A stretch of DNA of 64,000 nucleotides from Longitalea arenae (GTDB lineage Bacteria > Bacteroidota > Bacteroidia > Chitinophagales > Chitinophagaceae). Within the stretch, counting starts at the first letter, position 1. Each line of letters opens with the position of its first letter. The stretch lies in NCBI RefSeq assembly GCF_016924755.1, contig NZ_JAFFJX010000009.1:124001-188000 (forward strand), read 5' to 3'. Under the pieces are notes generated by a model, which saw nothing but the letters and a program-made list of their open reading frames with translations, had not been told where the DNA came from and searched no databases. The position numbers were made by a program, and so were the translations under genes. Below are positions 1 through 64,000 of the stretch, in pieces.

Positions 1-3000
1 ATTGTAAAGGTGTGGCCGCAGGGGTGATCTTGTTCAGGTCTTCGAAATACTGCCAGTAAACGGCGCCCCAGGCGGCAGCTTCCCGGCCTGCGCCAGTGGC
101 AGAAGAGATCTTCGACACAGTAACTTTGATATTCCCCATTTCCGGTTTTACCTGTTTTTCATCGAGCACTTTTTTGAAATAACCGGTGCCGGCTTCCTGC
201 TGCTGGTCTTTACTGCTAATAGCGGTATTGCCAAGATCGATGGTAATATCCGGTGCGTTCGTCAGCAGATCAGTTCCCTGTAAAAGCAGCGCATAACAGG
301 CATCTGCGGTGGCTTTGGTGGTTCTCCAGTGCTGCGTTTGTTTTTGTTTCAGTAACCATAATTTCATATCGTTCACGGCGGCTGTATCCTGTGTTACTTC
401 GGTAAAGGTCTCGATCATCAGGGACTGGCTTTCAACAGGTGATTGATACCAGTAATAACCCGCTGAGAAATCTTTCCAGTACATGCCCATTTCTTCATTA
501 ATGAGAGCGTTCTCTTTTAATGACTTTACAATATTGCGGGCGGTTTGTACATCGCCGGTGCGGAAGAGCGACAAGGCGATCATGCCCTGCATGTATTTGC
601 TTTGTTTCACCCAGGCTTTTTGGGATTGCGAACGGTAATAGTTATAGGCTTTGAACACATTACCGGGCACGCCATTTTCAGGGAAGAAGCTCCGCATGTA
701 TAAATACTGAATATGCAGCGGACTGATATATTCCGTTTCCGGCAGCTTTTTGCGCTGCTTCAACATGTTGTTGTAGTCTTCCTGCAGGCGGGCATCCAGA
801 TAAGGGAGCGCTTTTTTGATAATGGCATCCAGTAGATCGTTCGATGGTAAGGCTTTCAGCTTTTTCAGGTGGCCGATACCGGTGAGAATGTATTGGGTAA
901 TATAACGATCGTCCGGACCGCCCTTGAACCATACAAAACCACCATTGGGGCTTTGCAGTTCCTGCAGTTTGCTAATGTTCTTTGTAAGCTCGCCGCTCAT
1001 GCGCACCAGGTCGAACAGTAAGGCGATGTTCTTTTTTTGTTGCGCTTCATTTTTTGCCTGTAATACCCAGGGAGTTTCCTGCAACAGCACTGATTTCAAC
1101 TCTTCGTTCTTTTGCAAATTGCTGAGCAGCGCCGAAGAATCGGCAGTTTTCCAACGTTCGAAGATCTGTTTGATCTTCGGGGAAGCATTGGCAATGGTGC
1201 TGGCCAGGGCATTGGCATAATAACGGTTGAAGACCTGTTCAGCGCAATCGTAGGGATATTCCATTAAGTAAGGCAGGGCCTGTACCGCATACCAGGCGGG
1301 ATTGGTAGTGAATTCAACGGTTAGTGCATGATGGTTCAGGCTTTCGCTGTTACCGCTTTTAACCAGCTTTTCAAAAGTAAAGCTTTTGGTTCCATTACCA
1401 CGAACGGGCAGCGGTACGCTTTCTGTAACCAGCATGCGGTTGCTTACCACCGGTAGCATGGCTTCTTCGCCGTCACTGGTATTGCCGGCCCGGGCAACCA
1501 GCCGGTAAGTGACCGGTTTATTGTACTGGTAAGGGATCTCGAGGCTGAAGCTGACGGGAACGCTTTGTTTGGCCGGAACGGTAAAATACTGACTGGGGAT
1601 CACATTGCGGAACCAGCCATCCACAGCCTGGTTGGTAGTGGCATCGATCAGTTGTAATTGTACCTGTCCGGTTATTTCCTTATCGGTAAGGTTGGCGATC
1701 TTGCCGCTGAAATTCATGCGGTCGCCTTCCCGCAAAAAGCGGGGGGCATTGGGTTGCACCATCAGGTCTTTTTGGGTAACGATGGTTTTTTCATCGTAGC
1801 CAAATGACAGGTCTTTGGTATGTGCCAGGCTCATCCACTTCCATTGTGTGACTGCTTCCGGCATAGTGAAGGAGAATTCGATATTCCCATCGGCATCGGT
1901 ATGCAGGTCGGGGAAGAAGAAGGCCGTTTCATTAAAGTTCTTACGTACCTGAACCGCCGCTGTTCCGGGGGCGGCAGGTTTTTCTGCGGCGTCAGCCTCA
2001 TCCTCTTCTTTCTCCATTGAATCTGCAGCCACATCTCTTTTTTTGGCTGTTCCATAACCAACCACCACCACTTCTGAAAGCGCCTGGTTCGCCGCTTCCG
2101 GTGCGGCCGGTACCCCTGCAGCTATGCCCGCTACGCGGCCTTCTAACATCCTGCTATTCCGGTGGGCGAAGTATTCACTGCCGGGCACCAGGTTCAGCTG
2201 ATCGTATTCCTTGTTAACCGGTTTGTATAACTCAACGGCATTGTATTTCTCCAGCGACTGTACGGCGCTGAAGCCATTGCCGCCGGCCCATTTCTGCTGG
2301 GCGAAATAAAGATCCCACAGTGATGGTTTACTCCATTTTTGCGGTTTGAACTGGTCTAACGAGGCATCGTACATCGCAGTAAGCATTTCAGCCGCCACTT
2401 TATCGCCTTTGTAGCCGCTGATCTTCACTTTCCATTTTTCTTCGCTGCCGGGCAGGGTCTTATCGCGGAATGTTTCATAGCTTATGGTCAGTTCTTTATT
2501 GGTATAAGGCACCATGAATGTTTGCACAACACTATATACGCGGTTATGTTTTACAAAGGCGATCTGAATGCCAAAACCGCCACGCTCTTTTTCTGTAACC
2601 GGTATTTCGAAAGAACGGCTGTTCTTGTTCAGGGTGAAAAAGGTTCTGCTGCTGGTAGTGTCTTTATTATTCACTTCGTGGATCACAAATGCATCTTCCA
2701 GTGTAGTGCTTACCTGGTAAACGGCTTTCTCGCCGGGTTCAACGGTGGTTTTAGCGCTTTCGATACCACCCATGGCGATTGGGCTCACAATACCCTGGTT
2801 ATACAGTTGTACATACCGAATGTCTTTCACATCTTCGCCGTATTTATCTTTTGTTGTAGCTTCTATAACATACCAGCCGGGGGTTAATGCAGGATGATCG
2901 ATGCTGAATGGTTTATTGCCCGAGGTAGTGTCGGTTCTTTCAGCCACCTTTTGCGCCCGGGCCCATGTAGCCGGATCGTCCTCGTTTTTATATGCATCGT

Positions 3001-5707
3001 AAGGGAATGAAGCATAAAACTCCTGTTGTGACAGCACAAAAGTGTCTGGTTGCGGCCAGTAGCGTGTTCTGAACAGGCGTTCAGGGGTCTGCAGCTTATG
3101 AATAGCAACTGTAACCCTTGTTTGTTCAAACAGGTCGTTGAGGTTGGTGCTTGATAGCATTATCTGCTTCAGGCTGTCGGTATGTAGTTTTTCCGGCAGA
3201 TGCAGGGTAAGCTTCAGGGCCTGGTAAGCCACTGCCAGTTCCGTATTGCCGCTTCTTGTTTCACCGGCTGCATCGGTAACATCGGCGGACACTTCATAAT
3301 AAAATGTGGGCTGGTCCTTTTTCGGGATCTGATTATCAGGAACTGCTTTGAAGCTGATCCTGAACTCCCCTTTTGTATCGGTGGTTGATTCACCATGGGC
3401 GATCTCCACTTCCTCTCTGCCATAAGGCGGCCAGATCATTTTGCGGTAACCGCCGCCATAAAACCATAAGGGCATAATGGTTTTACGTACTACGCGGTAT
3501 TTTACTTTGGCGCCGTCGATGGTATTGCCGGCATATGCCTTTGCTGCGCCGGTTACTGTTATGTTTTCATTTAAGCGGTAAGTACCGGTGGGTTTATTGA
3601 TCTCTACCAGGAACCTAGGCCGTTTGTATTCTTCAACAGAAAAACTGATGCTGCCATTGCCGTGTACATCCATGATGTTAAAATCGCCATTCAGTACATT
3701 GGTGGGCAGCGTGAATTTACCAGAATAGGCGCCATATTCATTCGTAGTTACTCGTATAGTATCAACCTCTTCCCCATTGGCGCCCGATATTCTTAGGGTA
3801 GTTTTATAATCGGTGAGAATACTGGTTTCCCCGGTTTTATACTTTCTGTTCACCATTATGCCCTTAAAGTACACAGTTTGTCCCGGGCGGTATATCGACC
3901 GGTCGGTAAACAGGTATGTTATCCTTGAATCTGGTATCTCCTTCGGGTATGGTAATTGTGGATACGTATAATTGTATTGGTAATCATCCAGCATCAAACG
4001 GTCATCGCCGCTGGTGATTTCCAGTTTAAAATTGTTTTCATGGTTATTCCGTGATGGATTGATCTTTACATACCCGTTTTCATTAGCAACGGTTTTTTGG
4101 CCTTTGCTGTCGATGTACTTGCGGGCGTTGTGATCGTAGGAGCGGTACCATACCTGTACCCGGGCATTTGGGAGCGGTTTACCGGTTTCGCGATGTACTA
4201 CAAAGTATTCACTTCCTTTATTAATGTAGGCAATGTTCGACACGTAAAAGAACTGTACGGCCAGCTGGTTATCGCTTAATGAAAATGAATTGTTAACACT
4301 GGCCACCAGGGCGTATTCGCCAATAGGTAAGGCATCTACTTTTATTTCTGTCGAATGCTTTTGATGATCTTTGGTATCTGGCAATTGTTGGTTAAATGAC
4401 CGGGTAACAGGTAAGGCTACCAGTTTTTCCCAGTAATCATCTTCCCAGTTGTTGGTGCCAAGCGATTCCCGGGTATTTGCATCCAGTTTTATAATACGGA
4501 AATGCAGCCGCGTAAAATTGCGGTAAGAGATCAGCGTACGGAAAGCTTGTCCGGGTACATTCACCTTTTCGGTTTGCAGATTCATTTCTGAGCGGGTGAT
4601 CTCCTTCATGAGGTTGGCGCAGTTCATTTTTCCTTCACTGCTGTCTTTTTGGGCCAGTACTTTGTCACATATGTTTACGGCTTTAAGGTATTCATCGCGG
4701 TAGGCTTCTCCTTTCAACGGATCATATTGCCGGGCCTGTATGGTATGCCATTGGGCTAATAAATACCAGGCCTGGGTAGCGGCTGGTATCAATCCATAGG
4801 TATTACCGATCTGTTCCAGGGCTTTTGTGTACAAGGCTTCTTTATTTTCCATGGTGGCATGGTTGTACACGTATTGTATTCTATCGATATCCGCGTCAAG
4901 TAAAGCATCGGGTTTGGCATCACCTGCATGGAACTGTAGCAGGCGTTGGTACAACTGAAGGGCTTTGAACTGTAAGGAAAGGCTGTCACTGGTGCTGAAC
5001 TTATATTGCATGAACTGTTTCGCTGTTGCAAATGCAGCAGTATCTGTAATTTCAAAAGCGTTTTCCGGTTTGGTGATCGTGTGTTCACTGTTCCTGAAAT
5101 AATCCAGCGCCCGGTGTGCCAGCAGGTCGAAGAGGGTAGGGCGTAAATGGCGTACGTTCCCTTTTATAATAATGGGATCGAATGGCTCCAGCTTTGTTTG
5201 CTGCAACTCTTTTTCATTGCTGATGGAAGCCAGGTAGAGTTCGGCGATCTTTTTATGAAAATCATCGGTGCTCCAGGTGGCCAGATCGTCTTTTTGAAAA
5301 TTGACGGTTTGTGTACGGTTGTATAACTGGTAACGGTGCCTTTGAAACCAGTTCCAGTAATTTTGTGCCGCTACACTTTGCAGTAAAGCCCGTACTGCGT
5401 CTTTGGAGCCGGTGATCTCGGCTTCGAGCTGTTTTATATTCTTTTTGACCGCATCTTCTTCTTTCAGTTCTTGTAATGAAGAACGGTATAACACGGCCTT
5501 GATCACCTGCGCATCATTACCTTCCTGTTTGGCCTGCGAGTAGATCTTGTTCACCTCCGCCAGGGCCGATGCGGTAAGAAGGCTTTTATGGATCAGGCTG
5601 TCGATCTTTTTCCATTCTTTTTCGTAGGTTTTCATCTTTTGCTGCGCATTGGCGATCAGTACAAGCAGGGTTGCACAGATCAGTGATAAAGTTCTCTTAA
5701 ATATCAT
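1..5707 (-). CDS. alpha-2-macroglobulin family protein with thioester (partial, C-terminus beyond window)
   Basis: The minus frame is open from an ATG at 5707 to the left edge, giving 1902 visible residues; the C-terminus lies outside. Residues 1-20 form a signal peptide ending in ANAQ, so the protein is exported. The first 450 residues are helical and unassigned. An MG2-type beta domain follows near 600 (YRPGQTVYFKG). The alpha-2-macroglobulin domain begins near 1255 (ETAFFFPDL). The thioester motif CAEQ lies at residues 1488-1491 (bases 1235-1246), inside the helical thioester domain. Family knowledge: bacterial members trap attacking proteases by bait cleavage and thioester coupling. Oddly, the region before the alpha-2-macroglobulin domain, where the bait should be, contains EVVVVGYGT (1212-1220) and GRVAGI, both typical of SusC plugs. 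No pbpC partner is visible on the gene's upstream side; the downstream side is outside the window. Confidence 0.93.
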   Translation of the reverse strand, partial: MIFKRTLSLICATLLVLIANAQQKMKTYEKEWKKIDSLIHKSLLTASALAEVNKIYSQAKQEGNDAQVIKAVLYRSSLQELKEEDAVKKNIKQLEAEITGSKDAVRALLQSVAAQNYWNWFQRHRYQLYNRTQTVNFQKDDLATWSTDDFHKKIAELYLASISNEKELQQTKLEPFDPIIIKGNVRHLRPTLFDLLAHRALDYFRNSEHTITKPENAFEITDTAAFATAKQFMQYKFSTSDSLSLQFKALQLYQRLLQFHAGDAKPDALLDADIDRIQYVYNHATMENKEALYTKALEQIGNTYGLIPAATQAWYLLAQWHTIQARQYDPLKGEAYRDEYLKAVNICDKVLAQKDSSEGKMNCANLMKEITRSEMNLQTEKVNVPGQAFRTLISYRNFTRLHFRIIKLDANTRESLGTNNWEDDYWEKLVALPVTRSFNQQLPDTKDHQKHSTEIKVDALPIGEYALVASVNNSFSLSDNQLAVQFFYVSNIAYINKGSEYFVVHRETGKPLPNARVQVWYRSYDHNARKYIDSKGQKTVANENGYVKINPSRNNHENNFKLEITSGDDRLMLDDYQYNYTYPQLPYPKEIPDSRITYLFTDRSIYRPGQTVYFKGIMVNRKYKTGETSILTDYKTTLRISGANGEEVDTIRVTTNEYGAYSGKFTLPTNVLNGDFNIMDVHGNGSISFSVEEYKRPRFLVEINKPTGTYRLNENITVTGAAKAYAGNTIDGAKVKYRVVRKTIMPLWFYGGGYRKMIWPPYGREEVEIAHGESTTDTKGEFRISFKAVPDNQIPKKDQPTFYYEVSADVTDAAGETRSGNTELAVAYQALKLTLHLPEKLHTDSLKQIMLSSTNLNDLFEQTRVTVAIHKLQTPERLFRTRYWPQPDTFVLSQQEFYASFPYDAYKNEDDPATWARAQKVAERTDTTSGNKPFSIDHPALTPGWYVIEATTKDKYGEDVKDIRYVQLYNQGIVSPIAMGGIESAKTTVEPGEKAVYQVSTTLEDAFVIHEVNNKDTTSSRTFFTLNKNSRSFEIPVTEKERGGFGIQIAFVKHNRVYSVVQTFMVPYTNKELTISYETFRDKTLPGSEEKWKVKISGYKGDKVAAEMLTAMYDASLDQFKPQKWSKPSLWDLYFAQQKWAGGNGFSAVQSLEKYNAVELYKPVNKEYDQLNLVPGSEYFAHRNSRMLEGRVAGIAAGVPAAPEAANQALSEVVVVGYGTAKKRDVAADSMEKEEDEADAAEKPAAPGTAAVQVRKNFNETAFFFPDLHTDADGNIEFSFTMPEAVTQWKWMSLAHTKDLSFGYDEKTIVTQKDLMVQPNAPRFLREGDRMNFSGKIANLTDKEITGQVQLQLIDATTNQAVDGWFRNVIPSQYFTVPAKQSVPVSFSLEIPYQYNKPVTYRLVARAGNTSDGEEAMLPVVSNRMLVTESVPLPVRGNGTKSFTFEKLVKSGNSESLNHHALTVEFTTNPAWYAVQALPYLMEYPYDCAEQVFNRYYANALASTIANASPKIKQIFERWKTADSSALLSNLQKNEELKSVLLQETPWVLQAKNEAQQKKNIALLFDLVRMSGELTKNISKLQELQSPNGGFVWFKGGPDDRYITQYILTGIGHLKKLKALPSNDLLDAIIKKALPYLDARLQEDYNNMLKQRKKLPETEYISPLHIQYLYMRSFFPENGVPGNVFKAYNYYRSQSQKAWVKQSKYMQGMIALSLFRTGDVQTARNIVKSLKENALINEEMGMYWKDFSAGYYWYQSPVESQSLMIETFTEVTQDTAAVNDMKLWLLKQKQTQHWRTTKATADACYALLLQGTDLLTNAPDITIDLGNTAISSKDQQQEAGTGYFKKVLDEKQVKPEMGNIKVTVSKISSATGAGREAAAWGAVYWQYFEDLNKITPAATPLQ

Positions 5708-5755
5708 TAAGACCTAATTTTTGATACAAGTTATTAAAAAACTAAAGTAAGAGGT

Positions 5756-5834
5756 GTGAAATAGAAAGTATGAAGAAGTACGAATTTCAAGGACCGTTGT
5801 TTTCCTACTTCATATTTCCTACTTCCTACTTCAC
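5756..5834. repeat. inverted word-repeat element (GAAGTAGGAA words)
   Basis: The left arm (5756-5782) reads GTGAAATAGAAAGTATGAAG and onward. The right arm (5804-5834) is its imperfect complement, built from reiterated CCTACTTC and CATATTTCCT words. A spacer of about 21 bases separates them. It lies between the divergent alpha-2-macroglobulin and DUF4476 genes. The arms can pair in more than one register because the words repeat. Apart from this, the 5708-6051 gap holds only the candidate promoter at 5985. Confidence 0.6.
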
Positions 5835-5984
5835 ATATAGAACGATGCAAGTTGCAAATAAAATACATACGGCTAATTGTTAAAGTCCCTTAACGGCTGG
5901 CTGATGAATGGGTTTCGTTATGCGTGGGGGTTATTCCATTTCCTGCCTTATATATAGCAATATTAAATATAAGTTATTGATCCA

Positions 5985-5992
5985 TATGTTTG
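5985..5992 (+). promoter_or_regulatory. candidate -7 box for the DUF4476 gene
   Basis: TATGTTTG matches the Bacteroidota -7 consensus TAnnTTTG exactly and lies 60 bases before the ATG at 6052. No convincing TTG is seen at -33, so this is only a candidate. Confidence 0.4.
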
Positions 5993-6051
5993 TGCAACGT
6001 AAGTCCTGCAAAAAACGTTCTAGAAATATCAAAGCCCTTTAAACATCCAGT

Positions 6052-6795
6052 ATGAAAAAGACCTGTTTACAGATCCTGTTGGTGCTGCTCGCCTTCACGG
6101 CAGTGGCGCGCGACGGAGCCAATGACGGCATCATCAGCATTACCAGTTTAAGCCCCGCTGATATGCTTTTCGAAGTTGATGGCCGGCAATACCCCTTCAA
6201 TAACAATTCGCTCACCCTGCGTAATATTACGGCCGGTTACCACCAGGTAAAGGTGTATGTGAAGAAACCCAAGACCCTTCCTGGTCCGCAAACCATGATC
6301 TACAGCAAGAACGTGTATGTAAAACCGAAATATTATGTGGATATTGTCATTAACCGGTTTAACCGCGCTCTGATCGATGAGCAGCAGATCGTTGATAACC
6401 GCTATGATACAGATGACCGCAACAATCAGAACAATGCTACTGTTCCGAATATCAAAGATCCCCGTTACAATAACTTTCCCAGGAACAACAACAATACGGC
6501 GCCGCGAGCCATAGATGATGTTACGTTCGCTTCGTTTATGGAGACCATTAAACATGAGAGCTTCGACGACTCGCGGATGGCCATTGCCAGATCAGGTATA
6601 GATCAGAATTATTTTACAGCCGCGCAGGCCAAACAGCTGATCTCTCTTTTCTCCTTTGAGAGCAGCAAGCTCGAGATCGCTAAATATATGTATGGAAAAA
6701 TAACCGACCCTAAAAATTACTTCATAGTATATAATGCTTTTACATTCAGTAAAAGCAAGGAAGAGCTGGGCGAATACATAAGGAACTACAAATAA
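6052..6795 (+). CDS. secreted DUF4476 domain protein
   Basis: This is a 247-residue protein with a signal peptide (MKKTCLQILLVLLAFTAVA). Residues 25-105 are beta-rich and resemble a small carbohydrate- or peptide-binding fold (FEVDGRQYPF, GYHQVKVYV). Residues 115-155 form an Asn-rich, low-complexity linker with alternating N, D and R. The C-terminal 90 residues match DUF4476 (FASFMETIKHESFDDSRMAI through AKQLISLFSFESSKLEIA), a helical module common in exported Bacteroidota proteins. Its biochemical role is unknown; a cell-surface or periplasmic place follows from the signal peptide. It is a single gene ending at a bidirectional terminator shared with sucD. Confidence 0.85.
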   Translation: MKKTCLQILLVLLAFTAVARDGANDGIISITSLSPADMLFEVDGRQYPFNNNSLTLRNITAGYHQVKVYVKKPKTLPGPQTMIYSKNVYVKPKYYVDIVINRFNRALIDEQQIVDNRYDTDDRNNQNNATVPNIKDPRYNNFPRNNNNTAPRAIDDVTFASFMETIKHESFDDSRMAIARSGIDQNYFTAAQAKQLISLFSFESSKLEIAKYMYGKITDPKNYFIVYNAFTFSKSKEELGEYIRNYK

Positions 6796-6857
6796 AGGGG
6801 TATGCCACATTTGCTTTTGCAGTCGCACAGGTAATGGGGCACAACCCGATGGCCATT

Positions 6858-6900
6858 AAAAAACCTTGCAGATCATGCCGGAGCAGAACTGCAAGGTTTT
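6858..6900. terminator. bidirectional terminator between DUF4476 gene and sucD
   Basis: AAAACCTTGCAG and CTGCAAGGTTTT form a 12-base-pair stem around a 17-base loop, with A and T runs on its flanks. It sits between two convergent genes and can serve both. Confidence 0.75.
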
Positions 6901-6922
6901 GCTATTTAAAAGCGGATTACGC

Positions 6923-7795
6923 TTATTTCTTAATGATCTTGGCCATGGTAACGCCAATATCAGCAGGGCTCGACACTACGGTGATACCGCATTCCTGCAT
7001 GATCTTCATTTTGGCTGCAGCTGTATCTTCTGCACCGCCAACGATAGCGCCGGCATGACCCATACGGCGTCCGGGAGGAGCTGTTTGACCGGCAATAAAG
7101 CCCACTACAGGTTTTTTACCATTTTCCTTATACCAGCGGGCGGCTTCAGCTTCCATACCACCACCAATTTCACCGATCATTACCACGCCTTCTGTTTCCG
7201 GATCGTTCATGAACATTTCCAGTGCTTCGCGGGTAGTAGTGCCAATGATGGGGTCGCCACCGATCCCTACAGCTGTAGAAACACCCAAACCGGCTTTAGC
7301 TACCTGGTCAGACGCTTCATAAGTAAGCGTACCTGATTTAGATACGATACCGATCTTACCTTTTTTGAATACGAAGCCCGGCATGATGCCTACTTTGCAT
7401 TCACCGGCAGTGATAACGCCCGGACAGTTAGGCCCGATAAGGCGGGTTTTAGTGCCCTGCAGGTACAATTTGGCTTTCACCATATCCTGCACAGGAATAC
7501 CTTCCGTTATACATACTACCAGTTCAATGCCGGCATTGGCAGCCTCCATAATAGCGTCGGATGCAAAAGCCGGTGGTACAAATATGATCGACACATTGGC
7601 CCCGGTTTCCTTTACAGCTTCCGCTACGGTATTAAATACCGGCCTGTCTAAATGCAATGTGCCACCTTTGTTTGGTGTAACGCCACCTACCACATTGGTA
7701 CCATATTCTATCATTTGTGTAGCATGAAAGGTACCTTCTGTACCGGTAAAGCCCTGCACCAGGATCTTTGATTGTTTGTTTACTAAAATACTCAT
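6923..7795 (-). CDS. sucD: succinate-CoA ligase (ADP-forming) alpha subunit
   Basis: This 290-residue protein is the alpha subunit of succinyl-CoA synthetase. With SucB it interconverts succinyl-CoA plus ADP/GDP and phosphate with succinate, CoA and ATP/GTP in the citric acid cycle, in the cytoplasm. The start [20 protein letters not shown] is the usual N-terminus with the CoA-binding Rossmann domain. GPNCPGVI lies mid-protein, and [13 protein letters not shown] near residue 245 contains the histidine that is phosphorylated. Length is normal for the family. The sucB partner is not adjacent, which is frequent in Bacteroidota. A candidate -7 box lies at 7833-7840. Confidence 0.97.
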
Positions 7796-7832
7796 CAGCG
7801 GAAATTTAGTTCCCCGACATTTATCGGGTGTG

Positions 7833-7840
7833 CAAAAATA
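7833..7840 (-). promoter_or_regulatory. candidate -7 box for sucD
   Basis: Read on the minus strand this is TATTTTTG, an exact TAnnTTTG match whose last base is 38 bases from the sucD ATG. The leader between them contains a short CCCGA/TCGGG stem (7814-7829). Confidence 0.4.
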
Positions 7841-7852
7841 GGGGATAATGGG

Positions 7853-7890
7853 TTAATTAGCTAATGTGATAATCAGCGAATGTGCACATG
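7853..7890. repeat. single-arm word-repeat remnant (TTAGCTAATGTG words)
   Basis: TTAATTAGCTAATGTGATAA and the bases after it use the same word family (GCTAAT, AATCAGC, ATGTGC) as the full inverted element at 36423-36565. No second arm is present. The rest of the 7796-8139 gap contains weak small ORFs on both strands that I do not accept as genes. Confidence 0.4.
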
Positions 7891-8139
7891 AAAGCAGGTA
7901 ATTTCCGGGAACGTTTGCGGAAGAAGAAGGGCTTACGGGCAACGGGCCACAAAGGCAACCAGCATGGCCGGCCGGCATTGGGAGAAAATATTTTGGGGCC
8001 AGGCGCCGGAATCAATATTAAGCATTTGTTGCGTCGCACACTTGTACGCCTGATCCGCTATTCGGCAAAGGAGGGCACTATTAGAAAAAATTAATTTTGC
8101 TGCTTGTTAATGCGGCTGGCGGGGCGGATCGCGTGTTTA

Positions 8140-8955
8140 TTAACCCGGCGGAAGTAATTTATCCATATCCCTGTCATTGGAGATTTTACCCGTTTGTTCC
8201 AGCATACGCATGTCTTTGGCGTCTTTTAAGAATTCTGAGGCGAAGATGAATTCGTTCAGGCGTTCATTCTTGTTAAAAATGATCTCCTTATTACTGCCTT
8301 CCCATTCTTTTTTACCCTGGTACATGAATATGATATGATCGCCGATCTCCATTACAGAGTTCATATCGTGGGTGTTCACCACCGTTGTAATGTTATATTC
8401 GGTAGTGATCTCTTTTACAAGTTTATCAATAACAAGCGATGTTTGGGGGTCGAGGCCTGAGTTAGGCTCATCTACAAAAAGATATTTAGGATTTAACACA
8501 ATGGCGCGTGCAATACCCACCCTTTTTTTCATCCCACCGCTGAGTTCAGCAGGATACTTTTTATTGACATCTTTCAGGTTAACCCGTTCCAGCACCCCGT
8601 TCACCCGCTTTAGTTTTTGCGCATAGGTATCCTGGGTGAACATGTTCAGCGGGAACATAATGTTTTGCTCAACGGTCAAACTGTCGAATAAGGCAGAACC
8701 CTGGAACAGCATGCCGATCTGCTGGCGGATCTCTTTCTTTTCTTCTGCGCCCAGTTTATTAAAATCTTTATCATCGTAGCAGATCTCGCCCTGGTCGGGT
8801 ACCAGCAAACCTACCATACATTTCATGAAAACCGTTTTACCGCTACCGCTGGCGCCGATAATGAGATTGCATTTACCTGGCTGCATGGTAACCGTTACAC
8901 CGTTCAGTACGGTTTTCTCACCAAATCCTTTTCTTATGTTTTTTACTTCGATCAT
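8140..8955 (-). CDS. Mla-type phospholipid ABC transporter ATPase
   Basis: This is a 271-residue ABC ATPase. The Walker A motif GASGSGKT is at residues 34-41, the signature LSGGMKKRVGIARAI near 140 and the Walker B FVDEPNSGLDP shortly after. The LSGGM form and the high similarity to MlaF/Ttg2A place it in the MCE-associated family that moves phospholipids between the outer and inner membranes of Gram-negative cells. It lies downstream of the MlaE-like permease on the same strand with an unusually long 149-base gap. An MlaD/MCE gene is not next to it. The function as a lipid transporter is by family; direction of transport is not deducible. Confidence 0.88.
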   Translation of the reverse strand: MIEVKNIRKGFGEKTVLNGVTVTMQPGKCNLIIGASGSGKTVFMKCMVGLLVPDQGEICYDDKDFNKLGAEEKKEIRQQIGMLFQGSALFDSLTVEQNIMFPLNMFTQDTYAQKLKRVNGVLERVNLKDVNKKYPAELSGGMKKRVGIARAIVLNPKYLFVDEPNSGLDPQTSLVIDKLVKEITTEYNITTVVNTHDMNSVMEIGDHIIFMYQGKKEWEGSNKEIIFNKNERLNEFIFASEFLKDAKDMRMLEQTGKISNDRDMDKLLPPG

Positions 8956-9104
8956 TGGCTTTTAATTCATGCTACGGATCCCTTCCAAACGCGTCTGCCC
9001 GGGCCCGGGGACATTAACAGCTCTAACTTATTAAAGTTCTATTAGTTCTACTTATTGACCGTTTTACCGGCGTTTTCGCTGCCGGTCATTGCTGCACGCA
9101 GCCA
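8956..9104. repeat. intra-operon spacer with GC palindrome and AGTTCTATT words
   Basis: The gap between the permease stop and the ATPase start contains a perfect 12-base palindrome CCCGGGCCCGGG (8998-9009). Next to it is a low-complexity run at 9019-9058 of reiterated AAAGTTCTATTAGTTCTAC words. This looks like a degenerate single-arm member of the word-repeat class inside an operon. Confidence 0.4.
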
Positions 9105-9845
9105 TTATTGTAACAATAATGCGGCCAGCACATAGTCGGCAAACAGGATGCTCACGCAGCTCACGACCACAGACTTGGTGCTCGACCGGCCGATCTCCAG
9201 GGCGCCGCCCTGCACATGATACCCATAATATGCTGGTATACTGGAAATTAGGAACGAAAAAGTATAGGCTTTTACCAGGGCGAAAAATACGTTGTACTGT
9301 TGAAAATTCGACAGCAAGCCCGTTTCATATTGATTGGCCGATAAAATGCCCGCCGAAGTAGCGGCCAGTTGTCCGCCCAATATGCCCAGCGCGGCCGAAA
9401 TGACCACGAGCAGGGGGATCATAATGAGAGAAGCCAGGATCTTGGGTAATACCAGGTAGGCCTTGGTATTGATACCCATGATCTCCAGGGCATCGATCTG
9501 CTCGCTTACCCGCATGTTGCCCAGCTCACTGGCGATCTTACTCCCAACCACACCGGCCAGTACGATACAAACCAGGGTGGGAGCGAACTCCAGAATGACC
9601 GTATCCCGCACGATCTGGGCAACGGTGCTCATGGGAATCACGGGGCTAACCAGCTGATAAGCGGTTTGCAGCGCCGAAACCGCCCCCATAAAGAATGAAA
9701 TGATGACCACTATGCCTAATGAACCGATACCGATCTCATTGCATTGGTGCATCAGCTCTTTCCAATACATCTTCCAGTTTTCAGGTTTCGAAAACATTCC
9801 TTTTATCATCAACAGGTAACGGCCAAACTCTGTAAATAAAGTCAT
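9105..9845 (-). CDS. Mla-type ABC transporter permease (MlaE/YrbE family)
   Basis: This 246-residue membrane protein has the MlaE pattern: an amphipathic N-terminus, then about five to six hydrophobic segments. The conserved block VILEFAPTLVCIVLAGVVGS is followed by the cytoplasmic coupling segment GNMRVSEQIDALEIMGI, both hallmarks of the family. It should form the membrane channel with the ATPase encoded just downstream (8140-8955) in the lipid-asymmetry pathway. The ATG at 9845 gives the standard N-terminal length. The MCE-domain partner that normally completes the complex is not in the window. Confidence 0.9.
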   Translation of the reverse strand: MTLFTEFGRYLLMIKGMFSKPENWKMYWKELMHQCNEIGIGSLGIVVIISFFMGAVSALQTAYQLVSPVIPMSTVAQIVRDTVILEFAPTLVCIVLAGVVGSKIASELGNMRVSEQIDALEIMGINTKAYLVLPKILASLIMIPLLVVISAALGILGGQLAATSAGILSANQYETGLLSNFQQYNVFFALVKAYTFSFLISSIPAYYGYHVQGGALEIGRSSTKSVVVSCVSILFADYVLAALLLQ

Positions 9846-9902
9846 GATTGATAATCAATGATGTAAAAATACAGTTTAATAGGGAAATGGCAAGTAAAGG
9901 CG

Positions 9903-9993
9903 TTACAAGTTACCGGTTGCCGGTAACCAGTTGCCGGTAACCAGTCGCAGGTTAGCAGTTGCCGGTTACCGGTTGCCGGTTACCAGTTGCCGG
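9903..9993. repeat. word-repeat block (GTTGCCGGTAACC words)
   Basis: Seven or so imperfect copies of a 12-14-base word (GTTGCCGGTTACCGG and variants) follow one another. Each word is itself partly palindromic, for example GTTACCGG-TTG-CCGGTAAC at the left end. The block lies upstream of the permease gene, beside the separate element at 10017-10087. Confidence 0.7.
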
Positions 9994-10016
9994 TTTTCCC
10001 GGGTACCATACAGAGC

Positions 10017-10087
10017 GTTACAGGTTACAGGTTGCAGGGGAATCCCGCATCAATATGCCCTGTAACCTGTATCCTGTAACCTGTAAC
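10017..10087. repeat. inverted word-repeat element (CAGGTTACAGG family)
   Basis: The left arm 10017-10040 reads GTTACAGGTTACAGGTTGCA plus GGGG. The right arm 10058-10087 is CCCTGTAACCTGTATCCTGT plus AACCTGTAAC, its imperfect reverse complement. The spacer is 17 bases. It begins eight bases past the maeB stop codon, so it would be transcribed as a hairpin at the 3' end of maeB mRNA. Confidence 0.75.
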
Positions 10088-10094
10088 TATAGTA

Positions 10095-12413
10095 TTATTT
10101 CTTCTTCCACCAGGGCTTTTTGGCCGCTTCCTGGTTGTTATTATTACATTTCAACTGGGCATCGATGACTGCAATAAGCGCCATATTGTAAATGCTGCGC
10201 ACCGAACTGCCCAGCTGCAGTACATGCACCGGCTTTTTCAGTCCCAGCAAAATAGGGCCAATGGCATCTGCGCCACCGATCTCTTTCATGAGGTTGTAGG
10301 CGATATTACCCGCTGCCAGGTTCGGGAAGATCAGGGTGTTCACTTCCTGGTCAACCAGCTCGCTGAAGGGATAATTTTCGCGCAGTATATCCTGCCTGAA
10401 GGCGATACTAGCCTGCATTTCGCCATCTATGATGATCGTGGGATCTTTTTGTTTTACAATGTCCTTTGCCCGGGCAACCAGTTTGGCTTCCGGCGAATCG
10501 CTGCTGCCGAAATTGGAGTAGCTCAGCATGGCGATCCGGGGCACCAGGTTAAAGCTGCGCACTTCTTTGGCCGCCAGCAACGTGATATCGGCCAGTTCTT
10601 CTGCCGTGGGGTTAAAGTTCACGGTTGTATCGGCCAGGAACAAAGGACCTCTTTTGGTCAGCAGCATGTACATGCCCGCGATCTTTTTCACGCCTTCTTC
10701 CATCCCGATCACCTGTAATGCGGGGCGGATGGCCTCTGCATAATTACGGGTCAAACCGCTGATCACCGCATCGGCATCGCCGTTCTCTACCATCATACAA
10801 CCGAAATAGGTGCGGTCTTTCATCATCTTGCACGACTCATACAGGTTCACCCCTTTGCGCTGGCGTTTTTTGAAGAACAGCTCCCCGAATTGTTTACGTT
10901 TCTCTTCATACTCATCATTGCGCGGGTCAATGATGGACATATCGTCGAGGTCGATATTATTTTCCAGGGCCATCTGTCTGATCTTTTTCTCATCACCTAA
11001 CAAAATGGGATGACAAATACGTTCATCAGAAGCGATCTGGGCCGCCTTTAATATTTTAACGTTATCGGCTTCAGCAAAGATCAGCCGTTTCGGATTGCGG
11101 CGGGCTTTGGCGCCAAGTACCCGCATCAGCTGATTATCGAGGCCCAGCCGTTTATTTAGTTCTATAGAATAAGTTTCCCAATTGGTGATCTTCGTTTGTG
11201 CAACCCCGCTGTCAATGGCGGCTTTTGCAACGGCAGGTGCAACGGTGCTCAACAGCCGCGGATCGAGTGGTTTTGGAATAATATAGTTGGGACCGAATGA
11301 TAAATTCTTTTCGTTATAGGCAATGTTCACGATGTCGGGCACAGGGCTCTTGGCCAGTTCGGCCAACGCTTTCACCGCCGCCAGTTTCATCGCTTCGTTT
11401 ATCTGTGTGGCGCGAACGTCCAGGGCGCCGCGGAAGATAAACGGAAAGCCAAGCACGTTATTCACCTGGTTCGGATAGTCACTGCGGCCGGTACCCATGA
11501 TAACATCTTTGCGGGCTGCAGTACAATCTTCATAAGTGATCTCGGGATCGGGATTCGCCATGGCCAGTACAATCGGGTTCTTCGCCATGCTCTTAACCAT
11601 TTCCTGCGATAATACATTGCCCTTGCTGAGGCCGATGAATACATCCGCGCCATCGAGCGATTGCTCCAGGGTAACATTCTTGCCTTTGCTGATAAATTCC
11701 TTTTTCAACTCGTCGAGGTCGTTGCGGCTTTCGTGAATAAGGCCTTTGCTATCGAATACGAGAATGTTTTCACGTACTGCCCCCAGTGCTTCGTATAGTT
11801 TTATACAGGCAATCGCTGCGGCGCCTGCGCCGTTCACTACGAACTTACATTTCTCGATCTTTTTCTTTTGCAATTCCAGGGCGTTCAGCAGGGCGGCTGC
11901 GCTAATGATGGCAGTACCGTGCTGGTCGTCGTGCATCACCGGGATTTTCATTTGCTTTTTCAGCTCCTGCTCTATGTAAAAGCACTCAGGCGCTTTGATA
12001 TCTTCGAGGTTAATGCCCCCGAAAGTTGGTTCCAGGGCTTTAACGATCTGAACGAATTTCTCCGGGTCTTTTTCATTGATCTCGATATCGAATACATCGA
12101 TGTCGGCAAATATTTTGAACAATACACCTTTTCCTTCCATAACGGGTTTGCCGGCTTCAGGGCCAATATCGCCCAAACCTAATACGGCGGTCCCATTGCT
12201 GATCACAGCTACGAGGTTCCCTTTGGCAGTGTATTTATAAACAGCTTCCGGATTGGCGTGAATTTCTTTACAGGGTTCTGCGACACCAGGGGAGTAGGCA
12301 AGGGAAAGGTCGCGTTGGGTTTTTGCTTCTTTGGTTGGGATCACTTCGATTTTGCCAGGACGGCCCTTGGCATGGTACTCTAGTGCGGATTCCTTTCGCA
12401 ATTCTTTTTTCAT
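10095..12413 (-). CDS. maeB: NADP-dependent malic enzyme with phosphotransacetylase-like domain
   Basis: This protein is a two-domain malic enzyme of the MaeB type, 772 residues from the ATG at 12413 ([20 protein letters not shown]). A TTG eight codons upstream is open but less likely. Residues 1-430 are the malic enzyme: [14 protein letters not shown], the metal and substrate region DDQHGTAI, and a Rossmann dinucleotide site [12 protein letters not shown]. Residues 430-770 resemble phosphate acetyltransferase and usually act as a regulatory domain for acetyl-CoA. It oxidises malate to pyruvate and CO2 with reduction of NADP, supplying NADPH in the cytoplasm. It is monocistronic; downstream lies an inverted word-repeat element. 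Confidence 0.95.
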
Positions 12414-12437
12414 CTGAAATCTTTTAGCCAGATGCAA

Positions 12438-12814
12438 CTTACTATGACAGCATTTTCATTGTACTACAGATTAATGAAAATACTACCAGGGCGTTTCATC
12501 GGTTATTTTTTAATAATTCACCAGGCGCCCGGCAGGCCGGGGACCGGTTTGTTTACCATGGATCATTTTCAATCAAACAATTATGACGGAAAATAGATGC
12601 ATGGGTGGTTAATTCATAGATCTAATTAGAACAATTGGCGCGCAATTTACGGGAAAAGCGATTACATGATAATGGGCAGGCGTGTATATGTTATATAATT
12701 GTTATGTAATAGGTTGGCACTGAGCCGGCTTGTACGTTTCCCCGTGCGGAGGGCCGTTGAGGTTGTTGATCGATTCCGCGTATGTACAACGATTGCTTAG
12801 AGGTTGGCCAGCCA
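12438..12814. other. intergenic stretch with no recognised feature
   Basis: This 377-base gap lies between maeB and the secreted orphan, both on the minus strand. I see no convincing ORF, RNA gene or strong hairpin in it. The maeB promoter should lie at its left end. Confidence 0.5.
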
Positions 12815-13513
12815 TCATCTCCGCTCATTGAACACCAGCTTCTTTTGCTTCATGGCTGTCTGCCAGCCGGCGGGAAAAATAGCCACATTATTTTGGGTCA
12901 TTAGTTCCATCTTCTTTTGAATGGCCTTTTGCAGCGGCAGCGGTAAATCATAAAAAGCCTGGTCTACCTGCGTTTCTCTTTCAAAGTCAAGGGTCCCATT
13001 CTGATGCCTGATGGCCACTTTCCGTCCTTTGTAATAGATCAGGATCTTGATCCGGCCATTACCGGTGCCGTCCATACCCGATGTTCCATAAATAATGAAA
13101 GGGTCGGTGAGCCCGTCTTTATCATGGTCTTTGAACTCCATGTATTTTGTCCAGAACCAGATGGAATTTTCTTCCTGCTCCGATTTGATGATGTGGTCGT
13201 TCATCTCCCAGGCCTTACTTAGTTTTCCCTCTGCTTCCAGGATGTTTACCGCCTTTATGGTATGGTGCAGGGTGTCTTTATCTTTTATTGCATCCCGGCT
13301 TTCCGTTAGAATACAGTAATGTTTTCCCGATCTGTCGGCGTAACGATGGGCACGGTAGACGGGAAAATTGATATTCATTTCTTTTTTTATACTGTCAGTA
13401 AGCAGGGCAGTCAGTTCTCGGGGCGAAACGATATCACTGGTTAAGGAAGAAGTTTGTGCAATGGCGCTGTTAATTAAGAAGATAAGAAAGCCAACAAGGA
13501 GTTTTTGTTTCAC
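12815..13513 (-). CDS. secreted protein of unknown function with DxDxDG loop
   Basis: This is a 232-residue exported protein with a GTG start at 13513 and a signal peptide ending SAIAQ. Near residue 130 it has WFWTKYMEFKDHDKDGLTDP, whose DHDKDG loop resembles a calcium-binding or integrin/dockerin-like site. The rest is mixed alpha/beta without a motif I can name. It is similar in style to Bacteroidota proteins annotated as M949_RS01915-type surface polysaccharide biosynthesis proteins, but I cannot confirm membership. It is transcribed away from the ABC operon at 13674 and shares a 160-base divergent promoter region with it. Confidence 0.75.
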   Translation of the reverse strand: MKQKLLVGFLIFLINSAIAQTSSLTSDIVSPRELTALLTDSIKKEMNINFPVYRAHRYADRSGKHYCILTESRDAIKDKDTLHHTIKAVNILEAEGKLSKAWEMNDHIIKSEQEENSIWFWTKYMEFKDHDKDGLTDPFIIYGTSGMDGTGNGRIKILIYYKGRKVAIRHQNGTLDFERETQVDQAFYDLPLPLQKAIQKKMELMTQNNVAIFPAGWQTAMKQKKLVFNERR

Positions 13514-13629
13514 GGGAATGGTTTGTCTTTATTAAAACTGCTGCAAAATAGATATTGTATAAAACTAATGCAATAGCCCCGCTCATCACTTTTTTTCACC
13601 GAAACAGCTGTAAAACCCGGAAAAGCTCT

Positions 13630-13637
13630 TATGTTTG
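13630..13637 (+). promoter_or_regulatory. -7 box of the ABC/GntR operon
   Basis: TATGTTTG is an exact TAnnTTTG match. It is directly followed by the 13639-13660 palindrome, so a repressor bound there would cover the start of transcription. Confidence 0.55.
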
Positions 13638-13638
13638 T

Positions 13639-13660
13639 GTGTACTATTAAACTAGTACAC
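13639..13660. promoter_or_regulatory. operator for the YtrA-type GntR regulator
   Basis: GTGTACT-N8-AGTACAC is a perfect inverted repeat 14 bases before the first gene of the operon and abuts its -7 box. YtrA-subfamily GntR regulators bind inverted repeats with GTGTA/TACAC ends in front of their own ABC operons. The regulator gene (15361-15732) is third in this operon, so autoregulation is the natural reading. Confidence 0.75.
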
Positions 13661-13673
13661 TAAAACGCCAAAC

Positions 13674-14507
13674 ATGATACAGATCCAAAACCTGCATTTT
13701 GGGTATCGACGCAAAAAGATCTTTACAGGCCTTAACCTGAAGCTTGAGGCTGGTCATATTTATGGATTGCTTGGTAAAAATGGTACCGGTAAATCGACCC
13801 TGCTTAAAAATATAGCTGGCCTCTTGTTCCCGCAGGAGGGCACCGTGAGTGTATTGGGTTATACGCCCGGTAAACGGCAGCCGGCTTTTCTGCAAGACAT
13901 ATTTATGGTTCCGGAAGAATTCTTTTTACCCGATATGCCCATCGAACACCTGGTGAGATACCATGCTCCATTTTATCCCAAATTCAACGACGACCAGTTT
14001 AACCGCTACATCACTGAATTTGATATTCCGCGTTCCAACACGCTTCAAAAAATGAGTTACGGCCAGAAGAAGAAAGTGTTGATCAGCCTGGGCCTGGCCT
14101 GTAATACATCGGTATTGCTGATGGATGAACCTACCAACGGGTTGGATATCATGAGCAAAAGCCAGTTCCGCAAAGTGATTGCGGGCAGCTTCGATGAGAA
14201 CAAATGTATTGTCATCAGTACCCACCAGGTAAAAGACCTCGAAAGCCTGATCGACCGGGTTACCATAATCGATGAAGGCCGCATTTTATTCGATCAAACG
14301 GTTGATGCCATTACCCGCAAATTGTCGTTCCATATCTCATTTGACAGCGACGAAATAAAGCAGGCCTTGTTCCGTGAGCCTTCTTTACGCGGCAATGCCG
14401 TTGTTACCCGCAATACCCATGGTGATGAAAGCAAACTCGATCTTGAATTATTATACAAAGCCATTGTATTGAATGGCAATGCCATTGAATCTGTCTTTAA
14501 CGCTTAA
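13674..14507 (+). CDS. ABC transporter ATPase (YtrB-like)
   Basis: This is a 277-residue ABC ATPase. Walker A is GLLGKNGTGKST, the signature is a variant MSYGQKKKV near residue 125, and Walker B is VLLMDEPTNGLD. The C-terminal 70 residues carry the extra domain usual for export-type ATPases of the YtrB/CcmA group. It pairs with the permease that starts ten bases downstream. Together with the GntR gene the layout is that of Ytr-like operons, which respond to cell-envelope stress in Firmicutes; the substrate here is unknown. Confidence 0.9.
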   Translation: MIQIQNLHFGYRRKKIFTGLNLKLEAGHIYGLLGKNGTGKSTLLKNIAGLLFPQEGTVSVLGYTPGKRQPAFLQDIFMVPEEFFLPDMPIEHLVRYHAPFYPKFNDDQFNRYITEFDIPRSNTLQKMSYGQKKKVLISLGLACNTSVLLMDEPTNGLDIMSKSQFRKVIAGSFDENKCIVISTHQVKDLESLIDRVTIIDEGRILFDQTVDAITRKLSFHISFDSDEIKQALFREPSLRGNAVVTRNTHGDESKLDLELLYKAIVLNGNAIESVFNA

Positions 14508-14516
14508 ACTAATGCT

Positions 14517-15341
14517 ATGAATGCTGTTTTTAATGTAAACCGCTGGTTACTGTATATAGGAAAACACTGGAACGAAAATAAAAGAAAATACGGGCTGTCC
14601 CTGGCTGCCATTGGTGGTTTGCTGGTATTGTGGTTTTCATTCCTGATGCTTGTTAACAAAACGCATCCCCTGAATGAAGAAATCCAGGCTATTACCTATT
14701 ATGTTGGGCTGTACCTTACTGGTACCTTATATGCCAGCCTTATCTTCAGCGAACTGGCTGAGGGGCCAAAAGCAATCCATTTTTTGCTCACACCGGCTTC
14801 CACACTGGAAAAGTTATTGAGCGCCCTTCTATATGGCGTTCTATTGTTCTTTGTATGTTATACCATCGTATTCTATGCTGTTGATGTTATTATGGTGAAA
14901 GTGGCTAACGGTTTTGTTGGCGCCAGCATGGAGCGGGCGCATCTTCCTTTCAGGCCCACGGAAGTAGCAAATGTATTTGCCGCACGCAATGGTAACCCCG
15001 TTATTTTCTACGTTTTGCTATTGTACTTTGCTGTGCAATCCATCTTCCTGCTTGGGTCGGCGTATTTTGCGAAGTTCCATTTTATTAAAACGCTGGTTGC
15101 CGGCCTGGTCGTTTTCCTGGTTCTGGTATTCTTTGTACATAAAGTGCTGGGCTCGTTTATGCCAAACGGAACTTTCTTTGAACCATTTACCATTTACCGT
15201 GTGTTTGATCCTGCACATGGAGAGCTTATGATACAGTTGCCTGAGTGGATCAGTTCGATAATGCTTTTTCTGATGAAGTATGCGCTTGCGCCCTCTTTGT
15301 GGGTAGTGGCCTATTTCAGGTTGAAAGAGAAAGAAGTTTAA
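14517..15341 (+). CDS. ABC-type membrane permease, partner of the YtrB-like ATPase
   Basis: This is a 274-residue protein with about six hydrophobic segments, starting with a cytoplasmic basic N-terminus (KHWNENKRKYG) and a first membrane helix at residues 27-48. It has no sequence motif I can name beyond the ABC-2-like layout. Its position, ten bases after the ATPase stop and before the GntR gene, supports the role of membrane subunit. Substrate is unknown. Confidence 0.78.
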   Translation: MNAVFNVNRWLLYIGKHWNENKRKYGLSLAAIGGLLVLWFSFLMLVNKTHPLNEEIQAITYYVGLYLTGTLYASLIFSELAEGPKAIHFLLTPASTLEKLLSALLYGVLLFFVCYTIVFYAVDVIMVKVANGFVGASMERAHLPFRPTEVANVFAARNGNPVIFYVLLLYFAVQSIFLLGSAYFAKFHFIKTLVAGLVVFLVLVFFVHKVLGSFMPNGTFFEPFTIYRVFDPAHGELMIQLPEWISSIMLFLMKYALAPSLWVVAYFRLKEKEV

Positions 15342-15360
15342 CGCTAAAATCAAAAAAGAT

Positions 15361-15732
15361 ATGCAATTCCGTGAATCGCAAGCTATATACCTGCAAATTG
15401 CCGATTATGTGTGCGAGAAGATCCTGTTAAAAGAATGGAAGGTCGAAGAGCGTATACCATCCGTACGGGAACTGGCAGTGCAATTGGAAGTGAACCCCAA
15501 TACCGTTATGCGCACGTATGAATTCCTTCAACAACAGGAGATCATCCATAACCAGCGGGGCATTGGTTATTTCGTATCACCAACGGCTTTAAAGAATTCC
15601 CTCACCTATCGCAAAAATGATTTCGTTGAAAAAGACCTGCCCCAGGTATTTCGCACTATGTATTTGCTGGGCATGGATCCCGACGAGTTGAAACCCCGGT
15701 TCGAAAAATACAAGAAACAACATTTTGCCTGA
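15361..15732 (+). CDS. GntR family transcriptional regulator, YtrA subfamily
   Basis: This is a 123-residue regulator. Residues 10-75 are a GntR winged helix (ESQAIYLQIADYVCEKIL, then IPSVRELAVQLEVNPNTVMR). The C-terminal part is only about 45 residues, the short dimerisation tail that defines the YtrA subfamily and is too small for a ligand pocket of the FadR type. It likely represses the operon by binding the GTGTACT-N8-AGTACAC site at 13639-13660. It lies between the two ABC systems, not first in the operon as in many relatives. Confidence 0.92.
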   Translation: MQFRESQAIYLQIADYVCEKILLKEWKVEERIPSVRELAVQLEVNPNTVMRTYEFLQQQEIIHNQRGIGYFVSPTALKNSLTYRKNDFVEKDLPQVFRTMYLLGMDPDELKPRFEKYKKQHFA

Positions 15733-15760
15733 GGCGGAACGCTAAAACTTATAACTGATC

Positions 15761-16453
15761 ATGAAAACAAGCAATAAATTATTATTAGGCATTTTTCTTA
15801 CCATCATAATATTAACAACAGTGATCCAGGTGATGGTATATGCTAAGTACAAACGTGGTGAATATGTAAAATTTAACCGCGAGTCGTTCAATCAAATGAC
15901 CACAGTCGACATACCTGCGATCCGCTTTGTTTCTGTAAAAGGACTGGGCAGTTTCTCGGTAAAACCCGGTGACAAATACAAACTGGAAGTACAGAAGCAG
16001 AAAGGGTCCCGTGTGACCTACCAGGTGCTGAACGATACATTGATCATTATGGGGGATGCCGGTTTTGCGGCTGATCAGCCGGAACCGGGCCAACGGAACT
16101 ATAACCCAGTGAATTTATACCTGCCTGCTGTAGTGCCGATCAGAGCTACCTACAGTAGTATCCGGTTAGGAGGCAGTGCCGATTCTGCCGGTGCGCCGTC
16201 TTATAATATTCAGCTGGGCAAGGATACATACGTTCATGTCAGTGACGGAAAGATCTTCTTTAACGAATTAACACTGAATGGTGAACAGTCAAACATTGAC
16301 CTGCATGATCATATCACCGTTAACAAACTGCATATGCAATTGGCGGGAACCAGGTTCGATGATAAGGCGGCTACGATCAATGATCTGACCATAATGGCTG
16401 ACGACCATTCGAGCCTTAACATATCAGGAAAGAATCTTAAAGCATTAAAGTGA
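15761..16453 (+). CDS. membrane-anchored beta-rich protein in ABC operon
   Basis: This is a 230-residue protein with one N-terminal membrane helix (LLLGIFLTIIILTTVIQVMV). The rest is predicted outside the cytoplasm, rich in short beta strands with repeated Leu/Ile/Asn steps (VSDGKIFFNELTLNGEQSNI and after). This resembles the DUF2807 head-GIN beta-solenoid found in envelope proteins of this phylum, although the match is loose. Its position between the regulator and the second ABC pair suggests an accessory role in the exporter operon, perhaps sensing or binding at the membrane surface. Confidence 0.72.
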   Translation: MKTSNKLLLGIFLTIIILTTVIQVMVYAKYKRGEYVKFNRESFNQMTTVDIPAIRFVSVKGLGSFSVKPGDKYKLEVQKQKGSRVTYQVLNDTLIIMGDAGFAADQPEPGQRNYNPVNLYLPAVVPIRATYSSIRLGGSADSAGAPSYNIQLGKDTYVHVSDGKIFFNELTLNGEQSNIDLHDHITVNKLHMQLAGTRFDDKAATINDLTIMADDHSSLNISGKNLKALK

Positions 16454-16460
16454 TCCCATT

Positions 16461-17372
16461 ATGCAATCATCAATTATTGAAACGCGGTGTCTGCATTTCG
16501 CTTTCCAAACCGGTCATAAGATACTCGATGATCTGAACCTGCAGGTGCCCGCCGGTAGCATATATGGATTCTTAGGTCCCAACGGTGCCGGTAAAACCAC
16601 CACCTTGCGCTTGATATTGGGGTTATTAAAAAAGCAGGAGGGGGACATAACCGTGTTTGGTAAGCATTTCCAGGCCGATCGCCTGGATATATTAGCCCGC
16701 ATTGGCTCACTCATTGAACAACCTTCGCTTTACCTGCATTTGACCGGCAAAGAGAACCTGGAAGTGGTCCGGTTAACGTACCAGGTAAATAAGAACCGTC
16801 TTGATGAAGTGCTGCAACTGGTGCAGTTGCAACATGCCGCTAATAAAAAAGTCAAAAGCTATTCGCTGGGTATGAAGCAAAGGCTGGCCATTGCCATTGC
16901 TTTGTTGCACGATCCAGAAGTGCTGATCCTTGACGAACCCACCAATGGCCTCGATCCGAGCGGCATTATTGAAACAAGGGAACTGATCAAACAACTGAAC
17001 CGGGAATATGGGAAAACCATTCTTGTATCGAGTCACCTGCTGGCCGAGGTGGAAAAAATGGCTACGCATGTAGCGATTATTAACAAAGGAAAATTATTAT
17101 TCCAGGGAAGTCTGCAGCAATTACAAAACCTAAAATCAAAACAATCGGCCATAGAAATTGAAGTAAATGATGTAGAGAAGGCCAGGCTGGTATTACAGGA
17201 AGAGTTTCCGGTAAAGCAGGTAAACGGCACCCGGCTTTTGCTCAACTATGAAAGCAGGGAACGCTCGGCGCAACTGAATAAATTACTGGTGCAGCAGGGA
17301 TTAGACGTATACCAGCTGGCTATTACCCAAAACGATCTGGAAAATTTATTTATTCAAATTACCGCTCAATAA
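16461..17372 (+). CDS. ABC transporter ATPase (BcrA-like)
   Basis: This is a 303-residue ABC ATPase that begins eight bases after the previous gene. It shows GPNGAGKTT (Walker A), YSLGMKQRLAIAIALLHDPE (signature) and LILDEPTNGLDP (Walker B). The YSLGMKQRL form is the one of the BcrA/DrrA group, which export lipid-like peptides or antibiotics with an ABC-2 permease. The C-terminal 80 residues are a regulatory extension. It pairs with the permease that begins one base past its stop codon. Resistance or lantibiotic-like self-protection is possible but not shown by the sequence. Confidence 0.9.
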   Translation: MQSSIIETRCLHFAFQTGHKILDDLNLQVPAGSIYGFLGPNGAGKTTTLRLILGLLKKQEGDITVFGKHFQADRLDILARIGSLIEQPSLYLHLTGKENLEVVRLTYQVNKNRLDEVLQLVQLQHAANKKVKSYSLGMKQRLAIAIALLHDPEVLILDEPTNGLDPSGIIETRELIKQLNREYGKTILVSSHLLAEVEKMATHVAIINKGKLLFQGSLQQLQNLKSKQSAIEIEVNDVEKARLVLQEEFPVKQVNGTRLLLNYESRERSAQLNKLLVQQGLDVYQLAITQNDLENLFIQITAQ

Positions 17373-17373
17373 T

Positions 17374-18150
17374 ATGGTTGCTTCATTTATTCTAAATACA
17401 AAGGCCGAATTTTTGAAAAGCAAAGGTACGGCTGCATTTTGGTTGACCGTTGTTGGCGCCGCCTTCATACCAATCGTAAGTTTTATAAGGCTGGTGGCTC
17501 GCCCCGATCATTTTATCCGGGCGCTTAAAAAAGATCCCTGGCAAATGTTCATTAATGACAACTGGCAGGCCGGCGCATTTTTTCTGTTACCCGTGTTTGC
17601 AATCCTGGTAACCAGTTTGGTGGTGCAAACGGAATATAAAAATAACACCTGGAAGCAGGTGTATGCTTCTCCCCGCAGCATACTCGACATCTTTATGTCT
17701 CGGTTTATTGTTATTCATACGCTGATCCTGCTCGCCTTTGTCCTGTTTAACGCATTTATCATTATCACGGCCTGTGCTGCAAACCTGGTGCAAAAGGGAT
17801 ATAATTTTTTCGATCATCCGGTTCCCTGGAAGACATTATTTGCATTAACGGCAAAACTTTATTTTTCGGTGCTGGCCATTACCGCCATTCAATACTGGTT
17901 AAGTCTGCGCTTCCGGAATTTTATTATTCCGCTCGGCATCGGCTTGGCATTGCTGGTTACCGGGTTTATGATCCTTCAGTGGGACCAGCTATACTTTTAT
18001 CCTTACATGTATCCCGTCGTATTTTTTTGGCCTTCTTTTCAGAAGAATCCGGCATTAGTCGATAAAGCGCAGGTATTTAATATGATCTGGTTTGCATTGG
18101 TCTTGCTGATTGCGCTTTGGGATATGGCTACCCGTAAAGAAAAAGGGTAA
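17374..18150 (+). CDS. ABC-2 type permease (BcrB-like)
   Basis: This is a 258-residue membrane protein with about six hydrophobic segments, for example FWLTVVGAAFIPIVSFI at residues 22-38. Its N-terminus LNTKAEFLKSKGTAAFWLT is typical of permeases that work with BcrA-type ATPases. Translation is probably coupled to the ATPase, as only one base lies between the genes. Substrate unknown. Confidence 0.85.
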   Translation: MVASFILNTKAEFLKSKGTAAFWLTVVGAAFIPIVSFIRLVARPDHFIRALKKDPWQMFINDNWQAGAFFLLPVFAILVTSLVVQTEYKNNTWKQVYASPRSILDIFMSRFIVIHTLILLAFVLFNAFIIITACAANLVQKGYNFFDHPVPWKTLFALTAKLYFSVLAITAIQYWLSLRFRNFIIPLGIGLALLVTGFMILQWDQLYFYPYMYPVVFFWPSFQKNPALVDKAQVFNMIWFALVLLIALWDMATRKEKG

Positions 18151-18157
18151 GGCTATT

Positions 18158-18391
18158 ATGTCAGGTAATAATATTGAAGCTTTAAAAATGATCTATATGC
18201 AACTGCTGCTGCTCGTTTTATCCATTGTATTGCTGACGATCTTCGCCGGTAACAGGCGTGTTGTACCGGAGGCCGGTAACAATAAAATGGTAATGAAGTT
18301 GTACAAGCCCAGAGAAAAGAAAGTAAATCTTGCTTTTCCCGGCGACCGGCTTTCTGTTTATTCTTCCCGGTTCGATATGATCGTTAATTAA
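18158..18391 (+). CDS. small single-span membrane protein at end of ABC operon
   Basis: This is a 77-residue protein from the ATG at 18158; a longer frame starting at 18110 would overlap the permease and is not preferred. One hydrophobic helix (MQLLLLVLSIVLLTIFAG) is followed by a basic tail (KLYKPREKKVNLAF). No family recognised. Seven bases separate it from the permease stop, so it is the seventh gene of the operon and probably an accessory or structural partner. Confidence 0.6.
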   Translation: MSGNNIEALKMIYMQLLLLVLSIVLLTIFAGNRRVVPEAGNNKMVMKLYKPREKKVNLAFPGDRLSVYSSRFDMIVN

Positions 18392-18416
18392 TACAATAAA
18401 AGAATCTCACAGTTCC

Positions 18417-19604
18417 TTAAAACTCCGTTCCACTGCCCAGCCAGGCCATCATACCCATGCCGGTCTCAATGGCATTTTCATCAATATTAAAGGTAGGGGT
18501 ATGTACACCGGATGTAATGCCTTTGGCTACATTCATTACGCCCAGCCGGTAAAAGCAGCCGGGAATATGGCGGGTATAATAACCGAAGTCTTCAGCGCCC
18601 ATGCGTACTTCCGTAGTTTCCACTTTTTCTTTACCCATGTATTGCTCGGCCAGCGAACGGGCAATATTGTTCAATTTTTCATTGTTGTAAACGGCGGGAT
18701 AACCTACGTCTATATGCAGATCGATCTCAGCGCCCATGCTGTGCACCAGTTCGGTTGCCTGTTTACGAATGAGCTCATGGGCTTTAAAACGCCATTCTTC
18801 ATCCAGGGCGCGAAAAGTACCCATCAGCTTCACTTCGCTGGGTATCACATTGGTGGTATGTCCGCCCTGGATGGAACAGATAGATAATACAGAGGGAGAA
18901 AGCGGGTTCCTGTTGCGGCTGATGATCTGTTGTAAACTAACAATGAGCTGCGAGGCAATGAGAATGGTATCAGCTGTTAAATGCGGTGCTGCCGCATGTC
19001 CGCCTTTGCCTTTGATGGTTATATAAATTTCATCGGCGCTGGCCATTACCTGTCCGCCGCGAAAACTCAGTTTACCGGTCTCCAGTTGAGGATGTACATG
19101 CAAGCCGTAGATGCCTTGTGGTGCAGGATTTTCCAACACGCCTTCTTTAATGAGTATGCTGGCGCCGCCCGGGTTCCTTTCTTCGCCGGGTTGAAAGATC
19201 AGCTTTACAGTTCCTTCCCACTCGTCTTTTAATTCCTGTAAAATTTTTGCGGCGCCCAGCAGGCAGGTGGTATGCACATCGTGACCACAGGCATGCATCA
19301 CACCTTCATTTTTAGATTTATAAGGAACATCATTTTGTTCGGTAATCGGCAGGGCATCCATATCGGCCCGCAGGGCGATCACCTTCTTCCCGGGGTTCTT
19401 ACCCTTTATTAAACCTACAACACCGGTTTGGGCCATGACTGTATAGGGAATGCCAAATTCAGTCAGTTTATTTTGAATGAAGCGGGATGTTTCAAATTCC
19501 TGATAACTTAGTTCAGGGTGTGCATGTAAATGATGGCGAATATCTATAAACTCAGTGGAGTATGTTTTTGCCAGGCTTTGGATCTTCTTCTGTAAACTGC
19601 TCAT
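18417..19604 (-). CDS. M20 family metallo-amidohydrolase (N-acyl amino acid / hippurate hydrolase type)
   Basis: This is a 395-residue M20D peptidase. The metal site is visible as ALRADMDALPI and MHACGHDVHTTCLLGA, with the catalytic glutamates in FQPGEERNPGG and the histidine in YGLHVHPQ. A lid/dimerisation domain lies between residues 185 and 300. Members remove acyl groups from amino acids or open small amides in the cytoplasm; the exact substrate cannot be read from sequence. No signal peptide. The -7 box TATCTTTG ends six bases before the ATG, so its mRNA may be leaderless. Confidence 0.93.
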   Translation of the reverse strand: MSSLQKKIQSLAKTYSTEFIDIRHHLHAHPELSYQEFETSRFIQNKLTEFGIPYTVMAQTGVVGLIKGKNPGKKVIALRADMDALPITEQNDVPYKSKNEGVMHACGHDVHTTCLLGAAKILQELKDEWEGTVKLIFQPGEERNPGGASILIKEGVLENPAPQGIYGLHVHPQLETGKLSFRGGQVMASADEIYITIKGKGGHAAAPHLTADTILIASQLIVSLQQIISRNRNPLSPSVLSICSIQGGHTTNVIPSEVKLMGTFRALDEEWRFKAHELIRKQATELVHSMGAEIDLHIDVGYPAVYNNEKLNNIARSLAEQYMGKEKVETTEVRMGAEDFGYYTRHIPGCFYRLGVMNVAKGITSGVHTPTFNIDENAIETGMGMMAWLGSGTEF

Positions 19605-19609
19605 AGCGA

Positions 19610-19617
19610 CAAAGATA
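19610..19617 (-). promoter_or_regulatory. -7 box adjoining the M20 peptidase start
   Basis: On the minus strand this reads TATCTTTG, a perfect TAnnTTTG. Its last base is only six bases from the A of the ATG at 19604, where transcription would be expected to begin. Confidence 0.5.
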
Positions 19618-19640
19618 ATCCGAAAGCGGCAAAAACCACC

Positions 19641-20072
19641 TTAGAGGGTCCCCGACTTATCGGGGTTCACCTCAATGATATCGCGGATAATGTACACACC
19701 GTTGGGGAAGAAGCGTTGAATGGCGGAAAGATAGGGTTCTGCCTCATTGCGGGTTTTAAAATCACCCACTTTCACTTTCATATAAGGCGATTTCCATTCA
19801 AGGTATGCTTTTAACTCTGGAAACTCCTGGTAAATTTTGGCTTTCGCGCTGTTGGCTTTATTACGGTCATTCGTATTCAGCACCAGTATTCTGAAACCCT
19901 GCACCCGGCTGCGGGCATCACGGGTAGTAAATTCATTGATCTCGATCTGTTTTTTTATCAGCATATCGATCCGCGGATCTTTATGCACAACAATACCGTT
20001 GCTGTCTGTTTGGGTTTGGGCAAACAAGCTGTGGGACAGGATTAATAATACACAACTGATAATGTATTTCAT
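19641..20072 (-). CDS. secreted SPOR-domain protein
   Basis: This 143-residue protein has a signal peptide (MKYIISCVLLILSHSLFAQ). Residues 55-130 look like a SPOR repeat domain: SRVQGFRILVLNTNDRNKAN, then MKVKVGDFKTRNEAEPYL. SPOR domains bind denuded peptidoglycan glycan strands, often at the division septum. The length is just signal plus one domain. The last codons overlap a CCCCGACTTATCGGGG palindrome. It lies 36 bases upstream of the M20 gene on the same strand. Confidence 0.85.
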   Translation of the reverse strand: MKYIISCVLLILSHSLFAQTQTDSNGIVVHKDPRIDMLIKKQIEINEFTTRDARSRVQGFRILVLNTNDRNKANSAKAKIYQEFPELKAYLEWKSPYMKVKVGDFKTRNEAEPYLSAIQRFFPNGVYIIRDIIEVNPDKSGTL

Positions 20073-20186
20073 GAATATTATGTTTATAAAGCTGCATAAT
20101 TGAGCTGGTACTGATTGATGTTGATGGTTTTATGCAGCCTCTATCAATTATTATACAAAATCTTCGCCAAAGATAATCCAGGAGCT

Positions 20187-20280
20187 TCCAGGTTGCAAGT
20201 ACACGGCCTGCAAGTTTCAGGTTCAGGGATGTTCACCTGTTGCTGTTTTCCTTGTAACCTGTAACATGTAACCTGTAACA
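20187..20280. repeat. inverted word-repeat element (CAGGTTACAGG family)
   Basis: The left half has CCAGGTTGCAAG, GCAAGTTTCAGG and GTTCAGGG words. The right arm 20249-20280 is CCTTGTAACCTGTAACATGT plus AACCTGTAACA. It ends five bases from the deoC stop codon, on its 3' side, the same placement as the element behind maeB. Confidence 0.65.
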
Positions 20281-20285
20281 GCCTG

Positions 20286-20960
20286 CTAATACCCCGGACT
20301 CCCATTTGTTCCGGCGCCTGATATTATAGCAACTCCGGCGCTGGTTCCCAACCGGTTTGCACCGGTTTTTATATATTCCACGGCCTGCTCATAACTACGG
20401 ATGCCGCCTGAGGCCTTGATCTGTATAGTAGACGGCAGGTTCGCCCGCATTAGTTGCACGGCTTCCAGGGTGGCGCCCTTTTCGGCATAGCCAGTAGAGG
20501 TCTTTAAAAAATCAACCCCGGCTTTTGCATATATTTCACAACAGGTAATGATCTCCTCATCGGTGAGGATCCCGCTTTCAATGATCACTTTTACCAGCCG
20601 GTTCTGGGCATGTGCTATTTCAACGATCGATTCCATTTCCAGCTCCAGGTACTGCCAGGCCTTATTTTTCAACGCCACCAGGTTGATCACCACATCCAGT
20701 TCGTCGGCGCCGTCCTGAATGGCCTGTTGTGCCTCGGCCATCTTGGCGCGGGCAACCGAATAACCAAACGGAAAACCTATGACCGTTGCCGTTTTAACCG
20801 TACTGTTGGCTAAGATCGACCGGGCGTTCTTTACCAATGGGGGTGGAATACAAACAGCAAAAAAATTGTACTGTAGCGCTTCTTCACATAATTTTTTTAG
20901 ATCATTTATCGTTGTTGCGGGTTTTAGCAGGGTATGATCGATGTATTGCGCAATGTTCAT
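20286..20960 (-). CDS. deoC: deoxyribose-phosphate aldolase
   Basis: This is a 224-residue class I aldolase that splits 2-deoxyribose 5-phosphate into acetaldehyde and glyceraldehyde 3-phosphate, in deoxynucleoside salvage. The Schiff-base lysine is K153 in FLKTSTGY. The proton-relay lysine is K182 in IKASGGIR, and the active-site aspartate is D89 in DELDVVINL. Length is normal for the short bacterial form. It starts at 20960, divergent from the amidohydrolase at 21058 across a palindrome-rich gap. The purine nucleoside phosphorylase at the right end of the window could feed the same salvage route. Confidence 0.97.
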   Translation of the reverse strand: MNIAQYIDHTLLKPATTINDLKKLCEEALQYNFFAVCIPPPLVKNARSILANSTVKTATVIGFPFGYSVARAKMAEAQQAIQDGADELDVVINLVALKNKAWQYLELEMESIVEIAHAQNRLVKVIIESGILTDEEIITCCEIYAKAGVDFLKTSTGYAEKGATLEAVQLMRANLPSTIQIKASGGIRSYEQAVEYIKTGANRLGTSAGVAIISGAGTNGSPGY

Positions 20961-20968
20961 GGAGCGTA

Positions 20969-21007
20969 TTAACCGGTTAAGAAGTTTTTAACCCAACTAA
21001 ATTAGTT
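20969..21007. promoter_or_regulatory. palindromes in the divergent deoC/amidohydrolase promoter region
   Basis: TTAACCGGTTAA (20969-20980) is a perfect palindrome, and AACTAA-A-TTAGTT (20995-21007) is a perfect inverted repeat. They lie within a 97-base divergent gap and are candidate operators for one or both genes. No regulator can be named. Confidence 0.35.
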
Positions 21008-21057
21008 CATTTAATTAAATTCGGCCTTTGTACGAGAATTTATTAAACCAAAAGCAC

Positions 21058-24000
21058 ATGAGAAAGTACTGTTTCTTTCCACCAGGAAAGCGCTGTTTCC
21101 TGTTGGGCCTGATGTTTATAACATACTTAGCTGCCAAAGCACAGATCACTTTTCCTGTCAACGGCATCGCTGATCCCCAGGCAAAATGTTTTGCGTTCAC
21201 CAATGCCACCATTGTAAAGGATGCTCAAACCACAGTCTCCAATGCCACGCTGCTGATCCGCGAAGGTAAAATTATATCGGTGGGTACTTCGGTAAGCATT
21301 CCGAAAGACGCCGTAGTGGTTGATTGCAGCGGTAAATTCATTTACCCGTCCTTCATTGATATTTTCGGTGATTATGGTATTCCTGTTCCGCAAAGGCAGG
21401 GAGCGCCTTTCGATTTTCGCGCACCTGCACAGCTTACGTCCAATACCAAAGGCGTGTTTGGCTGGAACCAGGCAATCAAAAGCGAAATAGACGCCGCCAA
21501 ACTGTTCAATACCGATGACGCCAAAGCAAGACCTTTGCGGGAGATAGGTTTTGGCGCTGTGCTCACGCATCAGAAAGATGGTATTGCGCGGGGTACTGGT
21601 GCACTGGTTACCCTGGCCGCCGAAAAAGAGAACCTGGTCATGCTGAAAGACAAAGCCTCGGCGCATTATTCGCTTTCCAAAGGCACTTCAACCCAAAGTT
21701 ACCCTTCTTCCATGATGGGGGCCATTGCTTTGTTACGCCAAACCTACCTCGATGCACAGTGGTATAAGAGCAACCCGGCCGCTGAAGGCGTGAACCTGTC
21801 GTTAAAAGCGTGGAACGATAACCAGTCGCTGCCACAGATCTTCGATGCGGGCGATAAATGGAACGATCTGCGCGCCGATCGTATCGGCGATGAATTCGGC
21901 GTTCAATATATCATTAAAGGCGGGGGTAACGAGTATCAACGGATAAAAGATATTGCCGCTACAAAAGCCACCTATATTCTTTCACTCAACTTTCCGCAGG
22001 CGCTGGATGTGGAAGATCCCAATGATGCGCGCTTTGTTTCCCTGGGCGATATGAAGCACTGGGAACTGGCGCCTGCCAATCCGGCTGCTTTCGAAAAGGC
22101 GAATATCCCCTTCTGTTTAACAGCGGCGGAGCTGAAGGAACCGAAACAGTTCCTCGCCAATCTGCGCAAAGCCATTGAGTACGGCCTCAGTGACACCAAA
22201 GCGCTGGAAGCGCTTACCAAAACGCCGGCCACTGCATTAGGGGTGTACGATAAAGTGGGCAGTCTCGATGCCGGTAAAGTGGCGAATTTTATTATCACCA
22301 CAGGAGAAGTGTTCAAAGAAAAAACGGTGATCCTGCAAAACTGGATCCAGGGTGACAAATACAGTATCAGGGATGAAAGCTGGACGCCCATCGCCGGGCA
22401 ATATGCCATCCAGGTAAAATCGCCCCTTGGCACCAACAGCTATACACTTGATGTAAAAAGCAACACCGATGCCAGCATCATTGCCAAAGATACCATCAAG
22501 GCAAAGTTCAGCTATGACGGCAAGCTGGTTACCATCAGTTTTGCAACAGAAAAGAAACCCCGTGCTGCATCCATCCGCTTAGGCGGCAGCGTAAGCGGCG
22601 ATATATGGAATGGCAATGGCGTGGATGCGGATGGGAATAATGTTTTGTGGACTGCCAGTTTCTCAAAAGCCGGTACGCCGGTACCGGATACCAGCAGGAA
22701 AAAAATGCAGGGCCCATTGGGTACCGTCCTCTTCCCTTTTAATGGGTATGGCTGGGATTCATTGCCCAAACCGGAAACCATATTGATAAAGAATGGTACG
22801 GTATGGACCAACGAAAAAGAAGGTAAGCTTGAGAATACAGATGTATTGATAAAGAATGGCAGGATCGCCCAGATCGGTAAAAACCTGTCTGACGCCAGTG
22901 CGAAGGTCATTGATGCAAGCGGCAAATTCGTTACGCCCGGGATCATCGATGAGCACTCGCATATTGCCGCTGCTTCTATCAACGAAGGCGCACAATCTGT
23001 AACCTCCGAAGTACGCATCGCTGATAACCTCAATCCCGAAGACATCAACATTTACCGCCAGCTGAGCGGCGGCGTCACTTCTTCGCATATCCTGCATGGT
23101 TCGGCCAATACGATTGGCGGACAAACCCAGCTGATCAAATTGCGCTGGGGAGCGAATGATGAAGAGCTGAAGTTCAAAGGCGCTGATCCATTCATCAAAT
23201 TCGCATTGGGCGAGAACGTAAAACGCACCACCTCGCAGAACAATAACCGTTTTCCCGATACCCGTATGGGTGTGGAGGAAGTGTTGATGGATGCTTTTAC
23301 ACGGGCCTGCGAATATGAAAAGGGATGTAAGGAAGCGGAAGCAGGCTCAGCGCCGGTTACTAAAAAGAAAACGGCTGTTACCAGTGCTGCTGCCCCCGTG
23401 CGCCGCGACCTGGAGCTGGAAGCCCTGGTAGAGATCATGAATAAAAAGCGTTTCATTACCTGCCACTCCTATGTACAAAGCGAGATCACCGCTACGATGC
23501 GTGTGGCCGAAAAATTCAATTTCAAGGTAAATACCTTCACGCACATCCTCGAAGGTTATAAGGTGGCTGATAAGATGAAAGCCCATGGGGCCCATGCGTC
23601 TACTTTCAGCGACTGGTGGGCCTATAAAACGGAAGTACAGGACGCTATTCCCTACAATGCAACCCTCATGCAACGGGTAGGATTGAATGTGTGCATTAAC
23701 TCAGACGATGCCGAGATGGCGCGCCGCCTGAACCAGGAAGCTGCCAAGAGTGTGAAGTACGGCGGTATGTCGGAAGAAGAAGCATTCAAGATGGTAACCC
23801 TGAACCCGGCCAAAGCCCTGCACGTGGATGATAAAGTAGGCAGTTTGAAGCCAGGCAAAGATGCTGATGTAGTGATATGGAGCGACCACCCGCTCAGCAT
23901 TTATGCCAAAGCAGAAAAAACGATCGTGGATGGTATCGTGTATTTTGACCGCGCACGTGACCTGGAGCTGCGGAAAAAGATCGCGGCAGAAAGGAACCGC

Positions 24001-24150
24001 CTGGTGCAAAAAATGTTAGGGGAGAAGAAAAGCGGCAGCTCGGTAGCGCCGGCAACGCCCAGCTGGCAGGTTGTGCTGAGCTGTGGCGACCACGAGCACC
24101 ACGATGGTTTGATCACCGTTGATGTAAACGAAAACGACGCGAATCAATAA
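21058..24150 (+). CDS. exported two-domain amidohydrolase family protein
   Basis: This is a 1030-residue protein from the ATG at 21058, which opens the signal peptide MRKYCFFPPGKRCFLLGLMF; an ATG ten codons upstream is open too. It holds two imidazolonepropionase-like amidohydrolase domains. In the first (residues 20-470) the usual PGxIDxHxH reads YPSFIDIFGDYG, without metal histidines. The second (residues 575-1000) has the motif intact as GIIDEHSHIAAA with H633 and H635, followed by the later FTHILEGYKVA and INSDDAEM metal/catalytic segments. A beta segment near residue 450-520 links them. The protein probably hydrolyses cyclic amides or dipeptides in the periplasm. The next gene is a smaller paralogue, 38 bases away. 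Confidence 0.9.
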   Translation: MRKYCFFPPGKRCFLLGLMFITYLAAKAQITFPVNGIADPQAKCFAFTNATIVKDAQTTVSNATLLIREGKIISVGTSVSIPKDAVVVDCSGKFIYPSFIDIFGDYGIPVPQRQGAPFDFRAPAQLTSNTKGVFGWNQAIKSEIDAAKLFNTDDAKARPLREIGFGAVLTHQKDGIARGTGALVTLAAEKENLVMLKDKASAHYSLSKGTSTQSYPSSMMGAIALLRQTYLDAQWYKSNPAAEGVNLSLKAWNDNQSLPQIFDAGDKWNDLRADRIGDEFGVQYIIKGGGNEYQRIKDIAATKATYILSLNFPQALDVEDPNDARFVSLGDMKHWELAPANPAAFEKANIPFCLTAAELKEPKQFLANLRKAIEYGLSDTKALEALTKTPATALGVYDKVGSLDAGKVANFIITTGEVFKEKTVILQNWIQGDKYSIRDESWTPIAGQYAIQVKSPLGTNSYTLDVKSNTDASIIAKDTIKAKFSYDGKLVTISFATEKKPRAASIRLGGSVSGDIWNGNGVDADGNNVLWTASFSKAGTPVPDTSRKKMQGPLGTVLFPFNGYGWDSLPKPETILIKNGTVWTNEKEGKLENTDVLIKNGRIAQIGKNLSDASAKVIDASGKFVTPGIIDEHSHIAAASINEGAQSVTSEVRIADNLNPEDINIYRQLSGGVTSSHILHGSANTIGGQTQLIKLRWGANDEELKFKGADPFIKFALGENVKRTTSQNNNRFPDTRMGVEEVLMDAFTRACEYEKGCKEAEAGSAPVTKKKTAVTSAAAPVRRDLELEALVEIMNKKRFITCHSYVQSEITATMRVAEKFNFKVNTFTHILEGYKVADKMKAHGAHASTFSDWWAYKTEVQDAIPYNATLMQRVGLNVCINSDDAEMARRLNQEAAKSVKYGGMSEEEAFKMVTLNPAKALHVDDKVGSLKPGKDADVVIWSDHPLSIYAKAEKTIVDGIVYFDRARDLELRKKIAAERNRLVQKMLGEKKSGSSVAPATPSWQVVLSCGDHEHHDGLITVDVNENDANQ

Positions 24151-24188
24151 GCAATCGACAATTGGCAATAGTTCTAAATGAAAATACA

Positions 24189-25496
24189 ATGAAGAAAATA
24201 ATCATATGCATACATTTTCTGGTAACTGCTCTTGCATTGCAGGCACAGGAAGATGTATACCCGGCCAAAGCGCATGCCGGTAAATTGTTCATTACTAACG
24301 GTACCATTCATGTTGGTAATGGCCAGGTCATTGAAAATGGCACCATTGAGGTGAATAATGGCAAGATCGTGCAGGTAGGCGCCAATATCACCGTAGCTGC
24401 CGATGCCAAAGTAGTTGATGTGAAAGGCAGGCAGGTATATCCCGGACTGATCTTACCGGTAACCGACCTGGGCTTGAAAGAGATCGCCAATGGCGTGAGA
24501 GGCTCGAACGACTTTTCTGAACTGGGCGACTACAACAACAGTATCCGCTCGATCGTTGCATACAATACCGATTCCAAGATCATCAATACCCTGAAAGCAA
24601 ATGGTATTTTATTAGCTGGTATCACGCCGCAGGGCGGCATCATCAGCGGCTCTTCTTCTGTGGTGCAACTCGATGCCTGGAACTGGGAAGATGCTGCCTA
24701 CAAAATGGACAATGCCATCCACCTGAACATGCCCACCTTTATCAGTCGCCCCAGCCGCTTTGCGCTTTTTGCGGGTATACCGCAGCCGCAAACCGATCCA
24801 ACCAAAGAGGCGCTGAAGAAAATGGATGAGATCAAAGCCATGTTCCGCCAGGCAAAAGCCTACCTGCAGGAAAGCACCCACAAGGAAACCAACCTGAAGC
24901 TGGAAGCACTGAAGGGCCTTTTCAATAAGACCCAAAAGTTGTTTGTACATGCCAGCCAGGTGAAACAAATGCTCATTGCAATAGATTTTGTAAAGGAGTT
25001 TGGTTTTGATGTAGTGATCGTAGGCGGCAGTGAAAGCTACCAGATCGCCGACCTGCTGAAGCAATACAATATCGCCGTGATCCTGGAAGACGAGCATGCG
25101 CTGCCGACCGCAGAAGATGATGATGTTGACCAGCCTTTTAAAACACCTGCCCAGTTGCAAAAAGCCGGCGTATTGTTTGCCCTGAATGACGAACATGCCG
25201 AAAGCCGTTACCGTAACCTGCCATTTAATGCCGGTACTGCAGCGTCATATGGATTAACGAAGGAACAGGCCTTACAGGCGATTACGTTGAACGCAGCGAA
25301 GATCCTTGGCGTTGATGATAAAACAGGATCGCTGGAAGCCGGTAAGGATGCCAATATTATAATAAGCGAAGGCGATATTCTCGATATGCGCACCAGCATT
25401 ATTACATATGCTTTTATCCAGGGCCGTGAAGTAAGTCTTGAGAACAAGCAAAAGCAATTGTACGATCGCTATAAATACAAATATGAGCTGAAGTAA
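24189..25496 (+). CDS. exported amidohydrolase paralogue lacking the HxH motif
   Basis: This is a 435-residue protein from the ATG at 24189, with signal peptide IICIHFLVTALALQAQ. Its N-terminal urease-like beta sandwich (LFITNGTIHVGNGQVIENGT) and C-terminal GSLEAGKDANIIIS segment are those of amidohydrolases. The metal motif is YPGLILPVTDLGL, so both histidines are absent, as in the first domain of the gene before it. It is likely a catalytically inactive partner or a binding protein of the larger enzyme. Both are in one operon that ends at a strong hairpin. Confidence 0.88.
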   Translation: MKKIIICIHFLVTALALQAQEDVYPAKAHAGKLFITNGTIHVGNGQVIENGTIEVNNGKIVQVGANITVAADAKVVDVKGRQVYPGLILPVTDLGLKEIANGVRGSNDFSELGDYNNSIRSIVAYNTDSKIINTLKANGILLAGITPQGGIISGSSSVVQLDAWNWEDAAYKMDNAIHLNMPTFISRPSRFALFAGIPQPQTDPTKEALKKMDEIKAMFRQAKAYLQESTHKETNLKLEALKGLFNKTQKLFVHASQVKQMLIAIDFVKEFGFDVVIVGGSESYQIADLLKQYNIAVILEDEHALPTAEDDDVDQPFKTPAQLQKAGVLFALNDEHAESRYRNLPFNAGTAASYGLTKEQALQAITLNAAKILGVDDKTGSLEAGKDANIIISEGDILDMRTSIITYAFIQGREVSLENKQKQLYDRYKYKYELK

Positions 25497-25514
25497 ACAA
25501 TAAGTACTTACAGC

Positions 25515-25570
25515 ACAAAGGTGTGCCAGGTTTCCAGGCAGGGCGAGGGAAACACTGGTACACCTTTGTT
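25515..25570 (+). terminator. long hairpin after the amidohydrolase operon
   Basis: ACAAAGGTGTGCCAG-GTTTCC pairs with GGAAACACTGGTACACCTTT and its last bases, a stem of about 20 pairs with a 12-base loop, then TGTTGTTT. It is a probable terminator or 3' stabiliser. Confidence 0.6.
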
Positions 25571-25583
25571 GTTTAACGGTATT

Positions 25584-25597
25584 TTGATAAAGATCAA
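25584..25597. promoter_or_regulatory. perfect FNR-type site upstream of the cytochrome c gene
   Basis: TTGATAAAGATCAA equals the FNR consensus TTGAT-N4-ATCAA in all ten fixed bases. It is centred about 117 bases before the cytochrome c start and just after the terminator of the preceding operon. The Bacteroidota CRP/FNR member that would bind it is not in the window. Confidence 0.6.
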
Positions 25598-25707
25598 AAA
25601 GTATCAGTAACAACATGATATATATTAGGAATTCTTTCTTAGAGCGCCGTATTGCAGTAAATTAAGTGCTTCACCATTTCTGTACTTGTAACCAAATTGA
25701 CTAGCAT

Positions 25708-26310
25708 ATGAAAAAAATTCTGGTAATAGTTGGCGCTATTATATGCACGACTGTAGTATTCTTTTACTGCGATCAAGCCAAAACAGGCCCGGAAAATCAG
25801 CAGCTTGCCGTTAAAGGCGCCGTGACGCCCGATAGTATGGTAAAGCGGGGCAGATACCTGGTGACCATTATGGGCTGCAACGATTGTCATACTCCTAAGA
25901 AAATGGGGCCGAAGGGACCCGAATTTGATACCGACAGAATGTTGTCGGGCCATCCGGCTGAGATGCCGGTAGCGAAATATGATGCCGGCACTGCTAAAAA
26001 CTGGATATTATTCAACCAGATGCTCACCAATTATGTAGGGCCCTGGGGCATTTCTTATTCTGCGAACCTCACGCCCGATTCCACCGGTATTGGCAGCTGG
26101 ACCGAACAGCAGTTCTTCAAAGCCATCCGGGAAGGAAAATACAAAGGGCTCGATAATAGCCGCCCACTGTTGCCGCCGATGCCCTGGCAGGAATTCAGCC
26201 ATGCAAGTGATGAAGATCTGAAAGCGATCTTTGCGTACCTGAAATCGATCAAGCCGGTCAGGAATGTAGTGCCTGCCGCCAGGATCAATAATATGCAACA
26301 GCAACAATAA
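25708..26310 (+). CDS. membrane-anchored or secreted c-type cytochrome
   Basis: This is a 200-residue monohaem cytochrome c. An N-terminal hydrophobic segment (ILVIVGAIICTTVVFFYC) exports or anchors it. The haem motif is CNDCH (in MGCNDCHTPKKMGPKGP), and the likely axial methionine is in PPMPWQEF near residue 160, followed by the closing SDEDLKAIFAYLKSI helix. The pattern is of the small cytochromes that pass electrons to terminal oxidases or dehydrogenases in the periplasm. No redox partner is adjacent. An FNR-type box upstream suggests control by oxygen or nitric oxide. Confidence 0.9.
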   Translation: MKKILVIVGAIICTTVVFFYCDQAKTGPENQQLAVKGAVTPDSMVKRGRYLVTIMGCNDCHTPKKMGPKGPEFDTDRMLSGHPAEMPVAKYDAGTAKNWILFNQMLTNYVGPWGISYSANLTPDSTGIGSWTEQQFFKAIREGKYKGLDNSRPLLPPMPWQEFSHASDEDLKAIFAYLKSIKPVRNVVPAARINNMQQQQ

Positions 26311-26500
26311 AAAGGCAAAAAGGCACAAAAGGCAGAGAGCAAAAGGCAAAGAGGCGATAAAAGCAAAACGCAAGGGCCAACAAGTAATAGGAATAGGTAA
26401 TAAGCAAGCCTAGAGTTGAACAAGTTGGCTTCATTTGTTGGTGCCTGTAACCACATCGATCAACGCAAGCCTGGCCCTGCAGTTTTTGCGTTTTACGTTT
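26309..26500. repeat. low-complexity word repeat (AAAAGGC words)
   Basis: Right after the cytochrome stop, AAAAAGGCAAAAAGGC words repeat to about 26380, changing to AAAAGCAAAACGCAAGG, then AATAGGAATAGGTAAT. The stretch at 26480-26497 (CAGTTTTTGCGTTTTACG) is a rough complement of the AAAACGCAA words. It is a looser member of the word-repeat class. Confidence 0.5.
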
Positions 26501-26543
26501 CATGATAATCCTGTATCTTCCGCATAAAGAAACACTATCCTTT

Positions 26544-27368
26544 ATGCACACAGGATCATTCTTCCGCATTTGCCTGCTTTGTTCGTTGGTTGTTTTTATT
26601 GCAGGCTGCAAGAGCGTAAATAAAGTTCAGACAGGTAAAAAAGGCTGGGTGTCTTTATTCAACGGCCGCGACATAAACGACTGGATCGTAAAGATCAACC
26701 ACCACGAGGTGGGGGTGAATTTCGGAAACACCTTCCGCGTTGAAGACAGCATGATCAAAGTGCGGTACGATCAGTACGGCGCTTATAATGATCAGTTCGG
26801 TCATCTGTATTATAAAACACCGTTTTCCTATTATCACCTGGTGGTGGAATACCGATTTGCCGATGAATGGAAAAAGGATGCTCCTCCATACACATTGTTG
26901 AACAGCGGCATCATGTTCCATTCACAAGACCCCCGCTCCATGCCCAAAGAGCAGAACTGGCCGATCTCTATAGAATTTCAGTTACTGGCCGGCTTGGGCG
27001 ATGGTAAACCGCGCACTACCGGCAACATGTGTTCTCCCGGCACGCATATCGTTTACAATGGCAAACTCGATACCAGGCATTGTATAAATTCTACGTCCAA
27101 AACATACGATAAGAACGAATGGGTACGTGCAGAATTGCTTGTGCTGGGCGACTCCCTGATCACGCATATTGTAAACGGTGATACGGTAATGCAATATTCC
27201 AAACCGCAAATAGGCGGGGAAGTGGTTCAGAACTTTGATCCGAAGATGAAACAGGATGGAAAGATCTTATCATCCGGATTCATTGCCCTGCAAAGCGAGG
27301 GGCAGCCAATTGATTTCAGGAAGGTTGAAATTAAGGACTTGGCAGCGGAGTTGGGAGGTAGGAAGTAG
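26544..27368 (+). CDS. DUF1080 family lipoprotein (3-keto-disaccharide hydrolase fold)
   Basis: This is a 274-residue protein from the ATG at 26544, which begins the signal MHTGSFFRICLLCSLVVF and the lipobox IAGC; an upstream in-frame start lacks sense. The domain GWVSLFNGRDINDWIVKI through LNSGIMFHSQ is DUF1080, a concanavalin-like beta sandwich now linked with 3-keto-glucoside hydrolysis and sugar binding. It is presumably tethered to the outer membrane. It ends beside an inverted word-repeat element and converges with the methyltransferase gene at 27540. Confidence 0.9.
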   Translation: MHTGSFFRICLLCSLVVFIAGCKSVNKVQTGKKGWVSLFNGRDINDWIVKINHHEVGVNFGNTFRVEDSMIKVRYDQYGAYNDQFGHLYYKTPFSYYHLVVEYRFADEWKKDAPPYTLLNSGIMFHSQDPRSMPKEQNWPISIEFQLLAGLGDGKPRTTGNMCSPGTHIVYNGKLDTRHCINSTSKTYDKNEWVRAELLVLGDSLITHIVNGDTVMQYSKPQIGGEVVQNFDPKMKQDGKILSSGFIALQSEGQPIDFRKVEIKDLAAELGGRK

Positions 27369-27506
27369 TTGCAGGTTTCATGTTACAAGTTGCAGGTCGC
27401 CGGTCACCGGTTACCGGATCTGCAATCTGTATATGTTACAGCGTTGCAAGCTGCAGAAGCATTTACTTATAAGACCCTTGTAGCCTGAAACATGCAACCT
27501 GTAAAC
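27369..27506. repeat. inverted word-repeat element (CAGGTTACAGG family)
   Basis: The left arm begins TTGCAGGTTTCATGTTACAA and goes on into GTCGCCGGTCACCGGTTACC words like those at 9903-9993. The right arm 27477-27506 is CTTGTAGCCTGAAACATGCA plus ACCTGTAAAC. It lies one base past the DUF1080 stop codon and in a convergent gap. Confidence 0.7.
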
Positions 27507-27539
27507 TATCCAAGGAGAGAGCACACTCATTTTTATTAA

Positions 27540-28043
27540 CTACGAATTTAATAACCTGAAGGGCCGTAAACGCGGAATCCACCTGGGCACATGTTTCTTG
27601 TATTTAAGGTAATCGCTGCCAAAGCGCTGCATCATGCTGCGTTCTTCCACAAAAATAAAATAAAGCGTATTAATGATAAAGAAGGCTACGGCCCATGCCA
27701 GGATATTGGTTGAATACAACATGAGTCCTTCCCCGGTTATCATAAAGAATACACCCGAGATCATCGGATTCCGGCAATAGCGGTAAGGCCCTTCCACGAT
27801 CAGTTTCCTGGTGGGCTCCCAGGGCGCCAGCGTTCCCTGGCCCAATGTTTTGAAGAGAAATACAGTATACACAAACAGGGCAGAGCCGGCAACAGCAATG
27901 AGCCAGCCGGTGAGTTTAACGGGCAGGGTATGAGGTATGATCAGGTCTTTGCTGTCGTATAACAAATAAGGTACAATAAATGTAACGGTAAAGGGCAATA
28001 TAAGAATATCACGAAAGTGTTTTGCAATTGACGGCGACTCCAT
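27540..28043 (-). CDS. isoprenylcysteine carboxyl methyltransferase family membrane protein
   Basis: This is a 167-residue membrane protein of the ICMT/PEMT-like group. It has three to four hydrophobic segments. The C-terminal SAM-binding motif reads GPYRYCRNPMISGV and continues to YFIFVEERSMMQRFGSDYLK, where the EER and the YxxYK-type end are conserved. Bacterial members methylate small or lipid substrates at the inner membrane; the substrate is unknown since bacteria lack prenylated proteins. Monocistronic. Confidence 0.9.
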   Translation of the reverse strand: MESPSIAKHFRDILILPFTVTFIVPYLLYDSKDLIIPHTLPVKLTGWLIAVAGSALFVYTVFLFKTLGQGTLAPWEPTRKLIVEGPYRYCRNPMISGVFFMITGEGLMLYSTNILAWAVAFFIINTLYFIFVEERSMMQRFGSDYLKYKKHVPRWIPRLRPFRLLNS

Positions 28044-28280
28044 ATGTGCAATAATTTATGCTTTTAAAACAAATGCTACACGGTAAAATTCATACCCTTT
28101 TTCAGGGCGATCAGGCAAGTACAAATCGCGGTAATCAGATGCTCCGGAGTCTTCAGTGGTACGAGATAGCAGCTGGTTGATCCCAGCCATTACATTTAAA
28201 GAACTAAAATACGGTGTTTTGTCAGAAATTGGCGGTTGAACGAAGGAAAATTACCGGTAAGTGGTACTGTAATGTTGCAA

Positions 28281-28311
28281 TAAAAAAGCATCCCGGCATA
28301 TGCGGGATGCT
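28281..28311 (-). terminator. rho-independent terminator of secA
   Basis: Read on the minus strand, AGCATCCCG-CATATGC-CGGGATGCT is followed by TTTTTTA. It begins about 25 bases after the secA stop codon. Confidence 0.8.
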
Positions 28312-28335
28312 TTACAAAAATATAATGTATCAATC

Positions 28336-31300
28336 TTATGCTACATCGCGTCCATGACAATTCTTGAACTTCTTGCCGCTGCCACAGGGACAAGGATCGT
28401 TGCGGCCAACTTTGGGACCTACACGAACCGGCTCCTGTCTTACAGGATCTTCGTACTGGTCGCGTTCATTGGCTGCATAATCATCGCCGCGGGCATCTAT
28501 TTCTTCCTTATTGGCGCGCATGCGGCTCATATCGGTCTTTTGCTCATGTCCTTCCCGGATCTGTGCCTGTTGCTGGTTGCCGGGCGCCTGTTGTTCAACC
28601 GGTATACCTGCGTGGCATAAGAAGCTGATGATGTCTTTGTTTACATCACTGTCCATTTGTTTGAACTGGTCATAGGCAGTGATCTTATAAATCACCAGCG
28701 GATCTTTTTGCTCGAGGTAAGCTGTTTGTACACTTTGCTTCAGGTCGTCCATCGCACGTAAATGCTCTTTCCACGCTTCGTCGATTACAGCCAGGGTTAT
28801 TTGTCTTTCCAGGGCGCTGATCAGTTCGCGGCCCTCGGTCTCGAGGGTCTTGTTGAGGTTGGCCAGCACCTGTAATCCCTTTTTGTTATCGGTGAAGGGT
28901 ACTACCACATTTTCAATATGGCTGCCCTGTGTTGCCCGGATGTTCTGGAACACCGGTACGGCCTGCCGTTGCAGTTCTGCTGTTTTATGCTGATAGCGGG
29001 CGATCGCTTCCTGGTATAATTTCTCGGCCAGGTCGTTGGCTTTGCCTTTCTCAAATTCTTCGGCGGCTATAGCGCTGTCGATACCGAAGTTTACAATAGC
29101 TGCCAGCTTAAAGCCTTCGTAGTCATTTTGTTCCTGGAAGGAATTCACCAGGCCTTCTGCAACAATGTAGAAGGCGTTATCGAGGTCAAGCGCCAAACGG
29201 TCACCGAACAACGCGTGGTTACGTTTTTTGTACACCACATTACGTTGTTTGTTCATTACGTCGTCGTATTCAAGCAAACGTTTACGGATGCCAAAGTTGT
29301 TTTCTTCCACTTTCTTTTGAGCGCGCTCAATGCTCTTCGTGATCATGCTGTGCTGGATCACTTCGCCTTCTTTATAACCAAAACGGTCCATGATGCTGGC
29401 GATGCGTTCGCTGCCGAACAGGCGCATGAGGTCATCTTCTAGTGATACATAGAACTGGGAAGTTCCTGGGTCACCCTGACGGCCGGCACGACCACGCAAC
29501 TGTCGGTCAACGCGGCGGCTTTCATGGCGTTCGGTGCCAATGATGGCTAAACCGCCTGCTTCTTTTACGCCGGGCCCCAGTTTAATATCGGTACCACGGC
29601 CGGCCATGTTGGTAGCGATGGTAACCGCTCCCGGTAAACCGGCTTCTGCCACTACCTGTGCTTCCTTGGCGTGCTGTTTGGCGTTTAATACGTTGTGCGG
29701 GATCTTTTTACCCTGCAGCATCTTGCTCAGCAATTCACTCACTTCCACCGAGGTAGTACCTACCAGTACCGGCCGGCCGGCATTGCGCAGGTTTTCTATT
29801 TCGTCGATAACTGCTTTATACTTCTCGCGTTTGGTTTTGTATACCAGGTCTTCCTGGTCTTTACGGATAGCGGGCACATTCGTTGGAATAGTAACCACAT
29901 CCAGCTTGTAGATATCCCAGAACTCCGATGCTTCGGTTACCGCAGTACCCGTCATACCGGCCAGTTTGTGGTACATGCGGAAATAGTTCTGTAAAGTGAT
30001 GGTAGCGTAGGTTTGTGTAGCTGCTTCGATCTTTACATTTTCCTTGGCTTCAATGGCCTGGTGTAAACCGTCGCTGTAGCGGCGGCCATCGAGAATACGG
30101 CCTGTTTGTTCGTCTACGATCTTCACCTGTCCGTCCATAACTACGTATTCTACATCTTTGTCGAACAAGGTATAGGCTTTCAGCAATTGTTGTACGGTGT
30201 GAATACGATCGGCCTTGATCGTGTATTCATTGAGAACGGCTTCTTTGCGTTGCAATTTCTCTTCGGCGCTCACCTCAGATTTATCTATTTCCGCCAGGTG
30301 AATACCAATATCGGGCAGCACGAAGAACTCTGCATCTTCACCTGCCCTGGTGATGGCCTGAATACCTTTATCGGTTAAGTCAACCGAGTTATTTTTTTCA
30401 TCTATGTGAAAGAATAGCTCTTCATCTACTACCGGCATTTGTTTTTGCTGATCGGCCAGGTAATAGTTCTCGGCTTTCTGCAGTTTTACTTTGATGCCGG
30501 GCTCGCTCAGGAATTTAATGAGGGCGCTGTGTTTGGGCAAACCGCGGTAAGCGCGCATCAATGAAAGGCCGCCTGTTTTCGGATCATCATCGCCCGCTTC
30601 GAACATTTTCTTTGCTTCGATCAGGTTCTTGTTCACCACCTGTTTTTGCATTTCAACCAGGTTACGCACGCGGTCGCGTAATATGTGGTATTGCTGGTCA
30701 TCGCCGCGGGGAACAGGACCCGAAATGATCAATGGCGTACGCGCATCGTCGATCAATACGCTATCCACCTCATCCACCATGGCGAAATGGTGCTTGCGTT
30801 GAACCATTTCTTCAGGAGTATGCACCATGTTATCGCGGAGGTAATCGAAACCGAATTCGTTATTGGTGCCATACGTGATATCGGCCTGGTAAGCTTTTCT
30901 TCTTTCGGCACTGTTGGGCTGATGTTTGTCGATGCAGTCAACGGTAAGACCCAGCCATTCGAAAATGGTTCCGTTCCATTCAGAGTCACGTTTGGCCAGG
31001 TAATCGTTCACGGTTACGATGTGTACGCCTTCACCAGCCAGCGCATTCAGGTAAGCCGGCAGGGTACTCACCAGGGTTTTACCTTCACCCGTTGCCATTT
31101 CAGAGATCTTGCCCTGATGTAATACGGTTCCACCGATCAGCTGTACATCATAATGAACCATGTTCCAGGTGATCAGGTTGCCGCCGGCATTCCAGCTGTT
31201 TTTGAAGATAGATTGATTGCCCTGTATAGTAACGTAATCTTTTTTAACACTGAGCTCGCGGTCGAGCTCGGTAGCCGTGGCTACTATTTCTGCATTTTCC

Positions 31301-31671
31301 TTGAAGCGGCGTGCGGTTTCTTTCACTACAGCGAATGCTTCCGGGTGAATCTCCTTCAGGATCTCCTCAATTTGTTTATCCCGCTCTTTAAGGAGGGCGT
31401 CTACCTGCTGGTAAATAGCGTCTTTACCAACGATATCGCTGAACGGCAAGGCTTCCGCCTGTTTATTGAGATCGGCGATCTCTTCGTCGATCTTTTGCAG
31501 GTGGGCTTTTATCCGGTTCCTGAATTCCTGGGTTTTATTGCGTAACTCATCGTTAGACAGCGACTGGTAAGCAGTAAAGTTCTTATTGATCTGGTCTACA
31601 ATCGGAAGGATGGTTTTAATATCCTTTTCCGACTTGCTTCCCCCGAACATTTTTGAAAGAAAACCTAACAT
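28336..31671 (-). CDS. secA: preprotein translocase ATPase SecA
   Basis: This is a 1111-residue SecA, the motor that pushes unfolded preproteins through SecYEG. The true start is the ATG at 31671 (MLGFLSKMFGGSKSEKDI); an open stretch of 63 codons before it is not coding. The Walker A site is MATGEGKTLVSTL, the DEAD-like box VDEVDSVLIDDARTPL, and the second helicase domain carries TNMAGRGTDIKLG and QLRGRAGRQGDPG. The SEC-C zinc tail is NDPCPCGSGKKFKNCHG. A 100-residue enlargement in the preprotein-binding region is usual in this phylum, which explains the length above 900. Confidence 0.98.
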   Translation of the reverse strand: MLGFLSKMFGGSKSEKDIKTILPIVDQINKNFTAYQSLSNDELRNKTQEFRNRIKAHLQKIDEEIADLNKQAEALPFSDIVGKDAIYQQVDALLKERDKQIEEILKEIHPEAFAVVKETARRFKENAEIVATATELDRELSVKKDYVTIQGNQSIFKNSWNAGGNLITWNMVHYDVQLIGGTVLHQGKISEMATGEGKTLVSTLPAYLNALAGEGVHIVTVNDYLAKRDSEWNGTIFEWLGLTVDCIDKHQPNSAERRKAYQADITYGTNNEFGFDYLRDNMVHTPEEMVQRKHHFAMVDEVDSVLIDDARTPLIISGPVPRGDDQQYHILRDRVRNLVEMQKQVVNKNLIEAKKMFEAGDDDPKTGGLSLMRAYRGLPKHSALIKFLSEPGIKVKLQKAENYYLADQQKQMPVVDEELFFHIDEKNNSVDLTDKGIQAITRAGEDAEFFVLPDIGIHLAEIDKSEVSAEEKLQRKEAVLNEYTIKADRIHTVQQLLKAYTLFDKDVEYVVMDGQVKIVDEQTGRILDGRRYSDGLHQAIEAKENVKIEAATQTYATITLQNYFRMYHKLAGMTGTAVTEASEFWDIYKLDVVTIPTNVPAIRKDQEDLVYKTKREKYKAVIDEIENLRNAGRPVLVGTTSVEVSELLSKMLQGKKIPHNVLNAKQHAKEAQVVAEAGLPGAVTIATNMAGRGTDIKLGPGVKEAGGLAIIGTERHESRRVDRQLRGRAGRQGDPGTSQFYVSLEDDLMRLFGSERIASIMDRFGYKEGEVIQHSMITKSIERAQKKVEENNFGIRKRLLEYDDVMNKQRNVVYKKRNHALFGDRLALDLDNAFYIVAEGLVNSFQEQNDYEGFKLAAIVNFGIDSAIAAEEFEKGKANDLAEKLYQEAIARYQHKTAELQRQAVPVFQNIRATQGSHIENVVVPFTDNKKGLQVLANLNKTLETEGRELISALERQITLAVIDEAWKEHLRAMDDLKQSVQTAYLEQKDPLVIYKITAYDQFKQMDSDVNKDIISFLCHAGIPVEQQAPGNQQQAQIREGHEQKTDMSRMRANKEEIDARGDDYAANERDQYEDPVRQEPVRVGPKVGRNDPCPCGSGKKFKNCHGRDVA

Positions 31672-31703
31672 GATATAGCGGTTAATTATTTTTTTAAAGA
31701 TTA

Positions 31704-31711
31704 CAAACCTA
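31704..31711 (-). promoter_or_regulatory. candidate -7 box for secA
   Basis: TAGGTTTG on the minus strand is an exact TAnnTTTG match, 33 bases before the secA ATG. It also supports the short secA start over the longer reading frame. Confidence 0.45.
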
Positions 31712-32056
31712 CAGCTGGTCAAAAAGGATGCTACAGTTTGGCAGCTAGCCAATTTGACAGGGACGTCAAAGGTAAGAAAAAGCGGGCAGTTGGCCTGATA
31801 GAAGTCAATGGTTTGCAGGCAATAATTGCACCTTTTGGCCACCGGCCGGGCTTTACGCATGTGAAAAGGGGGAATATAATTGTCTGGGCGGTTTGCAGTT
31901 TCTGCCTGGGCTTTTAAATGCCGGAAATTTCAGCTCCCGGTTTACGGCCGCTACAGGCAGCGCCTGCACCCGGTGCCAGCCCTGTTCAATGCTTACTCCG
32001 GGTTTGAAGGGGGCCATCTGCGGCAATTTGCCCTGGTTGGCAGCTACCTGTACTGT

Positions 32057-32143
32057 AAGTGTCCCCTAGATGTCTCGTACCTTTAAAGGAACGGCTTATA
32101 TACGGGACATCTACGGGATATGTACGAAACAAGTACGAGACTT
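32057..32143. repeat. inverted word-repeat element (GTCTCGTAC / GTACGAGAC words)
   Basis: The left arm AAGTGTCCCCTAGATGTCTC plus GTACC (32057-32081) pairs imperfectly with a right side of ACGGGACATCTACGGGATAT, GTACGAAACAAGTACGAGAC and TT (32102-32143). Words alternate between GTCCCGTAGAT and GTCTCGTAC. The innermost and outermost parts can pair in several registers. Confidence 0.65.
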
Positions 32144-32296
32144 CCCTGCATCTGGTACGGCAATAGCCCGGCACTGGGTTACTCCCGGCCAGTAAGCTGG
32201 TAATACCATTTGCGTCGGAAATTTGTTCGGTGGTAAAACGAAATGGATTCTAATGCAATGATGATCAGTGTAATTGGCAGTGGCAGTGGCCGTTTC

Positions 32297-33409
32297 CTAC
32301 ACCAACTGATACATTTTACCGGGGAGGGCCAGCACCAGGTTTTGTAGTTCGAGGTTGAGGATGGCGGCCGCCATGGAGCTGGTGCTGAATCCGCAGCGAA
32401 GATTCAATTCGTCGATATGCACAGGTTGTTTTTCCTGAAGGATGTCTACAATCGTTTTCTCGGCTTCATTTAAGTTAACGAAAAGTTCTTTTTGGGACTG
32501 GATCTTTTTCGCCGCAGGCAGATCCCAGCCGAGTATTTCTGCCAATTCCCGGGTTTCTGTGACTAAAACCGCTTTATTGTTTTTGATAAGGGCATTGCAG
32601 CCTGCACTTTTGGCATCGGTTACCCGCCCGGGAAAAGCAAAAACATCACGGTTATAGCCGTTCGCCAGGTCTGCCGTGATCATGCTGCCCCCTTTTACGC
32701 CGGTTTCAATGACCACTACGGCATCACACATGCCGGCCACTATGCGGTTGCGGATGGGAAAATGGTGCTTTTCCGCCGTAACGTCGCTGAAATATTCCGT
32801 AAGCAATCCGCCGCCCTGTTTTACCATGTCTTTTGCCAGCGTAGTATGTTCAGACGGATACAGGGAATCGAGCCCATGGGCCAGTACGCCAACAGTAGGC
32901 AGGTCATTTTTGAGCGCCGCTTTATGGGCAATGGCATCAATGCCGAATGCGAGCCCGCTCACCACCAGCACATCATAGGCGGCCAGTTCCGATACGAGCT
33001 TTTCGGTAAGTTGTTTGCCGTAGCTGCTGTGATGCCGGGTTCCGATAACCGCTATTACTCTGGGGGCGTTGAGATCGGTTTCTCCCCGGTAAAAAAGCAG
33101 GGTAGGGGAATCGTAACAATGCAGCAACCGTTGAGGATATTCGGGTTGGTTGATGAACAGCGGCCGGATCTTATATTTCTCAATAAAGGTGATCTCTTTT
33201 TCGGCCTCGGCAAACTGCTTAAAAGATTTAATGCACCGGGCGCGTACTGATCCGATGCCTTCTGTTTTTTCAAGGTCGGCAATACGTGCTTTGAAGATGG
33301 CTTCCGCCGTTTGAAATTGTTGTATTAAGAGTTTGGCATGTACGCAACCGATTTGGGGTACCTGGGTTAATGCCAGCTGGTATAGCAGATCGTTAGTTAT
33401 CGTCGTCAT
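32297..33409 (-). CDS. dprA: DNA-processing protein DprA
   Basis: This is a 370-residue DprA/Smf, which loads RecA on incoming single-stranded DNA in natural transformation. Residues 45-70 form a helix-hairpin-helix (LEKTEGIGSVRARCIKSF). The Rossmann domain contains AVIGTRHHSSYGKQLTEKLV, VVSGLAFGIDAIAHKAAL and FPIRNRIVAGMCDAVVVIE. The last 60 residues form the winged-helix tail (DILQEKQPVHIDELNLRCGF). Full length and intact. The HhH-plus-barrel gene 5 kb away may belong to DNA uptake as well. Confidence 0.96.
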   Translation of the reverse strand: MTTITNDLLYQLALTQVPQIGCVHAKLLIQQFQTAEAIFKARIADLEKTEGIGSVRARCIKSFKQFAEAEKEITFIEKYKIRPLFINQPEYPQRLLHCYDSPTLLFYRGETDLNAPRVIAVIGTRHHSSYGKQLTEKLVSELAAYDVLVVSGLAFGIDAIAHKAALKNDLPTVGVLAHGLDSLYPSEHTTLAKDMVKQGGGLLTEYFSDVTAEKHHFPIRNRIVAGMCDAVVVIETGVKGGSMITADLANGYNRDVFAFPGRVTDAKSAGCNALIKNNKAVLVTETRELAEILGWDLPAAKKIQSQKELFVNLNEAEKTIVDILQEKQPVHIDELNLRCGFSTSSMAAAILNLELQNLVLALPGKMYQLV

Positions 33410-33473
33410 GGTTAATGGGCCATTGAAACTTTAACTAAGATACGGGCTTTCGTGGTATTAAGGAGCTTTATCG

Positions 33474-33558
33474 GTTACAAGTTCCAGGTTACATGATACA
33501 AGGAATACAGGTACACAAAGGCAAAGCCCTGAAACCTGCAACCTGTAACCTGGAACTG
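33474..33558. repeat. inverted word-repeat element (CAGGTTACAGG family)
   Basis: The left arm 33474-33503 reads GTTACAAGTTCCAGGTTACA plus TGATACAAGG. The right arm 33528-33558 is CCTGAAACCTGCAACCTGTA plus ACCTGGAACTG. The spacer is 24 bases. It lies between the porE-like gene and dprA, on the 3' side of the former. Confidence 0.75.
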
Positions 33559-33594
33559 ATTCCCAGGGATAGTTATGCATTAAGCTGAGTACTA

Positions 33595-35505
33595 TTATTG
33601 ACTAACCACCTGCAACTCCGTTCTTCTATTCTGCGCTCTTCCCTGTTCACTATCATTATCGGCAATGGGTTTGGTGGCGCCATACCCTTTGAAGCTAAGG
33701 CGGGCCGCTTCAATGCCTTTGCCTGCCAGGTATTTCACTACGGCCTGCGCCCGGTTGTTCGACAGGGTCATGTTGTCGGCCGCTTTACCGATATTATCGG
33801 TATGTCCGCTGATCTGGATCTTCAGGGTTGGGTTTTCTTTTAGCAGCTGAAAAATATTATCGAGTTCAATGGTAGATTCCGGTTTCAGATCGAATTTGCC
33901 CAGGTCGAAGAAAATGTTTTTCAGCACCACGCTGGCATTTGCTTCAATGGGTTGTAAAGGAATGTCAATATTGTACGTGGAATCAGGGGCTTTCTGGCTC
34001 AATGGAAAATTCTCTGAGAAGAACAGGTACCCGCGGCGTTTTACATTGAACGCATAATCTTTACCAACAGGTAAGGTGATGAGGTAATTGCCGGTAGCAT
34101 CTGTTTGAACGCGGCTTAATACTTCGCGGCTGTTCAGGTCGGTTAGTTCAACAGCGGATGGCAATCCTTTGGTGGTTTTTTTATCGAACACTTTTCCTTT
34201 CACCCAAAGTGTGCGGGCCGGGCGCACATCTTCCCTTAATTCAAATCTGTACAGATCGAGCCCGCCGCGGCTGTCGCTGCGGTCGCTGGTATAATAAGCG
34301 GTTTTTCCATCGGCGGCAATTACCAGGCTGCCTTCGTTTTCGATGGTATTAATGGGATAACCAAGATTAACGGGTTTTGACCAGCCCTTAGCCTGTTTTT
34401 TTGCCATGAACAGGTCGCTGCCGCCATAGCCCAGGTGGCCGCCCGATGTAAAGTACAGGGTTTGGTTATCGGCATGAATGAAAGGCGCATTCTCATCACC
34501 GATAGAATTTATTTCAGGCCCCAGGTTTTCCGGATCGCTCCAGCGGCCATTCGGTAACAGGTGACTTACATACAGGTCCTGACCGCCATAACCTCCCAGT
34601 CGGCTGCTGGCAAAATACAGGTCGCGCTTATCGGGCGAGAGGCAGGGCGCCGATTCCCAGGCCTCGGTATTTATCCGGTTGCCCATGTTCTCGGGTTTGC
34701 TCCAGCCATCGGGTGTTAAGTAAGAAATATAGAGGTCGCAGCTGCCTAATCCATAGGGAAAATTGCAACCGGTGAAGATGAGCCACTGCCCATCCTGCGA
34801 AATGTTCTGGGCGCCTTCGTTCAGATTCGAATTGATATCGCCGGGCAAAGGCTGTGCTTTTGTCCAGTGGCCATTTTCAAACTTCGATTCATAGAATTCC
34901 TCATTCCCATTTACCCGGCGGGTAAAAATGAATTCTTTGTCGTCGATGGTAAGGGTGGGAAAATATTCAAGGTGGTTGCTGTTAATGCTATCGCCCATGT
35001 TCTGCGGTTCGAAGCGGTAATTGCCGTTGGGGTGTTGCTTACTGTATTCGATGGCAAATTCATAGGTCTTGCGGCGGTAATCAGCTGCCTTCCTGCTTTG
35101 TTCATTCAGGTTAGGCAGGGACTGGAAATCGTTCAATGCATTGAGCGCTTTCTCAAATTCGCCGATGCCGGCGAGGTTAATCGAGTAGGGCAGGTTATAA
35201 TCCTTAAACCAGTTGCTATCGATAGCCTTTGCTTTTTCATAGTACTCAATAGCGCTTTTATAATTTTTCTGTTCAGAATATAAACCGGCAATGGAAAGAA
35301 AAGCTTCCAGGTAACGCGGTTCTATTTTTATGGCATCGTGCAGTGTCTTTATGCTTTCATTGTACTGGCCGTTCATGGCGATGCCATATGCTTTTTCAAA
35401 CAGGGCTTTTGCTTTCTTACTCACTTTATCAGGATCGTACTGCGCCTGTGCTGTGGAACAGAAGAGGGCGGCAAAAATGGATATTGTAATTAGTTTCTTA
35501 ATCAT
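33595..35505 (-). CDS. PorE-like T9SS protein (TPR, PD40 propeller, CRD, OmpA C-domain)
   Basis: This is a 636-residue exported protein (signal peptide to AQAQ). Domains in order: TPR repeats (25-130), five or so PD40/WD40-like beta-propeller blades (180-410, e.g. ESAPCLSPDKRDLYFASSRL), a carboxypeptidase-regulatory-like beta domain (430-510) and OmpA C-domain (525-630, ISGHTDNIGKAADNMTLSNN, then RRTEL). This exact order is that of PorE (PG1058), which holds the type IX secretion trans-envelope complex to peptidoglycan. Many paralogues share it, so a role in T9SS is likely but not certain. A PorV-like protein is encoded 2 kb away. Confidence 0.85.
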   Translation of the reverse strand: MIKKLITISIFAALFCSTAQAQYDPDKVSKKAKALFEKAYGIAMNGQYNESIKTLHDAIKIEPRYLEAFLSIAGLYSEQKNYKSAIEYYEKAKAIDSNWFKDYNLPYSINLAGIGEFEKALNALNDFQSLPNLNEQSRKAADYRRKTYEFAIEYSKQHPNGNYRFEPQNMGDSINSNHLEYFPTLTIDDKEFIFTRRVNGNEEFYESKFENGHWTKAQPLPGDINSNLNEGAQNISQDGQWLIFTGCNFPYGLGSCDLYISYLTPDGWSKPENMGNRINTEAWESAPCLSPDKRDLYFASSRLGGYGGQDLYVSHLLPNGRWSDPENLGPEINSIGDENAPFIHADNQTLYFTSGGHLGYGGSDLFMAKKQAKGWSKPVNLGYPINTIENEGSLVIAADGKTAYYTSDRSDSRGGLDLYRFELREDVRPARTLWVKGKVFDKKTTKGLPSAVELTDLNSREVLSRVQTDATGNYLITLPVGKDYAFNVKRRGYLFFSENFPLSQKAPDSTYNIDIPLQPIEANASVVLKNIFFDLGKFDLKPESTIELDNIFQLLKENPTLKIQISGHTDNIGKAADNMTLSNNRAQAVVKYLAGKGIEAARLSFKGYGATKPIADNDSEQGRAQNRRTELQVVSQ

Positions 35506-35518
35506 CTGGTGCTTTTGA

Positions 35519-35551
35519 TCGTGAATGGTCGATGGTCAATGGCAATGGAGA
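35519..35551. repeat. single-arm word-repeat remnant (GGTCAATGG words)
   Basis: GTGAATGGTCGATGGTCAAT then GGCAATGG repeats an eight-to-nine-base word four times directly upstream of the porE-like gene. No clear complementary arm is present, unless the ATTCTTTTTACCATTT at 35572-35587 is a decayed one. Confidence 0.4.
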
Positions 35552-35775
35552 ATAGTTCCCTATAAACCGGCATTCTTTTTACCATTTATATTCCGTCACT
35601 GTTTTGATCGCGCGTTGTTCTGCTTCAAAATCAGTGCGGTTTTGAAAATTAAAGATAAAAAATGTGTCAGGTTTTAAAGAAAAACCTGCTTTTCACCTCT
35701 AAGATGCGAATAGCGTCCCAAAAGTTTGTAAGAAACTGTTATAAATGATGGGAAGGCGGTGCTAATCAACGCAAA

Positions 35776-36411
35776 CTACGGCACATGAATGTATTTATGC
35801 AGCTGCAGGGAAAATTCCCAGCGGGGATTGGCCTTGATATAATCAATGATCAGCGGCGTTACAACGGCCGATTTGCTCCATTCCGGTTGCAGATAGAGTT
35901 TACAGGCTGGTGAAACCAGTGCTGCGTACTTTTCGGCCCAGTCAAAATCGCTCTTGTTGAAAATAACTACTTTGAGCTCATTGGCCAGCGGTAGTATTCC
36001 GGGCAGGGGCGCTTTGAATTTTTTGGGCGAAAGGCAGATCCAGTCCCAGGAACCGCTCACCGGCCAGGCGCCGGATGTTTCTATATTGGTTTGAAAGCCG
36101 GCTTCATGCAGGGCGTCGGTGAGGGCATCGAGATTGTGCATCAGCGGTTCACCCCCGGTGATCACTGCCAAGCGGCCGGGAAAGGCACTGGCTGCGGTCA
36201 CCATGTCGTGAATGCTTTGTTGCGGATGTTTGGCCGCTTCCCAGCTTTCTTTTACATCGCACCACACGCATCCTACATCACATCCGCCAAGGCGAATGAA
36301 GTAAGCAGCTTTTCCCTGGTGGTAACCTTCTCCCTGAAGGGTATAGAAGGCTTCCATTACAGGATATTGGACAATATCTATTTCAGGTTTTGTCATTACA
36401 TCTTTGTTCAT
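35776..36411 (-). CDS. queE: 7-carboxy-7-deazaguanine synthase
   Basis: This is a 211-residue radical SAM enzyme that rearranges 6-carboxytetrahydropterin to 7-carboxy-7-deazaguanine for queuosine. The cluster cysteines are C44, C48 and C51 in GGCDVGCVWCDVKESW, counted from the ATG at 36411; an ATG at 36396 is also possible. The upstream open stretch lies in a word-repeat element, so the longer start is rejected. FYTLQGEGYHQG binds the substrate side and ITGGEPLMHNLDALTD the SAM. queC, queD and queF are not adjacent. Confidence 0.93.
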   Translation of the reverse strand: MNKDVMTKPEIDIVQYPVMEAFYTLQGEGYHQGKAAYFIRLGGCDVGCVWCDVKESWEAAKHPQQSIHDMVTAASAFPGRLAVITGGEPLMHNLDALTDALHEAGFQTNIETSGAWPVSGSWDWICLSPKKFKAPLPGILPLANELKVVIFNKSDFDWAEKYAALVSPACKLYLQPEWSKSAVVTPLIIDYIKANPRWEFSLQLHKYIHVP

Positions 36412-36422
36412 GAATATAACAG

Positions 36423-36565
36423 TGCATGTGCTAATATGTTGCTCTGCATGTGCTAATTTGCTAATTAGCTGATTTGCTGATGCTGTATTACCGGGCTGGC
36501 AGCCTGGTCTCGCGCATCTCAACGGGGCATTAGCAAATCAGCACATCAGCTAATCAGCCCATCAG
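36423..36565. repeat. inverted word-repeat element (GTGCTAATTTGCTAAT words)
   Basis: The left arm runs from 36423 to 36485 with words GTGCTAAT, TTGCTAAT, TAGCTGAT and TTGCTGATG. The right arm 36527-36565 reads GCATTAGCAAATCAGCACAT plus CAGCTAATCAGCCCATCAG, its close reverse complement. It fills the gap between queE and folD. The same words occur in the single-arm remnant at 7853. Confidence 0.8.
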
Positions 36566-36568
36566 TTT

Positions 36569-37444
36569 TTAGTGTTTAAGCAAGCAGGCATTGTACGTAT
36601 TTGTCATAAGTGCGGCAATGGTCATAGGGCCTACGCCACCCGGAACGGGGGTGATCCAGGAACATTTAGGAGCAACGGTATCAAACTCTACATCGCCTTT
36701 TAAGGCATAGCCTCTTTTTTTGGTAGCGTCGGGAACGCGGGTGATACCTACATCGATCACAATGGCGCCGTCTTTTACCATATCGGGTTTTACAAATTCT
36801 GGCCGGCCTAAAGCAGCTACAATAATATCTGCCTGCAGGCAGATTTCTCTCAGGTTCTTTGTATGCGAATGGCAAATGGTGACGGTGCAATTGCCGGGAT
36901 TGCTGTTGGCGCTGAGCAGAATGCTCATGGGACGGCCAACAATATTGCTGCGGCCGATCACTACAGCATGCATGCCCTTGGTATTGATCTTATAATGCTC
37001 CAGCATAAGCATAATGCCATGCGGCGTTGCGGGTATAAAGGTGGGAAGCGACTGTACCATTTTTCCTACGCTCACCGGGTGAAAGCCGTCAACGTCTTTG
37101 GAAGGATGAATGGCATTGATCACTTTTTCATCTGAAATATGTTTAGGCAGGGGCAACTGTACCAGGATACCGTCCACATCCATATCATTGTTCAGTTCCT
37201 CTATGGTTTCCAGCAGCTTGAACTCGCTGATAGATTCATCGAGGCGAATGAGGGTAGAATGAAAGCCGATCTCTTCGCAGGTCCTTACTTTGGAACCCAC
37301 ATAGGTTTCACTGGCCCCATTATTACCAACCAGCACAGCAGCCAGGTGTGGTACCTTTTTACCTTCGGCTACCAGTTGAGCCACTTTTATTTTCAATTCA
37401 TCCTTCGTTGCCTGTGATACAAGCTGCCCGTCTAAAATTTTCAT
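36569..37444 (-). CDS. folD: bifunctional methylenetetrahydrofolate dehydrogenase / methenyltetrahydrofolate cyclohydrolase
   Basis: This is a 291-residue FolD for one-carbon folate interconversion in the cytoplasm. The catalytic lysine is K52 in [27 protein letters not shown] and [14 protein letters not shown] shape the folate site. [17 protein letters not shown] is the NADP loop and [12 protein letters not shown] the conserved end. A perfect -7 box (TACCTTTG, 37449-37456 on the minus strand) ends five bases from the ATG, so transcription may begin at the start codon itself. Confidence 0.97.
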
Positions 37445-37448
37445 GGCG

Positions 37449-37456
37449 CAAAGGTA
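37449..37456 (-). promoter_or_regulatory. -7 box adjoining the folD start
   Basis: TACCTTTG on the minus strand matches TAnnTTTG exactly. Its last G is five bases from the A of the ATG at 37444, leaving no room for a ribosome-binding leader. Confidence 0.5.
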
Positions 37457-37550
37457 AAGTGCTGCGGTAAGTTGCCCTAAAGGAGAATAAAAAATTTTTT
37501 ATATTACGTTTTTTAAATATGTTTAATGGCTTTTTGGAAAGCCAGCTAAC

Positions 37551-38372
37551 GTGAAAAGACTGCTATTGCCATTTTACTTTATCCCCTGTCTGGCCTTGGG
37601 CCAGTCGGTACGTTACTCGCCGGGTACGCTATATACCGGCCTGGGAGCTTATAGTCAACAGTTTACCCAGTCATTTTCCTTTCTGGCCAATCAGGCGGCC
37701 CTGGGTCATCTTACCCGGCTCAGCGCGGGTGTTTATGCCGAACAAAAATATGGGTTGAAGGAGCTTTCGATGTACATGGCCACCCTGGCGATACCAGTAG
37801 ACGGCGGAGGGGTCGGCATTGGCATGCAATACGCCGGCTTCCCTGATTTTAATGAAAGCCAGCTGGCGCTGGCTTATGGCAAAGACCTTGGTCGGGTTAG
37901 CCTGGGCGTGCAGGGTAACTATAATATGATGCATGTTGCCGGTTACGGTAATGATGCTGCTATCGGGTTCGAAATAGCCAGTCAGTGGCAGGTGAGTACA
38001 AACCTGGTTACCGGAATTCATATCGTGAACCCGGTAGGCGGTCATTTCCGGCATCATTCCGCCGAAAAGCTGGCGTCCGTGTATCAGTTCGGGGCCGGGT
38101 ATGAAGTGTCGAAGCAATTGTTCCTGAGTGCAGAGATCAGCAAGGAAGAAGACCGGCCGGTAAATGTGCAGGCTGGTTTACAATATATCGTTGTACCCGA
38201 CCGCTTATTTGTACGTACGGGCATTACAACGGCTACAAGTTCTCCTTATGCAGGCATTGGCTGGCAATGGAAAAACTGCCGGGCCGATGTATGTGTGCGC
38301 TATCATCCTCAATTGGGCCTCACACCGGGATTGCTACTGTTATTTTACGGAAAACAAAAGGAAGGCCGGTGA
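37551..38372 (+). CDS. PorV/PorQ-like outer-membrane beta-barrel protein
   Basis: This is a 273-residue exported protein starting with GTG at 37551; the signal peptide is KRLLLPFYFIPCLALGQS. The remaining sequence alternates polar and hydrophobic residues in strands with many glycines (YGKDLGRVSLGVQGNYNM), as in small FadL-like barrels of the PorV/PorQ type. PorV shuttles T9SS cargo, but this protein is shorter than PorV, so the assignment is to the fold only. Its stop overlaps the start of the next gene by four bases (GTGA), indicating a joint transcript and coupled translation. Confidence 0.7.
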   Translation: MKRLLLPFYFIPCLALGQSVRYSPGTLYTGLGAYSQQFTQSFSFLANQAALGHLTRLSAGVYAEQKYGLKELSMYMATLAIPVDGGGVGIGMQYAGFPDFNESQLALAYGKDLGRVSLGVQGNYNMMHVAGYGNDAAIGFEIASQWQVSTNLVTGIHIVNPVGGHFRHHSAEKLASVYQFGAGYEVSKQLFLSAEISKEEDRPVNVQAGLQYIVVPDRLFVRTGITTATSSPYAGIGWQWKNCRADVCVRYHPQLGLTPGLLLLFYGKQKEGR

Positions 38373-40441
38373 AATGGCGCCTGGTCATATGGTTATTATT
38401 TAACTGGATGGCTGCCATGGCACAGGAAAGACCGCAAATGCCGGTAAATGAACAGCAGTTGGAAATGCAGGCAGAGCGGGAGGAAGGACTTACAGAAGAT
38501 GATACGCAGTGGCAGCAATTGGAGTATTTGACGAAACATCCCCTGAATTTGAATGCCGCCACTGAGAACGAACTGAAAGGTTTGCGCCTGTTGACTGATC
38601 TCCAGACCAGTAATTTCCTCTTGTATCGCCACTTGCTTGGGCCTTTATTGCAGGTGCATGAACTGCAGGCCATACCTGCCTGGGATCTGACCACTATCAA
38701 ACAATTGCTGCCATACATTACGGTAAGCGATGAAAAACATTTGGTGGCCCGCCTGAGCGAACGGCTAAAGCAGGGTGAACAAACCGCGCTGTTACGATTT
38801 GCACGAACGATAAGCAATTCCGGCGATCTTAAGGCAACTACAGAAAAGTATCTGGGAAGTTCAAGCGCCGTATTATTCCGCTACAAGTATAATCATAAGA
38901 ACCTATTGCAGTATGGCATAACCGGTGATAAGGATGCCGGGGAAGCTTTCCTGCAAGGAGCGCAACAAAAAGGGTTCGACTTTTATTCTTTTCACTGCTT
39001 CGCCCGGAAATTAGGGATCATACAATCGCTGGCCATTGGCGACTTCACCGTTGCTTTTGGGCAGGGCCTGATCCAATGGCAGGGAATGGCCTTTAAAAAG
39101 AATGCTTCTGTTTTAAATATAAAACGCCAGGGTCCGGCGCTGCAGCCCTATAATTCGGCCGGCGAGTATAACTTCCACCGCGGTCTTGGCATCACCCTGC
39201 AAAAGAAAAATATCCGGGCTACGTTCTTTGGTTCTTTACGGCAATTAGACGCTAACCTGGTTACGGATAGTGCATTGCATGACCAGGTATATATATCTTC
39301 CATCATCACATCCGGTTATCACAGAACGCCCGGCGAATTGAATGACCGTCACAATCTTCGCTGTGTCACCACCGGCGGATCTTTACAGATCGCCAATGCC
39401 AGGTCTCATATAGGCATACAGGCGGTGAATTACAATTTATCAGAAGCGCTGCGGCCATCCGCTGACCTGTATGACCGCTACGCCATCCGGGGACGGCATT
39501 GGGTTAATTCCAGTGTCGATTATAGTTATACGTTCCGGAATATGCATGTGTATGGAGAACTAGCTATGGACAAGGAGCAGAACAGGGCCATGATCCATGG
39601 CCTGCTCGCCAGCCTTGACCCCAAAGTGGATCTGGCGCTTGTGTACCGTAATATCAGTGCCTCATACCAATCGCTGTTCAGCAATGCTTTTACCGAGAAC
39701 AGTTTGCCGGTGAATGAAAACGGGCTGTATGCCGGATTGACGCTAAGGCCGCTGGCGGGCTGGAAACTGGATGTTTATATGGATATTTTCCGGTTCCCCT
39801 GGTTGAAATACCAGGTGCATGCGCCATCTGGCGGGCATGAATACCTGGTTCAGCTCGGCTATACGCCTTATAAACAGGTTGACATATATTCCCGTTTCAG
39901 GCATGAAACAAAATGGTTGAATATCGCAGATGCCGCTTTTGGCGTTCCGCCCATCGTGGCCGTAAGGCGGTTAAACTGGCGAACGCATATCAATTACCGG
40001 CTGAACCGCAGCGTTGAATTGAGAAGCCGGGTGGAAACAGTGTGGTATACCGGTAAAGGCCGTCAACAGGAGACCGGTTTTTTATGGTACACCGATGTAT
40101 ATGTGAAACCGGCGTTCAAACCTTTTTCCTGCAATGCGCGCCTGCAGTATGTTGAAACAGACAGTTACAACAGCCGGGTATATGCCTGGGAGAACACCGT
40201 ATTATACAATTATTCTACACCTCCATTATATAATAAAGCCTTGCGATGCCTGGTAAATGTTAATTACCGGTTAACGGCCCGGCCGCAGAAGCAGCCTTCG
40301 AAAAAAATAAGTTGCCTGTTCTCATTATCATGGGCGCAAGCTGTTCATCCGGCAAAAGCAGCAGTTGAAGCAACGGAAACGGCTGTTGAGGCGTATAACA
40401 GGTCGGATCTAAAGCTGCAAATGATCTTTACAATGCGATAG
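38369..40441 (+). CDS. exported HhH-domain protein with beta-barrel-like body
   Basis: This is a 690-residue protein. The start is GTG at 38369, overlapping the previous stop (GTGA) and opening a clean signal peptide (WRLVIWLLFNWMAAMAQ). An in-frame ATG at 38267 lies deep in the previous gene and is rejected. Residues 45-110 hold ComEA-type helix-hairpin-helix motifs (HPLNLNAATENELKGLRLL, VHELQAIPAWDLTTIKQL). Residues 150-690 are strand-rich with aromatic belts (YSFHCFARKLG, YNFHRGLGITL), like an outer-membrane barrel. The family is widespread in Bacteroidota but its role is unknown; DNA or nucleic acid handling at the cell surface is a guess based on the HhH part. Confidence 0.85.
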   Translation: MKWRLVIWLLFNWMAAMAQERPQMPVNEQQLEMQAEREEGLTEDDTQWQQLEYLTKHPLNLNAATENELKGLRLLTDLQTSNFLLYRHLLGPLLQVHELQAIPAWDLTTIKQLLPYITVSDEKHLVARLSERLKQGEQTALLRFARTISNSGDLKATTEKYLGSSSAVLFRYKYNHKNLLQYGITGDKDAGEAFLQGAQQKGFDFYSFHCFARKLGIIQSLAIGDFTVAFGQGLIQWQGMAFKKNASVLNIKRQGPALQPYNSAGEYNFHRGLGITLQKKNIRATFFGSLRQLDANLVTDSALHDQVYISSIITSGYHRTPGELNDRHNLRCVTTGGSLQIANARSHIGIQAVNYNLSEALRPSADLYDRYAIRGRHWVNSSVDYSYTFRNMHVYGELAMDKEQNRAMIHGLLASLDPKVDLALVYRNISASYQSLFSNAFTENSLPVNENGLYAGLTLRPLAGWKLDVYMDIFRFPWLKYQVHAPSGGHEYLVQLGYTPYKQVDIYSRFRHETKWLNIADAAFGVPPIVAVRRLNWRTHINYRLNRSVELRSRVETVWYTGKGRQQETGFLWYTDVYVKPAFKPFSCNARLQYVETDSYNSRVYAWENTVLYNYSTPPLYNKALRCLVNVNYRLTARPQKQPSKKISCLFSLSWAQAVHPAKAAVEATETAVEAYNRSDLKLQMIFTMR

Positions 40442-40866
40442 ACCGTTTCAGCTATTATCGTCTGTTAACAACCGCTTTGCAAATTAAAATTGAATTAATT
40501 AACAAAGTTCGGTTGTGCATGTAAGACAATGTTTCTTAGAGCTGCATTGGCTGTTAGGTCGGCACCAGCTAAGTTGTCATGAACGGGAAATAAATTATTG
40601 ACAATTTTACATTTAATGATAACGGCAAGAACTATCGAACGAATGGTGCAAATACAGTACAATTCAGTAGTGGTGCGCGTTTCCGCGGTAATCGCAGGTT
40701 GAAAAGTTTTCATGATCTGCTGAATTTGATAAGCTGTTTGCAGCAATTATAAATTTCGTTTTGTCTACCGGTTAGGAAAATTGTATTTATTTGCACTCGA
40801 TTTAATATTGTAAACCATAATTTGTTTGCAGGCGTTAGATCAATTTTTTAATTATTAACAAGTCTC
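40442..40866. other. upstream region of the first SusC locus
   Basis: This 425-base gap is AT-rich and must hold the promoter of the susC-like gene at 40867. A minus-strand frame (40495-40713 from its ATG) encodes a possible 72-residue peptide, but no family or ribosome-binding evidence supports it. No strong terminator for the HhH gene was found. Confidence 0.4.
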
Positions 40867-43800
40867 ATGAGAAAAATTCTATCACTGCTGATAGCAGCAT
40901 TGCTATCGGTAACGGCGTTTGCCCAAAATCGCCAGATCTCGGGTCGTATTACAGACGAAAAAGGAGACCCGATTCCCTTCGCCACTATTAAAATCAAAAA
41001 ATCAAGTGTGGGAACTGCCGCGGACCAGGCCGGTAATTTTACATTATCGGTTCCGCCCAATGCCATTTTAGTGATCAGTGCTTCGGGTGCAGAAACCCGT
41101 GAAGTAAGCACGGTAGGCGCGGGTGATGCAATAAATGTTACCCTGTCGAGGCTCACGAATGAGTTATCTGCTGTGGTAGTAACCACCTCGCTGGGTATCA
41201 AGCGCCAGGCCAAAGAACTGGGTTATGCGGCAACATCTGTTACCAGCAAAACGCTTACCCAGGGTAAGGCGGTGAATGTGCAACAAGCCCTGAATGGTAA
41301 AGTATCGGGTGTTTCTGTGAGTACCGTTAACAGCGGTGTATTTGAACAGGCTAAGATCAATATCAGGGGTATCCGTTCACTTACGGGTAATAATCAGCCC
41401 ATGCTGGTAGTTGATGGGGCGCCCACGCCCCTGGGATTTCTTTCTTCGATACCGCCCGATGATATCCAGGAACTCACCGTGTTGAAAAGTGCTGCCTCTG
41501 CTGCTATTTATGGTCCTGATGCGGTGAACGGGGTGATCGTTGTGACCACCAAAAAAGGCGCTGGTAAAAAATTAAGTTTAACGGTAAGCTCAACCTTACA
41601 GGCGGCCAAGGTGGCCTATTTCCCGAAAATACAGAAAGAGTTTGGCGCCGGAGCCGGTGAAGTAACTGATATCTATGGCAATTATGGATACGTTCCTTAT
41701 GAAAACCAGCAATACGGTCCGCGCTTTGATGGCTCCATACAGGATATTGGCGTGGAACTGGAAGATGGTTCTATTCAAAGAGGTCCCTATAATAATGGCC
41801 GTTATAAGGATAAGATCAAATTCTGGAACACCGGCTTAACCTGGCAGAACTCCATATCCCTGGCTGGGGAGGATTTTTATGCCAGTGTGCAGGATGCTAA
41901 GATAAAAGGGTTGATGCCCGAAGATGAGAACAGGAGAACCAGTTTTCGTTTTAACGCAGCTAAGACCTACGGCCGCTTATCAGTGAACTACGGAATAAAC
42001 TATGTATTGCAAAATTACGATGTAGTAAATGAGCAGGCCATGGCTGATCTTTTTCCTGCCTACAACGGTAGTGTAATGTTCCTGGTGATGCAAACACCCA
42101 GCAATGTGCCTTTGCTTGATTATAAAGACTGGAGGAACAATAAGTTTGCCCAGTTCTCGAATTACTATAATGAGTTTGCGGTTAACCCTTACTGGATCAT
42201 TGGCAATCTTCGGCAGAAAGGCCGCTCAGATGACCTGATCGGGAACCTGGACGCTCATTATAAAGTGTTCGACTGGTTAAATGCTTCAATAAGATTGAGC
42301 ACCAACCTGGGCTTTAATAATTACAAGAATACCACGGCACCGATTGTTGTTACACCATGGGCGGAAGCCAATCGCAATGCAACACAGTATACGAGCCGCC
42401 CGGGAAATGTAATGGATGACCAAAACTATTCTTCACGTATCAACCTTGATTATTACCTGAACGGTGATTATAATATCAACAAGAACTTTAACGTAAGATA
42501 TATTGCCGGTGGAATGGTACGGCAGAACCGTTTCAAAGACGTTGCAGTAGGAGGTAATAATTTGGCAGCACCTTATTTATACAATGTGGCCGTACGAAGC
42601 GGCGACGCCAATATACCCTTGTATCAAGGAAGTAGCCAAACGGTAAATACCGGAAACAACTTTGATATTCAATCCCGCTTGTTATCTGCCTATGGTAGCG
42701 TTGGTTTAAGCTATAAAGGTTGGGCCAATATTGAATTTACGGGAAGAAATGACTGGGACAGCCGCTTAAGCAAAGACAACCGTTCTTTCTTCTATCCGGG
42801 AGCGAATGCCTCGGTTATCCTGTCTGACGCTGTAACGGCTATTCAAACCAGTGCTGTAATTTCTTATGCCAAACTAAGAGGTGCCTATTCAAAATCGGGT
42901 AACGTAAACCTGGGCGCTTATGCACTGAATGCAACATATTCTCCGGCAGGTGGTTTTCCATACGGAAGTCTCCCTGGCTTTACGGCAAATGGCATCATCC
43001 CCAGCCCCGACCTGAAACCGGAGTTCGTAAAAACTATGGAAGTAGGGGTGGAGTTAGGATTTCTGAAAAACAGGATCAATGTAGAAGCAACTTATTTTAA
43101 CCAGGATAATACCGATCAGATCCTCGCCTTGTCTCAATCTGTTACCACTGGTTATACCACTGGTGTTGCTAATGCAGCTGATTTCAAGAATAAAGGTATT
43201 GAGATGGACCTGAACCTGACGCCGCTGATAAATGTTGGCAAAGGCCGGATAGATCTCAGGATCAACGCTACCTATAACGATAATAAAGTAACCCGTACCC
43301 TTGAGAACGTGCCCGTTGTTATTGGCGGCAACTCAGACTTCATTCAAAATTCAACCAGCTCGCCTACTGCCAACAACGTAGCGATAGTTGGTAAACCTGC
43401 ATTTGCATTCCAGCTTACCGATTATTTAAGGGATTCAGCGACCGGTAAAGTGATTGTTGATGCCGTGACGGGTTATCCTTCGCAAGCCGGTGAACTGGTT
43501 GTTAGAGGACGTTCATTGCCATTATGGGTGGTGGGTATAACACCGTCTTATTCCATTGGCGGGTTTTCAGCCAGTATGACCTGGGATTACAAAGGTGGTC
43601 ACCATTTTTATGCTGGCCTGGGTTCTGATATGGATTTTGCCGGTATTTCTGAGCGCAGCGCTGCTTATGGCCGCGAGCGCTTTGTAATGCCGAATTCTGT
43701 TTATAAAGATGCGTCTGGTAAATATGTTGATAATACCAACATTCAGGTACAGGATGGTAATTATGGTTTCTGGACCGGAGCTGCCACAAACAGCCAGATA

Positions 43801-44076
43801 GCGACCAACTATTTTGCAAGCGCTGCGGCCTGGCGCCTGAGGGAATTGAATATCTCTTACAACCTGCCATTAAAATGGATTGGCGGTGGAAAGCACATTC
43901 AACGCTTAACAGTAAGTGCCATTGGAAGGAACCTGTTCCTGATAGTGCCAAAGTCAAATCAATGGGGCGATCCTGAATTTAACTATTCTGCTACCAATAA
44001 CACTTTTGGCATCAGTAGTGCATACCAGTCGCCTGCTTCCCGGTTTTTTGGCGGTTCCGTAACAGTACAATTCTAA
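40867..44076 (+). CDS. SusC/RagA family TonB-linked outer-membrane receptor
   Basis: This is a 1069-residue receptor with signal peptide ending TAFAQ. Residues 22-100 are the carboxypeptidase-regulatory-like domain (ISGRITDEKGDPIPFATIKI). The plug follows with IKRQAKELGYAATSV, NVQQALNGKVSGVSVS, INIRGIRSLTGNNQPMLVVD and AAIYGPDAVNGVIVVTTKKG. The barrel closes in an aromatic C-terminus (FFGGSVTVQF). It imports an oligosaccharide or peptide with the SusD-like lipoprotein encoded 22 bases downstream. No glycoside hydrolase, sigma or anti-sigma gene flanks it, so the substrate cannot be named. A hairpin (40890-40907) lies just inside the coding start. Confidence 0.96.
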   Translation: MRKILSLLIAALLSVTAFAQNRQISGRITDEKGDPIPFATIKIKKSSVGTAADQAGNFTLSVPPNAILVISASGAETREVSTVGAGDAINVTLSRLTNELSAVVVTTSLGIKRQAKELGYAATSVTSKTLTQGKAVNVQQALNGKVSGVSVSTVNSGVFEQAKINIRGIRSLTGNNQPMLVVDGAPTPLGFLSSIPPDDIQELTVLKSAASAAIYGPDAVNGVIVVTTKKGAGKKLSLTVSSTLQAAKVAYFPKIQKEFGAGAGEVTDIYGNYGYVPYENQQYGPRFDGSIQDIGVELEDGSIQRGPYNNGRYKDKIKFWNTGLTWQNSISLAGEDFYASVQDAKIKGLMPEDENRRTSFRFNAAKTYGRLSVNYGINYVLQNYDVVNEQAMADLFPAYNGSVMFLVMQTPSNVPLLDYKDWRNNKFAQFSNYYNEFAVNPYWIIGNLRQKGRSDDLIGNLDAHYKVFDWLNASIRLSTNLGFNNYKNTTAPIVVTPWAEANRNATQYTSRPGNVMDDQNYSSRINLDYYLNGDYNINKNFNVRYIAGGMVRQNRFKDVAVGGNNLAAPYLYNVAVRSGDANIPLYQGSSQTVNTGNNFDIQSRLLSAYGSVGLSYKGWANIEFTGRNDWDSRLSKDNRSFFYPGANASVILSDAVTAIQTSAVISYAKLRGAYSKSGNVNLGAYALNATYSPAGGFPYGSLPGFTANGIIPSPDLKPEFVKTMEVGVELGFLKNRINVEATYFNQDNTDQILALSQSVTTGYTTGVANAADFKNKGIEMDLNLTPLINVGKGRIDLRINATYNDNKVTRTLENVPVVIGGNSDFIQNSTSSPTANNVAIVGKPAFAFQLTDYLRDSATGKVIVDAVTGYPSQAGELVVRGRSLPLWVVGITPSYSIGGFSASMTWDYKGGHHFYAGLGSDMDFAGISERSAAYGRERFVMPNSVYKDASGKYVDNTNIQVQDGNYGFWTGAATNSQIATNYFASAAAWRLRELNISYNLPLKWIGGGKHIQRLTVSAIGRNLFLIVPKSNQWGDPEFNYSATNNTFGISSAYQSPASRFFGGSVTVQF

Positions 44077-44098
44077 TAAAATAAAAATGATCTTATAA

Positions 44099-45601
44099 AT
44101 GAAATACTTTAATATAAACAGGAGAATATGCGGTGCGATACTGGCGGTGATCGTTGCCTGTACAGGATGTAAAAAAGATTTTCTGGATGTAAACGATGAT
44201 CCTAACCGGGCTACTGACAAGAACATATCAGCCGAGCTGCTTTTTCCGCAGGCTGCCAATGGAGTAGGCGCCCGGCTGGGTAGCACTAACCTTGAGTTCA
44301 TTCAAAACTGGATCGGGTATATGTCGGCATCAGGCGATTTTGCGATTGAGCAGGATGAGACCACGTATAATATCAGTTTTTCTTTCGGCGATGTATTGTG
44401 GGAGAATAATTACAACGTGCTCTTTGATCTGTATTTGACAAAGCATAAAGCCCTGGCAGCAGGGGATACGGTGCTGGCTGGCGCTTCCATGATCTTATCG
44501 GCCCGGCTTTGGCAGGACCTGGTGGATATTTTTGGAAATATTCCTTATTCCCAGGCCTTTCAAACCAATACCTATCGCCGGCCTGCATACGACAATGGGC
44601 GCGATATCTATGCCGATCTGCAAAAGAGACTCGATACAGCGGTTACTTATATGAACGCTACTGCTAAGGCTTCCTTTAAAACGATTGATATTGTGAATGG
44701 TGCTAATAAAACGCTCTGGGTAAAATTTGCCAATACGCTCAAATTGCGGATGCTGCTCCGTCAATCGGAAATGAATGGATTCAATCCGGCTGCTGAGATC
44801 AGTAAAATTGCGGCCAATGGTGGTGTATTAGGTGCAGGTGAAAGTATTGATGTAAATCCCGGTTATGTAAATGAGAACAATAAACAATCGCCCTTTTATG
44901 CCAACTACGGTTTAACGCCTACGGGTGCTGAGGCAAGTACGAGTACCAGGGCTAATAATTATTTTATAAACTTGTTGGTTACCAACAACGATCCAAGGCT
45001 CGAACGGTTCTATGCACCGACTGAGAACGATCCTAATGTTATAGCCGGTACCGATTATGGTTTGCCGGAAGGTAATCCCGACGGGGCTCACAGCTCTAAT
45101 ATGGGACCTGGTATAGCCGGTAGCGCCAGCCAGAATCAATGGATACTGCCTTCTTTTGAAAGCTTGTTCATGAAAGCCGAGGCAATAGCAAGAGGATGGT
45201 TGCCTGGTAATGCACAAACTGCGTATGAAGCCGCCGTTACTGAGTCATTTGTTTGGTTAGGTGTAGATAATGCAACGGCTGAAGCTGCTGATTATTTGCA
45301 GCATGCTGACATCGCCAATTGGGCAAATGCCGGTGCTTCGGTGTTGGAGCAGGCTAAATTTATCGCCCTTCAAAAATATATCGCCTTATGTGGTATTGAT
45401 CCTGTGGAAGCATGGAGCGATATACGGAGACTGAACATGATGCCCGATGACGGCTATCTGTCACACAATCCTGCGCGTTTGCGCGACCAGATCCCGGTGA
45501 GGCTGTTATATCCGCAAAGTGAATACACCACCAATGGCCCGAACGTGCGCACGCAGGGCGATATCAATCAGTTTGATTCGAAGATATTCTGGCAACCATA
45601 A
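44099..45601 (+). CDS. SusD/RagB family outer-membrane lipoprotein (SusD-like 2)
   Basis: This is a 500-residue lipoprotein with Cys in ACTGCKKDFLDVNDDPNRAT, a motif typical of the SusD-like group that pairs with SusC. The body is helical TPR-like (VDIFGNIPYSQAFQ, AVTYMNATA, TLWVKFANTLKLRMLLRQSE). It ends with PVEAWSDIRRLN and PVRLLYPQSEY, conserved in the family. It caps the SusC receptor encoded upstream and binds the ligand at the cell surface. Confidence 0.95.
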   Translation: MKYFNINRRICGAILAVIVACTGCKKDFLDVNDDPNRATDKNISAELLFPQAANGVGARLGSTNLEFIQNWIGYMSASGDFAIEQDETTYNISFSFGDVLWENNYNVLFDLYLTKHKALAAGDTVLAGASMILSARLWQDLVDIFGNIPYSQAFQTNTYRRPAYDNGRDIYADLQKRLDTAVTYMNATAKASFKTIDIVNGANKTLWVKFANTLKLRMLLRQSEMNGFNPAAEISKIAANGGVLGAGESIDVNPGYVNENNKQSPFYANYGLTPTGAEASTSTRANNYFINLLVTNNDPRLERFYAPTENDPNVIAGTDYGLPEGNPDGAHSSNMGPGIAGSASQNQWILPSFESLFMKAEAIARGWLPGNAQTAYEAAVTESFVWLGVDNATAEAADYLQHADIANWANAGASVLEQAKFIALQKYIALCGIDPVEAWSDIRRLNMMPDDGYLSHNPARLRDQIPVRLLYPQSEYTTNGPNVRTQGDINQFDSKIFWQP

Positions 45602-45624
45602 ACCGAACTACATAAATAAACTAT

Positions 45625-46581
45625 ATGAAGCTACATTATATAAAAATAACTTTCTCATTGGCCATAGCGTCGTTTCTGATGGCAGGTTGTTTGAAAGATC
45701 AACCTTACGAGGATCAGGAAATACAATCTAACCGGCCCAAGGGAAATCCACGTGTCATTGAAATGAAGATTGCAGCTACAAATACCGAGAACTTTCTGAG
45801 TGTAGCCTATAATAACGGTAATAATGATACAGTCGTAGACCTGGTTCCCATACATTTGGCAACAGCTGATGTAGCCGGGGAAGATATCAATGTTACCGTG
45901 GAATTAAAGCCTGATCTGGTCGACGCTTACAATCAGGCCAATCATACCGAGTATGAGGTGCCGGTTAGTTCCCTGATCTCTATTGTAAATCCTGTTGTTA
46001 CCATTCCCAGGGGTTCCCGGACCGGCTTTCTGCAGGTGAAGTTCAGGCCCTCGTCCATTATTGGCCACGAGTACGCGCTTGGACTGGCTATCAAAAGTGT
46101 TGACAAAGCTAATTATACCATCAGTGGTAACCTGGGCTCAGGTGTGATAGCAATGCTTATTAAAAATAAGTACGATGGAAAATATAAGGTAGACGGTACC
46201 CTCGTAGATCTGGTGGATGGAAGCCTTAGCTCAACACCTGGCGATCCCTATCCTTTTGAGGTAGAGTTAAGAACAGTAGGGGCGAATTCGGTAGTTATGT
46301 GGGAACCGCGTAATGGTTATTATCATTTGATTGGAACCGGTAGCGTGTATGGTGAATTTGCACCTGTTTTCACATTTGATCCGGCAACCAATAAAGTGAT
46401 CAGTGTTACCAATGATTATGGGCAGCCTTCACCAAGCCGTGCGCGTAGTGCAGAGATCGATCCGTCTGGCGCCAATGTACAAAATGCAGATAAAAGCATC
46501 GATGTTAAATATGTAATGAAGCAAGGCGGTGGTACCCGTACCACGTTTGATGAGCATTTCACTTATCTTGGACCGAGATAG
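45625..46581 (+). CDS. DUF1735/BT_3987-type surface lipoprotein
   Basis: This is a 318-residue lipoprotein (lipobox MAGCLKDQPYEDQ). Residues 55-170 form a DUF1735-like immunoglobulin-type fold (VDLVPIHLATADVAGEDINV, VTIPRGSRTGFLQVKF). Residues 185-318 resemble the DUF4361-style C-terminal half (KYDGKYKVDGTLVDLVDG). Such proteins are surface glycan-binding partners encoded with SusC and SusD. It starts 23 bases after the SusD gene and ends before a strong terminator, closing a three-gene operon. Confidence 0.85.
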   Translation: MKLHYIKITFSLAIASFLMAGCLKDQPYEDQEIQSNRPKGNPRVIEMKIAATNTENFLSVAYNNGNNDTVVDLVPIHLATADVAGEDINVTVELKPDLVDAYNQANHTEYEVPVSSLISIVNPVVTIPRGSRTGFLQVKFRPSSIIGHEYALGLAIKSVDKANYTISGNLGSGVIAMLIKNKYDGKYKVDGTLVDLVDGSLSSTPGDPYPFEVELRTVGANSVVMWEPRNGYYHLIGTGSVYGEFAPVFTFDPATNKVISVTNDYGQPSPSRARSAEIDPSGANVQNADKSIDVKYVMKQGGGTRTTFDEHFTYLGPR

Positions 46582-46610
46582 TATAACAGCAAAACAGCAT
46601 TAGCAATAGA

Positions 46611-46636
46611 GCCGCCCCCGCCGGGGCGGCTTTTTT
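46611..46636 (+). terminator. rho-independent terminator of the first Sus operon
   Basis: GCCGCCCC-CGCC-GGGGCGGC followed by TTTTTT, 30 bases after the stop codon of the DUF1735 gene. A textbook hairpin. Confidence 0.92.
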
Positions 46637-46969
46637 CTGCAATAGCTAGATATTATAAAAAATAGATCCTGTTTGTTTTTTAGCAGTTTTAAGGTAAATG
46701 CGACCAAGTAGTTCGTTTATTAATGTATTATCTGCCTGCTTCTGAGTTACTTGTAAATTGCCTGGCGCTTTTTGCGTTTTTCTGCGGCTAAATACTACAG
46801 TTAATCATCATATGATCTCTGCCAAAAAGCGTTGCAGCGCTTTACAAATCCGGTTTGTCTAGCCGAAATTGGTTCTAACTATTGGTCCCGATTTAACTTT
46901 TTTTTATAGTGAATCGGGATTTTCAATACATTTAGAACTAGAACGTCACATTTTAAACTTACAAGTCAC
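46637..46969. other. leader region of the second SusC locus
   Basis: This 333-base gap precedes the second susC-like gene. It contains a hairpin TCCCGATT/AATCGGGA (46886-46893 with 46912-46919) enclosing a T-rich 18-base loop, about 50 bases before the ATG. It may be a leader attenuator or an antisense RNA signal; I see no ORF. Confidence 0.4.
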
Positions 46970-49900
46970 ATGAGAAAAATGCTATCACTGCTAGCAGTGT
47001 TAGTGCTATGCACTGCTATGGCCCTGTGTCAAACCAAAACAATGACCGGGCAGGTAAAGGACACAAAAGGAGATCCCATTCCTTTTGCCACCATTAAAGT
47101 AAAAGGCACCAACAATGCCGTAGCCGCCGATGCCGACGGCAAATTCTCCATCAACGCTCCACAAAACGCCACCCTGGTCATTTCTGCCGTAGGTTTCGAA
47201 CAAACAGAAACCGTAGCCGGTAGTTCAGGCATCCTCTCGGTGTCGTTAAACTCCCTCGAAGCCATGAGCGAAGTAGTGGTAACGGCCCTGGGTATTAAAA
47301 GAGCCAAAAATACCCTGCCGTATGCCGCTCAAACAGTGAATGGCGAAGATGTGAGCCGCTTGCGCTCAGGCAATGCATTCAGCGCCCTTTCCGGAAAAGT
47401 ATCCGGCTTGCAGATTCAACAGGGCAATGGCCTGGGCAGTTCCACCAACATTGTGATCCGTGGTACAAAATCTATTACCGGTAACAACCAGGCTTTGTTC
47501 GTGGTAGATGGCGTACCTGTCGACAACTCTAATAACAACAGAAGCACCCAACAAACGGGTAGAGGCGGTTATGATTATGGTAATGCTGCTGCTGATATTA
47601 ATCCGGATGACATTGAAACCATCAACGTATTGAAAGGCGCAGCCGCTACTGCCTTGTATGGTTCAAGAGCTTCCAATGGGGTGATCATGATCACTACCAA
47701 AAGAGCTAAAAGAGGATTGGGCTTAACGGTGAATTCAGGTATCACCATTAACTCGATCGACAAAAAAACATTCCCTGGCTATCAAAAAGAGTACGGGGCT
47801 GGTTACTCCTCTAACTATCAGCGCGACGGGTTCATGTATTTTGATGTAGATGGCGATGGTAACAAGGACTATGTGGTGCCTACTTCAGAAGATGCTTCTT
47901 ATGGCGTGAAATTCGATCCGAATTTAATGGTATATCACTGGGATGCATTTGATCCTGCTTCGCCGAATTACAAAAAAGCCAGGCCCTGGGTGGCGGCGGC
48001 CAATGATCCTTCCTCCTTTTACGAAACCACCTTGTCGAACAATAACAGCATCATGTTCGATGGCGCCGGTGACAAGGGAAGTTTCAAGTTAGGCTATACC
48101 CGCAACGATGACCGGGGGGTGTTGCCAAACAGTAAACTCATAAAGAATATCATCAACTTTGGCGCCAGCTACAATATCACGCCAAAACTAACGGCTACCG
48201 CTTCCGTTAACTATTCCAAGATCGATGGTCGTGGCCGCTATGGAACCGGTTATAGCGGCGTTAACGTGAACCAGAATTTCAGACAATGGTATCAAACCAA
48301 TGTGGATATCAAAGAGCAGAAAGAAGCGTATTTCAGGAATCGCAAGAACGTTACCTGGAACTGGAAAGATCCTTCTGATCCTGCTACAGGCCTCGTTCCC
48401 ATTTATACCGACAACTACTACTGGACCGTCTACGAGAATTATGAAACAGATACCCGTAGCCGCGTGTTCGGCTTTGCATCAATGGATTTTAAAGCAACAG
48501 ACTGGTTAAGTTTCCTCGGCCGAATTTCAGTTGATAATTATACCGAGCTGCAGGAAGAACGTATAGCAGTGGGCAGCCAGGGCGCCGCTTCCTATACCCG
48601 GTTCGACCGCACTTTCAGCGAGCTGAACTATGACCTGATGGCGAATTTTGATAAACAATTGACCAAAGACCTTAATTTCAAAGCGCTGTTGGGTACGAAC
48701 ATTCGCAGAACAACCAGCCGTTCTACACTGGCAACTACCTCCGGTGGTTTGATCGTTCCTGGTTTATACAGCATTTCCAACTCTAAAGGAACCATTCCTG
48801 CGCCTATTGAAACCTATCAACCCGTTGCCGTGGATGGTTATTTTGGCGGCATCACTTTAAGCTACCAGGATTACTTGTCGCTCGACGCTACTTTCCGCCG
48901 CGACCGATCTTCAACCCTGCCCGTTTCTGAAAATGCTTATAACTATTATGCGGTATCAGGTAGCTGGCTGTTCTCGCACCATTTGCCCACTGTACCATGG
49001 TTATCATCCGGTAAGATCCGTGTGAACTATGCAACTGTAGGTAACAGCGCTCCCTGGGGTAGTGTAAGAGATGCTTATGACAAACCCAATCCATTCGGTA
49101 GTGTGATCCTGTATTCTTTGCCCGATACAAAGAACAACAGTGAATTAAGACCGGAAGAGACCAAGAGCCGCGAAATTGGTCTGGAAATGGCATTTCTTAA
49201 GAACCGCCTTGGTTTTGATGCGACATATTATGTAACGAATACCATCGATCAGATCATCCCTGTTTCTGTATCAGCCGCCTCTGGTTACACCAGCAAATAT
49301 GTGAATGCCGGCGAAGTGGAGAATAAGGGTATTGAATTGTCGGTATATGCAACTCCGGTTCGCACCCAGAACTTTTCCTGGACCATCAATGTAAACTGGA
49401 CCCGCAACCGCAATAAAGTACTTTCATTATACAATGACAGTAAGAACCTGCAGATCGGCGCATTCCAGAGCGGCGTTAGTATAAATGCCACCCTGGGCCA
49501 GCCTTATGGAACCATCCAGGGAAGAACCTGGCAAATGAAGGATGGCAAACGCCTGGTTGATAGCAACGGTTATTATGCTGTTACCTCAACTACCACCAAT
49601 GTGATCGGTAATGTAAACCCCGACTGGATTGGTGGTGTATACAATACTTTCAAATTCAAAAACCTTTCCGTCGGTTTCCTGGTAGATATGCGTAAAGGCG
49701 GCGAGGTTTGGTCGCTCGATATGTTCTATGCGCAATATACAGGCGTGTTGAAAGAATCTGCTGGGTTGAACGATCTGGGTAATCCTGTTCGTAACAGCCT
49801 CGCCGATGGCGGCGGTGTAATACTGGATGGCGTAACCGCAGATGGCAAAGCAAATACCAAACGCGTGGTTATTGACGCCAATTCACCAGCCAATCCGCAA

Positions 49901-50164
49901 TCTAACTATGCGTACGATGCCAGCTACATTAAGTTAAGAGAAGCTAATATTACTTACTCCTTACCATCCAGCCTCTTCAATAAAGTGAAAGCCATTAAAG
50001 GGATCGACGTATCTGTATTTGGCAGGAATTTATGGATCATTCATAAAAATCTTCCTTATTCCGATCCGGAAGAAAACCTGTCGGCAGGTAACCTGGTGGG
50101 TATGCAAAGTGGTGCTTATCCCACTACCCGTTCCGTTGGTATGAATGTTAGGTTGAAATTCTAA
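46970..50164 (+). CDS. SusC/RagA family TonB-linked outer-membrane receptor
   Basis: This is a 1064-residue receptor (signal peptide to ALCQT). Residues 24-100 are the regulatory-like domain (MTGQVKDTKGDPIPFATIKV). Plug signatures: EVVVTALGIKRAKNTLPYAA, ALSGKVSGLQIQQG, IVIRGTKSITGNNQALFVVD and LYGSRASNGVIMITTKRA. The barrel ends with GMNVRLKF. It partners the SusD-like protein 13 bases downstream. The first 25 codons are close in DNA to those of the receptor at 40867, while the barrels differ, so the two loci probably recognise different ligands. A perfect 14-base palindrome lies at codons 6-10. Confidence 0.96.
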   Translation: MRKMLSLLAVLVLCTAMALCQTKTMTGQVKDTKGDPIPFATIKVKGTNNAVAADADGKFSINAPQNATLVISAVGFEQTETVAGSSGILSVSLNSLEAMSEVVVTALGIKRAKNTLPYAAQTVNGEDVSRLRSGNAFSALSGKVSGLQIQQGNGLGSSTNIVIRGTKSITGNNQALFVVDGVPVDNSNNNRSTQQTGRGGYDYGNAAADINPDDIETINVLKGAAATALYGSRASNGVIMITTKRAKRGLGLTVNSGITINSIDKKTFPGYQKEYGAGYSSNYQRDGFMYFDVDGDGNKDYVVPTSEDASYGVKFDPNLMVYHWDAFDPASPNYKKARPWVAAANDPSSFYETTLSNNNSIMFDGAGDKGSFKLGYTRNDDRGVLPNSKLIKNIINFGASYNITPKLTATASVNYSKIDGRGRYGTGYSGVNVNQNFRQWYQTNVDIKEQKEAYFRNRKNVTWNWKDPSDPATGLVPIYTDNYYWTVYENYETDTRSRVFGFASMDFKATDWLSFLGRISVDNYTELQEERIAVGSQGAASYTRFDRTFSELNYDLMANFDKQLTKDLNFKALLGTNIRRTTSRSTLATTSGGLIVPGLYSISNSKGTIPAPIETYQPVAVDGYFGGITLSYQDYLSLDATFRRDRSSTLPVSENAYNYYAVSGSWLFSHHLPTVPWLSSGKIRVNYATVGNSAPWGSVRDAYDKPNPFGSVILYSLPDTKNNSELRPEETKSREIGLEMAFLKNRLGFDATYYVTNTIDQIIPVSVSAASGYTSKYVNAGEVENKGIELSVYATPVRTQNFSWTINVNWTRNRNKVLSLYNDSKNLQIGAFQSGVSINATLGQPYGTIQGRTWQMKDGKRLVDSNGYYAVTSTTTNVIGNVNPDWIGGVYNTFKFKNLSVGFLVDMRKGGEVWSLDMFYAQYTGVLKESAGLNDLGNPVRNSLADGGGVILDGVTADGKANTKRVVIDANSPANPQSNYAYDASYIKLREANITYSLPSSLFNKVKAIKGIDVSVFGRNLWIIHKNLPYSDPEENLSAGNLVGMQSGAYPTTRSVGMNVRLKF

Positions 50165-50176
50165 AAATGAAAAATC

Positions 50177-51604
50177 ATGAGAAAGTTCCTTTATATAGCA
50201 TTGCCCATATTGTTTTTAGCGGCATGTACAAAAGATATCTCCCGTTTTAACCAGGAAACAAAAAAGCCCTCAGTGGTTCCTGGCCCCATGTTGTTCTCAA
50301 ATGCAGTGAAAAATATTTCCGATGGCCTGGCCAATGCCAGCGTGAACGTGAATGTATTCAGGTTTACGGTAAAACACTGGGCCATGGCTGTGTATCAGGA
50401 TGAAGCGCAGTATGATTTCAATACGCGCGCCATACCCCAAGCCTGGTGGACGAGGATGTACCGGGATGTATTGAATGACTTGAAAGAGTCGGCAAAGATC
50501 ATCTCTGCAGATGCCTTCCTGGATCCGGGCGTTAAGCAAAACCAACTGGCAATTATTGATATCATGCAGGTGTATGCCTATAACATCCTGGTAAATTCTT
50601 TCGGTAATGTTCCATACAAGGAAGCCTTGGACCCGAACAACCTGTTCCCGGTATATGACGATGCCAAAACCATCTATACCGACCTGTTAAAAAGGCTGGC
50701 CGAGGACATCAGTAAATTGAATGCCGCCAGTGGCGGATTTGCAGCTACCGATGACCTGGTGTATAAGGGTAGTGTTGCGAAATGGATAAAGTTTGCCAAT
50801 TCGCTTCAAATGAAAATGGGTATGGTCATGGCTGATGTTGATAATGCAGCAGCAAAAGCAGCTATTGAATCAGCAGATGCAAAAGCATTTACTTCATCGG
50901 CTGATGACGCCTTGCTGAAATATTTACCCACGAGTCCGAACACAAATCCCTTGTATACCGATATAGTGGTAGGCGGACGTTCTGATTATGTTGCTGCGAA
51001 AGACCTGATGGATCCATTGATCGCATTGAATGACCCGCGTAAATCTTTGTATTTCGGTACCAACAATAACGGGGTTTATGCAGGTGGTACCGTAGGTACC
51101 GTAAATACCTATGCCGATTTCAGCAAACCAAGTGACAAGGTCTCTGCACCGGATGCGCCGCTGGTGCTGGGCGATTATGTAGAGACCGAGTTTTTAAGGG
51201 CGGAAGCCAAAGAACGTGGTTATAATGTTGCCGGCACTGCCGAAGAACACTATAACAATGCCATTAAAGCGTCTATTTTGTATTGGGGTGGAACCGAAGC
51301 GGATGCCAATGCTTACCTGGCGCAGCCTGGCGTGGCCTATGCAACCGCTACAGGTGGCTGGAAACAAAAGATCGGTTTTCAGAAATGGATCGCATTATAC
51401 AACCGTCCATTCGACGGCTGGGTGGAACTGAGAAGGCTTGATTATCCGGTATTGCCGCTGGCAGTAAATGCCGTTTCGGGATTTCCCAATAGGTTCCCGT
51501 ACCCGAACAATGAGCAGCAGTTAAATGGTACCAATTACTCTGCAGCAGCCGCTGTAATGGGTAATGATAAAGTAGAATTCAAACTGTTCTGGGATAAATT
51601 TTAA
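50177..51604 (+). CDS. SusD/RagB family outer-membrane lipoprotein (SusD-like 2)
   Basis: This is a 475-residue lipoprotein with lipobox LAACTKDISRFN. The helical body shows KHWAMAVYQDEAQYDFNTRA, LVNSFGNVPYKEALDPNN and WIKFANSLQMKMGM; the end has FDGWVELRRLDYP, typical of the family. It should bind substrate above the SusC partner encoded just upstream. No third gene follows; a hairpin ends the unit. Confidence 0.95.
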   Translation: MRKFLYIALPILFLAACTKDISRFNQETKKPSVVPGPMLFSNAVKNISDGLANASVNVNVFRFTVKHWAMAVYQDEAQYDFNTRAIPQAWWTRMYRDVLNDLKESAKIISADAFLDPGVKQNQLAIIDIMQVYAYNILVNSFGNVPYKEALDPNNLFPVYDDAKTIYTDLLKRLAEDISKLNAASGGFAATDDLVYKGSVAKWIKFANSLQMKMGMVMADVDNAAAKAAIESADAKAFTSSADDALLKYLPTSPNTNPLYTDIVVGGRSDYVAAKDLMDPLIALNDPRKSLYFGTNNNGVYAGGTVGTVNTYADFSKPSDKVSAPDAPLVLGDYVETEFLRAEAKERGYNVAGTAEEHYNNAIKASILYWGGTEADANAYLAQPGVAYATATGGWKQKIGFQKWIALYNRPFDGWVELRRLDYPVLPLAVNAVSGFPNRFPYPNNEQQLNGTNYSAAAAVMGNDKVEFKLFWDKF

Positions 51605-51618
51605 TTGAACGCTTTTAT

Positions 51619-51663
51619 AAAAAGGGGGGAGCTTCTCTTGCAGAAGGGGGGGCCTCCCTTTTT
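51619..51663 (+). terminator. terminator of the second Sus operon
   Basis: AAAAAGGGGGGA and GGCCTCCCTTTTT form an imperfect stem around a 20-base loop, 15 bases after the SusD stop codon, followed by TGCGTTTTT. Confidence 0.6.
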
Positions 51664-51724
51664 GCGTTTTTAGCGTTTATTGCAGAAAAATAAAATTCAG
51701 TATGAACCATTACGCCCGGTTTCT

Positions 51725-51732
51725 TACTTTTG
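51725..51732 (+). promoter_or_regulatory. candidate -7 box for the DUF3467 gene
   Basis: TACTTTTG is an exact TAnnTTTG match, with its last base 17 bases before the ATG at 51749. Confidence 0.5.
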
Positions 51733-51748
51733 GGTCTTAAACTTTGTA

Positions 51749-52066
51749 ATGATGGAAGAGCAAAACCAGCCGCAAAATCAGCTAAATATCGAGATTTCTG
51801 AAGAAGTAGCAGAAGGGGAATATGCCAATCTTGCCATCATTACCCATTCTCATGCAGAATTTGTAATAGATTTTGTGAACGTAATGCCCGGCACTCCCAA
51901 AAGCAAGGTAAAATCCCGCATTATATTAACGCCGCAACATGCCAAGCGCTTTATGAAGGCATTAACGGAGAATATCCAGCGTTTTGAAGCAGCCAATGGA
52001 AAGATCCAGGACCTGGAAGAAGTTCAGATCCCCATGACTTTCGGCGGACCAACAGCGCAGGCGTAA
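51749..52066 (+). CDS. DUF3467 family protein
   Basis: This is a 105-residue cytoplasmic protein, from MMEEQNQPQNQLNIEISEEV; the second Met (51752) may be used. DUF3467 members have this layout: GEYANLAIITHSHAEFVIDF, MPGTPKSKVKSRIILTPQHA and KRFMKALTENIQRFEA. Function is not known; the fold is predicted to be a small beta-alpha unit, and the gene is conserved across Bacteroidota. Candidate -7 box upstream. It is followed by the four-copy tandem repeat. Confidence 0.9.
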   Translation: MMEEQNQPQNQLNIEISEEVAEGEYANLAIITHSHAEFVIDFVNVMPGTPKSKVKSRIILTPQHAKRFMKALTENIQRFEAANGKIQDLEEVQIPMTFGGPTAQA

Positions 52067-52068
52067 TA

Positions 52069-52742
52069 AGTTTATTGTTTATAGTTTGTTGTTTATAGTT
52101 GTCTTATTTCGGAGGGCTGAGATCTTGATGTGCAGTCATTGATTTCAGGGGCATTTGAATTCTCAAATTTCAGCCTTGAAGAAATAGTCGGCAATCGCAA
52201 AATGCCGGTAACAACAAACCACTTTAATAGTTTATTGTTTATAGTTTGTTGTTTATGGTTCTTTTGCTCCGGAAGACTGAGATCTTGATGTGCAGTCATT
52301 GATTTCAGGGGCATTTGAATTCTCAAATTTCAGCCTTGAAGAAATAGTCGGCAATCGCAAAAAGCGGGTAACCACAAACCAGAAACCACAAACCACTTTA
52401 ATAGTTTATTGTTTATAGTTTGTTGTTTATGGTTCTTTTGCTCCGGAAGACTGAGATCTTGATGTGCAGTCATTGATTCCAGGGGCATTTAAATTCTCAA
52501 ATTTCAGCCTTGAAGAAATAGTCGGCAATCGCAAAATGCCGGTAACCACAAACGATAAACCACTTTAAAAGTTTATTGTTTATAGTTTGTTGTTTATGGT
52601 TGTCTTATTTCGGAGGGCTGAGATCTTGATGTGCAGTCATTGATTTCAGGGGCATTTGAATTCTCAAATTTCAGCCTTGAAAAATCATCGGCAATCGCAA
52701 AATGCGGGTAACCACAAACCAGAAACCACAAACCACAAACTA
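52069..52742. repeat. four tandem copies of a 160-174-base inverted-end unit
   Basis: Units start at 52071, 52231, 52405 and 52572, so the period is 160, 174 and 167 bases. Each begins with AGTTTATTGTTTATAGTTTG plus TTGTTTATGGTT and ends with AACCACAAACC/AGAAACCACAAACCAC, the near-complement of its start. The core is well conserved and contains a perfect small hairpin ATTTGA-ATTC-TCAAAT in three units (ATTTAA in the third). Copies 1 and 4 share one variant block (GTCTTATTTCGGAGGGCTG), copies 2 and 3 another (CTTTTGCTCCGGAAGACTG). It sits between the DUF3467 gene and the 3' end of radC. Period and structure exclude CRISPR. Confidence 0.9.
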
Positions 52743-53432
52743 TATTATTCCCTCGTCGGCAAAACTGAAATAGCCGTTATCACTGACTATAATATGGTCG
52801 AACAGCGAGATATCGAACAGTTTGGCCGCATCTTTCAGTTTTTTAGTGAGCTCCTGGTCGGCACGGCTGGGCTGTAAGCTGCCTGATGGATGGTTATGGC
52901 ACAGGATCAGGCTCACGGCCTCTTCGAGCAGGGCTTTCTTTAATATTACCCTGGGATCAGCTACGGTTCCCGTAAGACCGCCCATACTAACGATCTCAAA
53001 ATGATTAATGCGGTTGGCCTGGTTCAAATAAGCCACTGCAAATACCTCATGCGGCAGGTCGCGCAGCAGCGCCTGCAGGTAGCTGGCGATATCGCGGCTG
53101 CTCTTCACAAAGGGCTTTTCCATACACAGGGAAGCCTGGCGGCGGCGCCCCAGTTCAAGAGCAGCCGTGATGGTGATTGCCTTCACTTTTCCGATCCCTT
53201 TAATGCGCAGCATCTCCTGGATGGTAACTTTACCTAGTTCATTTAGGTTGTTCTTGCCCAGTCGAAGGACCTCTTTTGCCAGATCAACGGCATTTTTTTC
53301 CCGATGACCGTTACCGATGAGGATGGCCAGTAGTTCCGAGTCGCTTAAAGTGGATGGATTTTTCCCAAGTAGCTTTTCCCGGGGGCGGTCGTCTTTAGCC
53401 CACTTTTTTATTGAAAATTTAGTTTCTTGCAT
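52740..53432 (-). CDS. radC: DNA repair protein RadC (JAMM protease-like)
   Basis: This is a 230-residue RadC. Residues 60-90 hold a helix-hairpin-helix (MLRIKGIGKVKAITITAALE). The JAMM/MPN+ metal site is H179, H181 and D192 in CHNHPSGSLQPSRAD. Full length; the protein's role in the cell is still unclear despite its name, and it is often found near mobile DNA. Here its 3' end touches the tandem repeat array. Confidence 0.95.
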   Translation of the reverse strand: MQETKFSIKKWAKDDRPREKLLGKNPSTLSDSELLAILIGNGHREKNAVDLAKEVLRLGKNNLNELGKVTIQEMLRIKGIGKVKAITITAALELGRRRQASLCMEKPFVKSSRDIASYLQALLRDLPHEVFAVAYLNQANRINHFEIVSMGGLTGTVADPRVILKKALLEEAVSLILCHNHPSGSLQPSRADQELTKKLKDAAKLFDISLFDHIIVSDNGYFSFADEGII

Positions 53433-53558
53433 AGTTCAAATATTTCTAGTACTTTTCGGACAAATACTATAACCACAAAATGTACGTTATGTACTAGTAT
53501 GTGCGTTATTTCATATATAAATCCAAATCTTATTTAGAAATACATAATCTATATCCCC

Positions 53559-53774
53559 ATGAATAGAAAGACTACTTTAGCCGCTATTGGAGGTTATCAA
53601 CCCTTCCTTTTTTGCATCGGAATGTACTTTGTGGCCCTTTTCTTCTCCATTTTTATATGTTCTGCTGTTTTTTATGCATTCTATCCTAAAAAGATTGCGA
53701 AAGACGCTACCGGGCATAAAACAGCCGCTACCACAAACGGTGGGTCAAGGATGTTGCTGACAGTAACCAAATAA
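53559..53774 (+). CDS. small single-span membrane protein
   Basis: This is a 71-residue ORF with an ATG at 53559. One strong hydrophobic helix (MYFVALFFSIFICSAVFYAF) is followed by a basic tail (YPKKIAKDATGHK). No family recognised. It lies alone between radC (divergent) and prs. The good membrane helix argues it is real, but codon evidence is limited. Confidence 0.45.
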   Translation: MNRKTTLAAIGGYQPFLFCIGMYFVALFFSIFICSAVFYAFYPKKIAKDATGHKTAATTNGGSRMLLTVTK

Positions 53775-53917
53775 CATGTGATCTGGGGATCACCGATTAA
53801 TCAAAAACCATTGAAACACTATTTTTTTCTGTACAACGATGAAATAAATTTTTTGTACATAGGTTATCGGTCAAATCCCATGCTTCGCTTTATCTTCGCC
53901 GCACATTTTATTGCGGT

Positions 53918-54868
53918 ATGCAAATGTCAGTCAAGATCTTTTCAGGCACAGGCTCACAATACCTGGCCGAAAAAATAGCTCAGAAATTCGGAGCTACCCT
54001 TGGAAAAATAACCATCTCGAAGTTCAGCGATGGAGAAATTCAGCCTGTATTCCAGGAAAGTATCCGGGGCGATATGGTTTTCCTGGTGCAAAGTACCTTT
54101 GCCCCGGCCGAGAATATTTTAGAATTATTATTGATGATCGATGCCGCCCGGCGGGCTTCGGCCTACAAAGTGGTGGCGGTAATACCATATTATGGCTACG
54201 CGCGGCAGGATAGAAAGGACAAGCCCCGCGTAGCCATTGGTTCTAAGCTGGTTGCCAATATGTTAGTGGCTGCCGGCGCCGATCGCGTGATCACCATGGA
54301 CCTGCACGCTCCACAGATCCAGGGCTATTTTGACATCCCCGTAGACCATCTCGACAGCTCCGCTATTTTTATTCCTTACATCCAGCAACTTCAGTTGGAA
54401 AACCTTACCTTTGCGGCCCCTGACGTGGGAAGTGCCAATCGCATCCGTGAAATTGCCTCTTACTTCAATGCAGAAATGGTAATATGCGATAAACACCGTA
54501 AACGGGCCAATGAGATTGCCAGTATGGTGGTGATTGGTGACGTTACCGACAGGGACATAGTGCTGATAGATGATATTTGTGATACAGGCGGCACACTGGC
54601 CAAAGCAGCCGGTTTGTTGAAGGAAAAAGGAGCCCGCAGCGTTCGGGCACTGTGTACACACCCTGTTTTAAGCGGGAATGCATACTCTAATATTGAGAAA
54701 AGTGTACTGGAAGAACTGGTAGTATGTGATACCATTCCGCTGAAACAGAAAATATCAAAAGTGAAGATCCTAAGCGTGGCCGAACTGTTTGCAGTAGCCA
54801 TTCGCAACGCCTACGAGAACAGAAGTATCACCGGGTTATTTATCCATAGCCAAAGGAGAAATAGTTAG
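53918..54868 (+). CDS. prs: ribose-phosphate pyrophosphokinase
   Basis: This is a 316-residue PRPP synthetase, which makes phosphoribosyl pyrophosphate from ribose 5-phosphate and ATP for nucleotide synthesis. The start is ATG at 53918 or the second ATG at 53924 (MSVKIFSGTGSQYLAEKIAQ). ATP-binding and flexible-loop residues lie in YGYARQDRKDKPRVAIGSKL. The PRPP loop reads DRDIVLIDDICDTGGTLAKA. Length is normal. A weak -7 box (TATCTTCG) lies 20 bases upstream. Confidence 0.97.
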   Translation: MQMSVKIFSGTGSQYLAEKIAQKFGATLGKITISKFSDGEIQPVFQESIRGDMVFLVQSTFAPAENILELLLMIDAARRASAYKVVAVIPYYGYARQDRKDKPRVAIGSKLVANMLVAAGADRVITMDLHAPQIQGYFDIPVDHLDSSAIFIPYIQQLQLENLTFAAPDVGSANRIREIASYFNAEMVICDKHRKRANEIASMVVIGDVTDRDIVLIDDICDTGGTLAKAAGLLKEKGARSVRALCTHPVLSGNAYSNIEKSVLEELVVCDTIPLKQKISKVKILSVAELFAVAIRNAYENRSITGLFIHSQRRNS

Positions 54869-54870
54869 GT

Positions 54871-54966
54871 GAAGATGCCGCGGCGAAAGAAATGATTGAG
54901 GATGGCCGGGATCGAGCCATTGAAGCGTCAGGATTGACATTACGATTTACGGACTTTATAAATTAA
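54871..54966 (+). pseudogene. orphan coding-like fragment between prs and rplY
   Basis: The frame starting at 54871 reads EDAAAKEMIEDGRDRAIEAS then GLTLRFTDFIN and stops at 54966. An in-frame stop at 54862 closes it on the left. The amino-acid make-up looks like the C-terminal end of a real helical protein, with no good start apart from an internal ATG. I take it as a possible gene relic; I do not recognise the parent. Confidence 0.3.
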
Positions 54967-54974
54967 AATAAACA

Positions 54975-55607
54975 ATGAAAACAATTACAATCGAAGGACA
55001 ACTGAGGACCGGAACCGGGAAAAAAGCCACCCGACAACTTCGCTCTCAGGGACTGGTGCCTGGTGTAATTTACGGCGGTACACAGGAAATTGCTTTCGCA
55101 GCACCTGTGCTGGCTTTCAAATCCATCGTATATACTCCTGATTTCCAGTTAGCTGACATTAAAGTTGACGGAAAAAGCTACAAATGTATTCTGAAAGATC
55201 TCCAGTTCGACAAGGTAACAGATCAGCTGTCACACGTTGACTTCCTGGAGCTGGTTCAGGATAAAGCAGTAATCGCAACTATTCCTATTAAGTTCACTGG
55301 TGCTTCTCAGGGCGTAAAAGATGGTGGCCGTCTCATTACCAAAGTGAAAGCTTTAAAAGTAAAGACGCTTCCTCAACACCTGAAAGAGAATATCGAAGTT
55401 GATATCACCAACCTGCAGCTGAATGGCAACATTCGCGTTGAAGATGTGAAAGAATCGAACTACGAGATCCTGAACTCACCGCGTATTCCCATTGCATCCG
55501 TTGTAATGACGCGTCAGTTGAAACAGGAAGAAGCTGCTGCTGCACCTGCTGCCGGAGCTAAAGCACCCGCTGCTGCTGCTGCAAAAGCACCTGCTGCTAA
55601 AAAGTAA
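54975..55607 (+). CDS. rplY: 50S ribosomal protein L25 (CTC/TL5 type)
   Basis: This is a 210-residue L25 of the long general-stress (CTC) type, which binds 5S rRNA in the large subunit. The N-domain begins with ITIEGQLRTGTGKKATRQLR and includes LVPGVIYGG. The C-terminal beta domain runs from about 95 to 185 (HVDFLELVQDKAV). The last 25 residues are an Ala/Pro/Lys tail with AAAAPAAGAKAPAA repeats, a usual feature of Bacteroidota forms. Gene order prs-rplY-pth is the classic one. Confidence 0.97.
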   Translation: MKTITIEGQLRTGTGKKATRQLRSQGLVPGVIYGGTQEIAFAAPVLAFKSIVYTPDFQLADIKVDGKSYKCILKDLQFDKVTDQLSHVDFLELVQDKAVIATIPIKFTGASQGVKDGGRLITKVKALKVKTLPQHLKENIEVDITNLQLNGNIRVEDVKESNYEILNSPRIPIASVVMTRQLKQEEAAAAPAAGAKAPAAAAAKAPAAKK

Positions 55608-55620
55608 CTTAAGATAGATT

Positions 55621-55646
55621 AAGCCCGGCTTTAGCTGGGCTTTTAA
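55621..55646 (+). terminator. terminator after rplY
   Basis: AAGCCCGGCT-TT-AGCTGGGCTTTT is a stem of about nine pairs with a T tail, 14 bases past the rplY stop. Confidence 0.8.
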
Positions 55647-55657
55647 GTCAATATAAA

Positions 55658-55830
55658 GCGGTCAAGTGAGTCACATGAGGATCTGAATAAAAGGAATCAT
55701 TGACTGATTTGACCGTTTTACTGATCTGACCTTTGGACAAGGGCTCATTTGACCATTGTGGTTCATTTGACGGTTCAACCGATCAGACCTTTTTGATCCA
55801 TCAGACTGTTTTGATCATTTTGAGCCTTTT
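55658..55830. repeat. word-repeat region (TTTGACC / GATCTGACC words)
   Basis: The gap between rplY and pth is made of reiterated six- to nine-base words: CGGTCAAGTGAGTCAC, ATTTGACCG, GATCTGACC, CATTTGACC, CATTTGACGG, GATCAGACC, CATCAGACTG and TTGATCATTTTGAG. CGGTCAA (55659-55665) and TTGACCG (55709-55715) are opposite in sense, but no long clean stem forms. It is the same class of texture as the inverted elements elsewhere. Confidence 0.6.
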
Positions 55831-55877
55831 CTGCATCTAGCTTACCCCACCACCCAGTATCATTATTGCCTTTTTTT

Positions 55878-56453
55878 ATGAAATTCCTGTTGATTGGTTT
55901 AGGTAATATAGGAGATGAATATGCATATACCCGTCACAACATCGGTTTTGATGTAGTAGATGCTTTTGCACAAAAGCATGGTGGATTTTTTGGGGTGGGA
56001 AGGCTGGCACAGGTTTGTGATATAAAGTGGAAGGGCAAAAAGTTGACAATTATCAAGCCTACTACCTATATGAACCTTAGTGGAAAGGCTGTAAAGTATT
56101 GGATGGAAAAAGAATCGGTCGCTTTGGAACAATTATTGGTAATAGTAGACGATATTGCATTACCGCTTTCCCGGATACGGCTTCGACCTTCGGGTAGCTC
56201 TGCTGGTCATAATGGATTGCGGAGCATCGAGGAGACCCTTCTATCCGATAAATATCCCCGATTACGATTTGGTATCGGCAACGATTTCCCCAAAGGAGGG
56301 CAGGCGGATTTTGTGCTAAGCCGCTGGACGCCCCAGGAAGCGCCCTTAGTAAAACGAAAGGTTGATAAATGTGTGGAAGTGATAGAAAATTTTATCACCA
56401 TTGGCATCGAACGAACTATGAATGAAGCGAATAAATTGGAGTTTACACTATGA
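55878..56453 (+). CDS. pth: peptidyl-tRNA hydrolase
   Basis: This is a 191-residue Pth, which releases peptides from prematurely dropped tRNAs. The start ATG at 55878 (MKFLLIGLGNIGDEYAYTRH) puts N10 and catalytic H20 in their usual places; the upstream ATG four codons earlier is not needed. VIVDDIALPLSRIRLRPSGS holds the catalytic aspartate, and SAGHNGLRSIEE the second conserved part. Confidence 0.97.
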   Translation: MKFLLIGLGNIGDEYAYTRHNIGFDVVDAFAQKHGGFFGVGRLAQVCDIKWKGKKLTIIKPTTYMNLSGKAVKYWMEKESVALEQLLVIVDDIALPLSRIRLRPSGSSAGHNGLRSIEETLLSDKYPRLRFGIGNDFPKGGQADFVLSRWTPQEAPLVKRKVDKCVEVIENFITIGIERTMNEANKLEFTL

Positions 56454-56600
56454 TTTGTTAATTTGAATCTTTATTTTCGCAATGCCAATATTTGAGGTGA
56501 GTAATAATTTGATATTCAATATCTCTATGTCCACGTACCCCGGCTTTTCCAGGCGCATGAAACTTGAAAACAATTATCTCAATTAAACCCTTTGTTGAGT

Positions 56601-57212
56601 ATGAAAATTTTCTGTGTAGGCCGTAATTATGTGGCTCACGCAAAAGAATTGGGTAACGAGGTTCCAGAAGAACCTATCGTTTTTATGAAACCTAAAAGTG
56701 CTTTACTGCAGGCTCATACCCCTTTTTATTACCCTGAGTTCACTAACGAATTGCATTACGAATGTGAATTGGTATTACGCATATCAAAGAATGGTAAATA
56801 CATTCAGGATAGGTTTGCCAGTAAGTATTATGATGCCGTAACAGTTGGTATCGACTTTACGGCCCGCGATATTCAGACTGAATTGAAGGAAAAGGGATTG
56901 CCCTGGGAAAAAGCAAAAGCCTGGGATAATTCTGCCGTGATCGGAAAGTGGATACCACTCACAAATATCAAGAACAAAAAAGACATCAACTTCTGCCTGT
57001 ATAAAAATAAGGAGCTGGTACAGCAGGGTAATTCGGGTTTAATGATCAATAACTTTGATAAAGTAGTTGCTTATATCTCTAACTATTTTTCAGTGAATAT
57101 TGGCGACCTGGTATTTACCGGCACACCAGCTGGTGTAGGCGAATGCGTGGTTGGTGACGAGCTGGAAGCCTTTATCGAAGACGACAGCTTATTAAGTTTA
57201 GAGATCAAATAA
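56601..57212 (+). CDS. fumarylacetoacetate hydrolase (FAH) fold protein
   Basis: This is a 203-residue enzyme of the short FAH family (MKIFCVGRNYVAHAKELGNE). The metal ligands are in HYECELVLRIS and TVGIDFTARDIQ. The family includes acylpyruvases and oxaloacetate decarboxylases or tautomerases; PEEPIVFMKPKSALL and GDLVFTGTPAGVG are its marks. The small size matches acylpyruvase/oxaloacetate types. Cytoplasmic. Ends at a strong terminator. Confidence 0.93.
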   Translation: MKIFCVGRNYVAHAKELGNEVPEEPIVFMKPKSALLQAHTPFYYPEFTNELHYECELVLRISKNGKYIQDRFASKYYDAVTVGIDFTARDIQTELKEKGLPWEKAKAWDNSAVIGKWIPLTNIKNKKDINFCLYKNKELVQQGNSGLMINNFDKVVAYISNYFSVNIGDLVFTGTPAGVGECVVGDELEAFIEDDSLLSLEIK

Positions 57213-57238
57213 CAAATAGATCATCACTACAAGGAAAT

Positions 57239-57273
57239 AGCCTTTCCCGATTCCTCGGGAAGGGCTTTTTTTT
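57239..57273 (+). terminator. terminator after the FAH-family gene
   Basis: AGCCTTTCCCGA-TTCC-TCGGGAAGGGCT followed by a run of T bases, 27 bases past the stop codon. Confidence 0.9.
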
Positions 57274-57311
57274 AGCCTCATTTTTTCAGCCAAACTAACA
57301 TTTGTTATTGT

Positions 57312-57319
57312 TACTTTTG
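57312..57319 (+). promoter_or_regulatory. -7 box near the E1 dehydrogenase start
   Basis: TACTTTTG is an exact TAnnTTTG match ending 11 bases before the ATG at 57330, which predicts a leader of only about five bases. Confidence 0.45.
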
Positions 57320-57329
57320 CTGGTTAACT

Positions 57330-59396
57330 ATGATGCATACCGATACTTTATTAAAGGCCTACCGGCTCATGTGCACCGCCAAAGCCATGGCCGAAACCTA
57401 TGAAGCCAATCGTACCGCCTGCAAATACGTGCACTCTACATCCCGGGGGCATGAAGCTATTCAGCTGGCGGCCGCATTCCAATTGCTTCCATGCGATTAT
57501 ATCAGTCCATATTACCGCGATGAAAGTATTTTGCTGGGGCTGGGTTTTTCACCCTATCAGCTGATGCTGCAGCTGCTGGCCAAACGGGATGATATTTTCA
57601 CCGGCGGCCGTGAATACTATTCTCATCCCAATTACCGCGGAGGCGATAAACCCACCATCATCCACCAAAGCAGCGCCACCGGCATGCAGGTGATCCCTAC
57701 TACCGGTGTGGCACAGGGGCTTCAGTATCTTGAACAAATACATTCAGCCAAACTATTAAAAGGCCCTAATGGCGAATTGCCGGTAGTGATCTGCTCACTC
57801 GGTGATGCGAGTGTTACAGAAGGGGAAGTGAGTGAAGCCTTTCAGTTTGCCGTATTGAAAAAGCTGCCGATCATCTATCTGGTGCAGGACAATGGCTGGG
57901 GCATTAGTGCCAGTGCCGATGAAGTGCGCGTTATGGATGCATATGATTATGCCGGTGGTTTTCCCGGCCTGGATCGCGTACGGATCGATGGCAGTAATTT
58001 TGAAGAATGTTTCGATGCCATGCATCGGGTGGTACAATATGTACGGCAATATAGAACGCCTTACCTGGTGCAGGCAAAAGTGCCATTACTCGGCCATCAT
58101 ACCAGCGGCGTGCGCAAAGAGTTTTACCGCTCGCAACAAGACCTCGAACTGCATGCCCTGAGTGATCCGGCGCCCAAATTGAGAAAGCATTTATTGCAGT
58201 ATGGTGTTGAAGAACAGGAGCTGCTGAATATAGAAAAGAAAGCCTGGGAAGATGTTGCCCGGCAATTTCAGGAGGCCCTGGCATCGCCGGAGCCCGACCC
58301 GGCTACTGTAACCGACTTTGTATTTGTTCCAACTCCTGTTACAGCAGAAAAAGGACAAAGGCAACCTGCCGGTAATGAAAAGATCATTATGGTAGATGCA
58401 GCGCTCTTCGCCATAAGAGAAATTATGGAAGATCATCCCGAAGCTGTGTTGTACGGGCAGGATGTAGGCCGGCGCCTTGGCGGGGTTTTCCGCGAAGCGG
58501 CTACCCTGGCCGAGCAATTCGGTGATCTGCGGGTCTTCAATACGGCCATCCAGGAAGCTTATATCATTGGTTCTACCGTTGGCATGAGTGCAGCAGGTGT
58601 AAAGCCGATCGTTGAAGTACAGTTTGCTGATTATATCTATCCCGGCTTTAATCAGCTGGTGACAGAGATCTCTAAATCATGTTATCTCAGTTGTGGCAAG
58701 TTCCCTGTTCAAACAGTAATACGCGTGCCTATTGGCGCTTATGGTGGCGGCGGGCCCTATCATAGCGGCAGTGTTGAAACTACATTACTATCTGTTAAAG
58801 GAATTAAGGTAGTGTACCCTTCCAATGCCGCAGACATGAAAGGCTTGATGAAAGCAGCTTTTCTTGATCCCAACCCGGTCGTAATGCTTGAACATAAGGG
58901 TTTGTATTGGAGCAAGGTACCTGGTACCGAAGACGCAAAAACTATAGAGCCATCCCGTGATTATATTTTGCCATTAGGAAAAGCGAACTTGGTTTTGCAG
59001 GCAGATACAGAAAAAGTTACGGTTGGTGACTCCTGTTGTATCATCACCTACGGAATGGGCGTTTACTGGGCCCGCACTGCTGCAAAGCAATTTCCTGGTC
59101 AGGTTGATATTATTGACTTGCGTACCTTGTACCCATTAGATGAAGCACTGATCTTTGAAACCGTAAAAAAACACGGTAAATGTTTAGTGCTTACTGAAGA
59201 ACAGCAGAACAATTCCTTTGCAGAAGCCTTAGCGGGAAGAATTTCCTATACCTGTTTTCAATGGCTCGATGCGCCGGTTGTTGTATTAGGTGCGTTAAAT
59301 GTACCTGCGGTGCCCATGAATATGCAGTTGGAACAAGCGATGTTACCGAATGGTGAAAAAGTGGCAGCGTTGATTAAACACTTGTTAGTTTCCTGA
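57330..59396 (+). CDS. fused 2-oxoacid dehydrogenase E1 (alpha plus beta)
   Basis: This is a 688-residue thiamine-diphosphate enzyme that joins both E1 subunits of the branched-chain type complex in one chain. Residues 1-340 are E1 alpha: the TPP site is GDASVTEGEVSEAFQFAV then QDNGWGIS. Residues 355-685 are E1 beta, starting NEKIIMVDAALFAIREIMED and containing GQDVGRRLGGVFREA and RVPIGAYGGGGPYHSGS. It decarboxylates 2-oxoacids and passes the acyl group to an E2 lipoyl partner not in this window. The fusion is common in Bacteroidota. A short-leader promoter precedes it. Confidence 0.95.
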   Translation: MMHTDTLLKAYRLMCTAKAMAETYEANRTACKYVHSTSRGHEAIQLAAAFQLLPCDYISPYYRDESILLGLGFSPYQLMLQLLAKRDDIFTGGREYYSHPNYRGGDKPTIIHQSSATGMQVIPTTGVAQGLQYLEQIHSAKLLKGPNGELPVVICSLGDASVTEGEVSEAFQFAVLKKLPIIYLVQDNGWGISASADEVRVMDAYDYAGGFPGLDRVRIDGSNFEECFDAMHRVVQYVRQYRTPYLVQAKVPLLGHHTSGVRKEFYRSQQDLELHALSDPAPKLRKHLLQYGVEEQELLNIEKKAWEDVARQFQEALASPEPDPATVTDFVFVPTPVTAEKGQRQPAGNEKIIMVDAALFAIREIMEDHPEAVLYGQDVGRRLGGVFREAATLAEQFGDLRVFNTAIQEAYIIGSTVGMSAAGVKPIVEVQFADYIYPGFNQLVTEISKSCYLSCGKFPVQTVIRVPIGAYGGGGPYHSGSVETTLLSVKGIKVVYPSNAADMKGLMKAAFLDPNPVVMLEHKGLYWSKVPGTEDAKTIEPSRDYILPLGKANLVLQADTEKVTVGDSCCIITYGMGVYWARTAAKQFPGQVDIIDLRTLYPLDEALIFETVKKHGKCLVLTEEQQNNSFAEALAGRISYTCFQWLDAPVVVLGALNVPAVPMNMQLEQAMLPNGEKVAALIKHLLVS

Positions 59397-59406
59397 TCAA
59401 GATCAG
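59393..59406. promoter_or_regulatory. perfect palindrome at the E1 stop codon (CRP/FNR-like)
   Basis: CTGATC-AA-GATCAG is a perfect inverted repeat overlapping the E1 stop and lying 167 bases before the transposase-derived gene. It resembles the FNR-type box at 25584 in its GATCAAGATC-like core but does not match the FNR consensus. Confidence 0.3.
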
Positions 59407-59572
59407 TTATATACACTTCTAGATAATTTTATTATAGCGTTTTATTCTACAAGATAAGTAGGTTGAATCGTACATCCTATCCTTCTGCCGTTTATAATAT
59501 TTTAACACGTAGCGTATAATAAAATTTGTCTTATTTACGTAGAGTTACGTACTTCAAACTACCTAAGCAGCC

Positions 59573-60265
59573 ATGAAAAACAGATACCTGAAGGGGGCCC
59601 ATCTTTCTGAGCGGAAAGTTCGGGAACTTATTAAATTATTCTCGGAAGATCTGACAGCCACACAGATCGCCAACATCACTGGAATTAGTCGGATTACGGT
59701 AAATGCGTACTTCAAACTAATTCGTACACACATTGCGAAATTTTGCGAAGAAAGGAACCCATTTCATTTTACGAATGGAACGGTTTCTTATCATGCATCG
59801 GAAAATGGCACTGTAGCCGGTAACGGAGCAGTATCAAAGAAATCGTTTTACGGCATCTTTAAAAACGATGACACCATTTATGCCGATAAGATCGCAAACA
59901 TCGATTCGGAGTGGATGTACGATTGGTTAAAAGGAAAAACCGAAGGTGAACGCGACATCATTGAAAAGCATCGCCTGCATTTATTCAACGGCATTGCCGA
60001 TTTCAACAGCATCCGCTTATACCGCATCAATGAATCGGTTACGGGTGTTAGCCGCAGTAAGTCGCATATCGACGAGATCGATATGTTCTGGGGCATGCTG
60101 AAATCGCGGTTAATTAAATTCCGTGGATTAAACAGCGGTACGCTTTATCTTCACGTTAAAGAAACTGAGTTCAGGTACAACTACAGGGAAAATGATCTTT
60201 TTGAGCTGTTGATGGAAATTTTGCATAAACGGCCTTTGCATTATTCTAAAGAAGTGATTAAATAG
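59573..60265 (+). CDS. IS1595/IS1016-like transposase derivative without catalytic triad
   Basis: This is a 230-residue intact ORF. Residues 1-60 are the helix-turn-helix head of IS1016-type transposases (LSERKVRELIKLFSEDLTAT, then ITGISRITVNAYFKLIR). Residues 164-225 are their C-terminal part (SHIDEIDMFWGMLKSRLIKF, then LYLHVKETEFRYNYR). Aligned from memory with IS1016, the GEVEADES motif reads GTVSYHAS, so the first catalytic D is H74. The IVYTD motif reads IIEKH, so the second is H133; the third E is D170. K177 is kept. No terminal inverted repeats or target duplication are seen. It has its own terminator. I read it as a domesticated, DNA-binding protein; a decayed but still open IS is the alternative. 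Confidence 0.7.
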   Translation: MKNRYLKGAHLSERKVRELIKLFSEDLTATQIANITGISRITVNAYFKLIRTHIAKFCEERNPFHFTNGTVSYHASENGTVAGNGAVSKKSFYGIFKNDDTIYADKIANIDSEWMYDWLKGKTEGERDIIEKHRLHLFNGIADFNSIRLYRINESVTGVSRSKSHIDEIDMFWGMLKSRLIKFRGLNSGTLYLHVKETEFRYNYRENDLFELLMEILHKRPLHYSKEVIK

Positions 60266-60501
60266 TTGTTTTTGACCGTTTACGGTCGAAGACCCAAGAC
60301 ACTCCGGGGATTTTCATTCTATAGCCTATCGCAACTCATCCCTGGATCATATAAAACCAGTTGCGGTAATAGAATTTTTCTCATGTGACTCGCAGGTGGT
60401 TTCTACCACCTGCTTTTTTTATGCCCTGCGGGTAAATGGGTATTTAACCCATAAAAAACAAATTCGGTAATTTGCAGCAGGCTCATTTAAAGGCCTGTTT
60501 T
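60266..60501. other. downstream region of the transposase-derived gene
   Basis: After the stop a palindrome GACCGTTTACGGTC lies at 60273-60286, then 100 bases without recognisable content, then the terminator at 60392. No IS1595-type end repeat was found here or in 59397-59572. Confidence 0.4.
60392..60421 (+). terminator. terminator after the transposase-derived gene
   Basis: GCAGGTGGT-TTCT-ACCACCTGC followed by eight T bases forms a perfect nine-pair stem. Confidence 0.9.
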
Positions 60502-61440
60502 ATGGGGCACGACCATTCACATGCACATGCTCATTCGCATGTATCGTTCAATGAAGCCAGCCTGAAAGCGTTTCAGGTAGGCATTGGGCTGAATGTGCTC
60601 TTTGTGCTCGTGGAAGTAGGCGCGGGGCTGGCATATAAATCTATTTCCCTCCTGAGCGATGCGGGTCATAACCTGGCAGATGTGGCCAGTTTACTGCTTT
60701 CCTATTTTGCTTTCAAGCTCGCCCGCCGGCAGGCAACCATGCGTTTTACCTACGGTTATAAAAAGACCACGGTCCTGGCGGCTTTTCTAAACGCACTATT
60801 GCTGCTGCTGGCCATTGGTATACTTGGCTATGAATCGGTACTTCGTTTACAGGCGCCGCCGCCTGTACAAGGTACCGGTATTGCCTGGGTGGCCGCCGTT
60901 GGCATTGCCGTGAACAGTATTTCTGCCTTTCTTTTCTTCCGGAACAAAGATGCCGATCTCAATATAAAAGGCGCCTACCTTCACCTGGTCGCCGATGCGC
61001 TGGTATCGATTGGCGTAGTGGTGGGCGGCATTGTCATTTCCTTTACGAATTGGTACTGGCTGGATCCCCTGATCGGGCTGACCATCATGTTCATCGTGCT
61101 CGTTGGCACCTGGTCGCTGCTGACAAACAGTTTTAAAATGTCGGTTGATGCGGTGCCGGCAGGTATTGAGCTGGACGAGATCTCAAAGGTTATTTTAGCT
61201 GTGAAACATATCGTGAATGTGCATCATATTCATATCTGGCCATTAAGCACAACGGAAAATGCATTAACTGCGCATGTTATTATTGAAGAATGTTTGCCCT
61301 TTAATGAAAAATTAAAAGTGATCCGGCAGCTCAAACATGAGCTGTTGCATCATAATATTCACCACAGTACTATTGAACTGGAGTCGGAGACCATTCATTG
61401 TCCCGATGAGAATGAGCGGCTGGAGCCACATGCTCACTAA
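60502..61440 (+). CDS. cation diffusion facilitator (zinc/cobalt-type exporter)
   Basis: This is a 312-residue CDF transporter that exchanges divalent metal for protons in the inner membrane. The start ATG at 60502 precedes a His-rich head (MGHDHSHAHAHSHVSF). Six helices follow; the metal site is HNLAD in helix 2 (LLSDAGHNLADVASLL) and HLVAD in helix 5 (YLHLVADALVSIG), the HxxxD pairs that favour zinc over manganese. The C-terminal dimer domain has HHIHIWPLSTTENALT. Closest to ZitB/CzcD. Its stop overlaps that of the convergent serine hydrolase gene. Confidence 0.95.
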   Translation: MGHDHSHAHAHSHVSFNEASLKAFQVGIGLNVLFVLVEVGAGLAYKSISLLSDAGHNLADVASLLLSYFAFKLARRQATMRFTYGYKKTTVLAAFLNALLLLLAIGILGYESVLRLQAPPPVQGTGIAWVAAVGIAVNSISAFLFFRNKDADLNIKGAYLHLVADALVSIGVVVGGIVISFTNWYWLDPLIGLTIMFIVLVGTWSLLTNSFKMSVDAVPAGIELDEISKVILAVKHIVNVHHIHIWPLSTTENALTAHVIIEECLPFNEKLKVIRQLKHELLHHNIHHSTIELESETIHCPDENERLEPHAH

Positions 61441-62348
61441 TCTATTGGTTTATCGGAACGGCTCACATATTTATAGATCATTTCCGAAACTTCGGCCATG
61501 GCCTTTTTGGCCTTCTCTTCATCCTGCAGATCTTTTGATAATAAGACCAGCACATATTTTTTTCCGTTGGGAAAAAAAACGATACCCGAGTCGTGCTGCA
61601 CATGTGAGATATTGCCTGTTTTATGGGCGACCTTCACCTCCCTGGGTAAACGGGCAGGTATGATCTCGTTGAAGTGTTGATCTAATAAGATCCTGATCAT
61701 GGCATCGCAGGCAGTACTGTCGATGATTTCGCCCCGCGCCATTTTTTCAAAGATCACCAGCAGGTCAAGAGAGGTGGTTACATTATTGAACCCTTTCGCA
61801 TAGGCCCTGGCGTCTTCCACACCCCGCAATACCTGTATTTTACCGGCGCCCAACTGCCGCATGGTTTGGGTAACATTCCTTGCATTTACCAGTTCAATGA
61901 CCATATTGGTAGCCAGGTTACTGCTCATAATGATCATATCATACACCAGGTTATACAAGGATCTTTTTTCTCCTAAATGACGATAGAGTTCCTGCTCGCT
62001 GTCATCATCGGGGTTCAGACTGAACGTACTGCTGTCAACAATACTTTTAAACTGATTTCTCAATACAAAGGAATCGTTCAGGGAAAAACTGCCGGCAGCC
62101 GCCTGTTTATATACCTCTATCATTACAGGTGTTTTCATGGTGCTTGCTGCATGAAAATAGGTTTGCTCATTGATGAGCAGCGTTTCTCCTGTGGAAAGGT
62201 CTTTAAAAGCAACGGAGAATTTCCCGGGTTGCTCAGCCAGTTTGTCGTTGATCTGGTCTTTCAGTTTGTCTAATGTCATACGGTTTGAACAGGCACAAAT
62301 AAGGAAAAGGCTACAAAACAAGATGTTTATTTTCGGATAAATGGTCAT
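61437..62348 (-). CDS. class A beta-lactamase-fold serine hydrolase (lipoprotein)
   Basis: This is a 303-residue exported protein; Cys20 in LFLICACSNR is a plausible lipidation site. The nucleophile motif is S69-T-M-K72 (AASTMKTP). S142-S-N144 replaces SDN, and K243-T-G245 (HKTGNIS) closes the site. E178 stands where E166 should be, but the usual N170 is missing (VEDARAY). It therefore belongs to the beta-lactamase-related group whose members may act as weak beta-lactamases, DD-peptidases or other hydrolases. Resistance should not be assumed. The stop overlaps the CDF gene by three bases. Confidence 0.88.
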   Translation of the reverse strand: MTIYPKINILFCSLFLICACSNRMTLDKLKDQINDKLAEQPGKFSVAFKDLSTGETLLINEQTYFHAASTMKTPVMIEVYKQAAAGSFSLNDSFVLRNQFKSIVDSSTFSLNPDDDSEQELYRHLGEKRSLYNLVYDMIIMSSNLATNMVIELVNARNVTQTMRQLGAGKIQVLRGVEDARAYAKGFNNVTTSLDLLVIFEKMARGEIIDSTACDAMIRILLDQHFNEIIPARLPREVKVAHKTGNISHVQHDSGIVFFPNGKKYVLVLLSKDLQDEEKAKKAMAEVSEMIYKYVSRSDKPID

Positions 62349-62481
62349 AACGGTAGTTATACATCGAAGATAATAGAAATACAGTTAGCGGTGAACGCGT
62401 TGTTCAAAACCGGCCACTTTCGGAAAAAAGCCTTATCTTGAAATAGGAGTGGTACCACCTATTATTCGAAAATTACGGCCA

Positions 62482-62877
62482 ATGCTTCAAAATCAACTGC
62501 TATTTCTGGTAGATGACGACATAGACGATCAGGAAATTTTCAAACTGGCTTTGGCAAAAGTGGATGGTGATCTTGAATTATTAACAGCTTCCGACGGTTA
62601 TGAAGCGTTGAATACATTATTAGCGGCCGCTACCTTGCCTGATTATATCTTCGTTGACCTCAACATGCCCCGCATGAACGGATTACAGTTCCTTAAAGAA
62701 ATAAAGCAACAGGATGGATTAAAAAATATTCCGGTGATCATTTATTCTACAAGCTCGCATCCGGGCGATATTGCCAAAACGAAAGAACTGGGGGCTGTTT
62801 CATTTGTTACCAAACCTTCCCGCTTTGCAGAACTTTGCAATCTTTTGCAGTCGTTGATCAAATCGCAGCAGGTATAA
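62482..62877 (+). CDS. stand-alone response regulator (receiver domain only)
   Basis: This is a 131-residue CheY-like receiver, starting at the ATG 62482 (MLQNQLLFLVDDDIDDQEIF); an in-frame GTG at 62449 is less likely. The acidic pair D11-D12, phospho-acceptor D59 (YIFVDLNMPRMNG), the Ser/Thr switch in YSTSSHPG and K near 109 (VTKPSRF) are all present. It has no output domain, so it should act by protein contact. No histidine kinase is adjacent. Confidence 0.93.
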   Translation: MLQNQLLFLVDDDIDDQEIFKLALAKVDGDLELLTASDGYEALNTLLAAATLPDYIFVDLNMPRMNGLQFLKEIKQQDGLKNIPVIIYSTSSHPGDIAKTKELGAVSFVTKPSRFAELCNLLQSLIKSQQV

Positions 62878-62906
62878 GCAATGGGCCGGGCGTTATGCTG
62901 CAAAGA

Positions 62907-63728
62907 TCATAGTTGTTCAATGACTCTTTTAAAAACAGTGCTTAATTTTTGATCGGCCTTGGCCGCCACCGCAATGATCTCTTCAATTTTTACGGGTTGC
63001 AGGTTATCGGGGTCACACTCATCAGTTATAACACTGACGGCGGCACATGGCAGGCCAATCTGGTTGGCCACAATTACTTCCGGCACTGTGCTCATTCCTA
63101 CCATATCAGCACCGATCACTCTAAGAAAGCGGTATTCAGCTCTTGTTTCCAGGTTAGGTCCGGGTACAGCTACATAAACGCCTTGTTTAAGGGGCACCGA
63201 TAACTCCAGAGCCGTTTTAATGAAAAGTTTATTCAGGCGGATATCATAAGGCTGGCTCATATCCGGGAACCGGGGGCCTAATGCTGGTGCATGCATGCCG
63301 CGTAAAGGATTTTCCGGTTGCAGGTTGATATGATCCGTAAGCAAAACAAGGTCTCCCTTTTTATATTCCGCATTCATACCGCCGGCAGCATTGCTTAACA
63401 ACAAGCTGCTAACACCTAAATTTTTGAACACCCGTACCGGAAAAGTGATCTGTTGCATGGTGTAGCCTTCATAATAATGAAAACGCCCCTGCATGATCAA
63501 AATCTTTTTATCATTTACGTTGGCCAGGGAAAGTTTTCCTTTATGCGATTCAACAGTAGAGGTCGGAAAATGCGGGATCTCATTATAGGATATTTGCCGG
63601 ATCACTTCCACCCGGTCGATAAATGTTCCCAGCCCCGTTCCTAAAACAATGGCTGTGGTGGCGCCCGTAAATCCTTGCTCTGCTAAAAATCCAGCCGTTT
63701 CTGCTATTTTTTCAAGAATGTCGTTCAT
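62907..63728 (-). CDS. purine nucleoside phosphorylase (trimeric class)
   Basis: This is a 273-residue enzyme from the ATG at 63728 (MNDILEKIAETAGFL); a TTG six codons earlier is open. It phosphorolyses purine nucleosides into base and ribose 1-phosphate. Marks: VLGTGLGTFIDRV, ESHKGKL, QGRFHYYEGY, SNAAGGMN, and PNLETRAEYRFLR with E198, and MVGMSTVPEV with M212. In place of the asparagine that reads 6-oxopurines in human PNP (N243) it has D236 (VSVITDECDPD), as in MTA phosphorylase. So adenosine may be a substrate. It links with deoC in nucleoside salvage. Confidence 0.95.
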   Translation of the reverse strand: MNDILEKIAETAGFLAEQGFTGATTAIVLGTGLGTFIDRVEVIRQISYNEIPHFPTSTVESHKGKLSLANVNDKKILIMQGRFHYYEGYTMQQITFPVRVFKNLGVSSLLLSNAAGGMNAEYKKGDLVLLTDHINLQPENPLRGMHAPALGPRFPDMSQPYDIRLNKLFIKTALELSVPLKQGVYVAVPGPNLETRAEYRFLRVIGADMVGMSTVPEVIVANQIGLPCAAVSVITDECDPDNLQPVKIEEIIAVAAKADQKLSTVFKRVIEQL

Positions 63729-63908
63729 CCCGCGATTTTTTTTCAAAATAAAGTATTCCGGCGGTTATTTTGAAGCATTTGGATACATTTATTGACTGTA
63801 ATGCAGAGATATGACAGCCTTCTTCGGCAGATTATTTGTATTCTTTACATATGATTGAATTGTAAAATCCACTAATTTAGTGGGGTATACTTCACAAAAG
63901 CCAAGTAA

Positions 63909-64000
63909 ATGCCAATGCAGATCAGCAAACCATTCAGTACGATTGCCCTGATAAGTATTTTCGGATTGTTTCAACCTGGCCAGACTGCAGCCCAGCAGTT
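63909..64000 (+). CDS. start of a secreted protein (partial, cut by right edge)
   Basis: An ATG at 63909 opens a frame to the window end: MPMQISKPFSTIALISIF then GLFQPGQTAAQQ. The second Met (63915) is equally good. It is a signal peptide and about 31 residues are visible. The mature protein lies outside, so its family cannot be told. Confidence 0.6.
   Translation, partial: MPMQISKPFSTIALISIFGLFQPGQTAAQQ

Follow-up and report, generated by a model that had tools for sequence, protein, structure and literature searches.

The window, a 64,000-nucleotide stretch of the Longitalea arenae genome (treated herein as Niastella; Chitinophagaceae, soil bacteria), contains intergenic arrays of short words and inverted elements built from them, as summarized in Table 1. 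The sequence-only reading of this DNA had named nine places, six as inverted elements of differing words and three as single-arm remnants. Each place was compared with dinucleotide-model shuffles, 200 for the period and 20 for the inversion, so that p for inversion has a floor of 0.05. Five places carried a significant array together with a significant inverted partner. Among these, the elements at 5756, 9903, 36423 and 52069 surpassed the shuffles in period and inversion alike, as claimed, and place 9903 was resolved into two features (9902–9995 and 10017–10087). The fifth, at 32057, was likewise inverted with a significant array, but its period of 11 and C-first order place it outside the main class of 7–9 nt words. 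The TTTGACC element at 55658 was inverted without a significant period. As to the supposed remnants, weak single arrays were present at 7853 and 35519, but 9019 gave no signal (period p = 0.305, inversion absent in the shuffle test); since by eye this stretch shows few changes and is kept in several sister species, it looks like conserved leader DNA rather than a remnant.

Table 1. Word arrays and inverted word elements in the window (inversion scores are shown against the shuffle maximum; G numbers denote sister species, G003 being the nearest).
Feature	Position	Strand	Observations
Inverted element, GAAGTAN word, period 7	5745–5832		Place 5756; period 7 at 5802–5832 (0/200 shuffles); inversion 17 vs 13; GAAGTCT words in G003 gap
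Single weak period-8 array, GCTAATNT type	7842–7890	+	Place 7853; period 8, p 0.01; inversion not significant (5/20 shuffles equal or better); start at same conserved bases in most sister species (by eye)
Period-7 array, GTTACCG/GTTGCCG words, partly self-complementary	9902–9995		Score 27, 0/200; inversion 15 vs 9
Inverted pair CAGGTTA ... CCTGTAA, period 7	10017–10087		Inversion 19 vs 11; different words in orthologous gap of G008, G001, G005, G004
C-rich arm (TGTAACC), period 7	20253–20279		G-rich side of gap decayed (by eye)
Imperfect AAAAGGC array, period 8	26309–26368	+	Tandem Repeats Finder; under lag-scan threshold; other words in several sister species
Inverted pair, CAGGTTN type	27369–27497		Gap comparison; gap only 8 bp in G003
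Inverted repeat, period 11, C-first	32045–32141		Place 32057; period 0/200; inversion 17 vs 11
Inverted pair GGTTACA ... TGTAACC	33473–33556		Gap comparison
Weak single array AATGGTC, period 7	35518–35542	+	Place 35519; p 0.02; inversion not significant (3/20); no array in orthologous G003 gap
Inverted pair GCTAATTT ... AGCAAATC, period 8	36444–36565		Place 36423; inversion 23 vs 19
GTTTATT ... AACCACA element, four tandem copies of ~174 bp	52067–52740		Place 52069; tandem at 52068–52729; period 7; inversion 12 vs 10; orthologous G003 gap a 68-bp hairpin
Inverted repeat, TTTGACC words	55647–55830		Place 55658; inversion 17 vs 12; period p 0.11, not significant; conserved in G003

A scan for short-period arms between genes, as the sequence-only reading had proposed, was performed on 464 kb of the source genome, of which 65 kb was intergenic by our own longest-ORF calls, made without a trained gene caller. 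The intergenic DNA yielded 32, 16 and 3 segments at lags of 7, 8 and 9, respectively, against 0 to 0.3 in shuffles and 1.2, 0.3 and 0.2 in coding DNA after scaling; lags 5, 6, 10, 12 and 13 gave none, and lag 11 gave one. The 70 arrays of this sample represented 44 consensus words, which rose to 123 across the source-genome and genus arrays, and inverted pairing was frequent among them. Of 191 source arrays, 68 had period 8 and 11 had period 9. As examples of the word families, CAGGTTACAGG had 137 exact matches in the source genome (reversed control, 0), and CAGGTTACAGGTTACAGG was present in nine of ten genus genomes. The lag spectrum, the diversity of words and the inverted pairs bear out the earlier proposal of many words in a single inverted architecture: a many-worded class of paired inverted 7–9 nt word arrays between genes is real.

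The two arms followed a common order. Out of 164 pairs with many different words in Chitinophagaceae, ten were tied in G and C, and among the remaining 154, which share history within word families and are thus not independent events, 135 had a G-rich arm followed by a C-rich one and 19 the opposite, as compared with 38 versus 49 for ordinary hairpins. This order across many words is a new observation. The family set alone leaned the same way without significance (7 versus 2), and the extra set from G003 contributed the most exceptions (29 versus 9). In addition, the G-rich strand pointed away from whichever gene was closer in 280 of 379 arrays, in 86 of 119 of the G003 extra set, and in 89 of the 115 words having a majority. 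This position law was observed in convergent (101 versus 23) and codirectional gaps (217 versus 82), and was not significant in divergent ones (25 versus 20), where pairs (9 versus 2) and single arrays (16 versus 8) leaned G-first, neither significantly. As a weak background, array-free gaps of the source genome lean to G at their left edge (221 versus 150) and are not clearly C-leaning at the right (188 versus 174); the left edge of array-free gaps in the genus set showed no G lean (56 versus 61). Segments of other periods had a polarity of 43 versus 34.

Convergent gaps were the most often occupied (28% in the source genome, 32% in eight other Niastella), and terminator-like hairpins were rarer there when arrays were present (34 of 63 versus 79 of 97 without, p = 3e-4), as judged by a lax scan that also scores 66 of 139 array-free divergent gaps. 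The difference was not significant for the source genome alone (21 of 35 versus 46 of 60, p = 0.1), nor was there a significant deficit in codirectional gaps (p = 0.21). Arrays also sit in the gaps of an apparent aro operon, for which strong terminators would be ill-suited. Loops as terminators in general were rejected, as folding was found in 4 of 71 versus 7 of 80 controls; gap 33410, where the arms surround a terminator, is an exception.

Comparison of orthologous gaps in nine genomes revealed different words in different species, and gaps occupied in one species tended to be occupied in another, sometimes with another word. The gap of the pair at 27369–27497, for instance, held six other words or word mixes across seven other species, one of them shared by G007 and G008. 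In the gap of 33473–33556, word arms surrounded an intrinsic-terminator-like hairpin in four species (G001, G004, G007 and G002), and the same hairpin stood alone without arms in G005 and G009 (by eye). Against G003 (86.6% flank identity), 71 gaps were paired, of which 11 were occupied in both species, seven of these with similar arrays. Twelve gaps were scored as changed, several of which (26310, 36522 and 55607) have nearly the same sequence astride the threshold. By eye, no target duplication was visible in 11 of the 12 changed gaps (the other was too long), including the cleanest gain, at 57213. Identical whole insertions with target duplications, which would mark ordinary MITEs, were not seen in these aligned gaps, of which only one or two are clean gains. 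The internal sequence that MITE copies share was mostly lacking: among 57 loops, only two pairs were related at E < 1e-3 and 11 at E < 0.05, whereas arms were more often related (29 and 80 of 2016, respectively). A whole-loop mobile element at 52069 was rejected, the loop DNA (52100) being confined genome-wide to its own gap.

Within arrays, neighboring units were more alike than distant ones, divergence increasing from 0.25 one unit apart to 0.47 ten units apart (116 arrays; the latter value rests on 37 unit pairs), consistent with the prediction of replication slippage. This ladder of drifting units would suit purely local mutation, in which slippage would expand a seed already in place and the opposite arm would be copied from the array by hairpin-primed template switching, and by eye the arrays in gaps 7796 and 20073 begin from shared conserved bases in most species and resemble such seeds. 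The local process invoked in the sequence-only reading was thereby upheld as to lengthening, but not as to inversion. Mirrored unit order between arms reached p ≤ 0.05 in only 2 of 54, 1 of 24 and 3 of 27 pairs, a test of low power because most arms have few units, and on this ground hairpin copying as the source of the second arm was rejected. Taking one array per occupied gap, 62 of 137 had a best partner in the same gap that ranked above 95% or more of the other gaps (6.9 expected), but within a word family that partner was no better a complement than arms in other gaps (a mean of 0.54 of family gaps was as good for 56 source arrays, and 0.55 for 11 arrays of G003), and the word therefore behaves as a genome-wide family property. 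As arms showed no coupling within a gap beyond their family word, identical words recur at many sites and the strong G-first order is left unexplained, purely local mutation appears rather unlikely. The first half of arrays was slightly more uniform than the last (0.206 versus 0.238, p = 7e-4, 290 arrays) and flank lag-identity was 0.237 versus 0.208 (p = 0.007, 199 arrays); these small effects, suggestive of gene-proximal renewal, were not used. We also judged it unlikely that the arrays are selected recognition sites, whose period and polarity would be kept by a DNA- or RNA-binding factor, or by RNA polymerase and Rho acting on G-rich-then-C-rich RNA: the position law, strongest in convergent gaps, and the lower frequency of terminator-like hairpins in convergent gaps with arrays speak for it, but divergent-gap pairs and singles lean G-first as well, albeit not significantly, and the free change of words argues against a strictly sequence-specific factor.

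Three candidate generators were considered, and none fits. In REP-like mobilization, a conserved Y1 transposase of the RAYT/HUH kind would move hairpins and set their strand polarity. RAYT-like matches (NF047646, under the curated cut-off) were indeed found two or three times in each of nine Niastella genomes searched, and one strong Y1_Tnp match in each of ten. However, 39 of 45 genomes had RAYT-like matches, among them genomes with no array in the stretch sampled, and RAYT was rejected as the generator for this lack of discrimination, the outside genomes having been judged array-rich or array-poor from a single locus or at most two 20-kb stretches each (one genome, L011 = G018 by matching places, is in two sets with different stretches). 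No array directly adjoined the RAYT pair of the source genome (4 kb examined), where REP copies might be expected to flank the gene, and no conserved foot was seen, unlike in REPs; we consider this mobilization improbable. A period-9 array lies about 420 bp from that pair, beyond another ORF. Telomerase-like templated 3'-end addition by a reverse transcriptase, which would put the same G-rich word on both broken ends, would yield the observed polarity, which is that of a head-to-head junction of two telomeric 3' ends, and arms sharing a word without mirrored order; moreover, a reverse transcriptase of about 505–530 aa, closest to retron type XIII in the source copy, was found in nine of ten Niastella genomes. 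Its distribution outside Niastella nevertheless led to its rejection: close matches were absent from three genomes whose stretches hold arrays (G099, G147 and G055) and present in three whose single 20-kb stretches are array-free (G086, G015 and G095). As words differ between sites, divergence rises along the array, and arms can enclose older DNA (gap 33410), such addition is very improbable indeed. The G-quadruplex word was likewise rejected, with G3x4 in 1 and G2x4 in 62 of 278 arrays.

Our best explanation, a tentative one, is that the elements are inverted repeats dispersed between genes that behave like REP/BIMEs and whose arms are arrays of 7–9 nt words. Units drift by whole-unit steps along the array, as slippage gives, the two arms share a word and the G-rich arm leads. 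A word family may arrive in a new gap as an intact inverted element, after which the loops would turn over quickly; elements may survive mainly at gene ends because such sites would tolerate a long imperfect hairpin, which could serve in place of a canonical terminator or shield the 3' ends of RNA. Against such movement, no clean insertion with a target duplication was seen in the gaps compared, and no mobilizing gene considered here fits. The earlier argument that copying one element is not enough is weakened, since single arrays contain gradual transitions between words. REP/BIME elements are likewise dispersed, intergenic, inverted and numerous in a genome; each REP is one palindrome bearing a conserved foot, whereas the arms here are short-word arrays.

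More broadly, it is possible, though doubtful, that a word-independent, polarity-fixed repeat class extends across phyla, with a general process or constraint laying 7–9 nt steps, G-rich arm first, around intergenic space; this joint claim would comprise more than 100 words in Chitinophagaceae and, by our reading of Rehm's description, one in Xanthomonas. If so, quadruplexes would be incidental to one word rather than causal. The architecture is separable from sequence, as period, inversion and G-first order persist through changes of word, even between related species at one gap; this argues against quadruplex formation being what generally underlies heptamer repeats. The 154 scored pairs offer a large natural set in which to look for the determinants of step and polarity, and to ask whether hairpins of this sort can take the place of terminators.

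Cyanobacterial short tandemly repeated repetitive (STRR) sequences are heptamer arrays with several words; to our knowledge, neither inverted pairing nor a G-first order has been described for them. Trichormus plasmid DNA (435 kb) gave a lag-7 peak of 11 segments and three inverted pairs, all G-first, without the position law (11 versus 9). The sequence-only reading knew of no named class of this description, but one-word relatives have been described. Rehm et al. (2015; PMC4692102) report GGGAATC and GGGGA(C/T)T heptamer arrays in Xanthomonas and Nostoc, intergenic, with a conserved core and variable positions, under-represented between divergent ORFs and nearer the 5' neighboring ORF whatever its direction. 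In two xanthomonads, 70 and 75 array pairs were convergently oriented, an arrangement that we understand to be G-first, and inverted pairs were few in Nostoc; each organism had one quadruplex-forming word, four units being preferred, and three heptanucleotides in Calothrix were mentioned (PMC4692102). Our arrays agree with these in their mainly intergenic 7-nt tandem units (here also 8 and 9) with a conserved core, in convergent G-first pairing (135/154), and in lying nearer the ORF on their 5' side (280/379), but differ in comprising 123 words, with different words at orthologous sites, and in nearly lacking a G3-run quadruplex word (1/278). In MacGregor (2015; PMC4679880), direct TAACTGA heptamers lie between genes in Beggiatoaceae, Cyanobacteria and five Bacteroidetes, for the most part immediately before start codons, with one indirect repeat in the main genome; mixed heptamer assemblages are mentioned, and indels between two Cyanothece strains are mostly 7-nt steps. 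That system, as so described, is one word in direct orientation, whereas the present arrays are many-worded and often inverted, and none of the 44 consensus words from the 464-kb sample was TAACTGA. The Chitinophagaceae arrays extend a little-known kind of heptamer repeat with printed precedents in the Xanthomonas GGGAATC and TAACTGA repeats.

The class of intergenic repeats described here, in which arrays of tandem 7–9 nt words stand between genes alone or as the two arms of an inverted pair around a loop, was shown to be real, lawful, and not confined to the window. It was followed in the source genome (7.28 Mb; genus Niastella, family Chitinophagaceae) and across ten Niastella genomes including it; the nearest sister, G003, is 83.1% identical across the window and 86.6% in gap flanks. 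Tandem Repeats Finder returned 37 rows in the window, those in gaps being mostly of period 7/14 or 8/16, and intergenic 6-base self-matches at lags 7, 14, and 21 numbered 37, 92, and 28 against about 2 in shuffles, a peak absent from the coding DNA of the window. Across 464 kb of the source genome, 32 segments were found at lag 7, 16 at lag 8, 3 at lag 9, and 1 at lag 11, with none at lags 5, 6, 10, 12, or 13. The 70 arrays called at a slightly lower threshold held 44 distinct consensus words. The claim of the sequence-only reading that many words share one architecture was supported. The single-arm remnant it had placed near 9019 is not a repeat and looks like conserved leader DNA. Features with coordinates are collected in the table.

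Positions of individual features (window positions unless a contig, C, or another stretch, L, is named; G000, the source genome; G001 to G009, other Niastella genomes)
Feature	Position	Observation
Leader-like DNA upstream of mlaE	8997-9063	Retained in several sister species, shorter in others
Gaps	20961; 25497	Array-free in nine genomes each
Gap	27369	Different word in most species; one word common to G007 and G008; gap of 8 bp in G003
Inverted repeat	32045-32141	Period about 11, C-first
Gap	33410	Arms flank terminator-like hairpin in G001, G002, G004, G007; hairpin without arms in G005, G009 (by eye)
Gap	37445	Array-free in four genomes
174-bp unit with word arms	52068-52729	Four tandem copies; loop DNA without second site in genome; G003 gap is a 68-bp hairpin
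Gaps	C11:554718; C11:561812	Plain hairpin in source genome, word element in G003 (by eye)
Y1 transposase gene	L198:4766-5194 (G000:C40)	142 aa, single-copy, within apparent aro gene cluster
Reverse transcriptase (RT)	L189:2491-5966 (G000:C2)	Close to PADLOC RT_XIII (1e-186), called retron-type-XIII-like; adjoining ORF carries putative SWIM zinc motif (our reading)
Inverted G-first element, Trichormus variabilis plasmid A	L234:43080-43134	Period 7, GAGTCAG words; closely resembles Niastella elements

The inverted pairs displayed a consistent polarity, the 5' arm being G-rich and the 3' arm C-rich (G-first). When the single best pair per gap scoring at least 12 was counted, the source genome, in 1.26 Mb, had a pair in 64 of its 137 occupied gaps (median loop, 48.5 nt), with G exceeding C in the 5' arm of 56, the reverse in 4, and 4 ties. 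G-first pairs also outnumbered C-first pairs in eight other Niastella (25:3; 28 pairs), a further 480 kb of G003 (29:9, 2 ties; 40 pairs), and 79 loci of other GTDB species (18:1, 2 ties; 21 pairs); in 19 family stretches, the ratio of 7:2 with 2 ties (11 pairs) was not significant. Pooling gave 135:19 with 10 ties (n = 164), while control hairpins in array-free gaps of the source genome gave 38 vs 49 with 15 ties (n = 102). The difference between the left and right sides of a gap was confined to G and C, with none in A or T, and by eye the words were not the same from genus to genus. Within the family the arrays were patchy, many of the sampled loci and stretches having none.

Lone arrays leaned the same way, with the G-rich strand beginning near the closer gene and heading into the gap: unpaired arrays of the source genome comprised 17 G-rich vs 4 C-rich on the left and 27 C-rich vs 5 G-rich on the right (p = 3e-6), a trend repeated without significance in two smaller sets. 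Altogether, the G-rich strand pointed from the closer gene into the gap in 280/379 cases (404 arrays in all). By gap type, the ratio was 101:23 in convergent, 217:82 in codirectional, and 25:20 in divergent gaps, the last not significant. Since arrays in divergent gaps lacked a significant bias, yet pairs (9:2 G-first, p = 0.065) and single arrays (16:8, p = 0.15) there leaned G-first, the position law may possibly depend on transcription.

Comparison of orthologous gaps revealed that words differ between species. The mlaE gap had CAGGTTA-type arms in the source genome, G002, G003, G007, and G009, but AAGGTTG in G008, TTTGTTG in G001, GGCAAAC in G005, and CCGGCAA in G004, and the gap at 27369 behaved likewise. 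Among 71 gaps paired with G003, 11 were occupied in both (expected 3.9, p = 1.5e-5) and 48 in neither; 3 were occupied in the source genome only and 9 in G003 only, several of these 12 changes being threshold effects. The arrays were similar in 7 of the 11 shared gaps and dissimilar in 4, one of which (20073) was so counted only because different arms were detected.

As to how arrays change, neighboring units differed at 25% of positions, a figure that rose to 47% for units ten apart (116 arrays); such a ladder is expected of stepwise duplication accompanied by mutation. Read by eye, one G001 array passed in register from CGGCAAA to CCTGAAA by way of CGTGAAT and GGTCAAT. The proposal that words are locally lengthened and inverted was supported in its first part; for inversion, mirrored unit order between arms was not found in a weak test with few units. 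The match of an arm to its own gap was far closer than to gaps taken at random (62/137 in the source genome and 28/77 in G003 at the 5% level), yet other gaps with the same family of words matched just as well; the match is therefore accounted for by the word of the family rather than by local copying. Similarity among loops was rare. As generators, the Y1 transposase (one strong match in each of the ten genus genomes), a RAYT-like pair, and the RT were considered; in the 37 or 45 genomes searched, none had a distribution that followed the arrays, as judged from a single stretch or locus in each outside genome. RT counterparts of like length occurred in eight other genus genomes, the tenth genome being 61% complete, a constancy (nine of ten) unusual for a defense system.

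In convergent gaps, terminator-like hairpins were found in 34/63 with arrays vs 79/97 without (p = 3e-4; p = 0.1 in the source genome alone). Occupied convergent gaps lie near background, because 66/139 array-free divergent gaps also score in the same lax scan. In codirectional gaps, 50/151 vs 178/456 did not differ significantly. That word elements replace terminators is thus a supported possibility, although arrays may instead overwrite terminators without having a function.

Among open-licence papers, the searches listed none that deals with these repeats in Niastella and none on an inverted class with many words. For heptamer repeats two precedents are in print, namely Rehm 2015 (PMC4692102; Xanthomonas and Nostoc) and MacGregor 2015 (PMC4679880; TAACTGA), and the class is partly known already. 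What is new is a polarity fixed across many words, together with different words at orthologous gaps. Rehm 2015 cites from another paper the proposal that 7 nt corresponds to the length of DNA at the active site of a polymerase, and reports for two xanthomonads and Nostoc the position law seen in Niastella, but for one word type.
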